DNA from: a virus
Virus record (IMG/VR): IMGVR_UViG_3300035670_000052
Coordinates: 55,576 to 119,575 of that record
Reading direction: 5' to 3' (one strand)
DNA length: 64,000 nt
Of this stretch, positions 1-64,000 are shown one piece after another (the stretch's first letter is position 1; every line of letters begins with the position of its first letter). Position numbers and translations under genes: made by a program. The notes below the pieces were generated by a model, which was not told the DNA's origin, did not search any database, and worked only from the letters and a program-made list of their open reading frames with translations.

Positions 1-149
1 TAACAAAGTTAATGGAAGAGCATGGATCCGATTATAAGATTGAAGTAACTGTGACTCATCCAATTCCAGATCCACAACCAGAAGAAATAGAAGTATCTTC
101 GGAAGTAGTAGAAGAAAATTCGGCAACATCTCAAGAAGTAACAGAATAA
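1..149 (+). CDS. C-terminal end of an unknown protein (5' truncated by the window)
   Basis: An open frame runs from the window edge (codons in phase with position 3) to a TAA at 147-149, giving about 48 residues. The tail is acidic and low in complexity, with runs such as DPQPEEIEVSSEVVEEN. The start lies outside the window. An acidic, Pro/Glu-rich tail is not diagnostic, and I do not recognise the protein. It reads in the same direction as the glycan cluster that begins 18 nt later. Confidence 0.5.
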   Translation, partial: TKLMEEHGSDYKIEVTVTHPIPDPQPEEIEVSSEVVEENSATSQEVTE

Positions 150-166
150 TTTTTATTTAAATCATT

Positions 167-1153
167 ATGAATTTTGTAAAATTTGCTTTGGAAAATGGTG
201 GAAGTATTCATCCTCTTTTAATACCATCTTCAGAATTAAAGGGACCTGCTCTCACTAATCCTTCAATATACAATGATAATGGTAGGATTTTATTAAACTT
301 AAGGAATATTAATTATACCCTATACCATTCAGAAAAGAAAAAGTTTGAGCACCATTGGGGACCATTAGTTTATATTCATCCAGAAAATGATCTTCGTCTT
401 CGCACAAAAAATATTATGTGTGAAGTTGATGATAATATGAATATTAAATGGTATAATCATATCGATACTTCAAGTTTTCCTGATAAAGAATTGTGGGAAT
501 TCGTTGGTCTTGAAGATGCTCGAATTGTTCGATGGGATGGAAAACTCTATATTTGTGGTGTAAGAAGGGACTTAGAAACTACTGGTATAGGTAGAATGGA
601 ACTTTCTGAAATTGAAATCACAGGAAGTGGAGTTAAAGAACTTGCTCAATATAGGATTCCTACACCAGGTCATACTGGTAATGAAGGTTCTTATTGTGAA
701 AAAAATTGGATGCCAATTCTTGACATGCCATATCATTTTGTAAAATGGACAAATGGTACAGAAGTAGTTAAATATGATATTGAATCTAATAAAACAGAAC
801 AAGTTTTAGTTAAAAACTGGAGAGATTTAGGTTGTATAGATTTACGGGGAGGATCTCAAGTAATTCCTATTGGTGTTTATCGTTTTTGTCTTAATCATGA
901 AACTTATCTTTTCCGTAGTCCTGCAGACAGAAAAGATGGAACATATCGTCATAGATTTATAGTCTGGGATGAAAATTGGGATATTGTAAAAGTTTCCAAA
1001 CAATTTGCATTCTTAAATGCTGAAGTAGAATTTGCAGTCGGGATGTGTGAATATAATGATGACTATTTGATTACTTTTGGTTTTCAAGATAATGCAGCTT
1101 ATTTGTTAAAAGTTCCACAAAAATTTGTTTATGATTTCATTTTTGAAGACTAA
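167..1153 (+). CDS. GH130-like five-bladed propeller protein (putative glycoside phosphorylase/hydrolase)
   Basis: This 328-aa protein has features of the GH130/GH43-type five-bladed beta-propeller. It shows GPALTNPSI near residue 26, LRNINY near 45, and the signature GLEDARIVRWDGKLYICGVRRD near residues 115-136. The last resembles the family's E-D-x-R block, which carries catalytic and phosphate-site residues. GH130 enzymes are mainly beta-mannoside phosphorylases or hydrolases. The gene opens a run of glycosyltransferases (1178-5512), so it probably acts on the same glycan. The substrate cannot be read from sequence. A non-catalytic sugar-binding propeller is the main alternative. Confidence 0.6.
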   Translation: MNFVKFALENGGSIHPLLIPSSELKGPALTNPSIYNDNGRILLNLRNINYTLYHSEKKKFEHHWGPLVYIHPENDLRLRTKNIMCEVDDNMNIKWYNHIDTSSFPDKELWEFVGLEDARIVRWDGKLYICGVRRDLETTGIGRMELSEIEITGSGVKELAQYRIPTPGHTGNEGSYCEKNWMPILDMPYHFVKWTNGTEVVKYDIESNKTEQVLVKNWRDLGCIDLRGGSQVIPIGVYRFCLNHETYLFRSPADRKDGTYRHRFIVWDENWDIVKVSKQFAFLNAEVEFAVGMCEYNDDYLITFGFQDNAAYLLKVPQKFVYDFIFED

Positions 1154-1177
1154 TAAAATAATTTTTTATATTTCTAT

Positions 1178-2881
1178 ATGAATATTTCTGTACTTTTTTT
1201 AAATTTATCTTCTAGAGATGTAATCTTAACTCATGATTTCATATTGAATGACTTGTTAAATGATTATGAAAAATCAATTTCATATTTAAATTCTGATCAA
1301 ATAACGGATCAAAAATTTGATGTGCTTGTTTATAGTTGTAGAAATCCAACAATTGAAGTTCACTTTGGGTATGCTCCACCATTTGAAGTTGTTTTAGATG
1401 TGGTTAAAAAAGTAAAACCAAAAATTATTATTCAATTGTCTGATGAATTTTGGCAAGAAAATAATAATATTCATAATTCTCTTGCTGATCATTGCAAGTT
1501 GTTTATAAAAGAACATTTCCATTGGAATCATTCTTATACTTCAAATACAATTCAAAAACCATTAGGTTACTTAAATGATTTTCCTGTTGACTTAGAAAAT
1601 ATTAAACCAATTAATGATAGGAAATATTTTTGGTCATGGGTTGGTTATTTAAAAGGTGATCGACAAGACATGATTAATAAATTCATGAGAATCTGGTATC
1701 ATGTTTGTGCGTCTAATGGTGGATTAAGTAGACCTGAAATTCATGAACTTTATAGTAATTCTAAATTTGTTCCTATTGGTAGAGGAAATTCATCTGTAGA
1801 TTGTTGGAGAATTTATGAAGCAATAGTTTGTGGTGCTATTCCTGTAATAGTATCTTATGAAGATGAAATAAACTGGTCTTTTCAATATAAAGAAAAACTT
1901 CCAGCAATATATGCTTCAAATTGGGATGAAGCATCTGATATCTGTATACGATTATCAGATGATCCTGAAGCAATGTCTGCTAAGCAGGAAGAACTTTTAA
2001 ATTGGTGGAAAAATACAATAGCATATACTAAAGAAGAAATTAAAAAAGTATTTTATGAAACATCAATAACTGTCATATGTGCATGTAAAAATAGAGATCC
2101 TGCTTTAAAAGTTTCTCTTAGATCTTGGTTAAATTTTGATCAAATATCTGAGATTATTATCGTTGATTGGAGTTCTGATAATTCATTAGAATATTTAACG
2201 TCTTGGGATAAAAGAATTAAAGTAGTATCAGTACCTAATCAAAATTATTTTAACCAACCACAACCATTAAATTTGGCAACAAAATTAGCCGAAAGTAAAT
2301 ATATTCTCAAGCTTGATTGTGATTATATCTTAAATCCCTATTTTAAATTTTTTGAAAATAAAGAATATTTAATTGATGATCAATCTTTTGTTTGTGGACA
2401 AAATACAGTTGATCGGGGATTTGATCCTTATTACAAGTATCTTTTCGGATTCCTTTATGTTTCTAAATCGAACTTTATGAAAATAAACGGATTTTCTGAA
2501 CGTTTTTGTAAATGGTATGCATCTGAAGATCAGGATATTATGATGAGATTAGAAAATCTGGGTCTGAAGAAAAGGGGAATGGATTATGATCATAACGTAA
2601 TTCATATACCTCATTCAGATAAAAAACGGACAGAAAATTTTGAAGCGACAGTAATTGAAAAAGAATATGAAGACGACATAAGAGAAAGAATGAAGCATAG
2701 GGGATTTGATGGTGAAGAATTGCAATGGCAAACTGAATTTTCTCTAGCTCAAATGCATGTGAATGCAAATCAAGGATGGCTTTCTCAAATGGGAAATGAT
2801 TATGTTTGTACGGATCCAATGACCGAATGGGATATTGAAAGGATAAATTCACAATATTATATTGCAAAGAAACATGAATAA
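1178..2881 (+). CDS. Two-domain glycosyltransferase: exostosin-like (GT47-type) N-half, GT2-type C-half
   Basis: This 567-aa protein appears bifunctional. The first half carries exostosin-like signatures: WSWVGYLKGDR near residue 151 and a DCWRIYEAIVCGAIPVIV block near 207-224, typical of the nucleotide-sugar site of GT-B exostosin domains. A GT-A fold follows: ITVICACKNRDPALKVSL near 295, a DCD metal-binding motif near 378, and an acidic SEDQDIMMRLENLG block near 448. No signal peptide or membrane segment is seen, so it should act in the host cytoplasm. The next gene starts inside its last codons. Donor and acceptor are unknown; modification of virion proteins, host surface glycan or DNA are all possible. 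Confidence 0.7.
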   Translation: MNISVLFLNLSSRDVILTHDFILNDLLNDYEKSISYLNSDQITDQKFDVLVYSCRNPTIEVHFGYAPPFEVVLDVVKKVKPKIIIQLSDEFWQENNNIHNSLADHCKLFIKEHFHWNHSYTSNTIQKPLGYLNDFPVDLENIKPINDRKYFWSWVGYLKGDRQDMINKFMRIWYHVCASNGGLSRPEIHELYSNSKFVPIGRGNSSVDCWRIYEAIVCGAIPVIVSYEDEINWSFQYKEKLPAIYASNWDEASDICIRLSDDPEAMSAKQEELLNWWKNTIAYTKEEIKKVFYETSITVICACKNRDPALKVSLRSWLNFDQISEIIIVDWSSDNSLEYLTSWDKRIKVVSVPNQNYFNQPQPLNLATKLAESKYILKLDCDYILNPYFKFFENKEYLIDDQSFVCGQNTVDRGFDPYYKYLFGFLYVSKSNFMKINGFSERFCKWYASEDQDIMMRLENLGLKKRGMDYDHNVIHIPHSDKKRTENFEATVIEKEYEDDIRERMKHRGFDGEELQWQTEFSLAQMHVNANQGWLSQMGNDYVCTDPMTEWDIERINSQYYIAKKHE

Positions 2882-4742
2882 ATTTAAAAATTTTCCTACT
2901 GCATATTACTTATCTTTAGAGGAATCAATTGAACGTCAAAAAAATATTGAGAACGAATTTCTTAAATATAATATAAAATTAAATCCTATAATTTCAAAAA
3001 GATTTTCAGAATCTAATGATAAAATTTTTGGAAAACATCTGAATCAATTAAATTCTGGAACAGCAGGATGTTGTGTTTCTCATCTCAAAGCAATTAAAGA
3101 TTGGTATGATAATTATAATGACGACTATGCCTTTTTTTGTGAGGATGATCTGTCATTAGAAACTGTAAAGTATTGGAATTTTTCTTGGGATCAATTTATT
3201 GAAAATGTTCCTAAAGATTATGATTGTATTCAGCTATTGACAATTCGTAAAAATTTTGATACATTTACAATACGTGAAAGATATTGGGATGATTGGGCTG
3301 CAACCGCATACATCATTAGAAGAGAGTATGCAAAAAAAATTATAGATACTTACATAAAGGAAGACACTTTTAATTTAGAAATACCAAATGTAGAAGTGAT
3401 GCCCTTAATTGAAAATATTTTATTTACTATAGGTAAAACATATACTATTCCTTTATTTGTGGAAAATACAGAATTTGATTCTACATTTTCCAAAGCACAA
3501 GATGATGATGTAAATGAAGGGCAAAAAAATAATCATAAGATAGCACATGATATTGTTTTAAATTATTGGAAATCTAAAATGAATACTAATTTATCAACAT
3601 TATTAACTGAATTTTCATTAGATACTGAAAATGCAATTAATAATTTTAATCTTGGAGTTTGGTATGAAAATAGTGGACATACTGCTCCTGCTTTATCTTA
3701 TTTTTTAAGATGTGCAGAAAGATCTGATGATGATCATCTTGCATATGAAGCTTTGATTCGAGCTTCATATTGTTATGATAAACAAGGAACTAGAGATGGA
3801 AGTGCAAAGTCTTTGCTTGAACAAGCATTGTGTTTGTTACCTACTAGACCCGAAGCATACTTTCTTTTAAGTAGATTTGCAGAGAGGCGTCAATGGTGGC
3901 AAGACTGTTATATTCATGCCAATAATGGATTAATGTTTGCTGAGCATGATTCTCATCCAGATTTAATTACTGATGTTGAATATCCCGGATATTATGGATT
4001 GCTTTTTGAAAAGGCAATTTCTGGATGGTGGTGGGGTAAAAATGAAGAATGTAAAAATATTTTGTTAGATATCAAAGATAACTATACATTAAATGAAGTA
4101 TATCAAAAAAGTGTTTATGATAATTTAAAAAAAATTGGAGTAGAAATTTTAGAAGAATCTTCTAATTATTTTCACAATGAGTATTTGAATGCATGTAATA
4201 CACCTAGTGATATAAATGAAAATCTTCACATTCTTTTTGATCTTGCTAATGAATGTGAACATGTTACTGAATTTGGAGTAAGATCTGGTGTTAGTACTAG
4301 GGCATTTTTAAATACAAATGTATCTTTAAGATCATACGATTTGGAAAAAAATTCGGTCGTAACTGATCTGTTTGAGATGGCAAATAGTATTGGAAAAGAT
4401 GCCAAGTACTATGAAGAAGATGTATTAAATGTCGAAATTGAAGAAACTGATCTTCTGTTTTTTGATACTTGGCATCATTATGAACAGCTAAAGCAAGAGT
4501 TGAATAAACACTCCAGCAAAGTAAGGAAATATTTGGTTTTTCATGATACACATACTTATGCGATGTCTGGTGAGAAATGTTCTAATGCAAGTAGTGGAAA
4601 TATATTAACAGATACTATTGAAAATCCTGAAGGTTTATTGCCAGCAATTATAGAATTTATGGTGTCTAATTCAAATTGGATTTTTAAAGTTTATAAAAAA
4701 AATAATAATGGATTAATTGTTCTTGAAAAAAAAACTTTATGA
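2874..4742 (+). CDS. Fusion of GT25-type glycosyltransferase, TPR-like region and SAM methyltransferase-like domain
   Basis: I place the start at ATG 2874, overlapping the previous stop by 8 nt; an in-frame TTG lies 12 nt upstream. Residues about 5-210 look like GT25 (LPS/procollagen galactosyltransferase type): FPTAYYLSLEESIERQ, GTAGCCVSHLKAI, and an acidic FFCEDD motif near residue 89. Residues about 250-425 form helical repeats resembling TPRs. The C-terminus resembles a class I methyltransferase: VTEFGVRSGVSTRAFL near 465 (glycine-rich SAM loop), then LLFFDTWHHYEQL near 527 and YLVFHDTH near 553. A sugar-transfer and methylation fusion suggests a capped, methylated glycan. Its acceptor is unknown. 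Confidence 0.65.
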   Translation: MNKFKNFPTAYYLSLEESIERQKNIENEFLKYNIKLNPIISKRFSESNDKIFGKHLNQLNSGTAGCCVSHLKAIKDWYDNYNDDYAFFCEDDLSLETVKYWNFSWDQFIENVPKDYDCIQLLTIRKNFDTFTIRERYWDDWAATAYIIRREYAKKIIDTYIKEDTFNLEIPNVEVMPLIENILFTIGKTYTIPLFVENTEFDSTFSKAQDDDVNEGQKNNHKIAHDIVLNYWKSKMNTNLSTLLTEFSLDTENAINNFNLGVWYENSGHTAPALSYFLRCAERSDDDHLAYEALIRASYCYDKQGTRDGSAKSLLEQALCLLPTRPEAYFLLSRFAERRQWWQDCYIHANNGLMFAEHDSHPDLITDVEYPGYYGLLFEKAISGWWWGKNEECKNILLDIKDNYTLNEVYQKSVYDNLKKIGVEILEESSNYFHNEYLNACNTPSDINENLHILFDLANECEHVTEFGVRSGVSTRAFLNTNVSLRSYDLEKNSVVTDLFEMANSIGKDAKYYEEDVLNVEIEETDLLFFDTWHHYEQLKQELNKHSSKVRKYLVFHDTHTYAMSGEKCSNASSGNILTDTIENPEGLLPAIIEFMVSNSNWIFKVYKKNNNGLIVLEKKTL

Positions 4743-5512
4743 ATAAAAAATCAATTCCTGTTATTGGAGTTCCGATTGTAAATGGAGTTCATTGGTTAAA
4801 AAGATTAATCGATAGTATTGATTATCCAACAGATAATCTTTTTATTATCAATAATAATGGGAGAGATCAAATAACCAAAGAGTTAGATGATCTAACAAAG
4901 ATCGATCACAAGTTTATAAAACAAATAAAAGTTTGTCATCTTCCATCAAATATTGGTTGTAGCGGGGCTTGGAATTTAATCATTAAGTGTTATATGATGT
5001 GCCCATATTGGATTATTGCAAATCATGATATTTGTTTTTCTCCTGGGCTTCTTGAAAACATGGTTAATAGTTCTGAAAATGAAGATATTGGAATTGTAAA
5101 GGGTAAAAAATTTCAATGGGATTTATTCTTGATAAAGGATTTTGTAATTCAAGAGTGTGGTTTATTTGATGAAAATTTTTATCCAGCATATGTTGAAGAT
5201 TGTGATTATCATATCAGATTAATGTTAAAAAATATTGAAACTTCGGTAGTAGATATTCCTTATTTACATGGAGATGTTGATTATGAAACTACTGGATCTC
5301 AAACTTGGAGAACCGATTATTCATTAAAGGAAAAATTAGATTATTCTCACGATTGTAATATGTATTATATTGCTGAAAAATGGGGTAGTAATTGGAGAGA
5401 TTCTAATTGGGAATATCATCCATATGATTATCCATATAATAATTCAAGTATACCAATTTCATATACTACTTACGATTTAAAATTTGTTCGTAGAAAAAAT
5501 ATTGGTTTTTAA
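4739..5512 (+). CDS. GT2-family glycosyltransferase
   Basis: This 257-aa single-domain GT-A enzyme starts with PVIGVPIVNGVHWLKRLIDSI. It continues with LPSNIGCSGAWNL (the usual N-x-G donor-site region), IIANHDICFSPG around the metal-binding position, and GLFDENFYPAYVEDCDYHIRL, the acidic acceptor motif of rhamnosyl/GT2 enzymes. The start overlaps the preceding stop (ATGA), so the two are translationally coupled. It is the last member of the glycan cluster. The sugar is not predictable. Confidence 0.75.
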   Translation: MNKKSIPVIGVPIVNGVHWLKRLIDSIDYPTDNLFIINNNGRDQITKELDDLTKIDHKFIKQIKVCHLPSNIGCSGAWNLIIKCYMMCPYWIIANHDICFSPGLLENMVNSSENEDIGIVKGKKFQWDLFLIKDFVIQECGLFDENFYPAYVEDCDYHIRLMLKNIETSVVDIPYLHGDVDYETTGSQTWRTDYSLKEKLDYSHDCNMYYIAEKWGSNWRDSNWEYHPYDYPYNNSSIPISYTTYDLKFVRRKNIGF

Positions 5513-5534
5513 ATATATAATAAAAAATACAATT

Positions 5535-5771
5535 ATGAACTTTACTGTCTATTCAAAACCAGGTTGCCCATATTGTGATAAAGTAAAAGAAGTATTAAAC
5601 TTGACAAAACAAACGTATGTGGTTTATACTTTAAATGATAACTTTACCAAAGAAGAATTTTATGCAGAATTTGGTGAAGGATCAACATTCCCACAAGTTT
5701 TGTGTGATGATAAAAAAATAGGAGGTTGCGTTGACACGATCAAATTCCTCAAAGAAAATAAAATTGTCTAG
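5535..5771 (+). CDS. Glutaredoxin
   Basis: This 78-aa protein starts MNFTVYSKPGCPYCDKVKEVL, with the CPYC dithiol active site at the end of strand 1. TFPQVLCDDKKIGG supplies the cis-Pro (TxPQ) and the GG glutathione-binding turn. The length is normal for a phage glutaredoxin. I chose ATG 5535; a longer frame from 5484 adds residues unrelated to the fold and overlaps the previous gene. In T4-like phages glutaredoxins supply electrons to ribonucleotide reductase; no reductase gene is visible in this window. Confidence 0.93.
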   Translation: MNFTVYSKPGCPYCDKVKEVLNLTKQTYVVYTLNDNFTKEEFYAEFGEGSTFPQVLCDDKKIGGCVDTIKFLKENKIV

Positions 5772-5830
5772 TAAAGATATAAATAACTCAGAGTCCCATG
5801 ATATTAATCGTGGGTTTGATATTATACTTA

Positions 5831-5977
5831 ATGGAGGAAAGAAAAAGCAAACCAAACCGTTTCATATCATTTTCGAGAAAATGGTTTGCTTTCTCAATCG
5901 GGAGACGACCATTCATTTCGAGTTTTTCTTTAATACTAGAAAGAAATAAAGTAGTTTTCCGGAGAAACACATGTTAG
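5831..5977 (+). CDS. Small basic protein, reading frame uncertain
   Basis: Between the glutaredoxin and the next gene, two plus-strand frames are open. The frame chosen here starts at ATG 5831 (or 5798) and gives a basic, beta-prone peptide (RFISFSRKWFAFSIGRR region) ending at 5977, with a 7-nt overlap with the next start. The alternative frame, 5731-5949, needs a TTG start inside the glutaredoxin gene. The tight overlap with the next gene and the alternating Phe/Ser/Arg pattern favour the chosen frame. Function unknown. Confidence 0.4.
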   Translation: MEERKSKPNRFISFSRKWFAFSIGRRPFISSFSLILERNKVVFRRNTC

Positions 5978-6195
5978 CACCCAGCTTAGTATTTGGTTCA
6001 TTTTTAACCATATTATTTTTTATAGTTGGACTATTAGCGGGATGGGTTGCCAGAGAGTATATGTTAAATTATCAGGAAGTTCCGAAAATGCATCCTGAAT
6101 TTTATGATAATCATGGGAATGTTATTCCCGACGAAGTAATTGCATTTAGATTTGATAATAACTATGACTACGATGACACAGAAGACGAAGAATAA
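5971..6195 (+). CDS. Small single-pass membrane protein
   Basis: This 74-aa protein has one strong N-terminal transmembrane helix (about residues 5-25, LVFGSFLTILFFIVGLLAGW) followed by a soluble tail with a highly acidic Asp/Glu C-terminus. The start is supported by a GGAG Shine-Dalgarno 6 nt upstream. Its 3' end overlaps the next gene. Small anchored proteins of this type are common in cyanophages and their role is unknown. The orientation could be tail-in, with the acidic tail cytoplasmic. Confidence 0.75.
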   Translation: MLAPSLVFGSFLTILFFIVGLLAGWVAREYMLNYQEVPKMHPEFYDNHGNVIPDEVIAFRFDNNYDYDDTEDEE

Positions 6196-6784
6196 CGTCT
6201 CAGCACAAAAAGAAAAAATTAATTCAAAAAAGGTAGTTGTTGAAAAACCAATTACCGAACTTCCTGCAAATCCATTTGCATTTGAAGTTTTAAATTTAAT
6301 TTCCAAACAAAGAAGTAATTCTAAAAAAATTGAACTTTTAACGAAGTATTCTGACGATTCTTTAAAAACTATTTTTATTTGGAATTTTGATGAGAGTATT
6401 ATTTCGCTTCTTCCTCCAGGAGAAGTTCCATATTCTAGCGTAAGTGAACAAAATTCTTTCAGTGGAACAATCAGTGATAAAATTAGTGATGCTGTTGGAA
6501 AAATGAATGAAATGGGATCTGCATCATTGGGATCTCAAGATCAAGGATACTCTTCTATTCGTAAAGAATATTCTAAATTTTACAATTTTGTAAAAGGTGG
6601 TAATGATAGCTTGAGTTCTCTTCGTAGAGAAACAATGTTTATCAACATTTTGCAAGGATTGCATCCTCTTGAAGCTGAAATACTTTGTTTGGTTAAAGAT
6701 AAGAAATTAGAAACAAAATATAAAATTACAAAAGAAATTGTTTCACAAGCTTACCCAGATATTATTTGGGGTGGAAGATCTTGA
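6164..6784 (+). CDS. DUF6433-like conserved cyanophage protein
   Basis: The protein is about 206 aa from ATG 6164; ATG 6173 is equally possible, and the upstream TTG at 6140 is unlikely. It has a Lys-rich N-terminus, ANPFAFEVLNLISKQRSNSKKIELL, the LLPPGEVPYSS segment, and a conserved C-terminal block: LRRETMFINILQGLHPLEAEILCLVKDKKL and AYPDIIWGGRS. I recognise this pattern as the phage family recorded as DUF6433. Its function has not been established to my knowledge. The 5' end overlaps the membrane-protein gene by 32 nt. Confidence 0.7.
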   Translation: MTTMTQKTKNNVSAQKEKINSKKVVVEKPITELPANPFAFEVLNLISKQRSNSKKIELLTKYSDDSLKTIFIWNFDESIISLLPPGEVPYSSVSEQNSFSGTISDKISDAVGKMNEMGSASLGSQDQGYSSIRKEYSKFYNFVKGGNDSLSSLRRETMFINILQGLHPLEAEILCLVKDKKLETKYKITKEIVSQAYPDIIWGGRS

Positions 6785-6822
6785 GGAAAGAATTAGTAAA
6801 AACTAAGGAGGAACTTGATGTT

Positions 6823-7125
6823 GTGGAATGGACAACTGAAGAAAAAACAAATTTACCTCCTAAGTATGGATGTCAGATTTTAGTTGAAAATGCCTCATAT
6901 GAAGAACAAAGAGATACTTCTTTTCCTACTGATGCACATTTAGTATATTACATTGTAAATGAAAAATCCTATGTTGATGTGTGCAGGGGAACTAGAGTAA
7001 AAATTTTTGATTTGTATTATGATAAATTTGGTTCTGGTGCAATCAAAAAAATATATTGGGGATATGGGAGAGTTAATCCTAAAATTTGGGGATATAAAGC
7101 ACCCGAAAAGAAAAAAAGAAAGTAA
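6823..7125 (+). CDS. Conserved hypothetical cyanophage protein
   Basis: I chose GTG 6823 because a strong AAGGAGG lies at 6805-6811, 11 nt upstream. Earlier TTG starts at 6766 and 6781 would read through it. The product is about 100 aa: LPPKYGCQILVENASYEEQ, then CRGTRVKIFDLYYDKFG, a Gly/Tyr-rich WGYGRVNPKIWGYK, and a Lys/Arg C-terminus (EKKKRK). The basic end suggests nucleic-acid contact, but this is inference. It directly follows the DUF6433-like gene, probably in one transcript. No catalytic motif is visible. Confidence 0.65.
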   Translation: MEWTTEEKTNLPPKYGCQILVENASYEEQRDTSFPTDAHLVYYIVNEKSYVDVCRGTRVKIFDLYYDKFGSGAIKKIYWGYGRVNPKIWGYKAPEKKKRK

Positions 7126-7209
7126 TTTTCCAAAAGCTGGAAAAAAAATTCGCCAAAATTTTTTCGCACGAAGGTTTTTTAAAATTGTAACATCTTATAC
7201 ATAAAAAGC

Positions 7210-7238
7210 TTGCTATATAGATTGAATAGGGTTATAAT
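7210..7238 (+). promoter_or_regulatory. Sigma70-type promoter
   Basis: TTGCTA (7210-7215) and a perfect TATAAT (7233-7238) are separated by 17 nt. The element lies in the 175-nt gap after 7125 and would start transcription about 10 nt before the riboswitch-like leader. It drives the three-peptide unit that ends at the terminator at 7731. Confidence 0.8.
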
Positions 7239-7246
7239 AATCCTCT

Positions 7247-7300
7247 AACGTTCATCCCTTTGGGACGGAAGTAAGCCGACTCGGAACGGATCGTTCATCT
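7247..7300 (+). promoter_or_regulatory. Glutamine-II riboswitch / Downstream-peptide-like leader RNA
   Basis: The leader carries CGTTC (7249-7253), a TCCC-TTT-GGGA hairpin (7255-7265), the conserved CGGAAGTAAG block (7266-7275) and GAACG (7284-7288), which can pair with CGTTC as P1. This order matches the glnA/Downstream-peptide glutamine aptamers of cyanobacteria and their phages, which precede short peptide genes as here. P3 is very short in this copy, so the pairing should be checked with a covariance model. A second CGTTCATC follows at 7292. Confidence 0.65.
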
Positions 7301-7453
7301 ATGGAAACACTCATTCTGACATGCTTACAAGCACACTTAATTGCTGGGAGAGTTCATCAACAGAACATTTCCAAACAGGTAAAGAATGATTTAATTTGGG
7401 AAATAAAACAGATCTCTCCAAAGGAGTGTAAAATAGACGCAAAAGCCGACTGA
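7301..7453 (+). CDS. Short peptide downstream of the glutamine-type leader
   Basis: A 50-aa frame starts METLILTCLQAHLIAGRV and ends SPKECKIDAKAD, placed directly after the leader RNA. The type, with an LxLTCLQAHLI start and a C-terminal SPKEC motif, is familiar from marine cyanobacteria and cyanophages as the Downstream-peptide. In hosts, comparable leaders respond to glutamine, so the peptide may relate to nitrogen status or photosynthesis, but its role here is unknown. The stop codon lies within a repeat of the leader's 3' half (7443-7461). Confidence 0.7.
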   Translation: METLILTCLQAHLIAGRVHQQNISKQVKNDLIWEIKQISPKECKIDAKAD

Positions 7454-7492
7454 AGGAACGCTCTTTAACCTAAACCATTAAGGAGAAACCTA

Positions 7493-7627
7493 ATGTCTAA
7501 AGTCGTATATCGCGGTGTCGAATATGATACCGAAGTTCGTCGCCAGCAACAGCAGGCACAACAGCAACCCCAACAATACAACGAAACCTATCGTGGTGTT
7601 AAGTTTGTGAAGGAGGGGCAAAAATGA
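7493..7627 (+). CDS. DUF4278-like peptide
   Basis: A 44-aa peptide with two YRG motifs (VVYRGVEYD near the start, ETYRGVKFV near the end) around a Gln-rich linker (RRQQQQAQQQPQQ). The repeated YRGv(x)Y is the hallmark of DUF4278, a cyanobacterial family of unknown function, so a host origin is likely. AAGGAG at 7479-7484 lies 8 nt before ATG 7493. Its stop overlaps the next start (ATGA). Confidence 0.75.
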   Translation: MSKVVYRGVEYDTEVRRQQQQAQQQPQQYNETYRGVKFVKEGQK

Positions 7628-7725
7628 ATACTTACTTCGTTCGATATTTAAAAAGAAAAGCAAAGAAGGAACAACTCCTTCATAATGCACAACTGAATAT
7701 GGCAAAGCAACCACAAATTGCTTGA
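7624..7725 (+). CDS. 33-aa basic peptide
   Basis: A short frame coupled by ATGA overlap to the DUF4278-like gene, with AGGAGG at 7609-7614 upstream. The product begins MNTYFVRYLKRKAKKEQ, is strongly basic and probably helical, and ends in MAKQPQIA. It is the last gene before the terminator at 7731. Function unknown; the tight coupling and good ribosome site support translation. Confidence 0.6.
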   Translation: MNTYFVRYLKRKAKKEQLLHNAQLNMAKQPQIA

Positions 7726-7730
7726 TTTGG

Positions 7731-7757
7731 GAGGGGACTTGATCCCCTCTTTTTTTT
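7731..7757 (+). terminator. Intrinsic terminator of the three-peptide unit
   Basis: A 7-bp stem GAGGGGA/TCCCCTC (7731-7737, 7743-7749) with loop CTTGA is followed by eight T residues. It is strong and lies 5 nt after the last stop codon of the unit. Confidence 0.9.
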
Positions 7758-7767
7758 ATGCTAAAAT
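7739..7767 (+). promoter_or_regulatory. Promoter nested in the terminator hairpin
   Basis: TTGATC (7739-7744), 17 nt, then TAAAAT (7762-7767) preceded by TG. The -35 lies in the loop and 3' arm of the terminator at 7731-7757 and the -10 just after the T-run. The same architecture recurs at 53997, 55380, 55716, 62269 and 62634. It would drive the operon starting at 7789. Confidence 0.55.
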
Positions 7768-7788
7768 GAATTGAAGTAACTATAAAGT

Positions 7789-7941
7789 ATGGACAAAGAA
7801 AAACTAAAACTTATTGTTCGTAATCTTGAATTACTGATTGATTCTTTGAAAGTAGAAATTTACTCTGATACTTCTGCATCTAAAGCACCAAAAAGAGTTA
7901 TTGATGATTATGACGAAATTTTCGAGGAATATGACAACTAG
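7789..7941 (+). CDS. Small acidic hypothetical protein
   Basis: A 50-aa frame with a helical N-half (KEKLKLIVRNLELLIDSLKVEIYSD) and an acidic end rich in Asp/Glu (VIDDYDEIFEEYDN). It overlaps the next gene by 11 nt. The pattern is familiar from cyanophage genomes next to thyX, but no function is known to me. It is shorter than typical gene-finder cut-offs yet fits the gene-packed context. Confidence 0.6.
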   Translation: MDKEKLKLIVRNLELLIDSLKVEIYSDTSASKAPKRVIDDYDEIFEEYDN

Positions 7942-8101
7942 TAGAGCAAAAAAACTGGTTAAACTTCTGGAAAGAATGTTGAAACAAGATCATCTATTTT
8001 CAGAAGAGCAACTGGTAGAAATCAAACAACAAATGCGAGTAGTAAAACAAGAACTTGCAGAATTTGAGACACAAACATCAAAAGGATTTGGAAAGAAATG
8101 A
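7931..8101 (+). CDS. Small helical hypothetical protein
   Basis: The start ATG 7931 has GAGG at 7924 and overlaps the previous stop. The 56-aa product (MTTSRAKKLVKLLERMLKQDH to QTSKGFGKK) is highly charged and almost entirely helical, compatible with a short coiled coil. It overlaps thyX by 4 nt, so all three genes are probably co-translated. Function unknown. Confidence 0.65.
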   Translation: MTTSRAKKLVKLLERMLKQDHLFSEEQLVEIKQQMRVVKQELAEFETQTSKGFGKK

Positions 8102-8850
8102 AACCCATTAAAGCAAAAGACCTTCTTGAACTGGATAAAAGACTTGAAGTTGTAAAACTTCAGGGATACCCAATCCCAGAACAAGTTATTTGGCAGGCAG
8201 GAAAGGGCGATTATTCTGAAGTTCCGATTCATAATGTTCCAGTTCCCAACCATCATGAATGTGGTCAGTGGATTGTTGAACAATTGTTAGCTAATGAGAG
8301 GGGGCATTGGGGTCCAATTGAGCACCCTGGCATTACTTTTTCTTGTGCTGGATTTGTTCATAATGTTATCGTTCAGGCAAGAACTCATCGTATCGGAACC
8401 AGTTGGGATGTTCAGTCTCAGCGTTACACTGGAAAACGTGTTCTTAAAGTTGCCAAGCGTGAACTCCATGTTGAGGAAGTCTTCTACGTGCGCCCTCAGG
8501 GGTACTACACTAACCGTAAGGGTAAGAAGTATGAATGGGCCGAAGAGCACCGACAACGCAAGTTAGAGCGCATTTTGAGTGAGTGTGAGGAGTATGCTGA
8601 TTACTATGAGCAGGGTATGTGTGAAGAGCATATTCGGGATTATCTTCCTCAGGCAATTCGTCAGAACTTTGTAGTCTCATTTAATCTTCGTTCAGTTCTT
8701 CACTTTATGGATCTTCGTTCTAAACTTGATGCTCAAATTGAAATTCAAGCACTTTGTGATGCAATTGCTCCCGAACTTCAAAAATGGTCTCCTAATGTTT
8801 GGAGGTATTATGAAGAGAAGCGTCTTCACAAGGCACGTTTGAGTCCATAA
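8098..8850 (+). CDS. thyX: Flavin-dependent thymidylate synthase ThyX
   Basis: This 250-aa enzyme methylates dUMP to dTMP using methylenetetrahydrofolate, FAD and NADPH, supplying thymidine for phage DNA. The diagnostic ThyX signature (RHRxxSxxxxSxR type) is present as ARTHRIGTSWDVQSQRY at residues about 93-109. It is preceded by HPGITFSCAGFVHNVIVQ and followed by the C-terminal LRSVLHFMDLRSKLDAQIEIQ helix, which carries substrate-binding arginines. The length is typical. It lies in a cluster with small genes upstream and phoH downstream. Confidence 0.95.
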   Translation: MKPIKAKDLLELDKRLEVVKLQGYPIPEQVIWQAGKGDYSEVPIHNVPVPNHHECGQWIVEQLLANERGHWGPIEHPGITFSCAGFVHNVIVQARTHRIGTSWDVQSQRYTGKRVLKVAKRELHVEEVFYVRPQGYYTNRKGKKYEWAEEHRQRKLERILSECEEYADYYEQGMCEEHIRDYLPQAIRQNFVVSFNLRSVLHFMDLRSKLDAQIEIQALCDAIAPELQKWSPNVWRYYEEKRLHKARLSP

Positions 8851-8853
8851 ATA
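8845..8853 (+). promoter_or_regulatory. Late-promoter-like motif
   Basis: CATAAATA overlaps the thyX stop codon and lies 25 nt before the next ATG. It resembles the T4 late consensus TATAAATA and the cyanophage form CTAAATA. The next genes are not structural, so it may be a chance AT-rich match. Confidence 0.3.
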
Positions 8854-8877
8854 TTTTTGTGTTGATTTTGTAACTTT

Positions 8878-9120
8878 ATGGCAATATATCCAATTATTAA
8901 CAAAGAGACTGGTGAGAAAAAAGTCATTGAGATGAGTGTTAATGATATTATGCAGTGGTATAAAGACAATCCTGAATGGAAAAGGGATTGGTCTGAAGGA
9001 TGTGCTACTCCAGGAGAAGTTGGTGATTGGAGGAATAAACTAACCTCCAAGCATCCTTCGTGGAATACCGTCCTAGAAAAAGCATCAAAAGCACCAGGTT
9101 CAACTGTTAAGAAACTCTAA
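8878..9120 (+). CDS. Conserved hypothetical cyanophage protein
   Basis: This 80-aa protein (MAIYPIINKETGEKKVIEMSV..) has a Trp-rich centre (MQWYKDNPEWKRDWSEG) and a C-terminal KHPSWNTVLEKASKAPGST segment. The layout resembles phage proteins related to FmdB zinc ribbons, where a degraded metal site is followed by an HPxWxxxLxKxxxAxPxS helix. No CxxC pair is left here, so the relation is tentative. It sits between thyX and phoH. Confidence 0.65.
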   Translation: MAIYPIINKETGEKKVIEMSVNDIMQWYKDNPEWKRDWSEGCATPGEVGDWRNKLTSKHPSWNTVLEKASKAPGSTVKKL

Positions 9121-9121
9121 T

Positions 9122-9874
9122 ATGGCAAGAAGAAAAAGAACAGAGCAACCAATCGGAGTTGGTCTTACTACTCGTCAAACAAAGCGTAAAAAAACATTGA
9201 GTTCTGAATATCTAATTGATATAGAACCACTTACAGAAAATCAAAGAAAACTTTTTGAATCTTATTCGGAACAAAAGCATATAGTTGCTTATGGTTGCGC
9301 AGGAACAGGTAAAACTTTTATCACACTTTACAATGCTTTATGTGAAGTTTTGGATGAAAGATCTCCATATGAAAAAATTTATTTGGTTCGTTCATTAGTT
9401 GCTACACGGGAAATTGGCTTTCTTCCTGGTTCATATGATGATAAGTCAGATATTTATCAAATTCCCTATAAGAATATGGTAAAATATATGTTCCAACTTT
9501 CAAGCGATGCGGAGTTTGAGATGCTCTATGGAAATCTCAAATCGCAGGAAACGATTAAGTTCTGGTCAACTTCTTTTCTTCGTGGAACAACATTAGATAA
9601 TGCAATTATCATCGTGGATGAGTTTCAAAATTGCACAATGCATGAATTGGATTCTATTATTACTCGTGTCGGTGAAAGTTCAAAAATTATGTTTTGTGGA
9701 GATGCAACCCAATCCGATTTGCAAAAAACAAACGAGCGAAATGGTATCATAGATTTTATGACAGTATTGCGAAAAATGCCATCTTTTGATATAATTGAGT
9801 TTGGTGTAGACGATATTGTTCGTTCTGGACTTGTTAAAGAATACATTGTTGCAAAAATGGATGCTGGTTTTTGA
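9122..9874 (+). CDS. phoH: PhoH-like P-loop ATPase
   Basis: This 250-aa protein has a canonical Walker A (GCAGTGKT, residues 58-65) and Walker B (IIIVDEFQN, near 161). Between them are the PhoH-family segments VRSLVATREIGFLPG and FLRGTTLDNA, followed by the sensor-like FCGDATQSDL. PhoH is one of the commonest genes in marine phages. In bacteria it is phosphate-starvation inducible and related to RNA-helicase-like ATPases; its phage role is unsettled. It overlaps the next gene by 1 nt (TGATG). Confidence 0.93.
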   Translation: MARRKRTEQPIGVGLTTRQTKRKKTLSSEYLIDIEPLTENQRKLFESYSEQKHIVAYGCAGTGKTFITLYNALCEVLDERSPYEKIYLVRSLVATREIGFLPGSYDDKSDIYQIPYKNMVKYMFQLSSDAEFEMLYGNLKSQETIKFWSTSFLRGTTLDNAIIIVDEFQNCTMHELDSIITRVGESSKIMFCGDATQSDLQKTNERNGIIDFMTVLRKMPSFDIIEFGVDDIVRSGLVKEYIVAKMDAGF

Positions 9875-10554
9875 TGTTTAATCATATTGATATTGAACTC
9901 CCACAGTTGGAGCGTGAAACAATCGATGGCGTAAGATATTACAAAGTCCCTGACGCAGAAGAACTTCTCCGACTGGTCTCCATCACTTCGGTGACCAGTC
10001 ATTTTAATAAAGAAATTTTTGTTAAATGGCGTAAAAAAGTCGGTGAAGAAGAAGCAGATAAGATTACTCGGCAGGCAACTAGTCGGGGAACTGATATGCA
10101 TACTTTAGTTGAGCATCTTTTAAAAAACGAAGACCTTCCATCAGTTCAACCTCTTTCTGAGTTTTTATTTAAAATTGCAAAACCAGAACTCAATCGTATA
10201 AATAATATTTACGCCCTTGAGGGGTCCCTATATAGTAAGCAACTGGGAATCGCGGGAACAGTTGATTGTATTGCCGAATATAATGGTGAGTTAGCGATAA
10301 TCGACTTTAAGACTTCTAAAAAACCAAAACCACGTGAGTGGATTGAGCATTATTTTGTTCAGTGTATGGCATATGGATGTATGCTTTACGAATTGACTGG
10401 AATTTCAGTCAAAAAACTTGTAATCATTATGGCTTGCGAAAATGGAGAATGTATCGTTTATGAAGAATATGACAAATCAAAATACATCAAACTACTCACC
10501 CAATATATTAGAAAGTTTGTTAGAGATAAATTGGAACTCTATGGAAACGAATAA
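9874..10554 (+). CDS. PD-(D/E)XK exonuclease, RecB/Cas4-like
   Basis: I chose ATG 9874 over the TTG at 9871. The 226-aa protein has the three RecB-nuclease motifs: GTVDCIAEYNG (Asp near 131), LAIIDFKTSKKPK (D-x-K near 143-145), and the conserved Gln motif HYFVQCMAYGCM (near 160). An N-terminal ITSVTSHFNKE and RGTDMHTLVEHLL match the family's helical start. Such nucleases process DNA ends in recombination-dependent replication. The RecB-like family also includes Cas4 and MGME1; no CRISPR context exists here. Confidence 0.85.
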   Translation: MFNHIDIELPQLERETIDGVRYYKVPDAEELLRLVSITSVTSHFNKEIFVKWRKKVGEEEADKITRQATSRGTDMHTLVEHLLKNEDLPSVQPLSEFLFKIAKPELNRINNIYALEGSLYSKQLGIAGTVDCIAEYNGELAIIDFKTSKKPKPREWIEHYFVQCMAYGCMLYELTGISVKKLVIIMACENGECIVYEEYDKSKYIKLLTQYIRKFVRDKLELYGNE

Positions 10555-10801
10555 AGAATTAGAAAAAGCAATAGAAAATAAATTTTTAACACCTTCTAAG
10601 TTTGCTCTTGAAATTGAAAAAATTGTTGCTGAAGAAAATTTTAACTATATTGATGCAATTGTTCATTATTGCGAAATCAATAATCTTGAAGTAGAATCAG
10701 TTACGAAACTCATTTCAAAACCTTTGAAAGAAAGATTAAAGTGGGACGCAACTCGTCTTAACTTTATGAAAAAAACTTCGAGAGCACGACTTCCACTATG
10801 A
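10541..10801 (+). CDS. gp33-like late transcription accessory protein
   Basis: The start ATG 10541 gives 86 aa (METNKELEKAIENKFLTPSKF..); an upstream extension would overlap the nuclease further. The sequence FALEIEKIVAEE, YIDAIVHYCEINNLEVESV, LISKPLKERLK and a C-terminal LNFMKKTSRARLPL match what I know as cyanophage gp33. gp33 is the co-activator that connects the late sigma factor and sliding clamp to RNA polymerase at late promoters. The CTAAATA motifs elsewhere in this window would be its targets. The assignment is from memory of the family pattern. Confidence 0.65.
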   Translation: METNKELEKAIENKFLTPSKFALEIEKIVAEENFNYIDAIVHYCEINNLEVESVTKLISKPLKERLKWDATRLNFMKKTSRARLPL

Positions 10802-11388
10802 GTCCTTTTGAGACATATCAAACTTATCTTTCTATGAAAAGTCATTTTACTAATAGTAAATATGACTTTTTTAAATATGGGGGTAAATCTAGAGCAACCG
10901 TTACTTCTTTTAACAAACGGCGCGATAAATATTTTTTTGAGAAGACAAGTCGCAAGTATTCTGATAAAGAAGTCGTAGATTTTTTAGTATCAAACTTTGT
11001 AGCATCGGATTCCCCTAGCAACTTATGGATTGGAGAAATTATCAATTCTGGAGAAAGGACCTACGCAGATTGGATGCGGAGACAGCAGAGTTTGACTTAC
11101 TTGTTCAAAGAACAATCAACGGAATTGTTCTCCGAAAGCGAATTGGAAACTGTGTTCAACTGCTCCAAAGGACATCCTATAGTCCTCAAAAGATTTCTAA
11201 GCGGGAAATTATCACCAGAAACATTCGTAATTTACGACAAAATATTTTCAATCGTAAAAGATTTTGACAAGAAACTGTTGGATCCCGTATGGGAAACTGT
11301 TAGTTTAAAGATTAAAAAGTATTCTTCGTTTCTAAATATTGATGTATTTCAGTACAAAAAAATTTTAAGGGAAATCATAGATGAGTAA
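10798..11388 (+). CDS. 59: gp59-like loader of DNA helicase
   Basis: This 196-aa all-helical protein begins MSPFETYQTYLSMKSHFTNSKYD, a start shared by T4-like gp59 proteins, followed by YGGKSRATVTSFNKRRDKYFFEK. The C-half is Lys-rich (DFDKKLLDPVWE..). gp59 binds forked DNA and gp32 and loads the gp41 replicative helicase. Its position two genes before gp32 fits this role. It overlaps both neighbours by 4-8 nt. Confidence 0.85.
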   Translation: MSPFETYQTYLSMKSHFTNSKYDFFKYGGKSRATVTSFNKRRDKYFFEKTSRKYSDKEVVDFLVSNFVASDSPSNLWIGEIINSGERTYADWMRRQQSLTYLFKEQSTELFSESELETVFNCSKGHPIVLKRFLSGKLSPETFVIYDKIFSIVKDFDKKLLDPVWETVSLKIKKYSSFLNIDVFQYKKILREIIDE

Positions 11389-11713
11389 CTTTTTTGACTC
11401 CGATATTATTCAAGACGAATTGAAAGAAATCAATAAGTTGCAAGAAGAGATTTACGGTAGTATTCTCACTTTTGGTGGAATGACCCGCGAAACAAAACTG
11501 GAACATATTGAAAAACTTGAAATCTTGTTAGAAAAACAAAGAGTGATGTACACTAGATTATCCCTTTCAGATGATCCAAAGGCGGTCGAAATGAAAGAGA
11601 ACCTACGCAAATCAGTTGCACTGATGGGTTTCCCACCAGAAACTGATATGAATATATTATTCTGTAGTATGAATAAAACAATCGAATCTCTCAAGCAATA
11701 TATTGACCTCTGA
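11381..11713 (+). CDS. DUF1825 family protein
   Basis: This 110-aa helical protein starts MSNFFDSDIIQDELKEINKLQEE and contains GMTRETKLEHIEKLEILLEKQRVMYTRLSLSDDPKA, the typical DUF1825 pattern. DUF1825 is found in cyanobacteria and their phages and has no confirmed function. Its presence supports a cyanobacterial host. The stop codon sits inside the promoter for gp32. Confidence 0.85.
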   Translation: MSNFFDSDIIQDELKEINKLQEEIYGSILTFGGMTRETKLEHIEKLEILLEKQRVMYTRLSLSDDPKAVEMKENLRKSVALMGFPPETDMNILFCSMNKTIESLKQYIDL

Positions 11714-11731
11714 GAGCATCTTTGCTATAAT
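11703..11731 (+). promoter_or_regulatory. Strong sigma70-type promoter for gp32
   Basis: TTGACC (11703-11708), a 17-nt spacer, and TATAAT (11726-11731) preceded by TTGC. It overlaps the DUF1825 stop codon and lies 44 nt before the gp32 start. GAGG at 11763-11766 provides a ribosome site. A dedicated promoter fits the high demand for single-strand binding protein. Confidence 0.85.
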
Positions 11732-11774
11732 ATCTAAGTAAATCACTCGAATCCAATTTATCCGAGGTAATCTA

Positions 11775-12704
11775 ATGGGCTTTGCCGATCTTAAAAAACA
11801 ATCTAAACTGGGCTCTCTGACCGCCAAACTGGTCAAAGAAGTCGAAAAAATGAATACCACCAATAGTTCTTCTGACGAACGTGTATGGAAGTTAGACGTA
11901 GATAAAAGTGGTAATGGTTTCGCAGTAATTCGTTTTCTTCCTGCTCCTGATGGGGAAGATCTTCCGTTTGTAAAGCTTTATAGCCACGCATTCCAAGGCA
12001 CTGGTGGTTGGTATATTGAAAACTCCTTAACCACTATCGGCCAAAAAGATCCAGTTTCTGAATATAACACTCAACTCTGGAACAATGGAACTGATGCTGG
12101 TAAAGAATTAGCGCGTAAGCAAAAGCGCAAATTAACTTATATTAGCAACATTTATGTTGTGAAGGATCCTGCTAATCCCGAAAACGAAGGTAAAGTCTTT
12201 CTCTTTAAGTACGGTAAAAAAATCTTTGACAAACTGACTGCAGCTATGCAACCCGAGTTTGAAGATGAAGAAGCAATTGATCCTTTTGACTTCTGGCAAG
12301 GTGCCAACTTCAAGTTGAAGGCAAAAAATGTTGCTGGTTATCGTAACTATGATTCCAGCGAGTTTGCAAATCCCGCTCCTATGCTGGACGATGATGATGC
12401 AATGGAAGCGGTATGGAAGAAGCAATATTCACTTGCCGAACTAGTTGCTGCCGATCAGTTCAAGACTTATGATGAACTGAAAAAGCGTCTTGATTCTGTT
12501 CTTGGTTCTAAGTCTTCTGTTCGTTTAGATGAAGAAGTTGAGAATGAGGAAGAGTATTCTCGTGGTTCTGTGAAGGAACTTGATGATGATCTTCGTTCAG
12601 AACTTAACAATCTGAAACCTACTCGACGTGCTTCTGCACCTGTGGAGGAAGATGAGGATGATGATGCCCTCAGTTATTTTGCAAAACTTGCATCAGACGA
12701 TTGA
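11775..12704 (+). CDS. 32: Single-stranded DNA-binding protein gp32
   Basis: This 309-aa protein has the gp32 plan: a basic N-terminal segment (MGFADLKKQSKLGSLTAKLVKEVEK) for cooperativity, the OB-core (FAVIRFLPAPDGEDLPFVKLYSH, YISNIYVVKDPANPENEGKVFLFKYGKKIFDKL), and a very acidic C-terminal tail for partner binding (VEEDEDDDALSYF). The Cys residues of the T4 zinc site are absent; the core keeps GGWYIENSLTT at that position, as in other cyanophage gp32. It coats replicating DNA and recruits gp59 and other partners. Confidence 0.95.
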   Translation: MGFADLKKQSKLGSLTAKLVKEVEKMNTTNSSSDERVWKLDVDKSGNGFAVIRFLPAPDGEDLPFVKLYSHAFQGTGGWYIENSLTTIGQKDPVSEYNTQLWNNGTDAGKELARKQKRKLTYISNIYVVKDPANPENEGKVFLFKYGKKIFDKLTAAMQPEFEDEEAIDPFDFWQGANFKLKAKNVAGYRNYDSSEFANPAPMLDDDDAMEAVWKKQYSLAELVAADQFKTYDELKKRLDSVLGSKSSVRLDEEVENEEEYSRGSVKELDDDLRSELNNLKPTRRASAPVEEDEDDDALSYFAKLASDD

Positions 12705-12712
12705 TTTTGTGC

Positions 12713-12735
12713 GGGGGGGGAAACCCCCCTTTCTT
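12713..12735. terminator. Intrinsic terminator between gp32 and gp53 (convergent genes)
   Basis: A G8 run, AAA, then C6 gives at least a 6-bp GC-only hairpin followed by TTTCTTATATT. It ends gp32 transcription on the plus strand. The convergent gp53 gene stops at 12734, so the hairpin can also limit read-through from the minus strand, although there it lacks a good T-run. Confidence 0.85.
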
Positions 12736-13387
12736 ATATTAAAGTATTTCTAGTATTTTCGGTGCGAATTAATTTTTCATCAATGTATTGTGACGATTGA
12801 TCATACAATAATGAAGTTCTCATATCTTTAACTACTTGTTTTAAATAACCAGGTTTAAGAACATATATTGTCCTTTTTTTATTATTTTTTTCCACCTCAT
12901 ATTCATAATTTGATATTCCAATAACTGGTGGTGGACTAATAACTGCTAATCTATTAGATGGATCTGGTATAGTAAAATTTGAATCTACAGTTTTACCTTT
13001 TGGTAAAATTAATCTATTGTTTGAATCTAACACTTCTATAGTTTCGTAATGATGAATTGAATTTAATTCATTTCCATATTTTTCTAGACAATATTCATAT
13101 AGATCTTTATCAGATAGTGGCCATTGATCTCTTATATTTGTTATTCCAGCACTAATTAAGATAACCCAATCATATTGAGTGCTATTATATAATTCCTTAG
13201 CTACTAAATCTGGTCTAGAACCATCTGGAATTTGGTATTTGTAAAATATTGTAAATACATTTTGAAGGTCATCTCTAAGTTTAGCCCTACGAAATAAATT
13301 TTTAACAGTTACATACTCGTCAGATGAAACTCTGGAAGATAATGGTGATTGATATTCTAAATTTGGAAGTTCTCTAAAGTAAGACAT
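12734..13387 (-). CDS. 53: Baseplate wedge subunit gp53
   Basis: This 217-aa protein begins MSYFRELPNLEYQSPLSSRVSSDEYVTVKNLFRR and has YDWVILISAGITNIRDQWPL and DLYEYCLEKYG, the signature of T4-like gp53 (which carries a LysM-like fold). In T4, gp53 joins adjacent wedges of the baseplate. The C-terminal 80 residues (pyrophilic VEKNNKKRTIYVLKPGYLK) match the region contacting the hub. It is the last gene of a four-gene minus-strand late operon and overlaps the gp48-like gene by 1 nt. Confidence 0.9.
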   Translation of the reverse strand: MSYFRELPNLEYQSPLSSRVSSDEYVTVKNLFRRAKLRDDLQNVFTIFYKYQIPDGSRPDLVAKELYNSTQYDWVILISAGITNIRDQWPLSDKDLYEYCLEKYGNELNSIHHYETIEVLDSNNRLILPKGKTVDSNFTIPDPSNRLAVISPPPVIGISNYEYEVEKNNKKRTIYVLKPGYLKQVVKDMRTSLLYDQSSQYIDEKLIRTENTRNTLI

Positions 13388-14301
13388 TAGTAACCTACCC
13401 CTTCTTTTCCTTCTTCTTCATTATAATCTTCAGCATATACAACAGATAGTTCTTGAAAAGCTAATGATAGTTGTAAATGTACTGGAGTTGCATCTGGATA
13501 TGTTGCATACATTCCAGAAGCTGTATAATTAACTCCCATATTAATAAGAGCACAAGGTTTAAATCTATTTAAAAATGGATGATTTCTTCCACCACTCATG
13601 TATGAAAGTAAAAAAACGTTTGGAGATTTAACAAAAAATCCTCCGCCAGAAGATTCTGCAGAACCTTTACTTGCACTCATATTTTGTTTAAAAATTCTAA
13701 TAATATTTTTTACTATTTCAGATTCTTCTTTTGATCTTGGAATCAAATCATATGTAAATTGGAATGGTGTTCTAATTGTTACTCCACCAAATAACAGTTC
13801 AACATTTTGGTTTACAACAGCACCAGTTGCTCTTGATACCAATTGATTAATATCAGCACTTCCATTTAAAAGAGTTTGTACAGCTAATCCTGCAAAAGTT
13901 GTTGATGCAGCTTTTTGACCCGTTGCATCAGTTACTGCTCCAGATATTTTATCTAAAGCTCCTTGAACTGCTTTTAGTCCTGTATTAAAAGGATTTGAGG
14001 ATGTTATTACCTTCTCAGTACCACTCAACAATCCTCCAGCAAGAGAATTTAAACTATTTTCTCCCCAACTAGCAGAATTTGAATCGCTAATATTTTGTGG
14101 TATTGGTAAAATAATTGTTTGCAATAATACTTTATTATTTTTTATAGATTGGTCTGCGCTACCCAAAGCAAATCCAGAACCCTGTTGTCCCAATCCAGGA
14201 GGAACATACTGTACAATTTCGATTTTAAGATAATCATCCCTTTCCCCTATATTTTTAAGAGGATACCTCAATTGTTGTGGTGGCGAGGAATTTGGTGCCA
14301 T
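13387..14301 (-). CDS. 48: Baseplate tail-tube cap protein, gp48-like
   Basis: This 304-aa protein has a low-complexity Gly/Ser/Ala centre (about residues 75-165) and a C-terminal tail-tube-like beta domain: LLFGGVTIRTPFQFTYDLIPRSKEESEIVKNIIRIFKQNM, then FLLSYMSGGRNHPFLNRFKPCAL and VHLQLSLAFQELSVVYAEDY. T4 gp48 caps the baseplate and joins it to the tube. The position beside gp53 fits. gp54, a structural relative, is the main alternative. Confidence 0.75.
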   Translation of the reverse strand: MAPNSSPPQQLRYPLKNIGERDDYLKIEIVQYVPPGLGQQGSGFALGSADQSIKNNKVLLQTIILPIPQNISDSNSASWGENSLNSLAGGLLSGTEKVITSSNPFNTGLKAVQGALDKISGAVTDATGQKAASTTFAGLAVQTLLNGSADINQLVSRATGAVVNQNVELLFGGVTIRTPFQFTYDLIPRSKEESEIVKNIIRIFKQNMSASKGSAESSGGGFFVKSPNVFLLSYMSGGRNHPFLNRFKPCALINMGVNYTASGMYATYPDATPVHLQLSLAFQELSVVYAEDYNEEEGKEGVGY

Positions 14302-14320
14302 TCTTTTTTGTAATTATTTA

Positions 14321-14878
14321 TTACCTATTTGTAATAAATCTTGCATATGGTAATTCTCTTAAAGAAGAAAATTCATATAAAGAAACTGGAAATAAAGGAC
14401 TTGCAACTTCTGGATAGGTATACTGTCTTATTTTACCCCAATGATAATTAAATCCAAAAAACCCGTTTTCGGTTTTGTTTCCAGCCAATATTAGAGGATG
14501 GCGATCATAAACTATCTTTGGTGTTTTTGCATAATAAACAAAAGTATAATACTTACCAGAAGAAATGGTATTAGATTCTTTTTCCGATAAAGCTTCTATA
14601 ATTGCATCCATAAGTTCTTCTGGACTTTCAGTTCCATATAAACTGTTAACCAATCTTTGAATTCTATTTTCTGGTTTATTTTGGATTTTTGGATTTGCAT
14701 TTTTATAATCCGTATCATTTTTAATAATTTCAATTAATTTTTCTTTTGATAACTTAGAATATCCAGTAGTTTTTCCTTGACCAGATTCTCCAATATAGTA
14801 AATTGTATGGTTCTTTGCAATTTCAACTAACTCATTTTTTGTGTATTGCTCTAAAGGCTTTTCGTATCCTGATATCAT
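14321..14878 (-). CDS. Conserved hypothetical protein with SAP/HeH-like N-terminus
   Basis: This 185-aa protein has two short helical repeats, YTKNELVEIAKNHTI and GYSKLSKEKLIEIIKND, resembling SAP or HeH DNA-binding motifs. Between them is GESGQGKTT, which formally fits the Walker A pattern, but no Walker B or ATPase core follows. The C-half (YYTFVYYAKTPKIVYDRHPLIL ... VSLYEFSSLRELPYARF) looks like a compact beta domain. It lies between gp4 and the gp48-like gene, so a virion or assembly role is likely. Function unknown. Confidence 0.6.
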   Translation of the reverse strand: MISGYEKPLEQYTKNELVEIAKNHTIYYIGESGQGKTTGYSKLSKEKLIEIIKNDTDYKNANPKIQNKPENRIQRLVNSLYGTESPEELMDAIIEALSEKESNTISSGKYYTFVYYAKTPKIVYDRHPLILAGNKTENGFFGFNYHWGKIRQYTYPEVASPLFPVSLYEFSSLRELPYARFITNR

Positions 14879-15315
14879 TTAATGATTCCTAATTCGTCTT
14901 CTGTAAAAATTTTAAATTCCCAATTTCTATCCTCACAAAATTCTTTAGCAGCTTTCCATTTTTCTTGGTTCTTAGCCCATTCAGTGACTTCAAAAATATA
15001 TCCTTTTGTTTTTCTTTTTTGCGGAATTGGTTCTATTGTTTGCTTTTTAGGTTTTATCTCAATAATATATTTTTTAATTTTTCCATTTGATTCTTTTACT
15101 TTAACATAAAAGTCTGGGAAGTATCTATGAATTTTTCCATCTAAAGGTGAGCGATATGGTAATGCAATTTCTTCACTTCCCCATTCAAGAACATTTTGAT
15201 TCAAATCGCAATACTTCATAAATTTTCTTTCCCACAATGATCTATAACAAATATTTGTTGGATCACCCTTGTATTTTTGTGGATAAGTAGGTTTATATTT
15301 TCCCTTATATGACAT
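14875..15315 (-). CDS. 4: Head completion protein gp4
   Basis: This 146-aa protein matches T4-like gp4 (gp50/65 type): MSYKGKYKPTYPQKYKGDPTNICYRSLWERKFMKYCD, LEWGSEEIALPYRSPLDGKIHRYFPDFYVKVK and IEIKPKKQ. The spacing D(FY)..(E)IK is that of a PD-(D/E)XK nuclease fold. gp4 is added to the head after DNA packaging so that the tail can join. It is the first gene of the minus-strand operon and overlaps the next by 4 nt. Confidence 0.9.
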   Translation of the reverse strand: MSYKGKYKPTYPQKYKGDPTNICYRSLWERKFMKYCDLNQNVLEWGSEEIALPYRSPLDGKIHRYFPDFYVKVKESNGKIKKYIIEIKPKKQTIEPIPQKRKTKGYIFEVTEWAKNQEKWKAAKEFCEDRNWEFKIFTEDELGIIK

Positions 15316-15354
15316 CTAAATAGTTAATAACTAAAACTACCTTAAGGTATTTAG
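15316..15354. promoter_or_regulatory. Two interleaved divergent late promoters
   Basis: On the plus strand CTAAATA lies at 15316-15322, 34 nt before the GTG start at 15356. On the minus strand CTAAATA lies at 15354-15348, 33 nt before the gp4 start. Each would start transcription past the other motif. A palindrome CCTTAAGG (15340-15347) sits between them. CTAAATA is the cyanophage late-promoter form of T4 TATAAATA. Confidence 0.7.
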
Positions 15355-15355
15355 A

Positions 15356-16177
15356 GTGTCATATCCTCGTAGAATATCCGATATTAAACCTCTTTTTACA
15401 AATCTTGCCCAAACATCTCACTATGAAGTTCAATTCGGGGGTCTTAGTAGAGAATTATTGGCTTATCTTGCGGTAAGAGGAGTTGATGCTGGATTTATAT
15501 ATCGCGATGCGGGGCTTTTGTGTTCTTCCACAAGTATTCCAACATTTCAACTTGGATCTGGTGAAATTTATAATCACATTGGAGTTCAAGAAAAATTTGC
15601 ATATTCAAAAAATTATTCACAAGTGAGTATGGAATTTTATGTTGACAACGATTATAAAATAATAAAATTTATGGAACATTGGATGGAATTCATTAGTAGT
15701 GGATCTCATAATCCAATAGATGGGGTTTCTCCTCCAGTTGGTCAAGAGTCATCAGCTTATTTTGTTAGGATGCAATATCCATCATATTATAAATCTGATT
15801 CAACAAAACTTATAAAATTTGAACGTGATTATTTTAGCGAAATAGAATATAACTTTATTGGACTTTTTCCACTGAGCATATCTTCAATGCCTGTTTCTTA
15901 TACTGCTTCAAATATATTGACAATGGGTGTCACTTTTCAATTTGATCGATATATTGCTGGAAGAAAAACAAGTGACTCTATATATCAGAGCACTGATAAT
16001 AATAAACAAGCTACTCAAATACAAACACAACAAGATCCAGGAAAAGAACCTCTTGTTCCAATTTCTCCTGGTGCTGCTGGAGCAGGTGGTGTTAGATTTG
16101 TAAGAAGAGGATCTACTCCTTATGAAACTGCATCTGAACAATATTTTGATATTCAAGGAACACGCAGAGCTCCATAA
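15356..16177 (+). CDS. Tail-tube-fold baseplate protein (gp54-like or tube-related)
   Basis: This 273-aa protein uses a GTG start directly after a late promoter. It contains the C-terminal pattern of tube-fold proteins: FERDYFSEIEYNFIGLFPLSISSMPVSYTASNILTMGVTFQFDRYI, where the last strand block packs into the tube beta-barrel. A Gln/Pro/Gly-rich flexible tail follows (about residues 205-273). Its place opposite gp4 and before gp26 suggests the tube initiator gp54, but a tube-like structural paralogue cannot be excluded. Confidence 0.6.
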   Translation: MSYPRRISDIKPLFTNLAQTSHYEVQFGGLSRELLAYLAVRGVDAGFIYRDAGLLCSSTSIPTFQLGSGEIYNHIGVQEKFAYSKNYSQVSMEFYVDNDYKIIKFMEHWMEFISSGSHNPIDGVSPPVGQESSAYFVRMQYPSYYKSDSTKLIKFERDYFSEIEYNFIGLFPLSISSMPVSYTASNILTMGVTFQFDRYIAGRKTSDSIYQSTDNNKQATQIQTQQDPGKEPLVPISPGAAGAGGVRFVRRGSTPYETASEQYFDIQGTRRAP

Positions 16178-16180
16178 ATA
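16173..16180 (+). promoter_or_regulatory. Late promoter motif before gp26
   Basis: CATAAATA overlaps the previous stop codon and lies 26 nt before ATG 16206. It matches the T4/cyanophage late form and precedes a run of baseplate genes. Confidence 0.5.
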
Positions 16181-16205
16181 ATCATACTGAACTTTGCAGG
16201 TTATT

Positions 16206-16925
16206 ATGCCTTTACCAAAAATTTCTACACCAACATATGAGTTGGAAATACCATCATTAAAAAAAACGATTAAATATAGACCTTTTCTTGTTAAAGAAGA
16301 AAAAATCTTAATCATTGCAATGGAAAGTGAAGATACAAAACAAATTGCCGAAGCGGTAAAAACAGTAATTGGAAATTGTATTCTTACACGAGGAATTAAA
16401 ATTGAAAATCTGGCAACATTTGATATTGAATACCTCTTCTTAAATATTCGTGGAAAATCAGTAGGAGAAAATGTTGATATTTTGATTACTTGTCCGGATG
16501 ATGGAAAAACACAAGTTCCAGTGAGTATTAATTTGGATGAAATAAAAGTACAAATTGGAAAAGATCATTCTAGAGATATAAAGCTTGATGATAAATTAAT
16601 TCTTCGAATGAAATATCCATCCATGGAAGAATTCATTAAAAGTAATTTTTTAAATGAAAATAGTATTAGTGTAGATGATACTTTTGATTTAATATGTTCA
16701 TGTATTGAGCAAGTTTATGATGAAGAAGAATCATGGGCAGCATCTGATTTTACAAAAAAAGAACTTGTTGAATTTTTGGAGCAATTAACTTCAAATCAGT
16801 TTAAATTAATTGAGAAATTTTTTGAAACAATGCCAAAACTTTCTCACACTTTAACAATTAAAAATCCAAATACAGAAAATGAAAATACAATCGTATTGGA
16901 GGGTTTATCAAGTTTTTTCGCCTAG
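16206..16925 (+). CDS. 26: Baseplate hub protein gp26-like
   Basis: I use ATG 16206; the track start 12 nt upstream is less natural. The 239-aa product begins MPLPKISTPTYELEIPSLKKTIKYRPFLVKEEKILIIAMES, the conserved start of T4-like gp26 proteins. It continues with FDIEYLFLNIRGKSVGENV and a helical C-half (FLEQLTSNQFKLIEKFFETMPKL). gp26 is involved in assembling the central hub of the baseplate. It is followed 2 nt later by a small gene. Confidence 0.85.
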   Translation: MPLPKISTPTYELEIPSLKKTIKYRPFLVKEEKILIIAMESEDTKQIAEAVKTVIGNCILTRGIKIENLATFDIEYLFLNIRGKSVGENVDILITCPDDGKTQVPVSINLDEIKVQIGKDHSRDIKLDDKLILRMKYPSMEEFIKSNFLNENSISVDDTFDLICSCIEQVYDEEESWAASDFTKKELVEFLEQLTSNQFKLIEKFFETMPKLSHTLTIKNPNTENENTIVLEGLSSFFA

Positions 16926-16927
16926 CG

Positions 16928-17101
16928 ATGGCGCATGAAAATCTTGCGTCATACTATAAAACAAATTTTGCTTTAATTCAGCATCATAAATATTCTTTGA
17001 CAGAATTAGAAAATATGATACCTTGGGAAAGGGAAGTTTATATTTCTCTTCTCCAGCAGTATATTGAAGAAGAAAACCTAAAGAATCAAACGAATGGCTG
17101 A
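16928..17101 (+). CDS. Small protein downstream of gp26, possible gp51-type hub factor
   Basis: A 57-aa frame (MAHENLASYYKTNFALIQHHK, then YSLTELENMIPWEREVYISLLQQYIEEE) lies between gp26 and a tail protein, with an 8-nt overlap at its 3' end. A conserved IPWE-x-E-x-Y helix is typical of a small protein always found after gp26 in T4-like phages; in T4 the neighbour is gp51, the hub assembly factor. The gene is short but compact and coupled. The function is inferred from position only. Confidence 0.65.
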   Translation: MAHENLASYYKTNFALIQHHKYSLTELENMIPWEREVYISLLQQYIEEENLKNQTNG

Positions 17102-18842
17102 GGTTGATTTAAATTCGGTTGCTACTGCTGGGGTTGATCCAATTACAGGATCTCCTTTATCTAAAGAAGTGCGTCAAGCAATATTTAATAAAACAAGAAT
17201 TTCTAGCTCAGCCTTCACATCAGATAGTAGATTTGTATCACAATATACTCAAGATAATAATAAAAATTTAGAACTTATTGAAAATAATAGGCAATCATTA
17301 ATAACTCTTGATTCACAGATTCAAAATTTAAATCAACAAATTGTAAATTTAAATTCTGGATTAGATAAAATTTCTACATTATTGCAGGAAGATAGTTTTG
17401 CCGACCAAAAGAGAATTAATGATCAACTTGAAAAAGAAAGAAGATATGCCGAACAAAAAATAAGAATTGGAAAAGAGAATGAAGTTGAAAATAAAATACA
17501 ATCTGCTGTTTTACTTCCAGTACAAAGGATAGCACCAAAGGTTGAAAATATTTTTGATAATACTAAACGAGCATTATTAATTCTTTTTAGTGGATGGTTA
17601 ACAAACGAAATAGTTAAATTATTTGATGCAAAGCAAAGAGGAGATACTGATAGTCTAAGAGATATTAAAAATAATATCTTAAAACATTTAGGTATAGCTG
17701 GAGGAATTTTATTAGCTATTAATGGTGGATTTAGTGTTATTATTAAAACAATGGGAACCGTTATTACAAAGGTATCATCATTAATTGGGAAAACAATTAC
17801 CGCACCATTTAAAGCAACTGCAGATGCTGCAAAAAGTATTTTTAAAAAATCTCCAAAAACAAGCAATATTAAAGGAGAGGCTTCTGCTACGGAAAGAAGT
17901 ATTGCATCATCTGCGGAAAAGGGAATTGGAAGTAAAGTCTTATCAGGAACTGGAAAGGCATTAACATCAGTTGGTGGTGCAGCTCTTACTACATTTTTTG
18001 GAGTTTCTGAGTTTAAAGAAAGAAAGTCTGAAGGACAAACAAATATTGAAGCTGGCGCCGGAACTGCTGGAAGTTTATATGGTTCTAGTCTTGCAACTGG
18101 ATTTGCATCTAAATTACCGTTACCTCCTATCATTAAATTTCCATTGATGATTGGTGCTGGAATTGGTGGATGGATGGGAGGTGGAAAACTAGTAGATACT
18201 TTTACTGGTGCAAATCAACCAAAATTATCTGAAGATGTAAAAAGCACATCTCCACCACCTTTACCTCAACCAAAATCATCTAAAGAAGCTTCCGTTACTT
18301 CTATTATTCCACCGTTATCATCAAAAGAAAATAATGCACCTCAGGTTATTCAACCTTCAACAAATCAATTGAGTGCAACTAAAATTCAACCACAAACTCC
18401 ATTGGCATCAGAAGTTGCTAATTTTTCTTTTGGAATTGATAAATCTAATCAAATTAACACAAATTTTGAAGGACTTGAAAGTTCTTTCACTTCAAAAAAT
18501 CAACCTCAAGAAATTGAAAATGTAAGCAATAATAATAAGTTATCTCAATCATTCTTTGAAACTCAATCTCAAACTTCTAAAAAAGATGATAATAAATTTA
18601 GTGCAAATATAGAACCTTTGCAAATTAATAATATACCAAAACAAGCTCCTAATATTGGAACTTTACCGGAGCCAAAGCCAAACGTTATTGTTGCACAAAG
18701 TTCTCAACCAAAAAATCAAATGCCAATTCAATCATCCTCACAAAGTGATGAAAGTGTAACTGATATTCCATTGATAAAATCATCAAATCCAGATAATTTT
18801 TATATATTATATTCACAATTAAATTATAACGTGGTAACGTAA
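17094..18842 (+). CDS. Tail structural protein with coiled coil and hydrophobic centre
   Basis: This 582-aa protein has an N-terminal region with a coiled coil (about residues 55-130, NRQSLITLDSQIQNLNQQIVNLNSGLDKI and Lys/Glu-rich helix), a hydrophobic helical centre (about 155-350: RALLILFSGWLTNEIV, LGIAGGILLAINGGFSVIIKTM, GAGIGGWMGGGKL), and a Ser/Pro/Gln-rich disordered tail. This resembles tape-measure or hub-associated tail proteins with membrane-active segments. It sits between the gp26 group and the lysozyme protein. The exact T4 counterpart is not recognisable. Confidence 0.65.
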   Translation: MAEVDLNSVATAGVDPITGSPLSKEVRQAIFNKTRISSSAFTSDSRFVSQYTQDNNKNLELIENNRQSLITLDSQIQNLNQQIVNLNSGLDKISTLLQEDSFADQKRINDQLEKERRYAEQKIRIGKENEVENKIQSAVLLPVQRIAPKVENIFDNTKRALLILFSGWLTNEIVKLFDAKQRGDTDSLRDIKNNILKHLGIAGGILLAINGGFSVIIKTMGTVITKVSSLIGKTITAPFKATADAAKSIFKKSPKTSNIKGEASATERSIASSAEKGIGSKVLSGTGKALTSVGGAALTTFFGVSEFKERKSEGQTNIEAGAGTAGSLYGSSLATGFASKLPLPPIIKFPLMIGAGIGGWMGGGKLVDTFTGANQPKLSEDVKSTSPPPLPQPKSSKEASVTSIIPPLSSKENNAPQVIQPSTNQLSATKIQPQTPLASEVANFSFGIDKSNQINTNFEGLESSFTSKNQPQEIENVSNNNKLSQSFFETQSQTSKKDDNKFSANIEPLQINNIPKQAPNIGTLPEPKPNVIVAQSSQPKNQMPIQSSSQSDESVTDIPLIKSSNPDNFYILYSQLNYNVVT

Positions 18843-18843
18843 T

Positions 18844-20835
18844 ATGGCTATATCTGATTCCCTTAGAATTTCTATACTATCCTCACAAAATGTAGGTAGA
18901 TCTGTTAGTCAATCAAAATCACAATTATTAAGATCAAATATTTCTTTAAATAAAATATCTCAAGTTATATCAAATAATACCAAACAAAAAGAAAGTATTG
19001 CGTATAAATCAAATATTTTAGATTTAAAAAGGAGAGAAGCATCTAAAAGAAAAGAAATAGAAGATAGAATTGAAGCTTCTAATGTTACTACAAATGCATT
19101 TTCTTATTCTGCTCGTTCTATAGTTAATTCTACTTCTGGTGGTCCACTAAAACGTTTAATTTCATTTCTTGGTTTTATAACTGCTGGTTGGCTAGTTGAA
19201 AATCTACCAACAATTATTTTTACCGGAAAAGAATTTATTTCCAGAGTATTAAAACTTTCTAATTTAATAACATCTTTTGTAAGTAATACATTTTCAATTA
19301 TTACTAATTTTGGTTATTTACTTCAAAGCGTATCTTCAAATATTTTATCTCTTGATTTTACTGATAAATCAGAAAAAATTAAAAATTCATTTAATGAATT
19401 GAATTTATCAATAGAATCTGTAAATAATGATATAATAAACGCTTATAAGTTATTAACCGCTCCACTTACACAATCTTCTGATGTTGAAGAAGAGGCTCCC
19501 GATTCTTTATACCCACAACCATATCAACCACCAGGACAACAATCTTCTTCTGGATCTGGTGGTTTTGGTGGATCCGGTCTTTCAAAAGGCACTCAAATCG
19601 CAAAGAGATTGCAAAAAGATCTAGGACTTAAAGATTATCAAGCCTCTGCGGTTGTTGGAAATTTATTACAAGAAAATACCAATCTAGTTCCAGATTTACT
19701 TGAAGGTAGTAAAAAAGGTCTTTTAACTGATGCGATGAGAAAGGGTATTGGGTATGGATGGGCACAATGGACAGATCCTGGTAGACAAAAAGAATTATAT
19801 CAACTTGCTCAAAGTATGGGAGTCGATCCTTCTAAACAACCTTTAACTGATGAAATTAATTATGCGATGTTAGTTAGAGAACTTCCAAGATATGATAGTG
19901 GTGGTAGATTTCGCAATTCAAAGAGCATAGAAGAAGCATCGAATTGGATTTTATTTCAATATGAAAATCCTGCAGATAAAAGTGCTAGGGAACAAAGTGA
20001 AAGAATTAATGATAGTAAAAAAGTTTTTCAAACATTAAAATCTGCCCCATCATCAACTATATCACAAACACCAACAGCACCACCAAGACCAATATCTACT
20101 GGAACAATGAATTTGATTCCACAAACTGGAGCGGGTGGTTTTATTCAAGGTGGTTCTGGATCAAATGAAATGAGCTATGCTACACATTTTCATTTAGATT
20201 ATAAATCTAAAACAAATGATCCATCAATTCTTTCTAGAATACGTGAAGTAGCATTCCATGCAGTAAAATCAATGTTTGCTAGAGGATCTACTGTTTATTT
20301 TGGAAACTTAGGACAGTTTGCATCTAAAAATGATATTGCTCTCAAAAATCAAATTATGGCAGAGCAAAAAGCTCATGGAGCTAGAAGCACTATGTCTGTT
20401 GATATACAAGAGCAAAATCGATCAATTCAAAGAACTTTTCCATCTCAACCAGGCTCTGCATCAAAGTTCCCTTTTCAGGTTGGAGCTGTTTATTGGAGAG
20501 GTGGATATGGAAGAGAAGCAGAAATTATAGGAAGTGGTGGAATAACAGTATCTCATGGTGCTGCTGGTTCTAAAGGTGTAGAAAGTTTTCCTACATCTAG
20601 AACAACAAAACCAGATTTATATCCCACAGTAAAAACAGAAATACCTAAAACTATAACTCCAGAAAGACAGGGACAACAAGTTTTAATTGTAGATGTTCCT
20701 TCTTCAGATCAACAAGTAAAACCACAAACACAAATGGTGAGTAAAAAAGAACAATATTCTCAAGAAATTGATGAGATTTATTTGTTAAATAAATTTATAA
20801 AACAGAAATTTTTGCTAGAATTAGCTTATCTATAA
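18844..20835 (+). CDS. Tail protein with tail-lysozyme domain
   Basis: This 663-aa protein has a helical N-half with a hydrophobic stretch (RLISFLGFITAGWLVENLPTIIF near 100) similar to its upstream neighbour. A phage tail-lysozyme domain follows at about residues 248-400: LKDYQASAVVGNLLQENTNL (catalytic Glu candidate) and GIGYGWAQWTDPGRQ, the signature of this family. A second domain at about 440-580 contains THFHLDY and GAVYWRGGYGREAEIIGSGG, perhaps a further peptidoglycan-related fold. It probably digests the cell wall during DNA entry, which in T4 is done by gp5. Confidence 0.75.
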   Translation: MAISDSLRISILSSQNVGRSVSQSKSQLLRSNISLNKISQVISNNTKQKESIAYKSNILDLKRREASKRKEIEDRIEASNVTTNAFSYSARSIVNSTSGGPLKRLISFLGFITAGWLVENLPTIIFTGKEFISRVLKLSNLITSFVSNTFSIITNFGYLLQSVSSNILSLDFTDKSEKIKNSFNELNLSIESVNNDIINAYKLLTAPLTQSSDVEEEAPDSLYPQPYQPPGQQSSSGSGGFGGSGLSKGTQIAKRLQKDLGLKDYQASAVVGNLLQENTNLVPDLLEGSKKGLLTDAMRKGIGYGWAQWTDPGRQKELYQLAQSMGVDPSKQPLTDEINYAMLVRELPRYDSGGRFRNSKSIEEASNWILFQYENPADKSAREQSERINDSKKVFQTLKSAPSSTISQTPTAPPRPISTGTMNLIPQTGAGGFIQGGSGSNEMSYATHFHLDYKSKTNDPSILSRIREVAFHAVKSMFARGSTVYFGNLGQFASKNDIALKNQIMAEQKAHGARSTMSVDIQEQNRSIQRTFPSQPGSASKFPFQVGAVYWRGGYGREAEIIGSGGITVSHGAAGSKGVESFPTSRTTKPDLYPTVKTEIPKTITPERQGQQVLIVDVPSSDQQVKPQTQMVSKKEQYSQEIDEIYLLNKFIKQKFLLELAYL

Positions 20836-22166
20836 TGTCAATAAAAAGATCAGTATTTGAAGGGTTTATTTTAGAATCAAACGATCAGAAAAGAACAGTT
20901 GATATTACTTCTGGTGCAATTGTTTTTGAATATTTTGAAGATATTTTTTCACCAACAATTACTGCAAAAGTAAAAGTAGTTAATACTGGAAACGTAATAC
21001 CTTCTGAAAAAAATTCTGATGGTGTTAAACAATCAATTTACAATGGCCTTCCTCTTCGTGGTGGTGAAAGGTTGTCTATAAAAATATCTGGTAACAGTGA
21101 AAAAAATCCAGGATTAGATTTTTCAAAAAAAGTTGAAGATTATTTTTATGTATCAAGTATTACAGATGTAATTTCAGAAACGCAAAAAGAAAGTTTTACG
21201 TTACATTTAGTTTCTAGAGAAGCAATTACCAACGAAACATCTAGAATTCCAAAAAAATATCCTACATCATCAAGTATTGATACTTCAGTTAGAAAAATAT
21301 TAACAGAATATTTAAAAACTAATAAATTTGGAATAATTGATAAAACATCCAATAAGTATGGATTTATTGGCAATATGCGAAAACCATTTACGATTTTAAT
21401 ATGGCTAGCATCAAAATCTGTACCAGTATCATCTGGGGATGGTACTGCAGGATTTTTATTCTACCAAACAGTAGATGGATTTCAATTCAGATCAATTGAT
21501 GGATTGATTGACCAAGAACCAAAGGCAATTTACACATATAGTGAAGCTACAGTTACATATGATTCCGAAAATACAAAAAATGATAATGATTTTAAAATAT
21601 TAAATTATATTGTTGATAGGAATCAAAATTTAATTGAAAAATTAAGAACCGGGACGTATTCGAGTCAAAGATTATTTTTTAATCCATTGGACTTTAATTT
21701 TTCAAACAGTGTATTTAAATTAAGTGATTATATCAAAAAAACAAATAATCTTGGATCAGAAATAAAATTGCCGAAAATTTCAAATAGTTCCAACATTGGT
21801 CTAGGTGATATTCCAACAAGAATTATGAGCCAAATTATTGATATTGGTATTATGGATCCTGATGTTTCTACCAAACCAAATGCAGATCCAGGAAAATATC
21901 AATCTCAAGCCTTAATGAGATACAATATTTTATTTACTCAATCTTTAAGTATCATAGTACCATCAAATACTAATTTGAGAGCAGGTGATATTATTGAATG
22001 CAATTTCCCAAAAATTTCTGAAAGTGATTCAAAAGAATATGATCCAGAAACAAGCGGTCTATATATGATAAAAGAATTATGCCATCATTTTGATGTTGAA
22101 AGATCATATACATCAATGAAACTTGTTAGAGATACTTTTGGACCAAAATCGAACACAAAAAAATGA
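20835..22166 (+). CDS. Baseplate hub protein, gp27-like
   Basis: This 443-aa protein begins MSIKRSVFEGFILESNDQKRTVDITSGAIVFEYFEDIFSPTITAKV. The two-part domain (VFEYFEDIFSP.., then IRKILTEYLKTN with GNMRKPFTILIWLASKSVP, then YKQTVDGFQFRSIDGL) is the hub fold shared by T4 gp27, Mu gpD and VgrG. It forms a trimeric ring that holds the spike. The start overlaps the previous stop. The next gene encodes the OB-type spike base, as in T4 where gp27 binds gp5. Confidence 0.75.
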   Translation: MSIKRSVFEGFILESNDQKRTVDITSGAIVFEYFEDIFSPTITAKVKVVNTGNVIPSEKNSDGVKQSIYNGLPLRGGERLSIKISGNSEKNPGLDFSKKVEDYFYVSSITDVISETQKESFTLHLVSREAITNETSRIPKKYPTSSSIDTSVRKILTEYLKTNKFGIIDKTSNKYGFIGNMRKPFTILIWLASKSVPVSSGDGTAGFLFYQTVDGFQFRSIDGLIDQEPKAIYTYSEATVTYDSENTKNDNDFKILNYIVDRNQNLIEKLRTGTYSSQRLFFNPLDFNFSNSVFKLSDYIKKTNNLGSEIKLPKISNSSNIGLGDIPTRIMSQIIDIGIMDPDVSTKPNADPGKYQSQALMRYNILFTQSLSIIVPSNTNLRAGDIIECNFPKISESDSKEYDPETSGLYMIKELCHHFDVERSYTSMKLVRDTFGPKSNTKK

Positions 22167-24316
22167 TAGATCAATCATTACTTCAAAGTAATTTTATAGG
22201 AAGAGATGGATTTAAATGGTGGGTTGGACAAATTCCACCAATTGATTCTAATGGAAAGCAGTCAAATGGTGGCGGTTGGGGAAATAGAACAAAGGTTCGT
22301 ATTTTTGGTTATCACCCTTACAATACCACTGACCTTTCAAATGATGATCTTCCATGGGCTCAGATTCTTTTACCAACGACCTCTGGATCTGGTGGAGCAA
22401 ATTATGCAGTAAATCCAAAACTTAGACCTGGGGATGTTGTTTTTGGCTTTTTTCTTGATGGAGATAATGCACAAACTCCAGTAATTATTGGTTGTTTTGG
22501 TAGAACTGATCAAGTACCAAGTAACGAATTTATAGCCCCATTTGTACCCTTTACTGGTTATACTAATAAAGTTTCTAGACCTAATGGATCTTTATATCCA
22601 AGTGAAGCAAGTGAAGATAATACTAAAGCTCAAAAATCCCCAAGAGATGTTCCCCCTTCGGTTATTGAAAAAATAAATTCCACAAAAGAAACTAAGGATG
22701 AGATTCCTTATTTTACTGGAGTTGGAAAAAAGATTGTATTTGCAAATACTTGCGATGATACTGCAATTAAAGGAATAATATCAGAAGTTACAAATTTATT
22801 AGATAAAGTACAAAATGGGTTAAGTAAAGTATTAAATGTTGCAAATGAAATAAGTCGTTCTGTTGAAAAAATAGTTTCAATTGCAAATAATATTGTTGGA
22901 CAAATGTTCAATTCTCTTTATAATGCTTTAATACCAGTTCTTCAGAAAGGTCTAGATTTATTATATAAACAAGTTTATGCAAAAGTTCTTGCATTAACTT
23001 CAAATCCAATCGCAGCTCATTTAGCTGGAGTAGCAGCTCAAACTGCAATGGTTCCACCTGTTAAAACTCTAGAGCAAGCAATTCCTTGCGTAGCATCAAA
23101 TGTTGTTAATGCTCTTGGTGGAGTTGTAAAAGATCTTTTAAATTCTGTTTTAAAAAATGTTGAAAATTTTGTTACATGTGTGGGTACTCAATTTGCAGGG
23201 ACACTTATTAATCAAATTATAGAAAGCATTATGAGTGGTCTTTCGGGAGCTTTAAATGGTGTATCCAAAATATTATCTCCAGCATTTAATATTGTAAGTT
23301 TTTTACGTAGTGGAATTGATATTATTAAATCAATTGGAGGATTATTTGATTGTAATCAATCCAAAACCAAATGTTCTGGTTTAGTCAAAGAATGGACAAT
23401 TGGAAAAGGTGCAAAAAGTAGTGAAAATGAAAATGATTTGTTCAATAAAATAGTAAATGATATGAATGTTTCGGGATCTATTGGTCAAATTGATTTTGAC
23501 CCATTTAATAAAGTAAGGAATGCATCATTATATGATCCATTGGGATCATGTTATGTTGGAGAACCCATTTCTTGTGGTCCCCCTAAAGTTAAAATATTTG
23601 GTGGTGGTGGTTCAGGTGCAGTAGCCACTGCAATTTTAGGATCTTTTGCCAATAATATTTTGGGTGACGGTACAATTACTAGTCAAAGAACCGCCAGTAT
23701 TATAGGAGTTAGACTTGACAATCCAGGTTCTGGTTATAGATACCCTCCTTTTGTAGAATTTGTTGATAATTGTAATCAAGGTTATGGTGCTGTTGCCAGA
23801 TCATTAATAAATGAAAATGGGGAAATAACTCAAATTTATATGGTTTCTGAAGGTGAGAACTATCCAGTTGGTGAAATTAATATAGACTCTTCTTCTCCTA
23901 TTGCAGAAACAGATCCACAATATAATACTTATGGCGTTATTAAAGTTTCTGTTGTGGATGGTGGTAGAGAATATTCGGCTATAGATTTTGGCACAGATGA
24001 TTATGGAAATGTTTATAATTTAACAATAGATGAAGAGACAGGTTCTATAATTAGTGCTGAGCCAGAATTACGACCATTAGTTAATCCTGAAGATTCTGGA
24101 GTTCCTTTACCAAATTCCCAATCCCCAGAACAAACTGTTATTAGAACTTTAATACCTTCGGAAGGTAGAGAAATAAATACTAATATAATATCAGATTTAC
24201 CAGTTATAACAGTTAAATCTAAAACTGGGGTTGGGGCAGTATTAAAGCCAATTATTGGTCAGATTTCAAATTCTCCTCAAGGAGAACTCAAAATAGTTGT
24301 TGATTGTGTAACATAA
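22163..24316 (+). CDS. gp5-type OB-fold baseplate protein without the lysozyme domain
   Basis: This 717-aa protein begins with the gp5 OB domain (about residues 8-115: GFKWWVGQIPP, TKVRIFGYHPY, LPWAQILLPTTSGSGG, LRPGDVVFGFFLDGDNAQTPVIIGCFG). A long helical part follows, then a beta region with the motif GSGYRYPPFVEF (near 519). No lysozyme signature and no long triple beta-helix are present. In T4 these three parts are one protein; here the lysozyme is in the gene at 18844 and the spike helix in the gene at 24317. Confidence 0.75.
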   Translation: MIDQSLLQSNFIGRDGFKWWVGQIPPIDSNGKQSNGGGWGNRTKVRIFGYHPYNTTDLSNDDLPWAQILLPTTSGSGGANYAVNPKLRPGDVVFGFFLDGDNAQTPVIIGCFGRTDQVPSNEFIAPFVPFTGYTNKVSRPNGSLYPSEASEDNTKAQKSPRDVPPSVIEKINSTKETKDEIPYFTGVGKKIVFANTCDDTAIKGIISEVTNLLDKVQNGLSKVLNVANEISRSVEKIVSIANNIVGQMFNSLYNALIPVLQKGLDLLYKQVYAKVLALTSNPIAAHLAGVAAQTAMVPPVKTLEQAIPCVASNVVNALGGVVKDLLNSVLKNVENFVTCVGTQFAGTLINQIIESIMSGLSGALNGVSKILSPAFNIVSFLRSGIDIIKSIGGLFDCNQSKTKCSGLVKEWTIGKGAKSSENENDLFNKIVNDMNVSGSIGQIDFDPFNKVRNASLYDPLGSCYVGEPISCGPPKVKIFGGGGSGAVATAILGSFANNILGDGTITSQRTASIIGVRLDNPGSGYRYPPFVEFVDNCNQGYGAVARSLINENGEITQIYMVSEGENYPVGEINIDSSSPIAETDPQYNTYGVIKVSVVDGGREYSAIDFGTDDYGNVYNLTIDEETGSIISAEPELRPLVNPEDSGVPLPNSQSPEQTVIRTLIPSEGREINTNIISDLPVITVKSKTGVGAVLKPIIGQISNSPQGELKIVVDCVT

Positions 24317-24871
24317 ATGGCAGAAAGACCTAAGCAAAATTGGGAAGCTAGAGACATTTCTAGTTTTGGACCAAAATTTAGAGTAGATATTAATAACCCC
24401 CAAATGGGTTATAATAGTACAAATGTTTATGCTTTTTATGGTGTAACAGATGGAAATGATATAAATTTTTCTGGAGTTACGGAAGCAGGAAATTATAGAA
24501 TTTATAATGATAGGTACATTGAAATTATTGCAGGAAATAAAGAAAGTAGCGATGGAGTAGATATTGTAATTGCAGGGATGAATGGAGATGTTACTATTAC
24601 TGCAATGAGAAATGGTGCGGTTAGAATTAAAGGAAAAACTATAATGATAGACGCAGATGAAGATGTAGATATTAAAGCAGGTAGAAATATTACAGCTTCA
24701 TCTGGATCAGGAAGAATATTAATGAAAGGTAATAAAATTGACACAAGTGCATTAACTGGAAATGCTATAAAAGAAACTTTTGGAATGCAAGTATTTTCAA
24801 AGAGTTTTGTTGGTGGCGATATTGTTGACAAAGCATTCAATGTTGCAACTACTTTTTTGAAGGGAAATTAA
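24317..24871 (+). CDS. Baseplate spike, triple beta-helix type (gp5C/VgrG tip-like)
   Basis: This 184-aa protein has an array of short beta strands with period near 8: YIEIIAGNKESSDGVDIVIAGMNGDVTITAMRNG, VRIKGKTIMIDADEDVDIKAGRNITASSGSGR. That is the pattern of gp5C, VgrG and P2 gpV triple beta-helix needles. The C-terminus (SFVGGDIVDKAFNVATTF) ends the needle. It is adjacent to the OB-type protein that would carry it. The order OB, then separate needle, differs from T4. Confidence 0.7.
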   Translation: MAERPKQNWEARDISSFGPKFRVDINNPQMGYNSTNVYAFYGVTDGNDINFSGVTEAGNYRIYNDRYIEIIAGNKESSDGVDIVIAGMNGDVTITAMRNGAVRIKGKTIMIDADEDVDIKAGRNITASSGSGRILMKGNKIDTSALTGNAIKETFGMQVFSKSFVGGDIVDKAFNVATTFLKGN

Positions 24872-24872
24872 T

Positions 24873-27800
24873 ATGGAAAGGGATATTGAAGTATTTGGTA
24901 ATGAAGTTTATTTCAATGAAAGAGTAACTTTTTATAAAAATAATTTTCAATCTTCAAAATATCAACTTTCTGAAATATGGGAATCTGAAAATGAAATTCT
25001 TCCTGAAGGATCTTTAGGTGTAGAATCTGACACAAACTTTTTTAAGTTTGGAGATGGGGCTACTAGATGGAATGATTTGCCATATGCCTCAACAAACAGT
25101 ATTCAAGGAACTCAAGGACTTCAGGGAGTAGGATATCAAGGATCACAAGGTCTTCAAGGAAATCAAGGTATTTCTGGAGCTTTTGCCGGAAAAGGAGACC
25201 AAGGTACTCAAGGTCTACAAGGATCTCAAGGTCTACAAGGATCTCAAGGTCTACAAGGATCTCAAGGATCTCAAGGATTACAAGGATTACAAGGAAACCA
25301 AGGAAACCAAGGAAATCAGGGATTACAAGGAAACCAAGGATTCCAGGGTGGTCAAGGTTTACAAGGTTTTGCAAATCAAGGATCACAAGGTAATCAAGGT
25401 CTTCAAGGGAATCAAGGAATTCAAGGAGTTCAAGGATTCTTAAGTAACTTCCAAGGAACGCAAGGTATTCAAGGTTCTCAAGGATTTCAGGGGTTACAAG
25501 GTAATCAAGGAACACAAGGTAATCAAGGAATTCAAGGTAGGCAAGGAACTCAGGGTAATCAAGGTCTTCAAGGGAATCAAGGAATTCAAGGACTTCAAGG
25601 ACCTTTAAGTAACTTTCAAGGAACCCAAGGTAATCAAGGGACACAAGGACTACAAGGACTACAAGGACGCCAAGGTCTACAAGGGTCAATTGGTTCTCAA
25701 GGAACTCAAGGATTCCAGGGAATACAGGGTAATCAAGGTCTTCAAGGACTTGATGGTGCTTTTGCCGGTCAAGGTGTCCAAGGTCTTCAAGGAATACAAG
25801 GTCGTCAAGGTGCTCAAGGATTAGCAAATCAAGGAGTGCAAGGAAGAATCGGTTCTCAAGGATTCCAAGGAATTCAGGGTCGTCAAGGTGCTCAGGGTCG
25901 TCAAGGAACACAGGGACCTTTAAGTAACTTCCAAGGAACTCAAGGAGCTCAAAGTTCTCAAGGAACCCAAGGACTTCAGGGTAATCAAGGAACTCAAGGA
26001 TTCCAGGGAATACAGGGCAATCAAGCTTCACAGGGACGCCAGGGATCTCAGGGTTTAAGTACTCAAGGTTCTCAAGGTATTCAGGGTCGCCAAAGTGCTC
26101 AAGGTTTACAAGGATTACAAGGACGCCAAGGATCTCAAGGATCTCAAGGATTACAGGGTGATCAAGGTACTCAAGGTAATCAAGGACTGCAAGGTAATCA
26201 AGGACTTCAGGGTAATCAAGGTAATCAAGGATTGCAAGGCAATCAAGGACTTCAGGGTAATCAAGGAAACCAAGGACTCCAGGGTAATCAAGGTGTTCAA
26301 GGTAATCAAGGTCTTCAAGGTAGCCAAGGTACTCAAGGTAATCAAGGACTCCAAGGTAATCAAGGACTCCAAGGACTGCAAGGCAATCAAGGACTTCAGG
26401 GTAATCAAGGAAACCAAGGGCTCCAGGGTAATCAAGGTTTACAAGGTAACCAAGGTTTACAAGGACTCCAAGGTTTACAAGGACTTCAAGGTCGCCAAGG
26501 TGGTCAAGGAGTTCAAGGAAATCAGGGACTGCAAGGAAATCAGGGATTGCAAGGAAATCAGGGACTTCAAGCTAATCAGGGTCTTCAAGGTCTTCAGGGA
26601 CTTCAAGCTAATCAGGGTCTTCAAGGTCTTCAGGGTCTTCAAGGTCTTCAGGGTCTTCAAGGTCTTCAGGGTCTTCAAGGTTCTCTAAGTAATTTCCAAG
26701 GAACTCAAGGACTTCAAGGTAATCAAGGTCTTCAAGGACCTCAAGGACTTTCTGGAGAATTTGCTGGACAAGGAACGCAAGGAACGCAAGGACTCCAAGG
26801 TTCTCAAGGTTTACAAGGTCTTCAAGGTTTACAAGGTCTTCAAGGACCTTTAAGTAATTTCCAAGGAACTCAAGGACTTCAAGGACCTTTAAGTAATTTC
26901 CAAGGAACTCAAGGTAATCAAGGTCTTCAGGGGCTTCAGGGGCTTCAAGGGCTTCAGGGGCTTCAAGGACTTCAGGGTAATCAAGGATTGCAAGGAACTC
27001 AAGGTAATCAAGGTCTTCAGGGTCTTCAGGGTCTTCAAGGATCCTTAAGTAACTTCCAAGGAACACAAGGTAACCAAGGTGCTCAAGCAACTCAGGGTGC
27101 TCAAGGAACTCAAGCAAATCAAGGAATGCAAGGTCTTCAAGGACCTTTAAGTAACTTCCAAGGAACTCAGGGAAATCAAGGTGTTCAAGGTAATCAAGGT
27201 CTTCAAGGTAACCAAGGTACTCAAGGTAATCAAGGCTTACAAGGTCTTCAAGGATCACAAGGTCTTCAGGGAATGCAAGGTAGTCAAGGACTTCAAGGAC
27301 CTTTAAGTAACTTTCAAGGAACCCAAGGTAATCAAGGGACACAAGGACTACAAGGACTACAAGGACGCCAAGGATCTCAAGGATCTCAAGGATTGCAAGG
27401 TAATCAAGGAAATCAAGGGCTTCAAGGGCGCCAAGGTTCTCAGGGAACACAAGGACTTCAAGGTTCTCAGGGAACACAAGGACTTCAAGGTTCTCAGGGA
27501 ACACAAGGTTTACAAGGTATTGGAATTCAAGGTCCACAGGGAACTCAAGGAACTCAAGGACTTCAAGGTCTTCAAGGTATACAAGGATTACAGGGATTGC
27601 AAGGAATTCCAGGCTCAGGAATTATTTTTATTCAAGATGAAAACGATCTAGATAAAACTTTTTATCCTTCATTTTTAGAACAAACAAGTGGAACAACAAG
27701 CACAGAATATGTTTCTTCTGAAAAATTAGTTTTCAATCCTTCTTCTGGAAGTATTGGTATAGGCACAAGTATTATTACAAATACACTTACTGTTGCAGGA

Positions 27801-30800
27801 ACAGCTACTGCAACCTCATATTTTGGAGAGGGAGTTAATCTTGTCGGTATTGTAACCCAGTTAGTTCCTGGAATTGGTATTGACATTACTAGCACACAAA
27901 ATCCAGGAAAGGGTGTAGTCAAGGTAGATGCATACAGACCTGTTGGTAAAACAATATACGTATCTCAAAATGGTGATGATAATAATACTGGATTAGCAGA
28001 AAATTATCCAAAGAGAACTATAAAAGCTGCAGCTTCTGTTGCCTTATTTGGTGATACAATTAAAGTTTTCCCCGGATCATATGTAGAAGATAACCCAATT
28101 GTATTATCAAAAACAGTATCAGTTGAAGGCACTGAACTTAGAAACTGTGTAGTTACTCCAAGAAATTTAAATCAAGATTTATTCCATGTTAATAATGGTT
28201 GCCATATTACTGATGCGAGTTTTATTGGCGCTCCCATGACAAATGGAGCTGCTGCTGTTGCTCTTCAACCATTGTCAGGAGTTGCGACTGATAGATTTTT
28301 TGATGCGGCAAGAATGATTCGTTTTAATTTGGATTATATTGCTCAAGAATCTGTTGGATTCTTGACAAGTGGATTTAGTGGATTTGCAGGTAGTCATAGG
28401 GAGCAAGATGCAGCTAAACTTATTGATTCTAACTTAAATTATATTTCAAGCGAAGCAGTCGGATTCTTAACATCTCCTTCTGGATATAACTTTACTTTAA
28501 ACAATAGTGATTATACCAACTGTAGAGAGGATATTGTCAGCATTATGCAGGCAGTTTCTTATGATTTGAAAGCAAATAGTAATCGCAAATCAATCGGAGC
28601 AGGTTATTCTTACTTTAATAACTCGGGTGGATTAATTCATATTACTGGAGTTGGTGTTTCTGAGGCAACTATTGCCACACTCGATTATGCAGCTGGAATT
28701 GCAACTTATATTATCAATAATCAAACACCTCCAATTTCTTATCAGGGAGTGGGTAATAGTATACCACAAGTTAAAAATCTTTCAGTAATTCAAGTAGAAG
28801 GTGGGTGTGTAGGTGTAGGTACGACTATTGGACAATTAGTTGGAATTGTAACTAATATGATTGGTGCAGGAACGACATTAAATGCACCTTCAGTGAGATA
28901 TGGAGTTACATTAGAAAGTCAAGATTGTGCTGACGATATTAAGAGTATATGGAAGTGTATAATTTTTGATATTACTAGAGGAGGAAATTCAAAATCTGTT
29001 TCGGCTGGAAGTGCATATTATGATGAGGAATGGAATTTGAAATCTGGAATCTTAAAAAATCCAGATGAAGTTAAACAAACTATAGCTACTATAGATTATT
29101 CTTTTAACGTCGCAAGAGCAATAATTAACAATTGCTCTTGGGGAGGATATCCCGTAGGTCTAGGGACAATAGTTGTAAATGCATCATATAATGAAAATAC
29201 AGGCATTACTACAATAACTGCAATAAATCATGGATTATCAAATAATGACCCAGTTAAAATTGTTGGTTTAGGGTTTACTTGTCCATCAGGTCCAGGTACA
29301 ATAATATATCCTAGCGGAACTTATGGTTATGTCTTCCCTGTAAAAAATGTTTTAAATTCTGATACTTTTGAAGTAGTTGTTGGACAATCTACATTACCAC
29401 ACACGTATGTTTCTGGTGGAACTGCTCAAAAGTATACTAGTTTCCAAACAAAATTTACGCAAGTTAAAGATCTTGCAATGCAAGTTGATTCTGAAACTGG
29501 ATTTAATAATGTAATTACTTCTTGTTCGGATGTTGCATCTGCACTTAAAACATGTATAGGTATAGTAACTTCTATTGTTGGATTTGGTTCAACTGCATTT
29601 TCATATGTTGGATTTAATACAACATATCCTGGAAATAGAGGTAAGGGATTTGATACTATTGTTGGTGTTACAAGCGCATTGTATGAAGAAACATCTGGAA
29701 AGACTACAATTAAAGCTCCTGGACTACCAGTCAAGGTTGGCGATTTAATTGAAGTTAGAAATCTCACATTCTCTTGTTCATCTGGGGGACCAACATTAAC
29801 ACAAAAATTCCCATCAGGTTATTATGGATATGAATTTTATATTACTAAAATTAATCAAGATGAGTCATTTGAAATTTACACTGGAGTAAGTACTATTCCT
29901 CATACATATGTTTCTGGTGGTTATGTCATAAATCGTACAATAGGCGTCACAACTGCTCAATATGATAATATCACAGGAATTACTACAATTACTGCACCTG
30001 GTTTAATTGTTAAGACAGGGGATATAATTACGTTAAGAGATTTAGAATTCTCATGTTCAAGTGGTGCGGGAACAACTACTTTGTATCCTACAGGAAATAG
30101 AGGATATGCTTTTGAAGTTTTATCTACAGTCAATGAAAAAGATACTTTTACTGTAAATGTAGGATCATCAACTATTCCGCACAATTATGTTTCTGGAGGA
30201 GTTGTTATTCCACCTTACTCTAAGGGTGTTGGTCCAATCACACAAGGTCCATATGTAAGAAATTGCACCAACTTTATAGCAGATAGTATTGGAATGAAAG
30301 TTGATGGTTTCTCTGCTGAGCCAGGAGATCAAGATGATATCGGTGTTACTGGAACAATGAGTGTTGACTCATACACCCAATATAATCAAGGTGGTATTGG
30401 AGTTTCTATCACAAATGGTGCATATACCCAATTAGTTTCTATCTTTACAATCTGCGATGACATTGGAATCTTTACAAAGTCTGGTGGACAGTGTGATATT
30501 ACAAACTCAAATTGTTCTTTTGGTAATTATGGTCTAGTATCAGATGGTGTTGGCGATTACACTACTAAGTCAATATATAGATTTACTGGAGAAGTTGTTG
30601 AGGACACTGAAGAAGAAACAGCAACGGTTGTTATTTCAGGAGTCGGTACTTATAGACCTTATGATGGTCAAGCAATATATTTTGGAGAACTATACTATCA
30701 GGTAAATACAATTAATGTTACCAATGGTGGAAATGGTTACAATCCAGATAATCCACCAGTGGTTACAATTAGTTCTCCTGAAGGACCTAATGGAATTACT

Positions 30801-31337
30801 GCAGAAGCATCCGCAAATGTTAATGAATTTGGTCGCATATCATCAATTGATATCATCAGTAATGGTAGCCAATATTTAAATCCACCGTCAATTACTATAG
30901 ATGGTAATGGAGGAGCCACTGCAGAAGCTGTTATGTATCCACTATACTACAGCATTGAATCCGCTTCACTCCCTTCAGCAGGAATTTCAACGGTGGTTCT
31001 GACACAAAATCTAAATAGTATTATTGGAGCAGGAACTACTGTTTATTTTTCCAGATTAAGTCTCCAAATTGCCACCTCAATATCACTTGAATGGGTTGGT
31101 TCTGGTACAAATATCAACACAGCAAAACCAGCATTAGGTGGAGTTACGATTCAAGCAAATGAAGTCGATAAGAGAAATGGTGGTCAAGTTGTTTATACAA
31201 GCACAAACCAAGCAGGTAACTTCCAAATTGGTGAAGGTATTGTTATCAACCAGCTTACTGGAACTATTAGTGGAAGATCCTTTAGTCAAAGTTTGTTAAA
31301 TACAGTAACACCATTGATTATTGCTTTAGGTAGATAA
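24873..31337 (+). CDS. Giant tail fibre with Gly-X-Gln collagen-like shaft and beta-helix region
   Basis: This 2154-aa protein starts with a short attachment domain (about residues 1-72, SLGVESDTNFFKFGDGATRWNDLPYA). Residues about 76-912 are nearly uninterrupted Gly-X-Gln triplets (X mostly Leu, Asn, Thr, Ser), broken by LSNFQGTQG segments. After GIPGSG, an extended distal part follows: KTIYVSQNGDDNNTGLAENYPKRTIKAA (pectate-lyase-like beta-helix), paired repeats (SGGVVIPP.., TFPHTYVSGG), and GGNGYNPDNPPVVTIS motifs. Collagen-like shafts form trimers; the low proline content here is unusual. It probably binds host receptors. Confidence 0.75.
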   Translation: MERDIEVFGNEVYFNERVTFYKNNFQSSKYQLSEIWESENEILPEGSLGVESDTNFFKFGDGATRWNDLPYASTNSIQGTQGLQGVGYQGSQGLQGNQGISGAFAGKGDQGTQGLQGSQGLQGSQGLQGSQGSQGLQGLQGNQGNQGNQGLQGNQGFQGGQGLQGFANQGSQGNQGLQGNQGIQGVQGFLSNFQGTQGIQGSQGFQGLQGNQGTQGNQGIQGRQGTQGNQGLQGNQGIQGLQGPLSNFQGTQGNQGTQGLQGLQGRQGLQGSIGSQGTQGFQGIQGNQGLQGLDGAFAGQGVQGLQGIQGRQGAQGLANQGVQGRIGSQGFQGIQGRQGAQGRQGTQGPLSNFQGTQGAQSSQGTQGLQGNQGTQGFQGIQGNQASQGRQGSQGLSTQGSQGIQGRQSAQGLQGLQGRQGSQGSQGLQGDQGTQGNQGLQGNQGLQGNQGNQGLQGNQGLQGNQGNQGLQGNQGVQGNQGLQGSQGTQGNQGLQGNQGLQGLQGNQGLQGNQGNQGLQGNQGLQGNQGLQGLQGLQGLQGRQGGQGVQGNQGLQGNQGLQGNQGLQANQGLQGLQGLQANQGLQGLQGLQGLQGLQGLQGLQGSLSNFQGTQGLQGNQGLQGPQGLSGEFAGQGTQGTQGLQGSQGLQGLQGLQGLQGPLSNFQGTQGLQGPLSNFQGTQGNQGLQGLQGLQGLQGLQGLQGNQGLQGTQGNQGLQGLQGLQGSLSNFQGTQGNQGAQATQGAQGTQANQGMQGLQGPLSNFQGTQGNQGVQGNQGLQGNQGTQGNQGLQGLQGSQGLQGMQGSQGLQGPLSNFQGTQGNQGTQGLQGLQGRQGSQGSQGLQGNQGNQGLQGRQGSQGTQGLQGSQGTQGLQGSQGTQGLQGIGIQGPQGTQGTQGLQGLQGIQGLQGLQGIPGSGIIFIQDENDLDKTFYPSFLEQTSGTTSTEYVSSEKLVFNPSSGSIGIGTSIITNTLTVAGTATATSYFGEGVNLVGIVTQLVPGIGIDITSTQNPGKGVVKVDAYRPVGKTIYVSQNGDDNNTGLAENYPKRTIKAAASVALFGDTIKVFPGSYVEDNPIVLSKTVSVEGTELRNCVVTPRNLNQDLFHVNNGCHITDASFIGAPMTNGAAAVALQPLSGVATDRFFDAARMIRFNLDYIAQESVGFLTSGFSGFAGSHREQDAAKLIDSNLNYISSEAVGFLTSPSGYNFTLNNSDYTNCREDIVSIMQAVSYDLKANSNRKSIGAGYSYFNNSGGLIHITGVGVSEATIATLDYAAGIATYIINNQTPPISYQGVGNSIPQVKNLSVIQVEGGCVGVGTTIGQLVGIVTNMIGAGTTLNAPSVRYGVTLESQDCADDIKSIWKCIIFDITRGGNSKSVSAGSAYYDEEWNLKSGILKNPDEVKQTIATIDYSFNVARAIINNCSWGGYPVGLGTIVVNASYNENTGITTITAINHGLSNNDPVKIVGLGFTCPSGPGTIIYPSGTYGYVFPVKNVLNSDTFEVVVGQSTLPHTYVSGGTAQKYTSFQTKFTQVKDLAMQVDSETGFNNVITSCSDVASALKTCIGIVTSIVGFGSTAFSYVGFNTTYPGNRGKGFDTIVGVTSALYEETSGKTTIKAPGLPVKVGDLIEVRNLTFSCSSGGPTLTQKFPSGYYGYEFYITKINQDESFEIYTGVSTIPHTYVSGGYVINRTIGVTTAQYDNITGITTITAPGLIVKTGDIITLRDLEFSCSSGAGTTTLYPTGNRGYAFEVLSTVNEKDTFTVNVGSSTIPHNYVSGGVVIPPYSKGVGPITQGPYVRNCTNFIADSIGMKVDGFSAEPGDQDDIGVTGTMSVDSYTQYNQGGIGVSITNGAYTQLVSIFTICDDIGIFTKSGGQCDITNSNCSFGNYGLVSDGVGDYTTKSIYRFTGEVVEDTEEETATVVISGVGTYRPYDGQAIYFGELYYQVNTINVTNGGNGYNPDNPPVVTISSPEGPNGITAEASANVNEFGRISSIDIISNGSQYLNPPSITIDGNGGATAEAVMYPLYYSIESASLPSAGISTVVLTQNLNSIIGAGTTVYFSRLSLQIATSISLEWVGSGTNINTAKPALGGVTIQANEVDKRNGGQVVYTSTNQAGNFQIGEGIVINQLTGTISGRSFSQSLLNTVTPLIIALGR
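25099..27618 (+). repeat. Gly-X-Gln collagen-like coding repeat (9-nt period), fibre 1
   Basis: The DNA is a 9-nt tandem pattern (GGN NNN CAA/CAG) for over 2.5 kb. Local blocks are nearly identical, for example repeats of CTTCAAGGT and of an LSNFQGTQG unit that occurs about eight times. Reverse-strand frames inside it are shadows. The array is prone to slippage. Confidence 0.9.
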
Positions 31338-31338
31338 A

Positions 31339-31701
31339 ATGGCAGCAGTAGCACTTAATAAATTCAGAACAATTAGAGTTGGTATAACCACCAATAATGT
31401 AGGAATATACACTTGTCCAATTGGTGTTGCTTCCATTGTTATTTTGTCTCAAGTTACAAATATTTCAACTGGAGCCGCAACAAGTACATACACTGTTACT
31501 GCTTATCATTCTCGCTCAAAGGAAGCTCCAAATACAGATTATAAATTTGCAAATGCGGTCCCAATTCCACCAAATGATAGTTATACTTTAGTTTCTGATG
31601 GAAGATTGGCATTAGAAACTAATGATGTAATTAAAGTTCAGAGCAATGCAAATGGAGCATTAACTTTGCTTTTAAGTGTTTTAGAAACTGCAAAACAATA
31701 A
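31339..31701 (+). CDS. Small virion structural protein
   Basis: This 120-aa beta-rich protein (MAAVALNKFRTIRVGITTNNVGIYTCPIGVASIVILSQVTNI) has alternating hydrophobic strands (TYTVTAYHSRSKEAPN, LALETNDVIKVQSNANGALTLLLSVLE). The pattern resembles Ig-like or capping domains that accompany cyanophage tail fibres. It sits in the 10-nt-spaced slot between the two giant fibres, so it may be a fibre collar or connector. Function inferred from position. Confidence 0.6.
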   Translation: MAAVALNKFRTIRVGITTNNVGIYTCPIGVASIVILSQVTNISTGAATSTYTVTAYHSRSKEAPNTDYKFANAVPIPPNDSYTLVSDGRLALETNDVIKVQSNANGALTLLLSVLETAKQ

Positions 31702-31710
31702 TTAAGATTT

Positions 31711-34700
31711 ATGGTAAGATATAATTCTGGAAGAGTAAGAAAATTTGATCAAACAGGTATAACCTCAGATCGATATCAATTTTTGGGTTTAGAGCAAGCA
31801 GAACCAGATTTAGGTGATCCTATAGTTGGAGTATCTTCTGTCATCGCAAATCCAGCTCCTCCAGGAGATCAATATGTATTAGCGGCAGTTGATGGGCAAG
31901 TTGGAAAAAGATATTGGTTAAAAAGTACCAATCTTGTAGGAATTGGATCCACAGGAACTCAAGGAACTGCTGGTCCTCCTGGATCACAAGGAGTTCAAGG
32001 CTCACTCAGTAATTTTCAAGGAACTCAAGGTAGGCAAGGAACTCAAGGTAATCAAGGTCTTCAAGGGAATCAAGGAATTCAAGGAGTTCAAGGATTCTTA
32101 AGTAACTTCCAAGGAACGCAAGGCAATCAAGGTTCTCAAGGAACTCAAGGTAATCAAGGTCTTCAAGGAACACAAGGTAATCAAGGTCTTCAAGGAACTT
32201 CTGGAAATCAAGGTTCTCAAGGTCTACAAGGAAATCAAGGAGTTCAAGGTGTTCAGGGATTTTTAAGTAATTTCCAAGGAACACAAGGAAATCAAGGTTC
32301 TCAAGGTCTACAAGGAAATCAAGGTACTCAAGGTCTACAAGGGTCAATTGGTTCTCAAGGAACTCAAGGATTCCAGGGAATACAGGGTAATCAAGGTACT
32401 CAAGGTCTACAAGGGTCAATTGGTTCTCAAGGAACTCAAGGATTCCAGGGAATACAAGGAAATCAAGGTCTCCAAGGTAATTTTGGTAATCAAGGAGTAC
32501 AAGGAGCACAAGGATCTCAAGGAGTTCAAGGACCTAATGGATCTTTTGGTGCGAAAGGTGATCAAGGAGTGCAAGGTCTCCAAGGGTTACAAGGAACATC
32601 AGTTCAAGGGTCTCAGGGTGCTCAGGGAGTTTTAAGCAATTTCCAAGGAACTCAGGGTAATCAAGGTATTCAAGGTTCTCAAGGAATGCAAGGAGCTCAG
32701 GGAGTTCAAGGATTCTTGAGCAATTTCCAAGGAACTCAGGGTAATCAAGGTCTTCAAGGGAATCAAGGAATTCAAGGAGTTCAAGGATTCTTAAGTAACT
32801 TCCAAGGAACGCAAGGTATTCAAGGTTCTCAAGGTTCTCAAGCAACTCAAGGTGTTCAAGGAGCACAAGGTTCAATTGGTCCTCAAGGATTTCAAGGACT
32901 TCAAAGTTCTCAAGGAATGCAAGGTAATATTGGTAATCAAGGTGGACAAGGACTTCAAGGTTTACAGGGAACCCAAGGATTTAGTGGATCCACAGGTTCT
33001 AAAGGAGATCAAGGTGCTCAAGGTCTTCAAGGATTACAGGGATCACAGGGTAATCAAGGATTATCAAATCAAGGACCTCAAGGTCCTCAAGGTTCTCAAG
33101 GTTCTCAAGGATTACAAGGTTCTCAAGGAACACAAGGGTTTACTGGAGGTGAAGGAAGACAAGGAGCTCAAGGACCCCAAGGTGTTCAAGGATTAAGTGG
33201 AGGTGAAGGAAGACAAGGAGCTCAGGGACCCCAAGGTGTTCAAGGTGTTCAAGGTCTTCAAGGTTTTAGTGGTAATGTCGGATCAAAGGGTGATCAGGGC
33301 GCTCAAGGTGTTGGAGCACAGGGTACTCAAGGTCTTCAAGGTTTCAGTGGTAGTATTGGTGGAAAAGGTGACCAAGGAGCACAAGGGATTCAAGGTGTTC
33401 AAGGTCTTACTGGAATTTCACCATTAACATCAGCAAGTCTTGCTGTCATTGATGCCGCAGTTTCTTCTACAATCAATTTGGGATCTGGAGCAAGACTATC
33501 AACGGTTGCTAGTGTCAGTGCAATGGCAACCAGAACTGAAGTTCCTGGTTCAACTTCAATTGTAGTGTTTGATGGAAATGGAAATAGATCTGCAACAACT
33601 GCAGGAAAATATTATTTGTCTGCTGTTTCCAAATTGTTCTATTGGGTAAATCGTGGTGGTGGTGGATGGGGAGATGACCCAGCTGGTACTACAGTTGAAT
33701 TGCAGTTTTCTTATGATGGTTCTACAGGATGGACAGCTTTAGATCAAGTTACAACTTCAATAGTATCTTCCAATAATACTTGGATTCAAAGAGAAATTAT
33801 ATTGTCTAATTTTTCAGGATCTCAATATTATAATGGTGTTTATCTAAGATTTGTTCAATCTCCATTATCAAGATCTAGTAATGTTGATACTTGGGCATTT
33901 ACTTCCGTAATTTATCAAGCAGGATCTGCAGGTGGTGGTGGTTCTACATCCACAGGATCTAATTCTTTGGCAGTCATGGATGTTTCATCAACATCTACAA
34001 TTTCTCTTCCATCATACCCAAGCACATCAGGTGTAAGACTAACCACAGTTAGTGGCGTTACTGGAATGACATCCAGAACTGAAGTTCCTGGTTCAACTCC
34101 AATTGTAGTATTTGATGGAAATGGAATTGCAAATTCCACAAGAACAGTAACATTACCAAATAGGGTTTATTTGTCAACTGTTAATAAACTTTATTATTGG
34201 GTTATTAAAGGTGGTGGTGGATGGGGTGATGAACCTTTTGATACTTTGTCATTACAATATTCTTATGATGGTACTAATTGGTTAGGTACTATTGATTCTA
34301 CAGCTTATCAAGATATTTTATCTACAAATACATGGACTCAAAAGTCTGTAACAGTTCCTGCAGCCGCCAAATATTATAATGGTGTTTACTTAAGATTTTC
34401 GCAACCTGGTTATAATACATCTAGTACTTATAGAAGTTGGGCTATAACTTCTATTATACCTGATTTTGGTGCTGCTGGTGGGGGAAGTTCTGGTGGATCA
34501 ACTTCTCTTGCTTTAGTTGATTTATCATCTTCAAATAATTTTGATTTTCCAACCCCTCAGCCTGGAGCTAGATTAACAACAGTTTCCGCTGTTACTGGAA
34601 TGGCAACCAGAACTGAAGTTCCTGGTTCAACTCCAATTGTAGTATTTGATGGCAATGGTTTTTATGGTTCAACTAGAACAGCTACAATTAAAAATAAAGT

Positions 34701-36585
34701 ATTTCTTGCTAACGTTGATAAAGTTTATTATTGGGTTATTAAAGGCGGTGGTGGATGGGGCGATGAACCTTTTGATACTTTATCATTACAATATTCGATT
34801 GATGGAACTGCTTGGTCAGCTACTATTGACTCTACAAATTATTCAGATATTTTATCTACAAATAGTTGGACTCTAAAGTCTGTAACAGTTCCTGCAGGTG
34901 CCAAATATTATAATGGTGTTTACTTAAGATTTTCACAACCTGGTTATAATACATCTAGTGTTTATAGAAGTTGGGCATTTACTTCAGTTTTATTTGATTT
35001 AAACAGTATATCTTCATCAGGATCTGGAAAATCTACATCATTTGCTTTGATGGATTTATCATCTTCATCTAATATTATTTTCCCAACTCCTCAACCTGGA
35101 ACTAGATTAACGACAGTTGGTAGTGTTACTGGAATGGCAACCAGAACTGAAGTGCCATCTTCAACACCAATTGTGGTATTTGACGGTAATGGTTTTTATG
35201 GTTCAACTAGATGGGTTTCAATACCAAATAAAGTCTTTTTAGGTGGTATGTCCAGACTATATTATTGGGTAAATCGTGGTGGTGGTGGATGGGGAGATAC
35301 CCCCTATGACACTTTATCATTACAGTATTCAATTGATGGAACTACTTGGTCAGCCACTATTGATTCAATTTCACAAACAACTAGTTATGATGGTACAAGT
35401 GAAATTTCAAGTAATCAATGGACTTTAAGAGAAGTTGATATTCCACAAGGAGCCAAATATTATAATGGTGTTTACTTAAGATTTTCACAATCTACTTATA
35501 ATACATCAAATGTATATTATACTTGGGCAGTAACTTCAATAGTTGCAACTATTAACGAATATGATCAATCTTATACACCAAGTACACTTAGTTTAATTGA
35601 TCTCTTAAATCAAGATACTTTTAATCTGACAAAACCACGTACAGCTGCAAGAATAACTACAGTTAGTGGTGTTGCTGGAATGGCAACCAGAACTGAAGTG
35701 CCATCTTCAACACCAATTGTGGTATTTGGTGAGGCTGACTTATATCCTGGATTTTATGGTTCATCAAGAACATTAACAAATAGATCGAAAATTTTCCTCT
35801 CTAATGTTAATCAAGTTCAATTTTATGTTAATAAAGGTGGATCTAATGGGGCTCAAACATGGGGTGATGAACCATTTTCATCATTATTTTTACAATATTC
35901 CGCCGATGGAATTACTTGGTCTACACTTTATGAAGTAGTAAGGACTACAGTATCACCAAATACATGGACTCTTCAAACTGTCACAGTTCCAGCGGGAGCA
36001 AAATACTACAATGGAGTTTTCTTAAGATTCTCCCAACAATCTTATAATGCATCTTCTTCATATTACACATGGGCAGCTACATCAGTAGTGGCACTTCCAT
36101 CATCTGGAACTTCTGGAACTATTAGTTATTCTGACGATACAACAACAAACAGTACATATTATCCATCCGTAATTTCCGCAACTAGTGGTGGTTCTTTAAG
36201 AATTTCTTCCACAAAACTAACATACAACCCTTCAACTGGAAGACTTTCTTCAAGTAGTGTTTCTGACTCTAAAGGAGACTTAAGAACAATTCCAGTTAAT
36301 GTGAAAAGTACTGGATATACACTAGTGCTTTCTGATGCTGGTAAGATTATATCAACATCTTCTGGAATAACAATTCCTACTAATGTCTTTAGTAGTGGAG
36401 ATGCTATTAGTGTATTTAATAATTCAGCATCAACACAAACAATAACTGCAAGTTCCGTTACGATGTATTTTCCTGGTTATTCTTCAGCTTTTGGATCTAT
36501 AACATTGGATGCGAGAGGTGTATGCACAATTCTTTGTGTATCATCTAATGTTTTTGTAATTTCTGGTGCAGGATTGATACCATGA
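31711..36585 (+). CDS. Second giant fibre: collagen-like shaft and five tandem globular domains
   Basis: This 1624-aa protein begins with a connector (VRYNSGRVRKFDQTG), a Gly-X-Gln shaft (about residues 82-570) including a few GPP-like triplets, and then five tandem copies (period about 178 aa) of a domain. Each domain has RLTTV-type, (M)ATRTEVPGSTPIVVFDGNG, WGDEPFDTLSLQYS, and AKYYNGVYLRFSQ blocks. A C-terminal region follows (GTISYSDDTTTNS.., ISVFNNSASTQTITASSV). The domains could be multivalent ligand-binding modules. They are very alike, so recent duplication or conversion is likely. Confidence 0.75.
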   Translation: MVRYNSGRVRKFDQTGITSDRYQFLGLEQAEPDLGDPIVGVSSVIANPAPPGDQYVLAAVDGQVGKRYWLKSTNLVGIGSTGTQGTAGPPGSQGVQGSLSNFQGTQGRQGTQGNQGLQGNQGIQGVQGFLSNFQGTQGNQGSQGTQGNQGLQGTQGNQGLQGTSGNQGSQGLQGNQGVQGVQGFLSNFQGTQGNQGSQGLQGNQGTQGLQGSIGSQGTQGFQGIQGNQGTQGLQGSIGSQGTQGFQGIQGNQGLQGNFGNQGVQGAQGSQGVQGPNGSFGAKGDQGVQGLQGLQGTSVQGSQGAQGVLSNFQGTQGNQGIQGSQGMQGAQGVQGFLSNFQGTQGNQGLQGNQGIQGVQGFLSNFQGTQGIQGSQGSQATQGVQGAQGSIGPQGFQGLQSSQGMQGNIGNQGGQGLQGLQGTQGFSGSTGSKGDQGAQGLQGLQGSQGNQGLSNQGPQGPQGSQGSQGLQGSQGTQGFTGGEGRQGAQGPQGVQGLSGGEGRQGAQGPQGVQGVQGLQGFSGNVGSKGDQGAQGVGAQGTQGLQGFSGSIGGKGDQGAQGIQGVQGLTGISPLTSASLAVIDAAVSSTINLGSGARLSTVASVSAMATRTEVPGSTSIVVFDGNGNRSATTAGKYYLSAVSKLFYWVNRGGGGWGDDPAGTTVELQFSYDGSTGWTALDQVTTSIVSSNNTWIQREIILSNFSGSQYYNGVYLRFVQSPLSRSSNVDTWAFTSVIYQAGSAGGGGSTSTGSNSLAVMDVSSTSTISLPSYPSTSGVRLTTVSGVTGMTSRTEVPGSTPIVVFDGNGIANSTRTVTLPNRVYLSTVNKLYYWVIKGGGGWGDEPFDTLSLQYSYDGTNWLGTIDSTAYQDILSTNTWTQKSVTVPAAAKYYNGVYLRFSQPGYNTSSTYRSWAITSIIPDFGAAGGGSSGGSTSLALVDLSSSNNFDFPTPQPGARLTTVSAVTGMATRTEVPGSTPIVVFDGNGFYGSTRTATIKNKVFLANVDKVYYWVIKGGGGWGDEPFDTLSLQYSIDGTAWSATIDSTNYSDILSTNSWTLKSVTVPAGAKYYNGVYLRFSQPGYNTSSVYRSWAFTSVLFDLNSISSSGSGKSTSFALMDLSSSSNIIFPTPQPGTRLTTVGSVTGMATRTEVPSSTPIVVFDGNGFYGSTRWVSIPNKVFLGGMSRLYYWVNRGGGGWGDTPYDTLSLQYSIDGTTWSATIDSISQTTSYDGTSEISSNQWTLREVDIPQGAKYYNGVYLRFSQSTYNTSNVYYTWAVTSIVATINEYDQSYTPSTLSLIDLLNQDTFNLTKPRTAARITTVSGVAGMATRTEVPSSTPIVVFGEADLYPGFYGSSRTLTNRSKIFLSNVNQVQFYVNKGGSNGAQTWGDEPFSSLFLQYSADGITWSTLYEVVRTTVSPNTWTLQTVTVPAGAKYYNGVFLRFSQQSYNASSSYYTWAATSVVALPSSGTSGTISYSDDTTTNSTYYPSVISATSGGSLRISSTKLTYNPSTGRLSSSSVSDSKGDLRTIPVNVKSTGYTLVLSDAGKIISTSSGITIPTNVFSSGDAISVFNNSASTQTITASSVTMYFPGYSSAFGSITLDARGVCTILCVSSNVFVISGAGLIP
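31954..33416 (+). repeat. Gly-X-Gln collagen-like coding repeat, fibre 2
   Basis: About 1.45 kb of 9-nt-period repeats. A block of 80 nt (32044-32123) and one of 95 nt (32740-32834) are identical to stretches at 25386-25465 and 25389-25483 in fibre 1. This indicates exchange or duplication between the two genes. Confidence 0.85.
33432..36090 (+). repeat. Five tandem domain repeats within fibre 2
   Basis: Copies begin near 33432, 33964, 34500, 35037 and 35587. Each encodes TRTEVP(G/S)STPIVVFDGNG-like and YYNGVYLRFSQ motifs. Copies 2-4 are the most alike, including matched stretches of DNA near the FDTLSLQYS and TSSTYRSW codons; copies 1 and 5 diverge. Confidence 0.85.
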
Positions 36586-37241
36586 GTATTCAGCAACTAT
36601 TTTTTTCAGGTGGATTTAGTTTACAATTACCTGATTTTATTTCTTCTGGATCAAAATTACCTGTTTATGGAACAAGTGGTGGTTCCTACCCTCCTCCTGG
36701 ATGGGTTGGTGTTCAAAATGCTTCTGTTGATGATGGTTGGTTATCTATTTTTCTTCCATTTACATTTTATATTGCTGGAAATGGATACACTACAACCTAT
36801 ATAAGTTCAAATACCTATCTTACATTTGGTTCTGGATCTGCCAGTTTTAGCGGATTATCTGCCTCAAATCCAGCTCTTCCAAAATTTATGTTTGGTGCTT
36901 TCGATAACTCTTTTCAAAGAGTTTCTAGATTCACTAGTGGAACCGATTATCAAAGAATTCGTTATGAAGGAACTGCCTCTACTATTGGTACTGTAGGTTC
37001 TCCAAATATTGTTCTTGAAATTACGTTATTTAATCCAGAAAATTATGGTGGATTAAATGTTCTCGAATTATTAACAGGGGATCATAACAGAACAGGAGGA
37101 GTAAGTCTTGTGGCAAATTCATCTACAGCATACGCTACATATACTCAATCTCCTTTTAGAAGTTATGTATTTGTAGGAAATAGCAATGGAACATCATGGA
37201 AAATTTATACAGATTATTATGTAAATAACACTGATTATTAA
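36582..37241 (+). CDS. Tail fibre-associated protein
   Basis: This 219-aa protein has GGSYPPPGWVGVQNASVDDGWLSIFLPFTFYIAGNGYTT, then YISSNTYLTFGSGSASFSGLSAS, PKFMFGAFDNSFQRV and SPNIVLEITLFNPENYGG. This arrangement occurs in cyanophage tail-fibre-tip proteins and resembles nidogen-like extracellular domains. It overlaps the second giant fibre by 4 nt and may be its distal tip or chaperone. Function is inferred. Confidence 0.6.
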   Translation: MSIQQLFFSGGFSLQLPDFISSGSKLPVYGTSGGSYPPPGWVGVQNASVDDGWLSIFLPFTFYIAGNGYTTTYISSNTYLTFGSGSASFSGLSASNPALPKFMFGAFDNSFQRVSRFTSGTDYQRIRYEGTASTIGTVGSPNIVLEITLFNPENYGGLNVLELLTGDHNRTGGVSLVANSSTAYATYTQSPFRSYVFVGNSNGTSWKIYTDYYVNNTDY

Positions 37242-37256
37242 GCTAACTAGCACCTC

Positions 37257-37285
37257 TTGACAACCCTTCACAGATGCTATATAAT
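37257..37285 (+). promoter_or_regulatory. Consensus sigma70 promoter
   Basis: TTGACA (37257-37262), 17 nt, TATAAT (37280-37285), a perfect match. It lies right after the late tail gene region and 26 nt before ATG 37311. It drives the 61-aa gene and the antitoxin-like gene that follow. Confidence 0.9.
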
Positions 37286-37310
37286 ACTCAGGTAATCAAT
37301 CAAAGACCAA

Positions 37311-37496
37311 ATGAAAACCGAAGAGTTCTTGAGTCGTTGCGTTGTCGATACTCTTGCACGTAAATTTTACCTATATTCTAGTGAAGGTTCAGAACGAATC
37401 GTAGAATGCGAGAATGTTGACCAGTTTATGAACGTACTGGAAGTTGTGCGCACTCAGGTAAGTGAAGATTGTCTTGCATACACCGATCCTCTTTAA
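37311..37496 (+). CDS. Small hypothetical protein
   Basis: This 61-aa protein (MKTEEFLSRCVVDTLARKFYLYSSEGSERIV..) is mixed alpha/beta and acidic. It follows a consensus promoter and precedes the Phd-like gene with 3 nt between. No motif is recognised. It is transcribed early or by the host enzyme, judging from the promoter. Confidence 0.6.
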   Translation: MKTEEFLSRCVVDTLARKFYLYSSEGSERIVECENVDQFMNVLEVVRTQVSEDCLAYTDPL

Positions 37497-37499
37497 GAA

Positions 37500-37673
37500 A
37501 TGGAAGTTTTCACTGTAGATGAATTTCAAGAACATTTTGATAAACTCATGGAAAGAGTCGAAAATGGTGAACATCTAGGTATAATCAACGAAAACGGCCA
37601 GGCGACAGTGATGATGCCATACGATGATGACCTTATACGAATACACACTGAATTAAACAACGAAGCATCTTGA
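37500..37673 (+). CDS. Phd/YefM-like antitoxin, orphan
   Basis: A 57-aa peptide, MEVFTVDEFQEHFDKLMERVENGEHLGIINENGQ, then ATVMMPYDDD, fits the N-terminal DNA-binding core of Phd/YefM antitoxins (sVxEaRxxLxxLlxrVxxGExxxIxxxGkpvAVlmP). It lacks a long C-terminal toxin-binding tail. No toxin gene lies next to it: the downstream feature is a tRNA promoter whose -35 overlaps its stop codon. Possible roles are neutralising a host toxin or regulating transcription; both are inference. Confidence 0.65.
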   Translation: MEVFTVDEFQEHFDKLMERVENGEHLGIINENGQATVMMPYDDDLIRIHTELNNEAS

Positions 37674-37698
37674 CAAAGAGTTCCAGATCCTCTATAAT
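37670..37698 (+). promoter_or_regulatory. Consensus sigma70 promoter for the tRNA-like genes
   Basis: TTGACA (37670-37675), 17 nt, TATAAT (37693-37698). It lies 13 nt before the first tRNA-like sequence and overlaps the antitoxin-like stop codon. It matches full consensus. Confidence 0.9.
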
Positions 37699-37710
37699 TG
37701 ATCTGTTCAA

Positions 37711-37798
37711 GCGAGTGAGACTTGGTAGTCAGAGGAGTCTTATAAACTCTTTCCGCCAGATTAGCGGCTTTGACCTGGTTCGAATCCAGGCACTCGTA
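37711..37798 (+). tRNA. Type II tRNA-like gene, apparent UAU anticodon
   Basis: The acceptor GCGAGTG pairs with CACTCGT (one G-U), and the T arm CCTGG-TTCGAAT-CCAGG is perfect. An anticodon stem GGAGT/ACTCT encloses CTTATAA, placing UAU at 37741-37743. A 23-nt variable region with a CCGC/GCGG stem makes it type II (Leu/Ser/Tyr class), yet UAU reads isoleucine. The D arm is short (GAC-TTGGTA-GTC). Discriminator is A. It could be a Leu isoacceptor with a shifted anticodon, an Ile decoder, or inactive. Confidence 0.6.
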
Positions 37799-37800
37799 TC

Positions 37801-37838
37801 TGCTTACCCATTTTGTAGTGGGTTTTAGAGGGTAAGCA
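37801..37838 (+). repeat. Inverted repeat between tRNA-like genes, with two competing hairpins
   Basis: TGCTTACCC (37801-37809) and GGGTAAGCA (37830-37838) are perfect 9-nt complements. Inside, ACCCA (37806-37810) can pair instead with TGGGT (37819-37823), followed by TTTT. The two folds are mutually exclusive, as in attenuators. Confidence 0.6.
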
Positions 37839-37855
37839 ACAGTAAACCTACTTGA

Positions 37856-37939
37856 AAAGCGGTGACGTAACTGGTAGCCGTATCAGACTTAAAATCTGCT
37901 GGGAGTATTCCCGTGGGGGTTCGATTCCCCCCTCGCCCT
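37856..37939 (+). tRNA. tRNA-Leu(UAA)-like gene with mismatched acceptor stem
   Basis: The T arm GGGGG-TTCGATT-CCCCC, a variable arm (GGGA-GTAT-TCCC), a D arm ACG..CGT with GG, and an anticodon loop CTTAAAA (UAA at about 37890) mark a type II tRNA-Leu. The acceptor 5' strand AAAGCGG does not pair with 3' CTCGCCC beyond about four bases with a bulge, and the base after it is T instead of A. It is probably decaying, or needs correction. The TCAGA/TCTGC anticodon stem has a mismatched first pair. Confidence 0.55.
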
Positions 37940-37942
37940 ATA

Positions 37943-37950
37943 AAATAAAT
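37943..37950 (+). promoter_or_regulatory. Late-promoter-like motif
   Basis: AATAAATA just after the tRNA-like gene, 20 nt before ATG 37971. Weak match to the late consensus. Confidence 0.35.
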
Positions 37951-37970
37951 ATAAGATATGGGAAATCCCA

Positions 37971-38276
37971 ATGTCTTATCGTATTGATCACGCATACTGC
38001 TGGTACAACAATGGCAGTATGATTGTGAAGATGTATTTTATCAATCATATACCTTTTACATTTGATGAACTTCCAGATGGTCATTTGTACGATCAAGATC
38101 TTTGTAGATTAGCAGATCAACAATGCACATTTGAACCGGAAGATTTGTATAAAAATTCATTCTATTTAATAGATGAAGAAGTACATCCATGTTTTTTTCC
38201 AGTTGAGTTAGAAAATCCTGAAGATCTTCCAGATAACCTTGAATATGATTATGGTGAAGAAGACTTGACTAACTAA
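37971..38276 (+). CDS. Acidic hypothetical protein
   Basis: This 101-aa protein starts MSYRIDHAYCWYNNGSMIVKMYFINHIPFTFDELPDG and has a strongly acidic tail (LENPEDLPDNLEYDYGEEDLTN). Four Cys residues (positions about 10, 45, 52 and 73) could form disulphides or a metal site. It sits between the tRNA-like genes and the 2042-aa virion protein. Function unknown. Confidence 0.6.
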   Translation: MSYRIDHAYCWYNNGSMIVKMYFINHIPFTFDELPDGHLYDQDLCRLADQQCTFEPEDLYKNSFYLIDEEVHPCFFPVELENPEDLPDNLEYDYGEEDLTN

Positions 38277-38279
38277 ATA
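38273..38279 (+). promoter_or_regulatory. Late promoter motif CTAAATA
   Basis: Exact CTAAATA overlapping the previous stop codon, 32 nt before ATG 38312. It is well placed to drive the large virion gene. Confidence 0.65.
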
Positions 38280-38311
38280 AAACATAGAATTACTACAGCT
38301 AATATAATACA

Positions 38312-41300
38312 ATGCCTCTTAATAAGTTAGAGAATTTTATTAAGAATACAGAAGGTCGTATTCTTTATGTAAATCCAAATGATCTTGATTCAACTGATTC
38401 GATTACTAATCAAGGAAATTCACTTGCTCAACCGTTTAAGACTGTACAAAGAGCTCTTTTAGAATCAGCAAGATTTTCTTATTTGAGAGGTTATAATAAT
38501 GATCTTACTGAAAAAACTACAATTTTACTTTTTCCAGGTGAACATTTAATTGACAATAGACCTGGTTATGCAATTTATGATAATGATCCCCTTGGTGCAT
38601 ATGCGGTTCCCCCAACTGGTGGTGTTGGAGTTCCTGCACCACAAACTTTATCATTAGAACTAGATTCAGTATTTGATCTGACTGATCCAGACAATATTCT
38701 TTACAAATTTAATAGTGTATATGGTGGTGTTATTGTTCCTCGTGGCACTTCAATTGTCGGTCTTGATTTAAGAAAGACTAAGATTCGTCCAAAATATGTC
38801 CCAAATCCAACCGACCCAAGTGCAACTAATTCTGCAATTTTTAGAATTACTGGTGCTTGCTATTTTTGGCAATTATCAATCTTTGATGGTGATGAAAGTG
38901 GATTAGTTTATACAAATCCAACATATTCTACCAGTATATATCAATCTACTCCTACGTTTTCTCACCACAAACTAACTTGTTTTGAATATGCGGATGGTGT
39001 AAATCCTGTTGGTTCTTATGAATTAACAGATCTTGATATGTATTATAGTAAGCTCTCGAATGCTTACAATACTTATAGAAATATTGATGCAAAATATCCT
39101 TCTGAACCATTAGGATTTTCGAAAAAAGCCCCAGAATGGGAAATTGTTGGTGCATTCGCATCTGATCCTATTGATATTACTGGATTATTTTCGGGCAATG
39201 GTACAACTGCCGGAGCTAGAGTTACTGTAACTACCGCGTTTGAACATAATTTAAATTCCGGAACTCCAATTAAAATTCGTGATGTTTCGGAAGGAACTTA
39301 TAATGTTTCAACAAAAGTACAAGAAGTTTTAAGTCCAACTCAATTTACATATCTCTTAACCTCATTTCCAATCAATTTAGATGCAAATCCAAGTGTATCT
39401 GGTGCAACAGTTACTGTCGAAACGGATACTGTCTCTGGTGCTTCTCCATACATTTTTAACTGCTCTTTAAGATCAGTATGGGGTATGAACGGAATGCACG
39501 CTGATGGGTCAAAGGCATCAGGCTTCCGTTCCATGGTTGTTGCACAGTTCACCGCAGTATCACTACAAAAAGATGACCGTGCATTTGTAAAATATAATAA
39601 TGTAGCAAGAGCATATGAAGGTGTTACCATTTCTCCAGTATCAGGAGCAGCTTTATCATCTGGCTCTTCTCAAACTGATGCAGAATTGGTTTATCACTTA
39701 GATCAAAACGCAATATATCGAAATGGATGGGAAACTAGCCATATTAAAATTTCCAATGATTCCTTTATTCAAATCGTATCTGTTTTTGCAATTGGTTTTA
39801 ATAAGCATTTTGATGTTCAAAGTGGTAGTGATGCATCTATTACAAACTCCAACTCTAATTTTGGTCAAATTTCATTAAATGCTGAAGGTTTTAAAAATGC
39901 TGCCTTTGGCAAAGATAATAAAGCATTTATTACATCAATTATACCTCCCAGAAATATTGATGAATTTGATGAAGACATTATTGAATGGCTTTCTTTAGAT
40001 GTTGGCATTACAACTGCATATGGTAATGATACTACTGATACCTCTAGACTTTACCTTTATGGTTTTACTGCCAAAGATAGTCTTCCAGTTAGCTTAACAC
40101 AAGGATATCGTGTCGGTGCTCGTAAAAATGATATCTTATATCTTTCATATAATGGGGTAGAATATAATGCTAAAATATACATGGAGGATCCTAGTGGTGT
40201 TGGATTAATTAGTGCTGAAAAATCATATTCAGTAATAGGATCTCCATCAAATAATATTTTTACTTTAAATACTCCTTTAAATTTATTAACAACTGGAGAA
40301 AAAGTTGTTATTAATAGTGAAGATGGAGATCTGCCCGAAAATATAACAGAGCATATTCCATATTATGTCATTAAAATTAATTCAACTCAAATCAAATTAG
40401 CAACATCATATACTAATGCAATTTTAGACAACCCAATTACTGTTTATGGTGGAACAAATCTAATCATCAAAAGTAGGGTGTCTGATAAAAATGCTGGTGA
40501 ATATGGTTCTCCTCTTCAATATGATGATACCTATCAAAATTGGTATATAAAAGTTGCAGAAGATAATCAAATATATAATCTTCTCAATACAATTGGTGTT
40601 CAAACACTTACAGAAACTACAGATTTAAGTTATATAAAAAGAGTTTCTGATGGAAGAGCTCTTGATGAAAAATTATATAAAGTTAGGGTAGTTATTCCAA
40701 AAGAATTTGCAAATGCAAAAAATCCAGAATCTGGATTTGTTTTGCAAGAATCAAGTTCAACTGGTGCTAGAAATTCTGCAGATTTTAGTCGTACTACAAT
40801 ATCAACAAGTGATTATGACTATAAGAAAAACCCAAGATTTATTGAAAAATGTACATTACAAGATAATACAGTAACAGTCACTACAGAACTTCCTCATAAT
40901 TTAAAAGTTGGGGATATTGTAATTATTAAATATGTAACTGACACTATTAATACTACTGGAGATCAAACTTTAGGATACAATGGTTATTTTAAAGTTACGA
41001 CTATCCCAAATATAATGAGTTTTCAATATGATATTGTAGATATAAAAGGAAAGTCACACTCTCCTGGAGTTTTTACTAATGATGTAACAAATAGAACAAC
41101 AACATTACCAAGATATGAAAGAAATGATTTAAAATCAAATATATTCATTTATAGAAATCAAGTAATTTCTCCATATATTGAAAACAGCCAAGATGGAATC
41201 TACCATCTTTATCTACTGAATGCAAGCAATACAGTCTCAACAGAGTTTACAAATTTACAATACAGTCAAAATAGTGTTGATTTATACCCCCAATTAGATA

Positions 41301-44300
41301 GAGATAATTTCGATTCTAACCCAGAATCTTCTATTACATTTGCCAAGAGAAATCCAATTGGTGATATTGTAACAAATGATCTTAAAAGAAGTGTTACTAG
41401 AGAAACTGTTGATAAATTACTAAAAGATTTTGGAAAAGGATTGAGAATTTCTAATGTTTCTAGTACATCATCTTCCGCAACGATTACAATTGATCGTGAT
41501 CATTTGTTAGGCGGAATAGTTGGATATTCTGCTTTAACTGGTGGAAGTGGTCATACTCCAGGAACTTATTATAATGTAAAATTATATAATGATCTTGCCT
41601 TATCTGAATGGAATGGTGCAACAGCAAAAGTTACAGTTTCAGGTTCTGGATCTGTTACAAATGCTGAGATAATTGCAAACGGTTCTGCATATACAAATAA
41701 TTCAACTTTATATTTTGACAGTTTAAAAATTGGTGGATCTGCAAGTGCAAGAATTACAGTTTCAACTTCTGGAATTTCTACAAGTATAGGTGATGTTGTA
41801 CAAATTGCTGGAGCTGGCACTACAACTTCAAATCAATATTATAGGATTACTTCATTACCAGCAACAAATCAAATAGCAGTTGCAAGAACATCTGGTGATG
41901 CTTCTATTGCTTCTGGTCAATATGCATTAGTTATTGGCCCATCAGTAAAAATTAGTAGCACATCATACACATCAAATACAGGTCTTTTAACAGTTAATTC
42001 ATCATCTGCACACGGATTATTGGCTGGAAATAGATTTAGAATTATTGATTCATCAAATAATAATCTTGGTGACTATGTTGTAAATGAAAGAATTAGCTTA
42101 ACTTCATTTACAGCTTTTACATATAAATCTATTTCTGCATCAAATGGATTTATTTTAAAACATGGCTTATCAGCTAATAATGGAGTTTCTGATACTAGAG
42201 GTGAAAACTTAGGTGTAAGAGGAATTCCATTATATGCAAATGAGTCATTAAAACTTCAAAATTCAATTACAACAGATACTGTAATTGATGTATTACCATC
42301 TACGGTTGGAATAACAACAATTGCAGGAAGATTCCCATTAGGATCTTATATTCAAATTGATAATGAAATTATGAGAATCACTACTTCTGGTAGTGAAACT
42401 ACATTTGGTGTTATCAGAGGTTCTTTGGGAACACGTCAAGAAGATCATGATGCAAATTCTATAATTCGTAAAATTGAACCAATAGCAGTAGAATTTAGAA
42501 GACCTTCAATTTTACGTGCATCTGGTCACACATTTGAATATATGGGATTTGGACCTGGCAACTATTCAACGGGTCTTCCGCAAGTTCAAATACGTGCTCT
42601 TACAGATAGAGAGGAATTTCTTTCACAAGCACAAGAAAGATCTTGTGGTGCTGTAATTTACACTGGAATGAATAATAAAGGTGATGTTTACAGTGGTAAT
42701 ACAAAAACTATTGCATCTAGTGGTGAGATTATTTCTTATGACATTCCAAAACCAACAGTAACTGGACAAGATCCTACAAAATTAAGTGTTGTATTTGACG
42801 AAGTTACTGTTAAAGAAAGATTATTGGTTGAAGGTGGTGCATCTGCAACTGTTCTTTCCCAATTTAACGGACCTCTTACACTTAATGGGCAACTTAGAGT
42901 TAAGGCAAAAGCAACATTTAGTAGACAAGTAAAAATTTCAAATACTACACCATCAACCAACAAATTTACTGGTGCTTTGATCATCAATGGTGGTGTAGGA
43001 ATTCTTGAAAATATAAATGTTGGTGGAATTGGTTCATTCTCAAATTCTCAAGATTCAACTACTATTGCCAACGGATCTATAGTTACAAATGGTGGAGTTG
43101 GAATTGAAAAAAGACTTAATGTTGGCGGCGCAGTTGGATTTACAAGTACTACAGACTCGACAAGTGGATCAACTGGAGCATTTGTGATAACTGGTGGTGT
43201 TGGAATTGGCAAAAACTTAAATGTTAGTGGAATTACAAATGCTGAAAACAGCACCGATTCCACATTAATTTCAAATGGATCTTTAACCGTTCAAGGTGGA
43301 GTTGGAATTAGAAAAAGACTTAATGTTGGTGGTGCTGTTGGATTTACAAGTACTACAGATTCCACATCCACAACTTCTGGCGCATTAATTGTAACTGGTG
43401 GTGTTGGAATTGGTAAAACAGTATTCATTGGTGGTAGTTTAAATGTTGCATTAACTAGATCTACAACTCTTGGTGGAACATTGAGTGTTGTTGGAAATAC
43501 AAATTTGAGTGGAACATTGGGTGTTGCAGCTGGTCAAGCAACTGATCTTGGCGGAACATTAAATGTTGATGGTGCCACAACATTGCAAAGCACATTAGAT
43601 GTTACTGGAAGTTCAACATTTAATAGTAATACCACAATTAATGGAATATTAGATGTAAACTCTGGTGCCACTATTGATAATATCAGAATTGGAATTGCAA
43701 ATGACAATACAATTGACACAAGCACTGGTGGATTAACATTAGATTCTTCGAGTGGTACAACTACAATCAGCGATAATACTACTATAACAGGAACTCTTGA
43801 TGTTTCTGCAAATATAACTGGAAGTAGTGCTATCAGTGCTACTGGTAATATTAGTGCTGGTAATAGATTAATTGGACAACTTCAAAGATCAGTCAGAATT
43901 GTGGGGTCTGGGGTCGATTCTACATTTAACAATAGCAGTGATGTTACAGTTACCCTACCAGACAAAACTAAAATAACAGTTTCTGGAAGCACAGATCCTG
44001 GTATTTCAAATGGATTTAGGGAAAATATGACTGCAACCAGACAGGGTGATGCAGATACTTTGATGTTTAGGGGAATCAATGGTGGAACTTCAGTAGGAAG
44101 TGGTGGACTCACATGTGCTGGTGATATTATTGCATTTGCTTCTGATGAAAGATTAAAAACTAATATTGAGCCAATCGAAAATGCGGTTGATAAGGTACTC
44201 AAACTCCGTGGATTTACATATAACTTTAATGAAATTGGAGAAGAACTTGGATTTGATGCATCACTAAGACATGCAGGTGTATCCGCACAAGAAGTTCAAG

Positions 44301-44440
44301 AAGTTCTTCCAGAAGCAGTTTGCCCTGCTCCTGCAAGCGATGAGTATCTGACAGTTAAATATGAAAAACTTGTACCACTTCTTATTGAAGCAATTAAAGA
44401 ATTAAGAGCAGAAATAAATGAGCTGAGGAGATCTAAATAG
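38312..44440 (+). CDS. Giant virion/tail-fibre protein with S74 intramolecular chaperone
   Basis: This 2042-aa protein starts with MPLNKLENFIKNTEGRILYVNPNDLD and a beta-helix-like domain (AQPFKTVQRALLESARF, TTILLFPGEHLIDNR). The middle has many beta repeats. Near the end are NGGVGIEKRLNVGGAVGF-type repeats. The C-terminal about 110 aa (SDERLKTNIEPIENAVDKVLKLRGFTYN, AGVSAQEVQEVLPEAV, VKYEKLVPLLIEAIKEL) is a Peptidase_S74 chaperone with the catalytic Ser in SDERLK. S74 domains trimerise and cleave themselves off after folding. Confidence 0.8.
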   Translation: MPLNKLENFIKNTEGRILYVNPNDLDSTDSITNQGNSLAQPFKTVQRALLESARFSYLRGYNNDLTEKTTILLFPGEHLIDNRPGYAIYDNDPLGAYAVPPTGGVGVPAPQTLSLELDSVFDLTDPDNILYKFNSVYGGVIVPRGTSIVGLDLRKTKIRPKYVPNPTDPSATNSAIFRITGACYFWQLSIFDGDESGLVYTNPTYSTSIYQSTPTFSHHKLTCFEYADGVNPVGSYELTDLDMYYSKLSNAYNTYRNIDAKYPSEPLGFSKKAPEWEIVGAFASDPIDITGLFSGNGTTAGARVTVTTAFEHNLNSGTPIKIRDVSEGTYNVSTKVQEVLSPTQFTYLLTSFPINLDANPSVSGATVTVETDTVSGASPYIFNCSLRSVWGMNGMHADGSKASGFRSMVVAQFTAVSLQKDDRAFVKYNNVARAYEGVTISPVSGAALSSGSSQTDAELVYHLDQNAIYRNGWETSHIKISNDSFIQIVSVFAIGFNKHFDVQSGSDASITNSNSNFGQISLNAEGFKNAAFGKDNKAFITSIIPPRNIDEFDEDIIEWLSLDVGITTAYGNDTTDTSRLYLYGFTAKDSLPVSLTQGYRVGARKNDILYLSYNGVEYNAKIYMEDPSGVGLISAEKSYSVIGSPSNNIFTLNTPLNLLTTGEKVVINSEDGDLPENITEHIPYYVIKINSTQIKLATSYTNAILDNPITVYGGTNLIIKSRVSDKNAGEYGSPLQYDDTYQNWYIKVAEDNQIYNLLNTIGVQTLTETTDLSYIKRVSDGRALDEKLYKVRVVIPKEFANAKNPESGFVLQESSSTGARNSADFSRTTISTSDYDYKKNPRFIEKCTLQDNTVTVTTELPHNLKVGDIVIIKYVTDTINTTGDQTLGYNGYFKVTTIPNIMSFQYDIVDIKGKSHSPGVFTNDVTNRTTTLPRYERNDLKSNIFIYRNQVISPYIENSQDGIYHLYLLNASNTVSTEFTNLQYSQNSVDLYPQLDRDNFDSNPESSITFAKRNPIGDIVTNDLKRSVTRETVDKLLKDFGKGLRISNVSSTSSSATITIDRDHLLGGIVGYSALTGGSGHTPGTYYNVKLYNDLALSEWNGATAKVTVSGSGSVTNAEIIANGSAYTNNSTLYFDSLKIGGSASARITVSTSGISTSIGDVVQIAGAGTTTSNQYYRITSLPATNQIAVARTSGDASIASGQYALVIGPSVKISSTSYTSNTGLLTVNSSSAHGLLAGNRFRIIDSSNNNLGDYVVNERISLTSFTAFTYKSISASNGFILKHGLSANNGVSDTRGENLGVRGIPLYANESLKLQNSITTDTVIDVLPSTVGITTIAGRFPLGSYIQIDNEIMRITTSGSETTFGVIRGSLGTRQEDHDANSIIRKIEPIAVEFRRPSILRASGHTFEYMGFGPGNYSTGLPQVQIRALTDREEFLSQAQERSCGAVIYTGMNNKGDVYSGNTKTIASSGEIISYDIPKPTVTGQDPTKLSVVFDEVTVKERLLVEGGASATVLSQFNGPLTLNGQLRVKAKATFSRQVKISNTTPSTNKFTGALIINGGVGILENINVGGIGSFSNSQDSTTIANGSIVTNGGVGIEKRLNVGGAVGFTSTTDSTSGSTGAFVITGGVGIGKNLNVSGITNAENSTDSTLISNGSLTVQGGVGIRKRLNVGGAVGFTSTTDSTSTTSGALIVTGGVGIGKTVFIGGSLNVALTRSTTLGGTLSVVGNTNLSGTLGVAAGQATDLGGTLNVDGATTLQSTLDVTGSSTFNSNTTINGILDVNSGATIDNIRIGIANDNTIDTSTGGLTLDSSSGTTTISDNTTITGTLDVSANITGSSAISATGNISAGNRLIGQLQRSVRIVGSGVDSTFNNSSDVTVTLPDKTKITVSGSTDPGISNGFRENMTATRQGDADTLMFRGINGGTSVGSGGLTCAGDIIAFASDERLKTNIEPIENAVDKVLKLRGFTYNFNEIGEELGFDASLRHAGVSAQEVQEVLPEAVCPAPASDEYLTVKYEKLVPLLIEAIKELRAEINELRRSK
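42965..43440 (+). repeat. In-gene GGVGI(x)K-LNVGG repeats of the 2042-aa protein
   Basis: Three to four units of about 150 nt repeat the GGVGI.K..NVGG.VGFTSTTDSTS pattern (near 42985, 43096, 43195, 43300 and 43400). The repeats are typical of trimeric fibre shafts before S74 domains. Confidence 0.75.
44433..44439 (+). promoter_or_regulatory. Late promoter motif CTAAATA
   Basis: Exact CTAAATA overlapping the stop codon of the 2042-aa gene and 24 nt before ATG 44463. It starts the oxygenase/adhesin group. Confidence 0.6.
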
Positions 44441-44462
44441 TTTTATTATTTGATTTTATATC

Positions 44463-45161
44463 ATGTTAAAATATAATACTGCTCAGATTTTTCCAACAAC
44501 AATTTATGTTGGAGATATGGAAAATCACGAAAAATATAAAGAAGAATTTTATAAATTATATCATAAATTTGATTACGAAGTTACGTCAGAAAATAATACT
44601 GTTAGTGAGGAATGTGGTAATCCATTAATTCATTTAGAAGAAAGTTTAGAACCACTTTTTTCTGAGGTAACTTCTCATGTAAAAAATTATATTCATAACG
44701 TTTTAAATTTAAGGGATTTATTTGATGTAACAATAACTAAAACATGGCTATCAAGAGCTAGAGAAATTAAAGATGAAATACCTTGGCATATACATTCAAC
44801 AAGTCATATTTCTTTTACATATTACTTAAATACCCCTACAAATTCACATACAATAACTTTTTCTAATCAACATGAGCCAAATAGCTTATTTTTGGGTATG
44901 TCAAAATTTAATGAGGAAAAAGAAAAAAGATTTGTAGATTTTTATAATGAAAATAATGCAACGACATTTTTTATTACCCCCGAAGAAGGAAAGATTGTTT
45001 TATTTCCAAGTAAACTAGTACATTCAACAAAATCCAAATCCGAAGAATTTAGTGGAGAAAGATTAGCAATAGTTGGAGATATTTCATTAATACTGAGAGA
45101 AGAGTATCTTTCATTTTCTATGGGGTATGTAAATGAAAAATATTGGAAAAAATTCAAATGA
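44463..45161 (+). CDS. 2OG-Fe(II) oxygenase-like protein (PF13759 type)
   Basis: This 232-aa protein starts MLKYNTAQIFPTTIYVGDM and contains WLSRAREIKDEIPWHIHSTSHISFTYYLNTP, where the His pair and Tyr block fit the iron-binding region of this family. EEGKIVLFPSKLVHSTKS supplies the distal His, and ERLAIVGDISLI the arginine that binds 2-oxoglutarate. The Fe-binding triad is plausible but not proved. It is next to a glycine-rich adhesin and may hydroxylate a virion or host target. Confidence 0.7.
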   Translation: MLKYNTAQIFPTTIYVGDMENHEKYKEEFYKLYHKFDYEVTSENNTVSEECGNPLIHLEESLEPLFSEVTSHVKNYIHNVLNLRDLFDVTITKTWLSRAREIKDEIPWHIHSTSHISFTYYLNTPTNSHTITFSNQHEPNSLFLGMSKFNEEKEKRFVDFYNENNATTFFITPEEGKIVLFPSKLVHSTKSKSEEFSGERLAIVGDISLILREEYLSFSMGYVNEKYWKKFK

Positions 45162-45193
45162 AAAATAAATAATAAAAAACTCATAATAAACCA

Positions 45194-46192
45194 ATGGCAT
45201 TACAATCTACTGGACAAATTTCTTTCAGTGATATAAGTAAAGAATTTGGAACACCTACTAGAAGAAACCTTGGTGCTTATAGAGTTAGTGAAAATTATGG
45301 GTCTCTAACAAATCTTCCTCTTGCAGAAGGAATACCTCAAAGTGGTGAAATAAAATTTAGTGATTTTTATAACAAAAGACTTAACATTGTTATCGTATTT
45401 GGAGGAGGGAGTCGCCTTACTGCAAGAACATATTATAATGCAAATGCTGTTAATGTTGTTGGAAAATTTAGAACAAGACCATCAAGCAGTTCTGGCTGTA
45501 GAATTTTAATAAATTTGGCATCCGGAACTTATTCATCAATTAATTGGAGTAGAAATTATTGTGCATTTAAGACAGGTGGATGGGATACTGATACAACGTT
45601 AAGATTAATCATTGCTTCGGGAGCTGGTGTCTATGGTTCTGGTGGTGATGGGGGTAGAGGACAGTTTAGTGTATCCGATGGTGGGGATGGTTCTAGTGCA
45701 TTGGGAATAGAGTATCCAACTACAATAATTAATGATGGATATGTTCAATGTGGCTATGGTGGTGGAGGAGGAGGTGGATTTGGAACTTCCGACCCAGATA
45801 AAAATACAAGAGACTTTGGGGCACCGGGTGGTGGTGGAGGAGGAGGTGCAGGAATTCCTGCTGGGCGAGGTGGCTCGGCAGGTGGTGGTGGATATAATAC
45901 TAATGGGGCAAGCAGAGGAAATAGTGCAACACAAACTATTGGTGGATCAGGTGGTGGGGGAGGAAGCGGAGGCGGAGCAAGTGGAGGTCGTGGTGGTGAT
46001 GGTGGAGGGACAAATAATGGAGGAGGTCAAGGAGGTAATCGTGGAGATGGAAATATAACTGGAGGTGAAGGAAGAGCTGGTCAAGCAGGAGCAAATGGAT
46101 ATGGAATTATTATTGGACCTAGTGGTTCTATAGTTTCTTTAACTGGCGCCGGAACAGTTTTAGGTGGTCAAACTAACGGCACAGTTCTATAA
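45194..46192 (+). CDS. Polyglycine-rich tail adhesin, gp38-like
   Basis: This 332-aa protein starts MALQSTGQISFSDISKEFG, the conserved attachment segment of cyanophage fibre-tip proteins. It has a short beta domain (residues about 60-140), then a striking Gly-rich region (YGGGGGGGFG, PGGGGGGGAGIPAGRGG, GSGGGGGSGGGASGGRGGDGGG) and a final SLTGAGTVLGGQ. This resembles the polyglycine sandwich of the T2/S16 gp38 adhesin that sets host range. No homologous T4 gp37 region is visible. Function inferred. Confidence 0.7.
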   Translation: MALQSTGQISFSDISKEFGTPTRRNLGAYRVSENYGSLTNLPLAEGIPQSGEIKFSDFYNKRLNIVIVFGGGSRLTARTYYNANAVNVVGKFRTRPSSSSGCRILINLASGTYSSINWSRNYCAFKTGGWDTDTTLRLIIASGAGVYGSGGDGGRGQFSVSDGGDGSSALGIEYPTTIINDGYVQCGYGGGGGGGFGTSDPDKNTRDFGAPGGGGGGGAGIPAGRGGSAGGGGYNTNGASRGNSATQTIGGSGGGGGSGGGASGGRGGDGGGTNNGGGQGGNRGDGNITGGEGRAGQAGANGYGIIIGPSGSIVSLTGAGTVLGGQTNGTVL

Positions 46193-46216
46193 TAAATATT
46201 TTTTTTATTGATCAAT

Positions 46217-46789
46217 ATGAGAAATCATGATAATTTTTTAGGAATATATGAAAACTGCTTTGATAGTGAATACTGCAAAAAATTTATAGAGCATATAGAT
46301 TTGCTAGAAGAACGTAGTATTGTTTTACCGACGCCAGAATTAAATCATAGAGTTGATGACCATGGTGTATTTTTTTCTCATGATTATAATTTAAAATCAT
46401 GGAGTTGGTTGGGTGAATCATTTTTACCAAAAATTCAACATCATGTTCAAAATTATATGGAAAAATATTCAATTTTGATGAAAAGTCGCTTTTTAATGCA
46501 CGATATAAAAGCAAAAAAAATAGATTGTGGTGGAGGATTTCATGAATGGCATTATGAAAACAGTTGTTTTGCCGCATTAAATCGAATTTTAGTTGTACAA
46601 TTATATCTTAATACAATTGAAGAGGGTGGAGAAACAGAATTTTTATATTTAAATAAAAGAGTAAATGCCGAAGAAGGAAAAATATTGATATTTCCTGCAG
46701 GGTTTACGCACACTCATAGAGGCAATCCACCAATAAATCAAACTAAATACATAGTTACGACATGGGTACTGTTGCAGGAGGATAAATGA
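46217..46789 (+). CDS. Prolyl 4-hydroxylase-like 2OG-Fe(II) oxygenase
   Basis: I chose ATG 46217; the TTG at 46208 adds three residues. The 190-aa protein has FHEWHYENSCF (iron-binding histidine region), LVVQLYLNTIEEGGETEFL, the conserved GGET-F motif, and EEGKILIFPAGFTHTHRGNPP with the distal His and the 2OG-binding Lys/Arg region (NQTKYIVTTWVLL). P4H-type enzymes hydroxylate Pro residues; other targets are known. It lies 3' of the adhesin. It is the second oxygenase in 2.3 kb. Confidence 0.8.
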   Translation: MRNHDNFLGIYENCFDSEYCKKFIEHIDLLEERSIVLPTPELNHRVDDHGVFFSHDYNLKSWSWLGESFLPKIQHHVQNYMEKYSILMKSRFLMHDIKAKKIDCGGGFHEWHYENSCFAALNRILVVQLYLNTIEEGGETEFLYLNKRVNAEEGKILIFPAGFTHTHRGNPPINQTKYIVTTWVLLQEDK

Positions 46790-47133
46790 ATTTAATTTTT
46801 AAAATTGTAGAATATCTTGAAGAAACAGATCAAATTATTATTAAATTTAGCAGACAAAATTCACCAAAGCCAATAGATGAATATCCTCCAGTAGCAATTG
46901 ATTGTTGTAATATTGATCAAAGTGATTATCACCAATTTGTATGTTCAATTATGAGATATGGTATTGATATTGTTTTGAAACAAGAAGAAGAAGAACCCAC
47001 TCTTCTAGAAAATGTCCCATCCGAACTTTTAGAATCTACAAATGCTAAAGATCATGTTAATCGTATTATTTCGTTAAGTGCAATGGAATTGGTGGCATCT
47101 TCATATAGAATGAATAAAATTAAATTAGATTAA
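46786..47133 (+). CDS. Conserved hypothetical cyanophage protein
   Basis: This 115-aa protein starts MNLIFKIVEYLEETDQIIIKFSRQNSPKPIDEYPPVAIDCCNI, a pattern I know from cyanophage tail-fibre neighbourhoods. It is acidic with alternating beta and helix. It overlaps the oxygenase by 4 nt. Possibly an accessory or chaperone to the tail tip; this is inference. Confidence 0.6.
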   Translation: MNLIFKIVEYLEETDQIIIKFSRQNSPKPIDEYPPVAIDCCNIDQSDYHQFVCSIMRYGIDIVLKQEEEEPTLLENVPSELLESTNAKDHVNRIISLSAMELVASSYRMNKIKLD

Positions 47134-47145
47134 AATAAAAAAATT

Positions 47146-47757
47146 TTGAATGTGATAAAAAAATTTTCTGGTAAAGATACGAATATTATTGTTACCAGGT
47201 ATGACGAAGGTTTATCTTGGATTAAACCTTATCTTGAGTATTCGATTATTTACAATAAGGGTAAAGATGATCTCAAATATCCATCATTTAAATTGCCTAA
47301 TATTGGTTTAGAGCATCATAGTTGGGTTTATCATATTGTAAATCATTATGATAATTTACCGAATTATCTAATTTTTTTGCAAGGAAGTCCACATTATCAT
47401 TTTATAGGTAATGTGGAAAGATTTTTGGATAGATTTTTAGATTTGGATAGAAGAAAAAATATTCAAACAGAAGACTTTGAATATATACCTCTCACAGACT
47501 GGTACACAACAGAACCCATAAATTACACAGAGGTAGTTGAAACTTATCAAGAACTTTTTGGCACAATTCCCCACTTTAAACATATTGAGTATGCAACTTG
47601 TGGACAGTTTTGCATATCTTCGAATAGAATTAAACATTATCCAAAAAGTTTTTATGAAAAATACTTAGCCATCTTTGAAAGAAAAAATAATATTGATTAC
47701 GCATATACTGCGGAGAGAATGTGGTCTTTATTTTACTCTCAAAAATATCTTAAATAA
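47146..47757 (+). CDS. DUF3431 family protein
   Basis: This 203-aa protein (TTG 47146 or GTG 47152 as start; no ATG is usable) has TNIIVTRYDEGLSWIKPYLEYSIIYNKG, GLEHHSWVYHIVNHYDNLPNYLIFLQGSP and ATCGQFCISSNRIKHYPKSFYEKYL. These match DUF3431, whose members look like GT-A-type sugar transferases lacking a proven function. The HHSWVYHI and FLQGSP motifs are the best conserved. It sits after the oxygenase and before a fibre gene. Confidence 0.7.
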   Translation: MNVIKKFSGKDTNIIVTRYDEGLSWIKPYLEYSIIYNKGKDDLKYPSFKLPNIGLEHHSWVYHIVNHYDNLPNYLIFLQGSPHYHFIGNVERFLDRFLDLDRRKNIQTEDFEYIPLTDWYTTEPINYTEVVETYQELFGTIPHFKHIEYATCGQFCISSNRIKHYPKSFYEKYLAIFERKNNIDYAYTAERMWSLFYSQKYLK

Positions 47758-47760
47758 ATA
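47752..47760 (+). promoter_or_regulatory. Late-promoter-like motif
   Basis: AAATAAATA overlaps the previous stop codon, 20 nt before ATG 47780. Weak late match. Confidence 0.4.
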
Positions 47761-47779
47761 GTTCTAAAACCAATATAAA

Positions 47780-50038
47780 ATGGCAAATTATACAAAGTCA
47801 TTTAATTTTAGAAATGGTGTTCAGGTTGATGACACCAACTTTATAGTAAATGCCAATGGATTGGTTGGAATTGGAACCAGCATTCCAAGAGAAATTTTAG
47901 ATGTTCATGGAAATACTAAGATCGTTGGTCTACTTTCTGCGACTCGTATTTACACTGAAGATATTAACGTATTAAGAAGTGGTTCTAATAGTTTAACCGT
48001 AGGTATTGTATCAATTTCTTCTGGAATTATAACAGCAACTTCTGGAATAATTACATATTATGGTGATGGTGGAAATTTAATTAACTTACCAACGTCACAA
48101 TGGATAGATGTTGATAGTGGATTTGGTTATACTAGCATATATGCATCAGGAAATGTTGGTATAGCAACAACATTTCCAAATTATACCTTGCAAATTGGAG
48201 GAAATCCTTCAATTCATAATGGTATCGGAATTAATTCAAGAGGATCAATAGTAGCAACTGGTATTGTAACTGCAAATAAATTTGTTGGAATAGGATCAGA
48301 TTTAACTTTATTAGATGCATCCAACATTTCTTCTGGAACTTTAAGCAACTCCAGATTGCCATCAATTATCAGTGTAGGTGGTAGTATAAGTGCAGGAACT
48401 GGAATATATGGCGACACATTAAATATTGCTGGTAATATTACTGCAAATGATATTAGTGCAGATGGTAATTTACTTACAAATTTAAACGCTACTAGTATTT
48501 CTTCTGGAACTCTAAACAACTCCAGATTGCCATCAGATATTACTGTTTCTGGCACAATTACTGCAGCATCTCTTAGTGGATCTGGAACTAATATAACAGC
48601 AATTAATGCGAGTAATATTTCATCTGGAACTTTAAATAATTCAAGATTACCATCTAATATTAATATTTCGGGAATTATTACTGCAACTAGAATTAATGGA
48701 AGTACATTAACATTATCACAAAATATTAATGCACCTAGTGGTATTGTAACTGCAAATAAATTTATTGGAATAGGATCAGAATTAACTTTATTAGATGCAT
48801 CCAACATTTCTTCTGGAACTCTAAACAACTCCAGATTGCCATCAGATATTAGTGTTTCTGGGACTATAACAGCATCTAATGGATTTGCTGGAAATATTGC
48901 TGGAAATGTAACCGGAAACGTTATTGGTGATTTAACTGGAACGGCATCTTTAGCTAATAATCTTACTGGTTCTCCAGCTATTGTAGTAAGTAATATTAAT
49001 AGCAATTTTTCTAATTTGGGTGTTTCTACATTAACAAGTGCTTATGTTCAAAATAGTATTGGAGTTGGTACACTTTCTCCAAATGCAACTGTTCATATTA
49101 GAAAAACATCAAGTCCAACATCACTTCAAATAACTAGTGATGCCGATGAATCCTACATTACAATAGGAAGTTCAGAATCTAGATTGGGAAGTAATGGTGA
49201 AATTAAATATGGAAACATAAGTGGAATATATCCATATAGTTCTTCAAAAACCTTAGATATTATAAACTATTCTTTAGGAAATATCAATCAATATTTACAT
49301 TTAGGAACACTACCAGGAATTGGAACTGGAAACTTTAATTGGATTTATGGTCAAACCAACAATATTTTGTTGACACTGACCTATGAAGGTAAAATGGGAA
49401 TTGGTGTCACAGATCCAATCAATACATTTGAAGTTGTTGGCACTTCAACAGTGACTAATAACTCATACGTTGGAAATGATTTTTCAGTAAGTGGAAATGC
49501 AACAATTGGTGGAAATTTAACAATCAATGGTTCTTTATCTTCTCAAGGAGCTATAAATTCGGATGTTGCAGGAACCCTTACTGGAAATGTTAATTCCACT
49601 AGTGGAATTTCTACATTTAATGATGTAAATACAATTTCTTTAAATGTAACTAATTATGTTGGAATAGGAACTACTACCGATGGTGGAACACCTTTAAAAA
49701 TAAACAAAGGTGTTAATGCAAGATCATTTATAGTATCTACAGATGGTTCAATAGGAATACAAACAAGTGAAATTCAAGACAATACAATTTTAACTGCAAT
49801 TAGTGGTTCTTCTGTATTTTTATCAGTTGGTGTTGGTACAACTGCTTTACGTTCATCTGCAGATTTTGCAAATGCTGGTGGACCTGCGGGTATTAATTAT
49901 AATTTTATGATTCTTCCAAAAGTTACTACAACTGAAAGAGATAATTTCACAGGTGTAACTAATGGATCAATAATTTATAATACCACGACCAATAAATTCC
50001 AAGGATATGCTGCTGGTTCTTGGATTGATCTTCATTAG
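47780..50038 (+). CDS. Repeat-rich tail fibre protein
   Basis: This 752-aa beta-rich protein begins MANYTKSFNFRNGVQVDDTNFIVNANGLVGIGTSIP (fibre head), followed by GIGT-type turns and at least four copies of an ASNISSGTL(N/S)NSRLPS repeat. The C-terminus (GPAGINYNFMILPKVTTTERDNF, NTTTNKFQGYAAGSWIDLH) is the usual end of cyanophage fibre proteins. It has no collagen-like part. It is likely another fibre or whisker component. Confidence 0.7.
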   Translation: MANYTKSFNFRNGVQVDDTNFIVNANGLVGIGTSIPREILDVHGNTKIVGLLSATRIYTEDINVLRSGSNSLTVGIVSISSGIITATSGIITYYGDGGNLINLPTSQWIDVDSGFGYTSIYASGNVGIATTFPNYTLQIGGNPSIHNGIGINSRGSIVATGIVTANKFVGIGSDLTLLDASNISSGTLSNSRLPSIISVGGSISAGTGIYGDTLNIAGNITANDISADGNLLTNLNATSISSGTLNNSRLPSDITVSGTITAASLSGSGTNITAINASNISSGTLNNSRLPSNINISGIITATRINGSTLTLSQNINAPSGIVTANKFIGIGSELTLLDASNISSGTLNNSRLPSDISVSGTITASNGFAGNIAGNVTGNVIGDLTGTASLANNLTGSPAIVVSNINSNFSNLGVSTLTSAYVQNSIGVGTLSPNATVHIRKTSSPTSLQITSDADESYITIGSSESRLGSNGEIKYGNISGIYPYSSSKTLDIINYSLGNINQYLHLGTLPGIGTGNFNWIYGQTNNILLTLTYEGKMGIGVTDPINTFEVVGTSTVTNNSYVGNDFSVSGNATIGGNLTINGSLSSQGAINSDVAGTLTGNVNSTSGISTFNDVNTISLNVTNYVGIGTTTDGGTPLKINKGVNARSFIVSTDGSIGIQTSEIQDNTILTAISGSSVFLSVGVGTTALRSSADFANAGGPAGINYNFMILPKVTTTERDNFTGVTNGSIIYNTTTNKFQGYAAGSWIDLH
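48301..48855 (+). repeat. NISSGTL-NNSRLPS repeats
   Basis: Repeats near 48310, 48485, 48610 and 48790 share near-identical DNA over about 50 nt each and lie in the fibre gene. They are the type of repeat that allows slippage or recombination. Confidence 0.75.
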
Positions 50039-50041
50039 TAC

Positions 50042-50070
50042 TTGACATAAGATTAAAAACCATATAGACT
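50042..50070 (+). promoter_or_regulatory. Candidate promoter after the fibre gene
   Basis: TTGACA (50042-50047), 17 nt, TAGACT (50065-50070), a moderate -10. It could start a short transcript ending at 50156. Confidence 0.4.
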
Positions 50071-50136
50071 ACCTTTGTCCTGGTTGAAGATAAGACTTAG
50101 CTTTCTTTAAGACACTTTAGAAACCGTCCACTACAA

Positions 50137-50156
50137 CCCCGTCAAGGGGATTTTTT
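50137..50156 (+). terminator. Intrinsic terminator before the helicase gene
   Basis: CCCC-GTCAA-GGGG (50137-50149), A, then T6. It lies 98 nt after the fibre stop and ends upstream transcription just before the helicase promoter. Confidence 0.75.
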
Positions 50157-50159
50157 ATT

Positions 50160-50167
50160 GCTATAAT
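50160..50167 (+). promoter_or_regulatory. Extended -10 promoter for the helicase gene
   Basis: TGCTATAAT (TATAAT at 50162-50167) right after the terminator T-run, 24 nt before ATG 50191. A clear -35 is absent; the hairpin fills that position. Confidence 0.6.
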
Positions 50168-50190
50168 ATCAAGACAGTCAACCAAACATC

Positions 50191-51423
50191 ATGTTTCAAC
50201 TTCGTCCCCACCAACAACGTGGTCTTGATGCCATGATCAAACATCTTAAAGGTCAATTGGTCATGCCCACGGGTTCTGGTAAGACTCCTACGATGATCTT
50301 TGATGCTAAAAATCAATTTGACAATCATTACGGAGAAACTCTGATCGTTGTAGTTGCTCCGCGTATTCTACTTTCTGAACAACTTTCTAGTGAGTTTCTT
50401 GAGTTTATCGATAATGCTTCCGTGATGCATGTTCACACTGGTGAAACCCATCATTATAGTAGTACTAGTCCAAGTGCAATTCGTTCCTGGGTAGATAACA
50501 CCAGGGGACATAAGATTATTTTTACAACTTATAATTCTCTTTGCCGTATTCAAAAGGCAGACATTCATGTGAATACGATTTACTTTGATGAAGCACATAA
50601 TAGTGTTAAGAAGTCATTCTTTGAGTCAACTGAATATTTTTCAGGGAATGCAGATCGTTGTTATTTCTTCACTGCTACACCAAAACACAGTGCAACGATT
50701 TCTAAACCTGGAATGAATGATTCTAGGGTTTATGGGCAGGTGATCTGTAATGTTTCTGCACCAGAGTTGGTTGATGCTGGATTTATTCTTCCAGCTAAAG
50801 TTTCAGTTCAAAAAATTGATCTGGTGCGTGATAAAGATTATGGTGCTGAGCGTGACTGTATGACTCTTCTTGACACGATTATCAATGAAGATCATATGGA
50901 TAAAGTTTTGGTTGCGGCGCCGAATACTAAGGTTTTGATGCGTATGCTTGCGGAAACTGAATTCATGACCGAAATTCAGTCTTATGGCTATGATGTGATG
51001 TGGATTACTGCAAAGTACGGTGCATTCATCAATAACAAAAAGGTTTCGCGTGAGGTATTCTTCGATACCTTGACTGCATGGGGTAAAGATTCTGATAAAA
51101 AATTCATAATTCTTCACTACAGCATTCTGTCAGAAGGGATCAACTGCCCTGGGTTGACATCCTGCATCATGATGCGTAATATGGATGTGATCCAGATGTG
51201 TCAGACCATTGGTAGAGTGATTCGCCTGCATCCAAACGATTCCAAGCGCATTCAAGCTGGAGAGATCGCCTCAGGGGATCTTCAGAGCTACTCCAAGGCA
51301 TTTGGAATGATTCATGTACCAGTTTATGCTAATACTGGTATTGCCACCGCTAAGCGCCTTCAGAGCGTCGTTGACACTGTTTTTACACAGGGTCAACCTG
51401 CAATTTCTACAATCAAACTCTAA
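50191..51423 (+). CDS. uvsW: UvsW-like DEAH helicase
   Basis: This 410-aa SF2 helicase has MPTGSGKT (motif I, residues 25-32), VVVAPRILL (Ia), DEAHNS (motif II near 132), FTATP (motif III), and QTIGRVIRLHP (motif VI near 337). T4 UvsW (503 aa) unwinds RNA-DNA and branched DNA and limits origin initiation. This protein starts directly at the helicase domain, so T4's N-terminal extension is missing. It is the first gene of the small-gene region. Confidence 0.85.
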   Translation: MFQLRPHQQRGLDAMIKHLKGQLVMPTGSGKTPTMIFDAKNQFDNHYGETLIVVVAPRILLSEQLSSEFLEFIDNASVMHVHTGETHHYSSTSPSAIRSWVDNTRGHKIIFTTYNSLCRIQKADIHVNTIYFDEAHNSVKKSFFESTEYFSGNADRCYFFTATPKHSATISKPGMNDSRVYGQVICNVSAPELVDAGFILPAKVSVQKIDLVRDKDYGAERDCMTLLDTIINEDHMDKVLVAAPNTKVLMRMLAETEFMTEIQSYGYDVMWITAKYGAFINNKKVSREVFFDTLTAWGKDSDKKFIILHYSILSEGINCPGLTSCIMMRNMDVIQMCQTIGRVIRLHPNDSKRIQAGEIASGDLQSYSKAFGMIHVPVYANTGIATAKRLQSVVDTVFTQGQPAISTIKL

Positions 51424-51444
51424 TTTTTAACAGGAGATCTTATT

Positions 51445-51588
51445 ATGTTTTGTGAAGTTAAGCTTTACGTTGCTGGTAAAATTTTTTACGAAACTGTGAT
51501 TGCTCGCGACTATGCGGAAGCCAGGCTTGTTGCAAAAACACGCAATCCAAATGCTACAATTATGGGTGTAACTGCTGTGGTTCGATGA
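51445..51588 (+). CDS. 47-aa conserved hypothetical protein
   Basis: A short frame with AGGAGA at 51432-51437, giving MFCEVKLYVAGKIFYETVIARDYAEARLVAKTRNPNATIMGVTAVVR. The beta-alpha-beta pattern (EVKLYV..IFYETVIARDYAEARLVAK) is compact and typical of tiny cyanophage proteins after uvsW. Its stop overlaps the next start (ATGA). Unknown function. Confidence 0.7.
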   Translation: MFCEVKLYVAGKIFYETVIARDYAEARLVAKTRNPNATIMGVTAVVR

Positions 51589-51812
51589 ACATTCAAAATG
51601 AAGGTATTTTAGATCCTGTTCCTGGTGAACCTAATGGGTTTGTCTCAAAAAATGGAGAATGGGCGGCAATTCCTTGGGGAAAGAAGTTCATTATTGTTTA
51701 TAAGGGGCAACAAGTTCACACTGCAAAAAACTACAATTCTGCTAAATCTTACATTCAAAAGTCCACAAAAGGTTCATCGGTTTCAACTTTGGATCAATTT
51801 TTGTCCGAGTAA
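51585..51812 (+). CDS. Hypothetical protein
   Basis: This 75-aa protein (MNIQNEGILDPVPGEPNGFVSKNGEWAAIPWGKKFIIVYKGQQVH..) is beta-rich with two short helices (NYNSAKSYIQKS). It overlaps its upstream neighbour by 4 nt. No recognised domain. Confidence 0.6.
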   Translation: MNIQNEGILDPVPGEPNGFVSKNGEWAAIPWGKKFIIVYKGQQVHTAKNYNSAKSYIQKSTKGSSVSTLDQFLSE

Positions 51813-51834
51813 ATACACATAATGCTTTAATTCA

Positions 51835-52068
51835 ATGACACCTTCCTACTACTTTTGGTTTTTTGCCTTTGCTGTAATTGCTTACTTTATTGTGACCGAT
51901 AATAGTGTTGCAATTGCAGTGAATCTTATTTCTAAATTAGTAGGAATTTGGTTTGAAAAGAAAAAATGGTGGTTGCTTCACAATCCTCGTAATCCTGTGA
52001 TAAAATATCTAATGTGGCGTCATGCTCTGAAACTTGCCAAAGAAATTGAAAAGGAATTTAAACAATGA
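51835..52068 (+). CDS. Small membrane protein with basic helical tail
   Basis: This 77-aa protein starts with one or two hydrophobic helices (YYFWFFAFAVIAYFIVTDN, VAIAVNLISKLVGIWF), then a basic amphipathic segment (EKKKWWLLHNPRNP) and a Lys/Glu-rich end. It probably sits in the cytoplasmic membrane. It overlaps the next gene by 4 nt. Unknown function. Confidence 0.6.
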   Translation: MTPSYYFWFFAFAVIAYFIVTDNSVAIAVNLISKLVGIWFEKKKWWLLHNPRNPVIKYLMWRHALKLAKEIEKEFKQ

Positions 52069-52250
52069 AACCTAACTTTCGCAAAGTATTGGAGATGGCA
52101 CTTGAAGAAGGTGTCCGTTATGGTTATTCTCGTGCTCATAAACACGTAGAAAATCCAACAGAAGGTGCTATTATTGATAATATTGTGGAGCAAGTTATGA
52201 ATTCTTTGTATGAGTGGTTTGATTTTGAGGATAATAATGAACCTAATTAA
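52065..52250 (+). CDS. Hypothetical protein
   Basis: This 61-aa helical protein (MKPNFRKVLEMALEEGVRYGYSRAHKHVENPTEGAIIDNIVEQVMN) ends in acidic residues. It is the type of short phage protein with a conserved GxxRGxxRAHKH-like centre. Overlaps both neighbours. Function unknown. Confidence 0.6.
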   Translation: MKPNFRKVLEMALEEGVRYGYSRAHKHVENPTEGAIIDNIVEQVMNSLYEWFDFEDNNEPN

Positions 52251-52548
52251 TTTTAAACATCGTAAAACATTAATTAAATATAATCATCGTGAAGATTTTG
52301 GACACGATTGGTACGTTCAAATTTTAAATATCAAACGATGGAGTTTACTCCAAGTATCTGTAAGTTGGAATGATTATCCATCTTGGCCTTATCTGCAGAT
52401 CAAATCTGGAACTGGTGATGTTCTAGATTTTTTGTTCTGGGTTTATAAGTTTGGAATTGATGTGACTCTGATTGGTAGAACTTGGAGTTGGGACTATTTG
52501 GATGAAATAGATGAAGAAGGAGAAGATAATGAAGGAATTTCCCGATAA
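52237..52548 (+). CDS. Hypothetical protein
   Basis: I chose ATG 52237, with TGAGGATA upstream, not the longer upstream frame at 52210. The 103-aa protein (MNLINFKHRKTLIKYNHREDFGHDWYVQILNIKRWSLLQVSVSW..) is beta-rich with several Trp residues and an acidic end. It overlaps the previous gene by 14 nt and the next by 20 nt. No known domain. Confidence 0.55.
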   Translation: MNLINFKHRKTLIKYNHREDFGHDWYVQILNIKRWSLLQVSVSWNDYPSWPYLQIKSGTGDVLDFLFWVYKFGIDVTLIGRTWSWDYLDEIDEEGEDNEGISR

Positions 52549-52717
52549 ACTTAATTTGGATATAATGTGGACGGTGGCAACATCGTCCAGTATTGAAACT
52601 GGCACAAGACCCCAATACGGGTTTGCCAAACTGCTGTATGATTACCTCACAGACAACGATCCCTATGGACTCTGTAATGACTTTAAAAGAAAAGAAAGCA
52701 CTCCTGAAGAAACTTGA
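52529..52717 (+). CDS. Hypothetical protein
   Basis: Start ATG 52529 has a GAAGGAG site 7 nt upstream (52516-52522). The 62-aa product begins MKEFPDKLNLDIMWTVATSSSIETGTRPQYGFAKLLYDYL. The DNA for GTRPQYG contains a decayed copy of the AACTGGCACA/hairpin cassette (about 52603-52640), which suggests the end of the gene was built from, or invaded by, that element. Unknown function. Confidence 0.5.
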   Translation: MKEFPDKLNLDIMWTVATSSSIETGTRPQYGFAKLLYDYLTDNDPYGLCNDFKRKESTPEET

Positions 52718-52961
52718 AACTGCCTACAACACGTGTTTTGATTGTGGGAAGAAGTATGGAGTATATTCTGTAGGATGCTCCTCTGTTTATGAGTCAAAGT
52801 GTGGTGTGTGCGATGAAATCAAACCCATTACTGAAACTAGGGATTTTGCTTACTTTATTACTGGTATTCGCAAACTGAAACTTGAGATCCAAAATGAGAA
52901 AAGTAACCGTAAAACCGAAAAGCAAAAAGGCGAAGAACAGACTCTGCAATGTGATGGGTAA
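52677..52961 (+). CDS. Zinc-ribbon-like hypothetical protein
   Basis: The start is ATG 52677; longer alternatives at 52665 or 52593 conflict with the previous gene. The 94-aa protein has two CxxC pairs, CFDCGKKYG and SKCGVCDEIKP, plus VGCSSVYES between, which would bind zinc. The C-half is helical and Lys-rich. It may bind nucleic acid. It overlaps the next gene by 68 nt. Confidence 0.6.
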   Translation: MTLKEKKALLKKLETAYNTCFDCGKKYGVYSVGCSSVYESKCGVCDEIKPITETRDFAYFITGIRKLKLEIQNEKSNRKTEKQKGEEQTLQCDG

Positions 52962-53088
52962 TAATCCCATTTGCATTGTAGAGCAAGACAAAGGAGATGG
53001 TATGTTGTTTCTCGCATCAGAGAATCAAAAATACTTTTTCTGGGTAAACATCAACGACTTTTGGGAATGTGATTGGGAGGTTATTTAA
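52894..53088 (+). CDS. Hypothetical protein
   Basis: Start ATG 52894 gives 64 aa (MRKVTVKPKSKKAKNRLCNVMGNNPICIVEQDKGDGMLFLASENQKYFFWVNINDFWECDWEVI). A basic N-terminus precedes a beta domain; the FLASENxKYFFWV segment is a recurrent cyanophage pattern. It overlaps the next start by 1 nt. Function unknown. Confidence 0.6.
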   Translation: MRKVTVKPKSKKAKNRLCNVMGNNPICIVEQDKGDGMLFLASENQKYFFWVNINDFWECDWEVI

Positions 53089-53372
53089 TGAGTTTTTCTA
53101 AAACTGTTTCTGTTTTTGCTGCTCTTGCAAGTATCTTTGCTGCTGGTGCTACTGGTTGGAAACTTGCAGATTCACAAAAAGAAGTTCCTTTGAGTCCATT
53201 AGACCAAAAGGTTATGGAGTTGGAAAAGAAACTTGACCAAGCACAACAACCCCAAGTTGTTCCAGAACCTGTAATTCTTCCTACCCCCCAACCTCAACTG
53301 CCTCAAACATCTCAAACCCCTCCTCCTCAACTGCCTCCTCCTGCTCCTGCTCCAGAAAATGTCACTCCTTGA
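53088..53372 (+). CDS. Small secreted or anchored Pro/Gln-rich protein
   Basis: The start ATG 53088 follows GGGAGG (53074-53079). The product (94 aa) has a hydrophobic N-terminal helix (SVFAALASIFAAGATGWKL), a coiled-coil stretch and a Pro/Gln-rich tail (PQLPQTSQTPPPQLPPPAPAP). It resembles a small membrane-anchored or envelope protein. It overlaps the next gene by 14 nt. Unknown function. Confidence 0.55.
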   Translation: MSFSKTVSVFAALASIFAAGATGWKLADSQKEVPLSPLDQKVMELEKKLDQAQQPQVVPEPVILPTPQPQLPQTSQTPPPQLPPPAPAPENVTP

Positions 53373-53550
53373 TACTCTCAATTACCTTATACAAGACCAA
53401 GAAGGAGACCTTCAATGTTATGAATGGGATATTAGGGAAGAACTCAATCACGAAGTTAATGATGTTGATTGGTATACTGAACAATACGACCTCACAAAAC
53501 AAAGAATAGAAGACCTCAAACAAATCAAAATCATTATTGAAAATCAATGA
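53359..53550 (+). CDS. Hypothetical protein
   Basis: This 63-aa acidic helical protein (MSLLDTLNYLIQDQEGDLQCYEWDIREELNHEVNDVDWYTEQ..) lies in a run of overlapping genes. Likely a coiled coil (QRIEDLKQIKIIIE). No recognised domain. Confidence 0.5.
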   Translation: MSLLDTLNYLIQDQEGDLQCYEWDIREELNHEVNDVDWYTEQYDLTKQRIEDLKQIKIIIENQ

Positions 53551-53984
53551 AAACCTACAATCTCACCATCACTGAAAAGCAGGCACGAGCACTTGTAGAT
53601 GCTACTGATTTGCTTCAAAGAGTTCAATTGGGTCAGTGGAGGGAAATTCAAGATAATCTTCCTCTTCAAAAACCAATTGATTATACAGAATTTCACCAGG
53701 ATATGAAAATTATTGGAGCAATTCTATCCAAACATATGATTGATGGTATTGATGGTGGTGCTTCCTCACTTGGAGTAGGACATCAAGACCTTCCAGAAAG
53801 TAATGGTATTCTTTATGACCTTCATCGGGTCATTCGCAGGAAACTTTCTGTGGAACGAGCAGTAGAGCAGGGTATTATTGAGAATGAAAATGTTTCCAGA
53901 AATGAAATGCCTATCACAGTGGATTTTGATTTACCTATGAAGTGGGGAACCGAACCACTTGCTAAACTGGAAAGGGTCAGTTGA
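53547..53984 (+). CDS. Hypothetical protein
   Basis: This 145-aa protein begins MKTYNLTITEKQARALVDATDLLQRVQLGQWREIQDNL. A helical first half is followed by MIDGIDGGASSLGVGHQDLPESNGILYDLHRVIRRKLS, a Gly-rich loop then basic helix. It is the last gene of its operon; a composite terminator/promoter begins right after its stop. Function unknown. Confidence 0.6.
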   Translation: MKTYNLTITEKQARALVDATDLLQRVQLGQWREIQDNLPLQKPIDYTEFHQDMKIIGAILSKHMIDGIDGGASSLGVGHQDLPESNGILYDLHRVIRRKLSVERAVEQGIIENENVSRNEMPITVDFDLPMKWGTEPLAKLERVS

Positions 53985-54031
53985 GAAACTGGCACAGGGT
54001 ATCTCCACAGGTGCCCTTTTTGCCGTATAAT
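53985..54031 (+). promoter_or_regulatory. Composite terminator/promoter cassette A
   Basis: AACTGGCACA block, hairpin GGGTA/TGCCC (53997-54016) with loop, T5 (54017-54021), then TATAAT at 54026-54031. A weak -35 (TCCACA, 54004-54009) with a 16-nt spacer lies inside the hairpin loop. It ends the upstream operon and starts the next. Confidence 0.65.
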
Positions 54032-54052
54032 AATTTCAGTTCAAACAAACCA

Positions 54053-54223
54053 ATGGACGACCAACACACTCTCAACGTGCAGATCGCTGACACGCTTGAG
54101 AAGATCCAACACATCAATCCTGTGTTGTATGGTTTCTGGTATAGTAAGTTGTATCCTCCTCATGGCGACACCAAACACTGGACTACTGAAACTCTTGTCC
54201 ATTTAAACAATCTTTTAAAATGA
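54053..54223 (+). CDS. Hypothetical protein
   Basis: Start ATG 54053 gives 56 aa (MDDQHTLNVQIADTLEKIQHINPVLYGFWYSKLYPPHGDTKHWTTE..). It follows cassette A and is helical, ending with an HLNNLLK helix. It overlaps the next gene by 4 nt. No recognised domain. Confidence 0.55.
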   Translation: MDDQHTLNVQIADTLEKIQHINPVLYGFWYSKLYPPHGDTKHWTTETLVHLNNLLK

Positions 54224-54393
54224 TTAGAGCAATCCTTAATCAAGTTCCAGTTAAATATGGATCTTATACTGCTGAAGGTAACAAGATCCGCCGAACATTC
54301 TCCAACGGTTTCAGTTACATCGTAGAAGAATGTAACTCACCAGAGGAAGCACAACGCATCGTCAGTGATCTCAACTATCTTACAAGCAAATGA
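54220..54393 (+). CDS. Hypothetical protein
   Basis: This 57-aa frame (MIRAILNQVPVKYGSYTAEGNKIRRTFSNGFSYIVEECNSPEEAQRIV) has a beta-hairpin start and a helical end. Overlaps both neighbours by 4 nt. Unknown function. Confidence 0.55.
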   Translation: MIRAILNQVPVKYGSYTAEGNKIRRTFSNGFSYIVEECNSPEEAQRIVSDLNYLTSK

Positions 54394-54677
54394 CTGAAAC
54401 CAAAACCTATCCCTACCTCAAATACATTCCTCATTTTGTTGCAATTCGGTTGATTGTGCTTGGTCCCTTTGCGATTGCACAAGCAACGGCAGAGTTCATC
54501 TCCAACTCTCTGGATAAATTTACATACAAACTTGATAAACTTCTTCCATCACCTTATATTGAAAAGCAAGTAGAATGGGATCAGTTGCCCAAACAAAATC
54601 AAGAAGCGATTGAGTATCTTGCAAAAAAGCGTGATACTACCAAAGAACGAATTCTTATTCAAACTGTGAAACCATGA
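54390..54677 (+). CDS. Hypothetical protein with one possible membrane helix
   Basis: This 95-aa protein contains a hydrophobic stretch (FVAIRLIVLGPFAIAQATAEFI, about residues 16-37) followed by helical DKFTYKLDKLLPSPYIEKQVEWDQLPKQNQEAIEYLAKKR. It may be membrane-associated. No recognised domain. Confidence 0.55.
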   Translation: MTETKTYPYLKYIPHFVAIRLIVLGPFAIAQATAEFISNSLDKFTYKLDKLLPSPYIEKQVEWDQLPKQNQEAIEYLAKKRDTTKERILIQTVKP

Positions 54678-54913
54678 CTAAACAACTACCACAAAAAACA
54701 CACGCAGAGACACTAATTAAGGTCACAGAAGAATACACTCTACGACCCAAAACAGGTGATCGTGCTCGTGTATGTATTGCTACTCTTCAATATCTACTGG
54801 ACAACTTTGCTTACAATGTTGAGTATGATGCTGATGGTTGGGGTGGTTCTGTTAAATGTGTAGAAACTGAAGACATTGAACATCTTATTTACCAACTGCA
54901 AAAACTGAAATGA
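54674..54913 (+). CDS. Hypothetical protein
   Basis: This 79-aa protein (MTKQLPQKTHAETLIKVTEEYTLRPKTGDRARVCIATLQYLLDNF..) is mixed alpha/beta with a WGGSVKCVETED strand. It overlaps neighbours by 4 nt. Unknown function. Confidence 0.55.
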   Translation: MTKQLPQKTHAETLIKVTEEYTLRPKTGDRARVCIATLQYLLDNFAYNVEYDADGWGGSVKCVETEDIEHLIYQLQKLK

Positions 54914-55086
54914 ACTACCTCTGCCTACTTGATGGTGTTGTAGAATACGCCAGCACAGATCTCTACCAATTCAATCATTATCGTATGATGTATTACGAAG
55001 ACCACAAAGATGCTGATGTAGAGTATCTTGTGCTAACTGATGAAGAGTATAATGCTATGTTCCCTGTAGAGGAGGATGAAGAATGA
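54910..55086 (+). CDS. Hypothetical protein, paralogue of the gene at 55946
   Basis: A 58-aa frame, MNYLCLLDGVVEYASTDLYQFNHYRMMYYEDHKDADVEYLVLTDEEYNAMFPVEEDEE. A near copy (about 80% identical) is at 55946-56125. Both are acidic with a beta-alpha-beta pattern. Duplication in a 1-kb distance supports recent gene expansion. Function unknown. Confidence 0.65.
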   Translation: MNYLCLLDGVVEYASTDLYQFNHYRMMYYEDHKDADVEYLVLTDEEYNAMFPVEEDEE

Positions 55087-55367
55087 GCGGCGGACACTTC
55101 AACGATTGCGGATACGAATACTATAATGTCTCACAGTTTGCTGATGAACTTGAAGCAGAAGTTCGTAACAACTTTGAGAAGGATGAGTATGGTTATGCCT
55201 ATGAGTATCCCCCAGAAGTTTGTGAGTATCTTTTAGAACAGGTGCCCAAAATGCGTAAGATGGCAGAGATTATGAGGGCGGTGGATTACTTATACAGCGG
55301 CGACCACGGTAGCGATAGTTTTATGGAAAGGGTGAAAGAAGTAGAAGAGAAATATAAGGACACTTGA
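55083..55367 (+). CDS. Conserved phage protein (MSGGHF family)
   Basis: This 94-aa protein starts MSGGHFNDCGYEYYNVSQFADELEAEVRNN and ends with DYLYSGDHGSDSFMERVKEVEEKYKDT. I recognise the MSGGHF start and the (Y/W)LxSGDxGxxSFxER end as a widespread phage family with no function that I know. Its end overlaps the next cassette (stop at 55365). Confidence 0.65.
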   Translation: MSGGHFNDCGYEYYNVSQFADELEAEVRNNFEKDEYGYAYEYPPEVCEYLLEQVPKMRKMAEIMRAVDYLYSGDHGSDSFMERVKEVEEKYKDT

Positions 55368-55368
55368 A

Positions 55369-55414
55369 GAACTGGCACAGGGCATCTCCACAGGTGCCCT
55401 TTTTGCCTTATAAT
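55369..55414 (+). promoter_or_regulatory. Composite terminator/promoter cassette B
   Basis: AACTGGCACA, hairpin GGGCA/TGCCC (55380-55399), T5 (55400-55404), TATAAT (55409-55414). TCCACA (55387-55392) lies in the loop at 16-nt spacing. Nearly identical to A. Confidence 0.7.
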
Positions 55415-55436
55415 ACTCTTATAAGCAATCAAACCG

Positions 55437-55703
55437 ATGGACTACGAAACTGAAATCATAGATGGACGCAAAGCAGTTGTCCGTCATTTCTTCAAATCAC
55501 ACGAAATTCAAGTTGGTTCTCGTTGGGCACGGGCAGATGGTTCTAAAGGTTTTGTGACCGTTGAAGGTCTCAATTCTTATGGGAGCACAGACCCTTGGTA
55601 TGAAGTAGTTTATTCTTGGGAAGAAAATGGTGTGAAGAAAATCTGGCAAAAAGAAACTTTTGCCTTTCAATGTCGTTATTGTTTGATTATTGAGGACACT
55701 TGA
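55437..55703 (+). CDS. Hypothetical protein
   Basis: This 88-aa protein (MDYETEIIDGRKAVVRHFFKSHEIQVGSRWARADGSKGFVTVEGLNSYG) is a beta barrel-like small domain with EVVYSWEENGVKKIWQKETFAFQCRYCLI. An SH3-like or RNA-binding role is possible but unproven. It is a one-gene operon between cassettes B and C. Confidence 0.6.
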   Translation: MDYETEIIDGRKAVVRHFFKSHEIQVGSRWARADGSKGFVTVEGLNSYGSTDPWYEVVYSWEENGVKKIWQKETFAFQCRYCLIIEDT

Positions 55704-55750
55704 AGAACTGGCACAGGGCATCTCCACAGGTGCTCTTTTTGGTTTATAAT
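55704..55750 (+). promoter_or_regulatory. Composite terminator/promoter cassette C
   Basis: AACTGGCACA, hairpin GGGCA/TGCTC (55716-55735), T5 (55736-55740), TATAAT (55745-55750). The loop holds TCCACA as in A and B. Confidence 0.65.
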
Positions 55751-55773
55751 ACTCTCATACACACAGACACCTG

Positions 55774-55944
55774 ATGACTTTTCTATCTGGACTTGAAACT
55801 TACTTTCTGTTTTTTATTGGAGTTTATGCGGTAAATCAGGTTTGGAATTTCTTTACAAAAGAACGAACCCAAATTCAAATCTTCACCGAAGCACTTCTTT
55901 GGGCAGGAGTTTGGATTGTTTTTGATAAAATCGTTGGTATTTGA
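55774..55944 (+). CDS. Small two-helix membrane protein
   Basis: Start ATG 55774; 56 aa. Two hydrophobic stretches (GLETYFLFFIGVYAVNQVW and FTEALLWAGVWIVFDKIV) frame a short basic loop. Likely inserted in the host membrane. Unknown function. Confidence 0.6.
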   Translation: MTFLSGLETYFLFFIGVYAVNQVWNFFTKERTQIQIFTEALLWAGVWIVFDKIVGI

Positions 55945-55945
55945 A

Positions 55946-56125
55946 ATGTCTCTCAATTATTTGTGCCTTGTTGATGGTGTCGTAGAATACGGCAGTACAG
56001 ACCTCAACCAATTCAATCATTATCGTATGTTGTATGCCGAAGACCACCAAGATGCTGATGTAGAGTATCTTGTGCTGACTGATGAAGCATACAACGAAAT
56101 GTTCCCTTGTGAGGATGAAGAATGA
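55946..56125 (+). CDS. Hypothetical protein, paralogue of the gene at 54910
   Basis: This 59-aa protein (MSLNYLCLVDGVVEYGSTDLNQFNHYRMLYAEDHQDADVEYLVLTDEAYNEMFPCEDEE) differs from the 54910 gene at only about 12 positions. It overlaps the next start by 4 nt. Function unknown. Confidence 0.65.
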   Translation: MSLNYLCLVDGVVEYGSTDLNQFNHYRMLYAEDHQDADVEYLVLTDEAYNEMFPCEDEE

Positions 56126-56403
56126 CTAACGAAGAACTCCCAGTATCAAACGAATTCATCACATTTGTGAGAATTCGACTTGACCACGAACAAAAACAAC
56201 AATTCCGTCGTTATCTAAATCTCCATTATCTTGGTGATGTGAATTGTAATGAGTATGATGAGAATATGAAAATTGTTCCCAAATACCCAGAGAAAGAAAC
56301 ACAAGAGTTCAAAGATGCTATGTGGAGAGCAGATATGTCAGTAGATTATCAAGTCAAAGTAGTTTATGATGTAAATGGTCAATGTAAATTGGAGTTGCTA
56401 TGA
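56122..56403 (+). CDS. Hypothetical protein
   Basis: This 93-aa protein (MTNEELPVSNEFITFVRIRLDHEQKQQFRRYLNLHYLGD..) has a helical first half and a beta end with a KYPEKETQEFKDAMWRADM segment. Translationally coupled to both neighbours. No recognised domain. Confidence 0.55.
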   Translation: MTNEELPVSNEFITFVRIRLDHEQKQQFRRYLNLHYLGDVNCNEYDENMKIVPKYPEKETQEFKDAMWRADMSVDYQVKVVYDVNGQCKLELL

Positions 56404-56567
56404 TTGACCTCAAAAGATATAAAATCACTATTACTGTCACCACAAGAGATAGTGCTTTTGATACAAAAATTGGAGACCCTATTTGGCATCTCCTTGATAT
56501 TGAAAATGGAGAACGACTTGATAGTGTTTCTTTACCTGTTGAATTACCTTTGATTAATTATGAATAA
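56400..56567 (+). CDS. Hypothetical protein
   Basis: A 55-aa frame (MIDLKRYKITITVTTRDSAFDTKIGDPIWHLLDIENGERLDSVSLPVE) that looks beta-rich. It overlaps the neighbouring genes by 4-8 nt. Function unknown. Confidence 0.55.
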   Translation: MIDLKRYKITITVTTRDSAFDTKIGDPIWHLLDIENGERLDSVSLPVELPLINYE

Positions 56568-56823
56568 ACTCTTTCAATACGATAAAAAAGTTTGGGAAAA
56601 TGATGAAACTGACCGCACTTGGCAGTTCGGTGTCATCAACAATCGTTCATTACTTTGGGTGAATTATGAAAATCCCAGTAGTTTAGTTCATAGTAATGGT
56701 GGATTTCACATCATGCTCTCATTTCTTACTTCTTCTTCTCTTTTTGGAGTAGATTTTCAAGTTGGTAAGATTGGTTTGAGTTTTAACTTTTTCACAGAAT
56801 ACTTTGATGGGTGGGATGACTAA
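56560..56823 (+). CDS. Hypothetical protein
   Basis: This 87-aa protein (MNKLFQYDKKVWENDETDRTWQFGVINNRSLLWVNYENPSSLVHSNGG..) is beta-rich with many aromatics (SLFGVDFQVGKIGLSFNFFTEYFDGW). Operon member, overlapping the next gene by 1 nt. Function unknown. Confidence 0.55.
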   Translation: MNKLFQYDKKVWENDETDRTWQFGVINNRSLLWVNYENPSSLVHSNGGFHIMLSFLTSSSLFGVDFQVGKIGLSFNFFTEYFDGWDD

Positions 56824-57023
56824 TGTTTAACTTCAAAGAGGACTGGGAAGAACCAACTCGTAAGGCAATTCAAAAAATGCTGACTTATAAGGGATACATT
56901 CCATCCAAAGACCTCAACGAGTATCAGTATCAAACCTATCTTCAAGTAGCATCACCATACGAACTTGAAAAGGACATTATCACCGAAAAAACGATGCTTA
57001 AAGTAAATGATGAAGAATTATGA
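56823..57023 (+). CDS. Hypothetical protein
   Basis: This 66-aa acidic helical protein (MFNFKEDWEEPTRKAIQKMLTYKGYIPSKDLNEYQYQTY..) overlaps neighbouring genes by 1-4 nt. Function unknown. Confidence 0.55.
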   Translation: MFNFKEDWEEPTRKAIQKMLTYKGYIPSKDLNEYQYQTYLQVASPYELEKDIITEKTMLKVNDEEL

Positions 57024-57253
57024 TTAAAATCTATTGTGTGGTTGATAATGTTGATTTGGGTTATCACGTTCTGTGTGCTTCCACTTCCAAGGATAAAGCA
57101 CAAGTAGCATTAGATATAAAGATTAAACAAAAATATGATTATGCTATTAAACAACAAGTGCTTCGTGGATTTGATTACGAGAAAGCAAAAGAAAAAGTAG
57201 ATGAATGCTTCTGGACTCCTTATGAAATTATTGAGATTGAGGTGGAAGAATGA
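57020..57253 (+). CDS. Hypothetical protein
   Basis: This 77-aa protein (MIKIYCVVDNVDLGYHVLCASTSKDKAQVALDIKIKQKYDYAIKQQV..) has a beta-alpha-beta fold pattern with a Lys/Glu-rich helix. It is in the operon that starts at cassette C. No domain recognised. Confidence 0.55.
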   Translation: MIKIYCVVDNVDLGYHVLCASTSKDKAQVALDIKIKQKYDYAIKQQVLRGFDYEKAKEKVDECFWTPYEIIEIEVEE

Positions 57254-57489
57254 ATAAGGACGCATACTACGACTGGATTGATGAAAACGACACATATCCA
57301 GAACATTCTCATAAGTGGATAGTGGGACTTTATAACAAATATGAAGGTGTAGAGGGACTTCATAGATACTTTGGAGTTTTTGAAACCAAAGAAGAAGCAA
57401 AAGTATTCGCAGCAGATTATAAAGACAAATATACAAAACCAGGATTTATTTCAAGTATAAGAGTGTTCCCTTTGTGTGAGGTATTATGA
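57250..57489 (+). CDS. Hypothetical protein
   Basis: This 79-aa protein (MNKDAYYDWIDENDTYPEHSHKWIVGLYNKYEGVEGLHRYFGVFETKEEAKVFAADYKDK..) is acidic and aromatic. Overlaps neighbours by 4 nt. No known domain. Confidence 0.55.
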   Translation: MNKDAYYDWIDENDTYPEHSHKWIVGLYNKYEGVEGLHRYFGVFETKEEAKVFAADYKDKYTKPGFISSIRVFPLCEVL

Positions 57490-57686
57490 CCAACCCTGAT
57501 TACCGAATTGAAGAATGCTTTGATTTTGATTGTATGACTACTTACTATGTTATTCAAAGATATAATGTTGTTCAAGCAGAGTATGTTCTTCACTCAACAA
57601 AAAGATTTGGACAACTTATGCAAGCAAAAGAGGCAATTAGGATGTTAAGGAGATACAAAGAACCAATTTATCATTATATGGAGTGA
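57486..57686 (+). CDS. Hypothetical protein
   Basis: This 66-aa protein (MTNPDYRIEECFDFDCMTTYYVIQRYNVVQAEYVLHSTKRFGQLMQAKEAIRMLRRY..) is an alternating beta and helical protein with a basic C-terminal helix. Overlaps the previous gene by 4 nt. Function unknown. Confidence 0.55.
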   Translation: MTNPDYRIEECFDFDCMTTYYVIQRYNVVQAEYVLHSTKRFGQLMQAKEAIRMLRRYKEPIYHYME

Positions 57687-57689
57687 GAA

Positions 57690-57866
57690 ATGACAAAACT
57701 CTACAATCGTCCTATGAATTTCTTTGAGAAACTTTCTGCTGGGTATTATTGGTTTGGTGAATGTTGGAGTGAGTGGTGCTATACTATGAGAAGTGAAGAC
57801 GGAGAGTTCTTTAACTATCTTCAAAGTGATTATGTCCGTTATGAACAGGATATGTATTATGACTGA
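57690..57866 (+). CDS. Hypothetical protein
   Basis: A 58-aa frame (MTKLYNRPMNFFEKLSAGYYWFGECWSEWCYTMRSEDGEFFNYLQSDYVRYEQDMYYD). Rich in aromatic residues; Cys pair. It overlaps the next gene by 8 nt. No recognised domain. Confidence 0.55.
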   Translation: MTKLYNRPMNFFEKLSAGYYWFGECWSEWCYTMRSEDGEFFNYLQSDYVRYEQDMYYD

Positions 57867-58032
57867 TTGGTTGTCTGGTTTTAGAGAAGAAATCAAACAA
57901 ATTAGAGAAGACAACAAACAAATTAGAAAGGAAGTTGAAAGATTGCGAAAAGAAAATGAAGCACTTCGTTCCATTACTCCTAAAAAATTATTAGAGATTG
58001 TGGAAAAATCTGTAAAGGAGGACACTTTCTAA
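57859..58032 (+). CDS. Small coiled-coil protein
   Basis: Start ATG 57859 gives 57 aa, with IKQIREDNKQIRKEVERLRKENEALRSI, a heptad-rich coiled coil resembling a leucine zipper without the Leu ladder being complete. May dimerise. It is the last gene before cassette D. Function unknown. Confidence 0.55.
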   Translation: MTDWLSGFREEIKQIREDNKQIRKEVERLRKENEALRSITPKKLLEIVEKSVKEDTF

Positions 58033-58076
58033 ACTGGCACAAGACCTCACCACAGACCCTGTGGATGCCCTATAAT
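58032..58076 (+). promoter_or_regulatory. Composite regulatory cassette D (hairpin without T-run)
   Basis: AACTGGCACA, hairpin CCACAG-ACC-CTGTGG (58050-58064), then TATAAT at 58071-58076. There is no T-run, so termination is doubtful, but the -10 and upstream block are kept. Confidence 0.55.
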
Positions 58077-58101
58077 ACTCTCATACACAAAGGAACTCCA
58101 A

Positions 58102-58386
58102 ATGCTTGATGCTTTTACTGATTATCCTATTCCATCTTATGGTGATGTTGCGGGAGAAAAAGCACCTATTCGTAGAGCAAAAATCTTGACCTACGATAGA
58201 AATAAGTATTGTGATGTGCTTGTCTATCAAGTAGATAAAGATGGAGATTTGAGAGGAACTGTTGTTAATTTTAAGCAGTTTTATCTTTATAAAAATGAAG
58301 CACGACTTGATGATGGCATTCCATTCACTGATGAAGAACTGAAAACTCTTCCTTGGACTAAAATAAGTTCTCCTCATTCCATTTGA
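58102..58386 (+). CDS. Hypothetical protein, paralogue of the gene at 61028
   Basis: This 94-aa protein starts MLDAFTDYPIPSYGDVAGEKAPIRRAKILTYDRNKYCDVLVYQVDK and ends PWTKISSPHSI. It is about 85% identical to the gene at 61028, including the AAGGAACTCCAA leader. A beta-rich domain with KYCDVLVYQV and TDEELKTLPW. The duplication carries its upstream promoter. Function unknown. Confidence 0.65.
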   Translation: MLDAFTDYPIPSYGDVAGEKAPIRRAKILTYDRNKYCDVLVYQVDKDGDLRGTVVNFKQFYLYKNEARLDDGIPFTDEELKTLPWTKISSPHSI

Positions 58387-58392
58387 TATAAT
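58387..58392 (+). promoter_or_regulatory. Candidate -10 element
   Basis: TATAAT directly after the stop codon of the 58102 gene, 22 nt before the next start. No clear -35. It has a matching copy at 61304-61309. Confidence 0.4.
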
Positions 58393-58413
58393 GACCTCAT
58401 ACACAAAGGACTG

Positions 58414-58620
58414 ATGACTAACACCGCATACCAAATCTGGGAAACATTCAAAGCAGAACTTACACAACCAGCAACAGATGATATGAAAGAAGCATTAGCA
58501 TCTTCTATTCGTGTGATTTCTTCTCTCATTTATAGAGATGGAGTGCTTGCAGATGAACCTTGGCATTTTTATATTGCTCAAGAACTAAATGAATATGCTG
58601 ATGAGGTGGAGGCACTATGA
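58414..58620 (+). CDS. Hypothetical protein, TERA-family-related
   Basis: This 68-aa helical acidic protein (MTNTAYQIWETFKAELTQPATDDMKEALASSIRVISSLIYRDG..) is related in layout and its C-terminal E(V/L)EAL ending to the genes at 58617 and 59035. It overlaps the next start by 4 nt. Function unknown. Confidence 0.6.
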   Translation: MTNTAYQIWETFKAELTQPATDDMKEALASSIRVISSLIYRDGVLADEPWHFYIAQELNEYADEVEAL

Positions 58621-58823
58621 CTGAAAGAGCACAACAGATTATGGATGTTTTCTATAAGGACGAAGATTTGGATGGTGATTTTATTCCAGATAAAATTGTT
58701 GTTGCGAATGTTCTTCGTAAATTGAATAGTATTTTTGCTGAAGAAGGATATGGTGGTGATGAATTTTCTTGGCGTGTTTTTAGTGAAATTATTGATATAA
58801 TTGATGAATTGGAGGCACTCTAA
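58617..58823 (+). CDS. Hypothetical protein, paralogue of the 59035 gene
   Basis: This 68-aa protein (MTERAQQIMDVFYKDEDLDGDFIPDKIVVANVLRKLNSIFAEEGYGG..) shares the MTERAxxIM start and the DELEAL end with 59035-59205. Helical and acidic. It looks like part of a small family expanded in tandem. Function unknown. Confidence 0.6.
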   Translation: MTERAQQIMDVFYKDEDLDGDFIPDKIVVANVLRKLNSIFAEEGYGGDEFSWRVFSEIIDIIDELEAL

Positions 58824-59038
58824 TGATTTTAGATGAAGAAATCCGTGAACTTGCTAACACCTATGGGTTTGATAGACACATATGTAAAACAACACACGAC
58901 ATTTACTGGGAATGTGATGAAAAAGACTTCTTGAAGTTTGCCCGAGAACTTTATGATGAGGGTTATACTAAAGGTTTTAAAGTAGGGCACGATGCTGGTT
59001 GGGAATTAAATGAAGAAGTATCACGCAGAGGATTATGA
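58823..59038 (+). CDS. Hypothetical protein
   Basis: This 71-aa protein (MILDEEIRELANTYGFDRHICKTTHDIYWECDEKDFLKFARELYDEGYTKGFKVGHDAGWELNEEVS) is helical and carries GYTKGFKVGHDAGWE near its end. Coupled to both neighbours. No recognised domain. Confidence 0.55.
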   Translation: MILDEEIRELANTYGFDRHICKTTHDIYWECDEKDFLKFARELYDEGYTKGFKVGHDAGWELNEEVSRRGL

Positions 59039-59205
59039 CTGAAAGAGCAAAAAAGATTATGAAAGCATACGAAGCAGAGGATACATACAACTTTCCAAAT
59101 GATGGAGTTGCTGCTGCTCTCCGTAAGGTTGTAGAAGAACTCAAGTATATCGGTATTACTGAAAAGAACATCCTTGAACTTGCTGATGAATTGGAGGCAC
59201 TATGA
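59035..59205 (+). CDS. Hypothetical protein, paralogue of the 58617 gene
   Basis: A 56-aa frame (MTERAKKIMKAYEAEDTYNFPNDGVAAALRKVVEELKYIGITEKNILELADELEAL). It shares the start MTERA and the tail ELADELEAL with 58617 and 58414. Probably the shortest member of a local family. Function unknown. Confidence 0.6.
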   Translation: MTERAKKIMKAYEAEDTYNFPNDGVAAALRKVVEELKYIGITEKNILELADELEAL

Positions 59206-59390
59206 TTACTCTTGATACACTAAAAGATAGTGTTTATTCTCTTCATCTCACAATAGAGCAGGATGAACAAGTTATGGATATTATAGAAACTGCTTATCGT
59301 CTTGGATGTGAAAATGGGTATGATGAAGCAGGAAGAATATATGCTCCAATTATTGATAAACTTATGACTTCTGTGGAAGAACTGAAATGA
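59202..59390 (+). CDS. Hypothetical protein
   Basis: This 62-aa helical protein (MITLDTLKDSVYSLHLTIEQDEQVMDIIETAYRLGCENGYDEAGRIYAPII..) overlaps its neighbours. No recognised domain. Confidence 0.55.
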   Translation: MITLDTLKDSVYSLHLTIEQDEQVMDIIETAYRLGCENGYDEAGRIYAPIIDKLMTSVEELK

Positions 59391-59608
59391 AAAACTTTGA
59401 TGAACTTGATTGGATAGTTTTGTCTGTATTCTTTATTATAATCGTTGCTGCTACTTCTATCACTTATAGTGAGCAACAACAACGAGCACTCTTTCAACAA
59501 ACATACAATAAGAACTTGGAGTGTCGTCAAGCACTCAAAAATAATACAAAAAGTTTTGTTAATGAGATTTGTGGTCCTATTCCTGTGATTGGAGATTTTG
59601 TGAAATGA
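59387..59608 (+). CDS. Small membrane protein
   Basis: This 73-aa protein has one strong hydrophobic helix (LDWIVLSVFFIIIVAATSITY, about residues 7-27) followed by a polar tail with two Cys (CRQALKNNTKSFVNEICG). Likely an inner-membrane anchored protein or holin-like candidate; no clear lysis pair nearby. Function unknown. Confidence 0.55.
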   Translation: MKNFDELDWIVLSVFFIIIVAATSITYSEQQQRALFQQTYNKNLECRQALKNNTKSFVNEICGPIPVIGDFVK

Positions 59609-59805
59609 ACGATGAAAGTGTGATTGGAACAGTTTGTCTTGGTATTCTCGCAACTATTGGTGTTGCATTTCTTTTAGGCACTCGGTTTGGTTTTGATGAT
59701 GGTGTTGTAGAAGGGAAGAATGAAGGTATTGTGTATTGTGTAGAGAAACCCAAAGAGTGTAAGATTGCTTATGATTACCTGAAACTTCAAGAGAAACAGA
59801 AATGA
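59605..59805 (+). CDS. Small membrane protein
   Basis: Start ATG 59605 gives 66 aa with a Gly/Ala hydrophobic helix (SVIGTVCLGILATIGVAFLLG) and a polar end with two Cys (VYCVEKPKECKIAYDYLK). It overlaps the previous membrane gene by 4 nt, so the two may work together. Function unknown. Confidence 0.55.
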   Translation: MNDESVIGTVCLGILATIGVAFLLGTRFGFDDGVVEGKNEGIVYCVEKPKECKIAYDYLKLQEKQK

Positions 59806-60086
59806 ACCAAATACTACAAGGTTGGAAAATGGTTCTCAAAGATTATCGGCACTGGAAAATGATACTCAAATATCCTTATGATGCTTTTGATTGTGCTGTT
59901 TTCTTTGGTAATCTTGCTCAACCACCAAACTCACTTGATGATTATATCAAAGAATTGAAAGAACTTGACCCAGATTGGGAAAAAAATTATTATGATAATC
60001 TCTGGGTTCTTTATGATGATATTGGGGAACGAATGAACGAAACAGATAAGTTGCTTGAAGAAGTTGATGAGGTATTGAAAAAATGA
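59802..60086 (+). CDS. Hypothetical protein
   Basis: This 94-aa protein (MNQILQGWKMVLKDYRHWKMILKYPYDAFDCAVFFGNLAQPPNSLDDYIKELKELDPDWEKNYYDNLW..) is helical with a coiled-coil-like acidic end. Coupled to the membrane genes. No recognised domain. Confidence 0.55.
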   Translation: MNQILQGWKMVLKDYRHWKMILKYPYDAFDCAVFFGNLAQPPNSLDDYIKELKELDPDWEKNYYDNLWVLYDDIGERMNETDKLLEEVDEVLKK

Positions 60087-60292
60087 CTAAATGCACCTGT
60101 TCTTACATCCAAATAGGATACAAAACCTCCAACACCAAAAACCTCAATCCAGATTGCCCTCTTCACGGAACTGATAGTGTGTGGTATAATAGTCCAGAAC
60201 AAGTCAAAAAAAGAGATGAAAGGTCTCAACGACTTCGGGAACTTTATGATGCTGCTCGCAAAGCAAGAGAGAATGTAAATGAGAAACTATAA
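60083..60292 (+). CDS. Zinc-knuckle-like protein
   Basis: This 69-aa protein starts MTKCTCSYIQIGYKTSNTKNLNPDCPLHGTDSV. The CxC, then C-P-L-H motif could bind a zinc ion; the pattern is familiar from small phage proteins. The C-half is a basic helix (KKRDERSQRLRELYDAARKARE). It may bind nucleic acid. It overlaps the next gene by 14 nt. Confidence 0.55.
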   Translation: MTKCTCSYIQIGYKTSNTKNLNPDCPLHGTDSVWYNSPEQVKKRDERSQRLRELYDAARKARENVNEKL

Positions 60293-60575
60293 GTTGGAAA
60301 AACTCCAAAATGGAGAAACATTCATCACAAGTGAGAAAGGAAACTCTATGGTTCCTCTTATTCATTCGGGACAAGAACATAAATTATCTCCCGCATCTGT
60401 TGAGGATGTAGAAGTGGGAGATATTGTTTATTGTAAGGTGAATGGAAAGTTTTATACTCATCTGGTAAAAGCAGTAGATGCGAATAAAGGTTGTTTGATT
60501 GGGAATAATCGTGGTAGAATAAATGGATGGACTAAAAGTGTTTATGGAAAAGTGGTGGAGGTTTTAACAAAATGA
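60279..60575 (+). CDS. S24/S26-like (LexA/signal-peptidase fold) small protein
   Basis: This 98-aa protein has GNSMVPLIHSGQ (Ser nucleophile region GxSMxPxxxxG), VEVGDIVYCKVNGKFYTHLVKAVDANK with a Lys in the position of the catalytic base (HLVKAV), and IGNNRGRINGW. This is the minimal fold of S24/S26 proteases (LexA/UmuD or signal peptidase). No DNA-binding domain is attached. It could be an active mini-protease or a decayed relative; unknown target. Confidence 0.65.
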   Translation: MRNYKLEKLQNGETFITSEKGNSMVPLIHSGQEHKLSPASVEDVEVGDIVYCKVNGKFYTHLVKAVDANKGCLIGNNRGRINGWTKSVYGKVVEVLTK

Positions 60576-60763
60576 TGGAACCAACTTGGTATATTTTGTA
60601 TGATGGGCAAAGTGTAGATGGTAGAGGAAATGCAAAGTATATTGGAAGAACTACTGATTTAGAGAAAGCAAAAGAACATTATAATAAGTGCCATAACAAT
60701 CCTTATAGTACTGGTTATGTAATGTTTTACACAGACACTGAAGCACACCGAATGTTTTTGTGA
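60572..60763 (+). CDS. Hypothetical protein
   Basis: This 63-aa protein (MMEPTWYILYDGQSVDGRGNAKYIGRTTDLEKAKEHYNKCHNN..) has a GRGNAKYIGRTTD segment recalling GIY-YIG-like small domains, but the YIG motif and catalytic residues are incomplete. Overlaps the preceding gene by 4 nt; start may be ATG 60575. Function unknown. Confidence 0.55.
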   Translation: MMEPTWYILYDGQSVDGRGNAKYIGRTTDLEKAKEHYNKCHNNPYSTGYVMFYTDTEAHRMFL

Positions 60764-60770
60764 GGTCACA

Positions 60771-60971
60771 ATGATTGAGATGAGAATTGTAGAACACGAA
60801 CTGGGAATGAAACCAGATATTCAGTATCGTTTTGTGATTTCTACTGATGATGCTTCTGTTCCTTTTATGAATACATCTATGAACTTAATTATGCCAAATA
60901 GTTTTGTTTGGAGTGAATGGAAAACTGCCGAATGGGTAAAAGCAGAGACACTTGAAGAACTGTCACAGTAG
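60771..60971 (+). CDS. Hypothetical protein
   Basis: This 66-aa protein (MIEMRIVEHELGMKPDIQYRFVISTDDASVPFMNTSMNLIMPNSFVWSEWKTAEWVKAE..) is beta-rich and precedes cassette F. No recognised domain. Confidence 0.55.
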   Translation: MIEMRIVEHELGMKPDIQYRFVISTDDASVPFMNTSMNLIMPNSFVWSEWKTAEWVKAETLEELSQ

Positions 60972-61002
60972 GCATCCAGAGTGGTCTGTGATGACTTATA
61001 AT
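60957..61002 (+). promoter_or_regulatory. Composite regulatory cassette F
   Basis: AACTGTCACA block, TCCAGA (60975-60980) and TATAAT (60997-61002) with a 16-nt spacer. The hairpin is not evident, and no T-run follows. It overlaps the preceding stop and lies before a duplicated gene. Confidence 0.5.
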
Positions 61003-61027
61003 GTTAGGACAAACAAAGGAACTCCAA

Positions 61028-61303
61028 ATGCTTGATGCTTTTACTGATTATCCTATTTCATCTTATGGTGATATTAATCCACCTATTCGTAGAGCAACAA
61101 TCCTGACTTATGATAGAAATAAGTATTGTGATGTGCTTGTCTATCAAGTAGATAAAGATGGAGATTTGAGAGGGACTGTTGTTAATTTTAAGTGTTGTTA
61201 TCTCTATAAAAATGAAGCACGACTTGATAAAGGCATTCCATTCACCGATGAAGAACTGAAAACTCTTCCTTGGACTAAAATAAGTTCTCCTCATTCTATT
61301 TGA
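61028..61303 (+). CDS. Hypothetical protein, paralogue of the 58102 gene
   Basis: Start ATG 61028 has AAGGAAC upstream; an earlier ATG at 61001 sits inside the -10 element. The 91-aa product (MLDAFTDYPISSYGDINPPIRRATILTYDRNKYCDVLVYQVDK..) is about 85% identical to the gene at 58102. The AAGGAACTCCAAATG leader is also copied. Function unknown. Confidence 0.65.
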   Translation: MLDAFTDYPISSYGDINPPIRRATILTYDRNKYCDVLVYQVDKDGDLRGTVVNFKCCYLYKNEARLDKGIPFTDEELKTLPWTKISSPHSI

Positions 61304-61309
61304 TATAAT
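61304..61309 (+). promoter_or_regulatory. Candidate -10 element
   Basis: TATAAT directly after the stop codon of the 61028 gene, 24 nt before ATG 61333. It parallels the element at 58387 and was probably duplicated with the gene. Confidence 0.4.
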
Positions 61310-61332
61310 ACTCTCATACACACAGAAACCTG

Positions 61333-61527
61333 ATGACTTCCACAATTCCTGCTTGTAAAGATTGTAAGCACTTCCAAGAAAGTCCTGATGAGATGTTTAG
61401 CACTTGTGCTCTTTATCAGTATGAGCAAATTGATTACTTCAACAGCAAAGTGAGTGAGTATAATTGTCTTGCTCTTGCTATGAGGGATAGAGAAAAATAT
61501 TCTGGACTTGTAGGAGACCCACAATGA
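61333..61527 (+). CDS. Cys-rich hypothetical protein
   Basis: This 64-aa protein has ACKDCKHFQES and STCALYQ plus YNCLALAM, a set of four Cys that could bind zinc or an iron-sulphur cluster. The pattern CxxCxxF..C...C resembles small phage proteins of the type C-x2-C-x-H/F. It overlaps the next gene by 4 nt. Function unknown. Confidence 0.55.
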   Translation: MTSTIPACKDCKHFQESPDEMFSTCALYQYEQIDYFNSKVSEYNCLALAMRDREKYSGLVGDPQ

Positions 61528-61691
61528 TTGAAATCCAAAAGAACTACAAACTCACACTCACAGAGCAACAAGCAAAAGAACTCTATGAATTTTTGAGAGG
61601 AGCAAAGGATTGTGGTCATCTATCTACTGACCGAGATTTGGTGCTTGTCTATCACGAACTCAAAAAACTCTTTGATAGTGGAATACGATGA
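61524..61691 (+). CDS. Hypothetical protein
   Basis: A 55-aa frame (MIEIQKNYKLTLTEQQAKELYEFLRGAKDCGHLSTDRDLVLVYHELKKLFDSGIR). The YxLTLTEQQAxxLY start resembles the 53547 protein (YNLTITEKQARAL), so they may be distant relatives. Function unknown. Confidence 0.6.
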   Translation: MIEIQKNYKLTLTEQQAKELYEFLRGAKDCGHLSTDRDLVLVYHELKKLFDSGIR

Positions 61692-61906
61692 AGAACTACC
61701 GCATCAAAAAAGAAACTTATGGTGATACTACAAAGTATTATCCACAAGAGAAATTTTTGTGGTGGTGGTATAATCTCTTTGCTTTTGATGTTTATTTTGA
61801 TGGTGGATATGATACTCTGGAAAAAGCACAGAAAAACTTGTGTATCTACTGTAGGGGAACTATGGTAGAATATATTAACTTTAACCCTAATGAGGATTGT
61901 AAATGA
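61688..61906 (+). CDS. Hypothetical protein
   Basis: This 72-aa protein (MKNYRIKKETYGDTTKYYPQEKFLWWWYNLFAFDVYFDGGYDTLEKAQKNLCIYCRG..) is rich in aromatics and overlaps both neighbours. No recognised domain. Confidence 0.55.
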   Translation: MKNYRIKKETYGDTTKYYPQEKFLWWWYNLFAFDVYFDGGYDTLEKAQKNLCIYCRGTMVEYINFNPNEDCK

Positions 61907-62244
61907 CTGCTGATTACAAACAACTTGCTCAAGAACTTTACAGGGTACTCAACAGATTTAGATGTTGGTCCCCAGAAATAGATGATGTTATCTCAAAATA
62001 CGAATACGCAACAACCAGAGGAACTGGACGAACCACTGCTCTCTATATGAAAGCAATCACAGAAGCACTTGAAAATCCTGGTAAGAGTGTGGAGTTTATT
62101 GACCATTATCCTCATACTTTTCTTAGTGCTAAAAGTCACGGAAGCAATCTGGCAAATATTATTATTAAACTGGGATATGATATTGCGGTTACTGTTCCTT
62201 CTGGAGATGGAAGAGTGTTTCTTTACAATAAGTTTGGACAATAA
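61903..62244 (+). CDS. Hypothetical protein with P-loop-like motif
   Basis: This 113-aa protein (MTADYKQLAQELYRVLNRFRCWSPEIDDVISKYEYATTRGTGRTTALYMKAITEALENPGKSVEF) contains RGTGRTTALYMKA, which matches the GxGRTT nucleotide-binding loop of phage P-loop proteins. The rest of an NTPase core is too short to see. Ends before cassette G. Confidence 0.6.
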   Translation: MTADYKQLAQELYRVLNRFRCWSPEIDDVISKYEYATTRGTGRTTALYMKAITEALENPGKSVEFIDHYPHTFLSAKSHGSNLANIIIKLGYDIAVTVPSGDGRVFLYNKFGQ

Positions 62245-62251
62245 GGACACT

Positions 62252-62302
62252 TACTAAATTGGCACAAGGGCACTTGAAATCAGGTGCCTTTTGTCGCATA
62301 AT
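62252..62302 (+). promoter_or_regulatory. Composite terminator/promoter cassette G
   Basis: Upstream AATTGGCACA, hairpin GGCAC/GTGCC (62269-62288), TTTT (62289-62292). The -35 TTGAAA (62274-62279) lies in the hairpin loop, with a 17-nt spacer to CATAAT (62297-62302). Confidence 0.7.
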
Positions 62303-62325
62303 ACTTCTATACACACAGAAGACTG

Positions 62326-62619
62326 ATGACTGCTGAACGCATTACAATCAAAGAAAGCAAAGATTTTTGTTACTATGGTGAGTTTTATGGTTCAATAGAC
62401 AAAATCATTTCCACACTCCAAAGGTGCAAAGAACAGGGTTGGGAAGGTATTGATTATGATTATGATTATGGGAATGGAGGAAAAGACTACTATGTCTACA
62501 AAACCCGACTTGAAAATGATGAAGAGTATGAAAAGAGAGTGAAACAAGAAGAGCAACAAAAAGAAAATCGTCGTAAACAATATGAACAACTCAAAAAGGA
62601 GTTTGGTAAGGACACTTGA
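62326..62619 (+). CDS. Hypothetical protein with charged helical tail
   Basis: This 97-aa protein starts MTAERITIKESKDFCYYGEFYGSIDKIISTLQRCKEQ, a YxxGE.YG(S/T)xxEI-like helix, then acidic DYDYDYGNGGKDYY and a Lys/Glu-rich coiled end (RVKQEEQQKENRRKQYEQLKKEF). It ends with DT like other genes that precede cassettes. Function unknown. Confidence 0.55.
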   Translation: MTAERITIKESKDFCYYGEFYGSIDKIISTLQRCKEQGWEGIDYDYDYGNGGKDYYVYKTRLENDEEYEKRVKQEEQQKENRRKQYEQLKKEFGKDT

Positions 62620-62621
62620 AG

Positions 62622-62667
62622 AACCGTCACAAGGGCACTTGAAATCAGGTGCCTTTTGTTGTATAAT
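62622..62667 (+). promoter_or_regulatory. Composite terminator/promoter cassette H
   Basis: AACCGTCACA, hairpin GGCAC/GTGCC (62634-62653), TTTT (62654-62657). The -35 TTGAAA (62639-62644) is in the loop, with a 17-nt spacer to TATAAT (62662-62667). Confidence 0.75.
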
Positions 62668-62690
62668 GACTTCATACGCACAGAAACCTA

Positions 62691-62966
62691 ATGAAAGTAT
62701 TTTCTTTATACTACAACGATGAGTTCGTAGCATCTTTTCCCACAAAAGAAAGTGCTATTTTCTATGGTAAGCAATTCTATGAGGATGGATGGTCTTGTAA
62801 TATTGTAGAAGAGTATTTGAGTAAATCTCCACTACTTTATAGCACTCCTTATACTCCTCTCACAAATCCAAATCCTATTCCTTATACAATTCCTCCTATA
62901 GTTTCAAAACCACCTGCGAAGTATCCTGACACTTATCCTCATATCTATTGTGATGGAACCAAATGA
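62691..62966 (+). CDS. Pro/Tyr/Ser-rich hypothetical protein
   Basis: This 91-aa protein has an alpha/beta first half (MKVFSLYYNDEFVASFPTKESAIFYGKQFYEDGWSCNIVEEYLS) and a Pro/Thr-rich end (YSTPYTPLTNPNPIPYTIPPIVSKPPAKYPDTYPH). Overlaps the next gene by 4 nt. No recognised domain. Confidence 0.55.
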   Translation: MKVFSLYYNDEFVASFPTKESAIFYGKQFYEDGWSCNIVEEYLSKSPLLYSTPYTPLTNPNPIPYTIPPIVSKPPAKYPDTYPHIYCDGTK

Positions 62967-63334
62967 AATGTAAATACTGGGATTGTGGGTTCTGTTATGC
63001 ACCAGTAGATGTAGAAACCAACGCAACTCAAGGTGGATGTTTTGAACCAGAATATTGCCCTTATAAGAAATCACAAATGACTAATCAACAACTCCCTGAT
63101 ATTATTGAAATCGGTGGTGTAAAATACCAACGAGTAGAAGAACCAAAACCACAGACACTCTTTGAGATTATCCGTGAGTGGTGTGATGATGATAATCAAC
63201 CAACTTGCGAAGAACTTGTGAGTAGGATTGAGACGGGATGGTTGCCTAATGAAGGTTGCCACGAACTAAACAGTAATGATTATTGTGAGGGTTGGAATGA
63301 TTGCATAGAACATCTAAAAGAGAACCTCAAATGA
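62963..63334 (+). CDS. Cys-rich hypothetical protein
   Basis: This 123-aa protein starts MKCKYWDCGFCYAPVDVETNATQGGCFEPEYCPYKKSQ with clustered Cys residues suitable for a zinc site. A second part starts GGVKYQRVEEPKPQTLFEIIREWCDDDN. The GVKYQRVEEPKPQTLF block is repeated in the gene at 63534. Function unknown. Confidence 0.6.
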   Translation: MKCKYWDCGFCYAPVDVETNATQGGCFEPEYCPYKKSQMTNQQLPDIIEIGGVKYQRVEEPKPQTLFEIIREWCDDDNQPTCEELVSRIETGWLPNEGCHELNSNDYCEGWNDCIEHLKENLK

Positions 63335-63537
63335 CTGAAATACCAGAACCAAAAAAGTGGAGTGAGACTTACGATAAAGAACTCACACTTGAAGAACTAT
63401 TTCAACTGATTGGTGATGTTGAGTGGAACTTAAAGGATTATATTTGGGAACTTAAACAAGAAGTTGAAGAACTAAAAAAATTAGCACACTTTCACGACGA
63501 TATGTATACTGAAAAAGGTGAATTGATTAGAAAATGA
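63331..63537 (+). CDS. Small acidic helical protein
   Basis: Start ATG 63331 gives 68 aa (MTEIPEPKKWSETYDKELTLEELFQLIGDVEWNLKDYIWELKQEVEELKKLAHFHDDM..). Heptads in the C-half suggest a coiled coil. It overlaps both neighbours by 4 nt. Function unknown. Confidence 0.55.
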   Translation: MTEIPEPKKWSETYDKELTLEELFQLIGDVEWNLKDYIWELKQEVEELKKLAHFHDDMYTEKGELIRK

Positions 63538-63995
63538 CTGACGAACAAGGAAACTTGGAATGGGAAGAACTACGACTTCAAATAGAACAAAAAGCAAAAG
63601 AAATTGGAGACATTGTGAACATTCTTGAACGAAGGAGACAAAAACTTAAAGAAATCAACGACACAAACAAAGCAGTAGAGAACAAACGGAAAGAAAATCT
63701 TATTAGTGACCTACAATCCAAAAACTGGTATGTGAATATGAGGGAATTTATGTATCCAAAGGTGGAAGTGGTTGATGATGAAATTGTTACGATTAATGGT
63801 GTAAAGTATCAACGAGTAGAAGAACCAAAACCACAGACACTTTTTCAGCATTTGAATTCTTTTGGTATTGTTGGTGCTGAAGGCATCTGTAATATTGTAA
63901 GAGGTTGGTTGATTGACAACACAGTAATTGAAACTGAAGATGCTGAAAAGGTTACATTTACTATTCATAAAGAACAATTACAAACACCAAAATGA
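63534..63995 (+). CDS. Coiled-coil hypothetical protein with the GVKYQRVEEPKPQTLF block
   Basis: This 153-aa protein begins with a Glu/Lys-rich coiled coil (MTDEQGNLEWEELRLQIEQKAKEIGDIVNILERRRQKLKEIND). It then has INGVKYQRVEEPKPQTLFQHLNSFG, matching the 62963 gene over 16 residues, and a C-terminal alpha/beta end. The shared block links the two genes by duplication. Function unknown. Confidence 0.6.
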   Translation: MTDEQGNLEWEELRLQIEQKAKEIGDIVNILERRRQKLKEINDTNKAVENKRKENLISDLQSKNWYVNMREFMYPKVEVVDDEIVTINGVKYQRVEEPKPQTLFQHLNSFGIVGAEGICNIVRGWLIDNTVIETEDAEKVTFTIHKEQLQTPK

Positions 63996-64000
63996 CTAAC
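63992..64000 (+). CDS. Start of a further small gene (cut by the window end)
   Basis: ATG at 63992 overlaps the previous stop codon (ATGA arrangement used throughout this region) and reads MTN to the window edge, like many neighbours that begin MTx. Only three codons are visible. Confidence 0.4.

Follow-up and report, generated by a model that had tools for sequence, protein, structure and literature searches.

A compact switch in cyanobacterial viruses: probable end of one message and start of another

Copies of the element in the window

The window, the whole 64,000-nt stretch of viral DNA analysed here, carries eight copies of a short element, which lie among small ORFs in the 50-63 kb region. 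Six of the seven sites of a preliminary description are among them, together with two further sites at 58019 and 60945. The element is about 85 nt long and consists of a palindromic box, a spacer of about 30 nt that often carries a hairpin, a -10 and then a start codon. The box consensus, GACAsTTnnnnAAsTGTC, is an 18-bp palindrome, and the -10 of the window copies starts 50-51 nt downstream of the box start; taking -12 as the first base of the -10 hexamer, the box occupies about -62 to -45, with its centre near -53. The copies and related sites are given below, with box scores and the E values of matches to a sequence model of the element.

50111..50167, + strand: copy before the uvsW-like helicase gene (ATG 50191); box 50111 (13/14), hairpin 50137-50149, T-run, -10 50162-50167; spacing 51; E 6.5e-5
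53976..54031, + strand: copy; box 53976 (12/14), hairpin 53996-54017, T-run, -10 54026-54031; spacing 50; next ATG 54053; E 1.1e-15
55359..55414, + strand: copy; box 55359 (13/14), hairpin 55379-55400, T-run, -10 55409-55414; next gene 55437; E 7.2e-21
55695..55750, + strand: copy; box 55695 (13/14), hairpin 55715-55736, T-run, -10 55745-55750; next gene 55774; E 4.6e-21
58021..58076, + strand: copy (site 58019) with a 6-bp hairpin (-7.5 kcal/mol) and without T-run; box 58021 (13/14), -10 58071-58076; next gene 58102; E 7.2e-17
60947..61002, + strand: copy (site 60945) with an imperfect hairpin and without T-run; box 60947 (14/14), -10 60997-61002; next gene 61028; E 2.7e-14
61304..61339, + strand: half element, -10 and leader only, before gene 61333; 35 of 36 nt as in 55745-55780; without box and without hairpin
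62246..62302, + strand: copy; box 62246 (12/14), hairpin about 62266-62291, TTGAAA in the loop region, -10 CATAAT 62297-62302; spacing 51; next gene 62326; E 6.4e-15
62611..62667, + strand: copy; box 62611 (13/14), hairpin 62631-62656, TTGAAA in the loop region, -10 62662-62667; spacing 51; next gene 62691; E 8.1e-19
7729..7767, + strand: non-member; terminator-like hairpin with eight T, overlapping TTGATC (7739) and TAAAAT (7762-7767)

The preliminary description had read six of its seven sites as one recurring hybrid of terminator and promoter with the -35 in the hairpin loop, and 50137 as the same without a clear -35, and all of the hairpins, T-runs and -10 sequences that it listed are present. 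The hairpins at these sites are G+C-rich and followed by a T-run (the stem at 50137 has 4 bp), with energies in the 33 nt preceding each -10 of -13.5 (7731), -7.6 (50137), -11.8 (53997), -13.8 (55380), -10.8 (55716), -15.4 (62269) and -15.4 kcal/mol (62634); those at 58019 and 60945, where the T-run is absent, are weaker. The overlap of the -35 position with the loop was confirmed, at 4-5 nt, for 7731, 53997, 55380, 55716, 62269 and 62634, as were the TTGA-type hexamers at 17 nt, namely TTGATC (4/6) at 7739 and TTGAAA (5/6) at 62274 and 62639. The best -35 at 53997, 55380 and 55716 is TCCACA (16 nt, 4/6). Site 50137 indeed lacks a clear -35 (best CCGTCA, 3/6), but the 13/14 box 51 nt before its -10 had been missed; uvsW relatives show the same arrangement. 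Site 7731 stands apart and is not a member, with a best box score of 6/14 and no match to the element model up to E 1.

Plain scans of 50000-64000 were only somewhat above chance, both for terminators (11 vs 7.8 in shuffles, sd 2.4) and for promoters (60 vs 43.6, sd 7.1). The combined layout of hairpin, T-rich tract and -10 gave 22 placements on 18 distinct hairpins over the two strands, whereas 40 dinucleotide shuffles gave 2.2 placements on average and never more than 7; six of these 18 hairpins belong to sites of the preliminary description, and the scan does not pick up stems as short as the 4 bp at 50137. The recurring layout is real and above chance, but what defines the element is the box upstream, whose distance to the -10 is fixed, rather than a -35 in the loop.

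Model matches at 52596, read as coding sequence, and at 37253, weak and without the box part, were set aside. Palindromes scoring 11-12/14 without a model match occur at 2057, 15733, 25600, 27298, 41717, 57802 and 63384. Rfam gave no match at the element sites at gathering thresholds; its sole match is a glutamine riboswitch at 7247. Ten window proteins were compared with PHROGs: of gene 61333 and the seven genes that follow box elements other than the uvsW copy, 62326 alone found a match, to families without assigned function, and the same holds for the families matched by 7789 and 7301. Pfam returned nothing for the gene pair that is duplicated in this region.

Box, spacing and gene layout across phages

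Sequence comparison shows the box, its spacing, the hairpin enrichment, the gene layout, the distribution and one cassette duplication ending in elements. Downstream of 127 distinct exact boxes, over 21-139 nt, an exact TATAAT was found 85 times, every one at 49-52 nt. Enrichment of the -10 at 50/51 nt is still seen with up to six box mismatches, and 8 of 87 mismatch-free boxes have no -10 there. Selection on one box half only, done both ways, still returned a conserved other half. Promoters of cobS were gathered through the CobS protein alone, and those of uvsW likewise by protein, the box not being used for selection. The box is found in 59/69 cobS promoters (about 1 expected), with the -10 at 49-51 nt in 67/69, and it scores 12-14/14 in 9/9 uvsW promoters, with a spacing of 51 in eight and of 60 in one.

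A motif search in other cyanophages had been proposed. The element model matches 12/12 T4-like cyanophage records tried, with 5-41 matches each, counts that are upper estimates since partial matches are included. In Syn9 the matches include one upstream of cobS at 130378 and others at 44776, 51228 and 148756. No match was found in T4, Ma-LMM01, KVP40 or nt-1. The strict box also occurs, without the -10, in intergenic positions of an unrelated phage group (for example L002, L021, L023, L058 and L061), and the palindrome common to this group and the elements is 22 bp long. Two proteins of the group have relatives only at <60% identity. A box search of 84,980 genomes with one pattern, aimed at a host regulon, returned a single stretch, inside an ORF of a Chloroflexales contig, which was taken as coincidence and not as a regulon site; the pattern demanded a T before the box and fits just 28/316 phage elements and no window copy, so this result does not show that hosts lack box sites.

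The gene layout was analysed in 260 unique elements with sufficient flank. A same-strand ATG ORF of at least 40 codons lies within about 80 nt of the -10 in 235 of them (36 in the other-strand control), and 171 of those ORFs start 27-31 nt from the first -10 base. Upstream, an ORF ends within 60 nt of the box in 220/260, a count made without a control. Moreover, a cassette in the window is duplicated (58059-58419 and 60986-61338, a single case), both ends lying inside elements and half elements being left, the second of them, at 58387-58392, in the duplicate.

Hairpins, -35 and the proposed promoter

Hairpins occur in 91/180 non-redundant elements, compared with 30.4 in shuffled sequences (maximum 47), and hairpins followed by a T-run in 28/180, compared with 3.1 (maximum 8). 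The 45 non-redundant cobS spacers comprise 19 with a hairpin but no T-run, nine with both and 17 with no hairpin, giving 28/45 hairpins vs 2.1 when shuffled (maximum 6) and nine with T-run vs 0.2 (maximum 2); the arms are unlike in sequence between promoters. The loop overlaps the -35 position in 28/28 T-run hairpins because the hairpin fills the spacer.

The gene layout fits the earlier proposal that the element closes one operon and opens another, but hairpins with and without T-run both occur across phages, and since so many have none, "terminator" stays a presumption for many copies. In two stretches of S-CRM01, eight Rho-independent terminators are annotated in the deposited record, and 4/13 model matches there cover one of them. 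The element hairpins likely terminate the upstream transcript. T-run hairpins are present in 44/220 elements with an upstream gene, 6/40 without and 0/9 divergent, which is too few to decide and gives no clear tie. A divergent S-CRM01 copy has the right box half only and shows no evident hairpin, as would suit a promoter that does not also terminate.

We consider it rather probable that in T4-like cyanophages the element serves as a non-late promoter of composite build, with a box read by a putative activator and a spacer that often carries a hairpin. A dimeric DNA-binding protein, from either host or phage, would bind the box as an activator and, from this fixed distance, bring RNA polymerase of the host type to the -10. 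A poor -35 would then be tolerated, and the roughly 30 nt between box and -10 would be free; in many copies a hairpin in this freed spacer would end or protect the transcript of the upstream gene, which would place the -35 position in the loop. The element would occupy the gap between two genes and travel with gene cassettes. Activator binding, promoter activity and its timing, termination, and recombination at the elements are what we infer from these patterns. Counting against this reading are the exact boxes that lack a -10 at 50/51 nt, the many hairpins with no T-run and the lack of a clear tie of T-run hairpins to an upstream gene, the strict box without the -10 in the unrelated phage group, and the -35 findings given next.

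It is unlikely that we are dealing with an ordinary sigma-70 promoter whose -35 sits in a terminator loop, the box being a repeat without function that was merely copied along with it. The duplicated cassette does show copying, the two TTGAAA hexamers at 62274 and 62639 would suit such a promoter, and -35-like hexamers (at least 4/6) are enriched (73/180 elements vs 17 in shuffles; 9/28 elements having hairpin and T-run). This enrichment, along with the TTGACT carried by some S-CRM01 copies of the tRNA region, means that the -35 is not generally dispensable. Of the sigma-70 features, a -10 and a -35 at 16-18 nt, the element has a strong -10 and, in those 73, a -35 of at least 4/6; the TTGACA consensus is absent among 173 elements chosen by the right box half, and 50137 combines its box with no -35. 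The orthologous cobS and uvsW promoters, moreover, keep box and spacing though their spacer sequences diverge widely.

Very improbable is a box that works at the RNA level, where, together with the hairpin at the 3' end of the preceding message, it would signal processing or antitermination, the -10 being merely a neighbour. In most copies the upstream gene does end at the box, and the upstream stop codon is the TGA inside CACTTGA in 67/260 elements. However, the distance from box to -10 is fixed with or without a hairpin, positions 4 and 13 are pairable in only 30/69 cobS boxes, and the right-half copy precedes a divergent gene; the box as an RNA stem was rejected on these grounds. Least probable of all is an element that is mainly a recombination site for cassette exchange, with promoter and hairpin as passengers, which would suit the cassette ends inside elements with their half-element remnants and the four IMG/VR contigs (L047, L069, L075 and L110) where one same gene follows elements with differing spacers, but leaves unexplained the exact box to -10 spacing, the start-codon distance and the conservation at cobS and uvsW.

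Returning to the activator-dependent promoter, we tentatively suggest that T4-like cyanophages, reportedly without MotA and AsiA, could have an undescribed promoter class, in which a putative dimeric activator at the -53 box frees the -35 and lets a terminator sit inside the promoter. If so, the 22-bp palindrome in an unrelated phage group would hint at a factor serving more than one virus lineage. Found at its fixed spacing in all T4-like cyanophage records tried, the box is a concrete target for finding the binding protein, and scanning these genomes for the element gives predictions of non-late promoters and of many operon ends. One short element would join promoter, 3' end and cassette border.

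Comparison with known systems

T4 middle promoters combine a MotA box near -30 with a -10. The present element resembles them in having an upstream box and a -10 with a weak -35, but differs in the sequence and place of the box, a palindrome centred near -53, and the model has no match in T4. A 2010 review reports no alt, modA, modB, motA or asiA homologues in cyanomyoviruses, describes sigma-70-like motifs in some of these phages and not in others, and calls their early and middle control still unclear (PMC2984593). The Rho-independent terminators deposited for S-CRM01 are likewise comparable, being covered by some model matches, but a terminator corresponds to just the middle part of the element.

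PeSLs, named in PMC4503421 with citations of Arbiol 2010 and Comeau 2014, are composite promoter/stem-loop elements of T4-type phages. Our element likewise unites promoter and stem-loop in one short intergenic element. PeSLs are short, dispersed, placed between small variable genes and linked to cassette shuffling; early transcription is also among their features. The box element, too, is dispersed among variable small genes and tied to shuffling, by one duplicated cassette. The box was not found described in the literature searched, and an earlier description, for example in PeSL or Syn9 transcriptome work, is possible.

The element model gave six matches each in phi1 and RB49, covering model positions 26-77 only, which are presumably the published PeSLs. 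In 8/8 examined, TTGAC(A/G) is followed by a hairpin that forms the 17-nt spacer and by a TATAAT -10, with no box. In the cyanophage element, by contrast, the hairpin covers a weak -35 and a palindrome lies upstream, and the order TTGACA-hairpin-TATAAT does not apply at the sites of the preliminary description or in the 28 T-run hairpins, where the loop overlaps the -35. The nearest known kind is the PeSLs of T4-type phages, from which the box element differs as a variant.

The repeated element in the window

The source record (119,575 bp in IMG/VR, of which the 64-kb window is positions 55576-119575) was taken for a T4-like cyanophage. The near DNA matches of the window are three short pieces, two of them in Synechococcus phages, and its genes include two tRNA genes and thymidylate synthase-like, baseplate hub/lysozyme, tail-fibre and DNA-helicase genes, the last uvsW-like by our reading. 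Two very long ORFs (31711-36585, 1624 aa; 38312-44440, 2042 aa) adjoin a 2154-aa tail-fibre-like protein (24873-31337).

All the hairpin/promoter sites of the preliminary description were present as described. The combined hairpin/T-tract/-10 layout exceeded chance: there are 22 placements (18 distinct hairpins, including six of those sites), whereas 40 shuffles averaged 2.2 and never gave more than 7; simple terminator or promoter scans alone, run on 50000-64000, were nearer to chance. The sites had been grouped as one kind, and most are copies of one dispersed repeat, found at 53974, 55357, 55693, 58019, 60945, 62242 and 62607, in which an upstream palindromic box (GACAsTTnnnnAAsTGTC) is followed by a variable middle, a -10, a leader like ACTCTCATACACACAGA and the start codon. 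The hairpin at 7731, however, scores 6/14 for the box and is not a member; it may be the closing point of a small operon formed by the ORF at 7301 and the following feature:

7247-7292, + strand, RF01739, the aptamer of the glutamine riboswitch (36 bits against a cut-off of 35), preceding a 50-aa ORF at 7301

The site at 50137, listed as a hairpin, T-run and -10, is a diverged copy of the element, with a 13/14 box 51 nt ahead of the -10. From the model matches in this record, eight complete copies and a single half element were accepted in the window, confined to 50-63 kb and outside the structural genes. The matches at 52596 and 37253 were set aside.

Box, spacing and hairpin

Box counts were drawn from the window and from an IMG/VR scan for the box, which gave at least 120 stretches. 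For 127 deduplicated exact boxes, 85 exact TATAAT hexamers were found 21-139 nt downstream, all of them 49-52 nt away. Boxes with 0 to 6 mismatches had a -10 (at most one mismatch) at 50/51 nt in 79/87, 53/68, 45/57, 38/62, 34/80, 38/113 and 45/286 cases, respectively, with at most 11 at control spacings. With 7 mismatches the count was 42/892 (control mean 19, maximum 36), and with 8 it was so close to the controls (74/3027; mean 61, maximum 88) that the spacing signal is no longer distinct. Whichever half of the box was used for selection, the other was conserved, and the TTGACA consensus was absent from elements selected on one half. At L232, a locus ahead of a uvsW-like gene, the distance is 60 nt and not 51, about one helical turn longer.

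CobS relatives were gathered by protein, not by box (the best 80 of at least 600); one locus had too little upstream DNA, and the other 79 gave 69 distinct upstream regions. The palindrome matched at 11/14 or better in 59 of these (~1.1 expected from shuffles), and 67 had a -10 of at least 5/6 at 49-51 nt, the hexamer scored being the best one in the range of 25-79 nt counted from the box start, with ties settled towards 50. The 45 non-redundant spacers, from 78 of the 79 loci, held a hairpin in 28 cases (shuffles 2.1, maximum 6) and a hairpin with T-run in nine of these (0.2, maximum 2); the arm sequences are unlike. At all nine uvsW loci, two of them identical there, the box scores 12-14 of 14 and a hairpin with a 4-11 bp stem is present; the -10 is at 51 nt in eight and at 60 nt in one, the L232 locus. 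Eight have 5-7 T among the next 8 nt after the hairpin; at the remaining locus the T's were placed in the stem by the pairing program.

Among 180 non-redundant elements, a hairpin is present in 91 (30.4 expected, maximum 47 in shuffles), and hairpin plus T-run in 28 (3.1, maximum 8). As originally proposed, the -35 lies in the loop, which covers the best-placed -35 by 3-6 nt in 28/28 hairpins with T-run; it sits there because a hairpin of ~22 nt must fit a spacer of only 29-30 nt. A -35-like hexamer occurs in 73/180 elements, against 17 in shuffles, and in 9 of these 28. In S-CRM01, TTGACT is present in some of the copies close to tRNA genes; several, in the stretch 122000-154000 (L142), combine it with a TATGCT -10 and are possibly a subclass serving tRNA operons. 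From the enriched hexamers and the TTGACT copies, the -35 of the element is weak and variable rather than absent.

Distribution and gene context

A motif search in other cyanophages had been suggested; here the element was sought with a sequence-only model built from 89 elements (E up to 0.1). It matched all 12 T4-like cyanophage records tried, although many of the matches counted are partial or weak: 13 in the window's own record, S-CRM01 20, Syn9 5, S-PM2 8, P-SSM2 22, P-SSM4 12, P-HM2 14, S-RSM4 6, S-SRM01 26, S-TIM5 7, DSL-LC03 6 and ACG-2014f 41. T4 and Ma-LMM01 had no match at this threshold, and KVP40 and nt-1 had none either.

In 235/260 unique elements with flanks, the same strand has downstream an ORF that begins with ATG and spans 40 codons or more (control, the opposite strand: 36); 171 of these 235 begin at a distance of 27-31 nt, counted from the first -10 base. 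The upstream ORF ends close to the box in 220/260, a figure that stands without a control; in 67 elements its stop is the TGA inside CACTTGA. Among the genes that model matches precede are cobS (P-SSM2, S-PM2 and, with a weak match at E 0.005, Syn9), an endonuclease gene of P-HM2, the gene next after gp32 in P-SSM4 and, as a partial match, rnaseH in S-CRM01.

In the window, 58102 and 61028 form a duplicated gene pair (93% over 246 nt). The duplicated similarity (58059-58419 and 60986-61338) starts inside one element and ends in a half-element leader; the upstream spacers differ, and the same gene follows other spacers in four IMG/VR contigs. A second similar pair was seen among small ORFs (54922-55086 and 55964-56125).

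Proposed mechanism and comparison with known systems

Judging from sequence, a dimeric protein would bind the palindrome and switch the promoter on, and a promoter so activated would leave room in the spacer for a hairpin by which the upstream transcript is terminated or protected. The protein could come from host or phage; no candidate was found. The host-genome search used one pattern too narrow to tell whether hosts have boxes, and the explanation is independent of the box being absent there.

In an unrelated phage group (loci L002, L021, L023, L058, L061, L064, L073, L099, L114 and others), a 22-bp palindrome, TGACACTTGATAAACTG(G/T)CACA, is found in intergenic positions without a -10 at 50/51 nt; this group has terminase and GTA-like tail proteins, with relatives under 60% identity.

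PMC2984593 calls the control of early and middle transcription in cyanomyoviruses unclear, and a motif of this kind was not seen in the portions available of PMC3037559, PMC5490813, PMC5780444 and PMC5082946. The nearest known kind is the PeSLs, the composite promoter/stem-loop elements of T4-type phages. PMC4503421 describes these and lists a pair of potential stem-loops for S-PM2, of which that at 11369-11391 falls inside a model match (11348-11424). phi1 and RB49 have six model matches each, all inside model positions 26-77 and hence without the box; the elements fetched have TTGAC(A/G), hairpin and -10 without box in 8/8 cases. The cassette duplication in the window resembles the cassette shuffling described for PeSLs.
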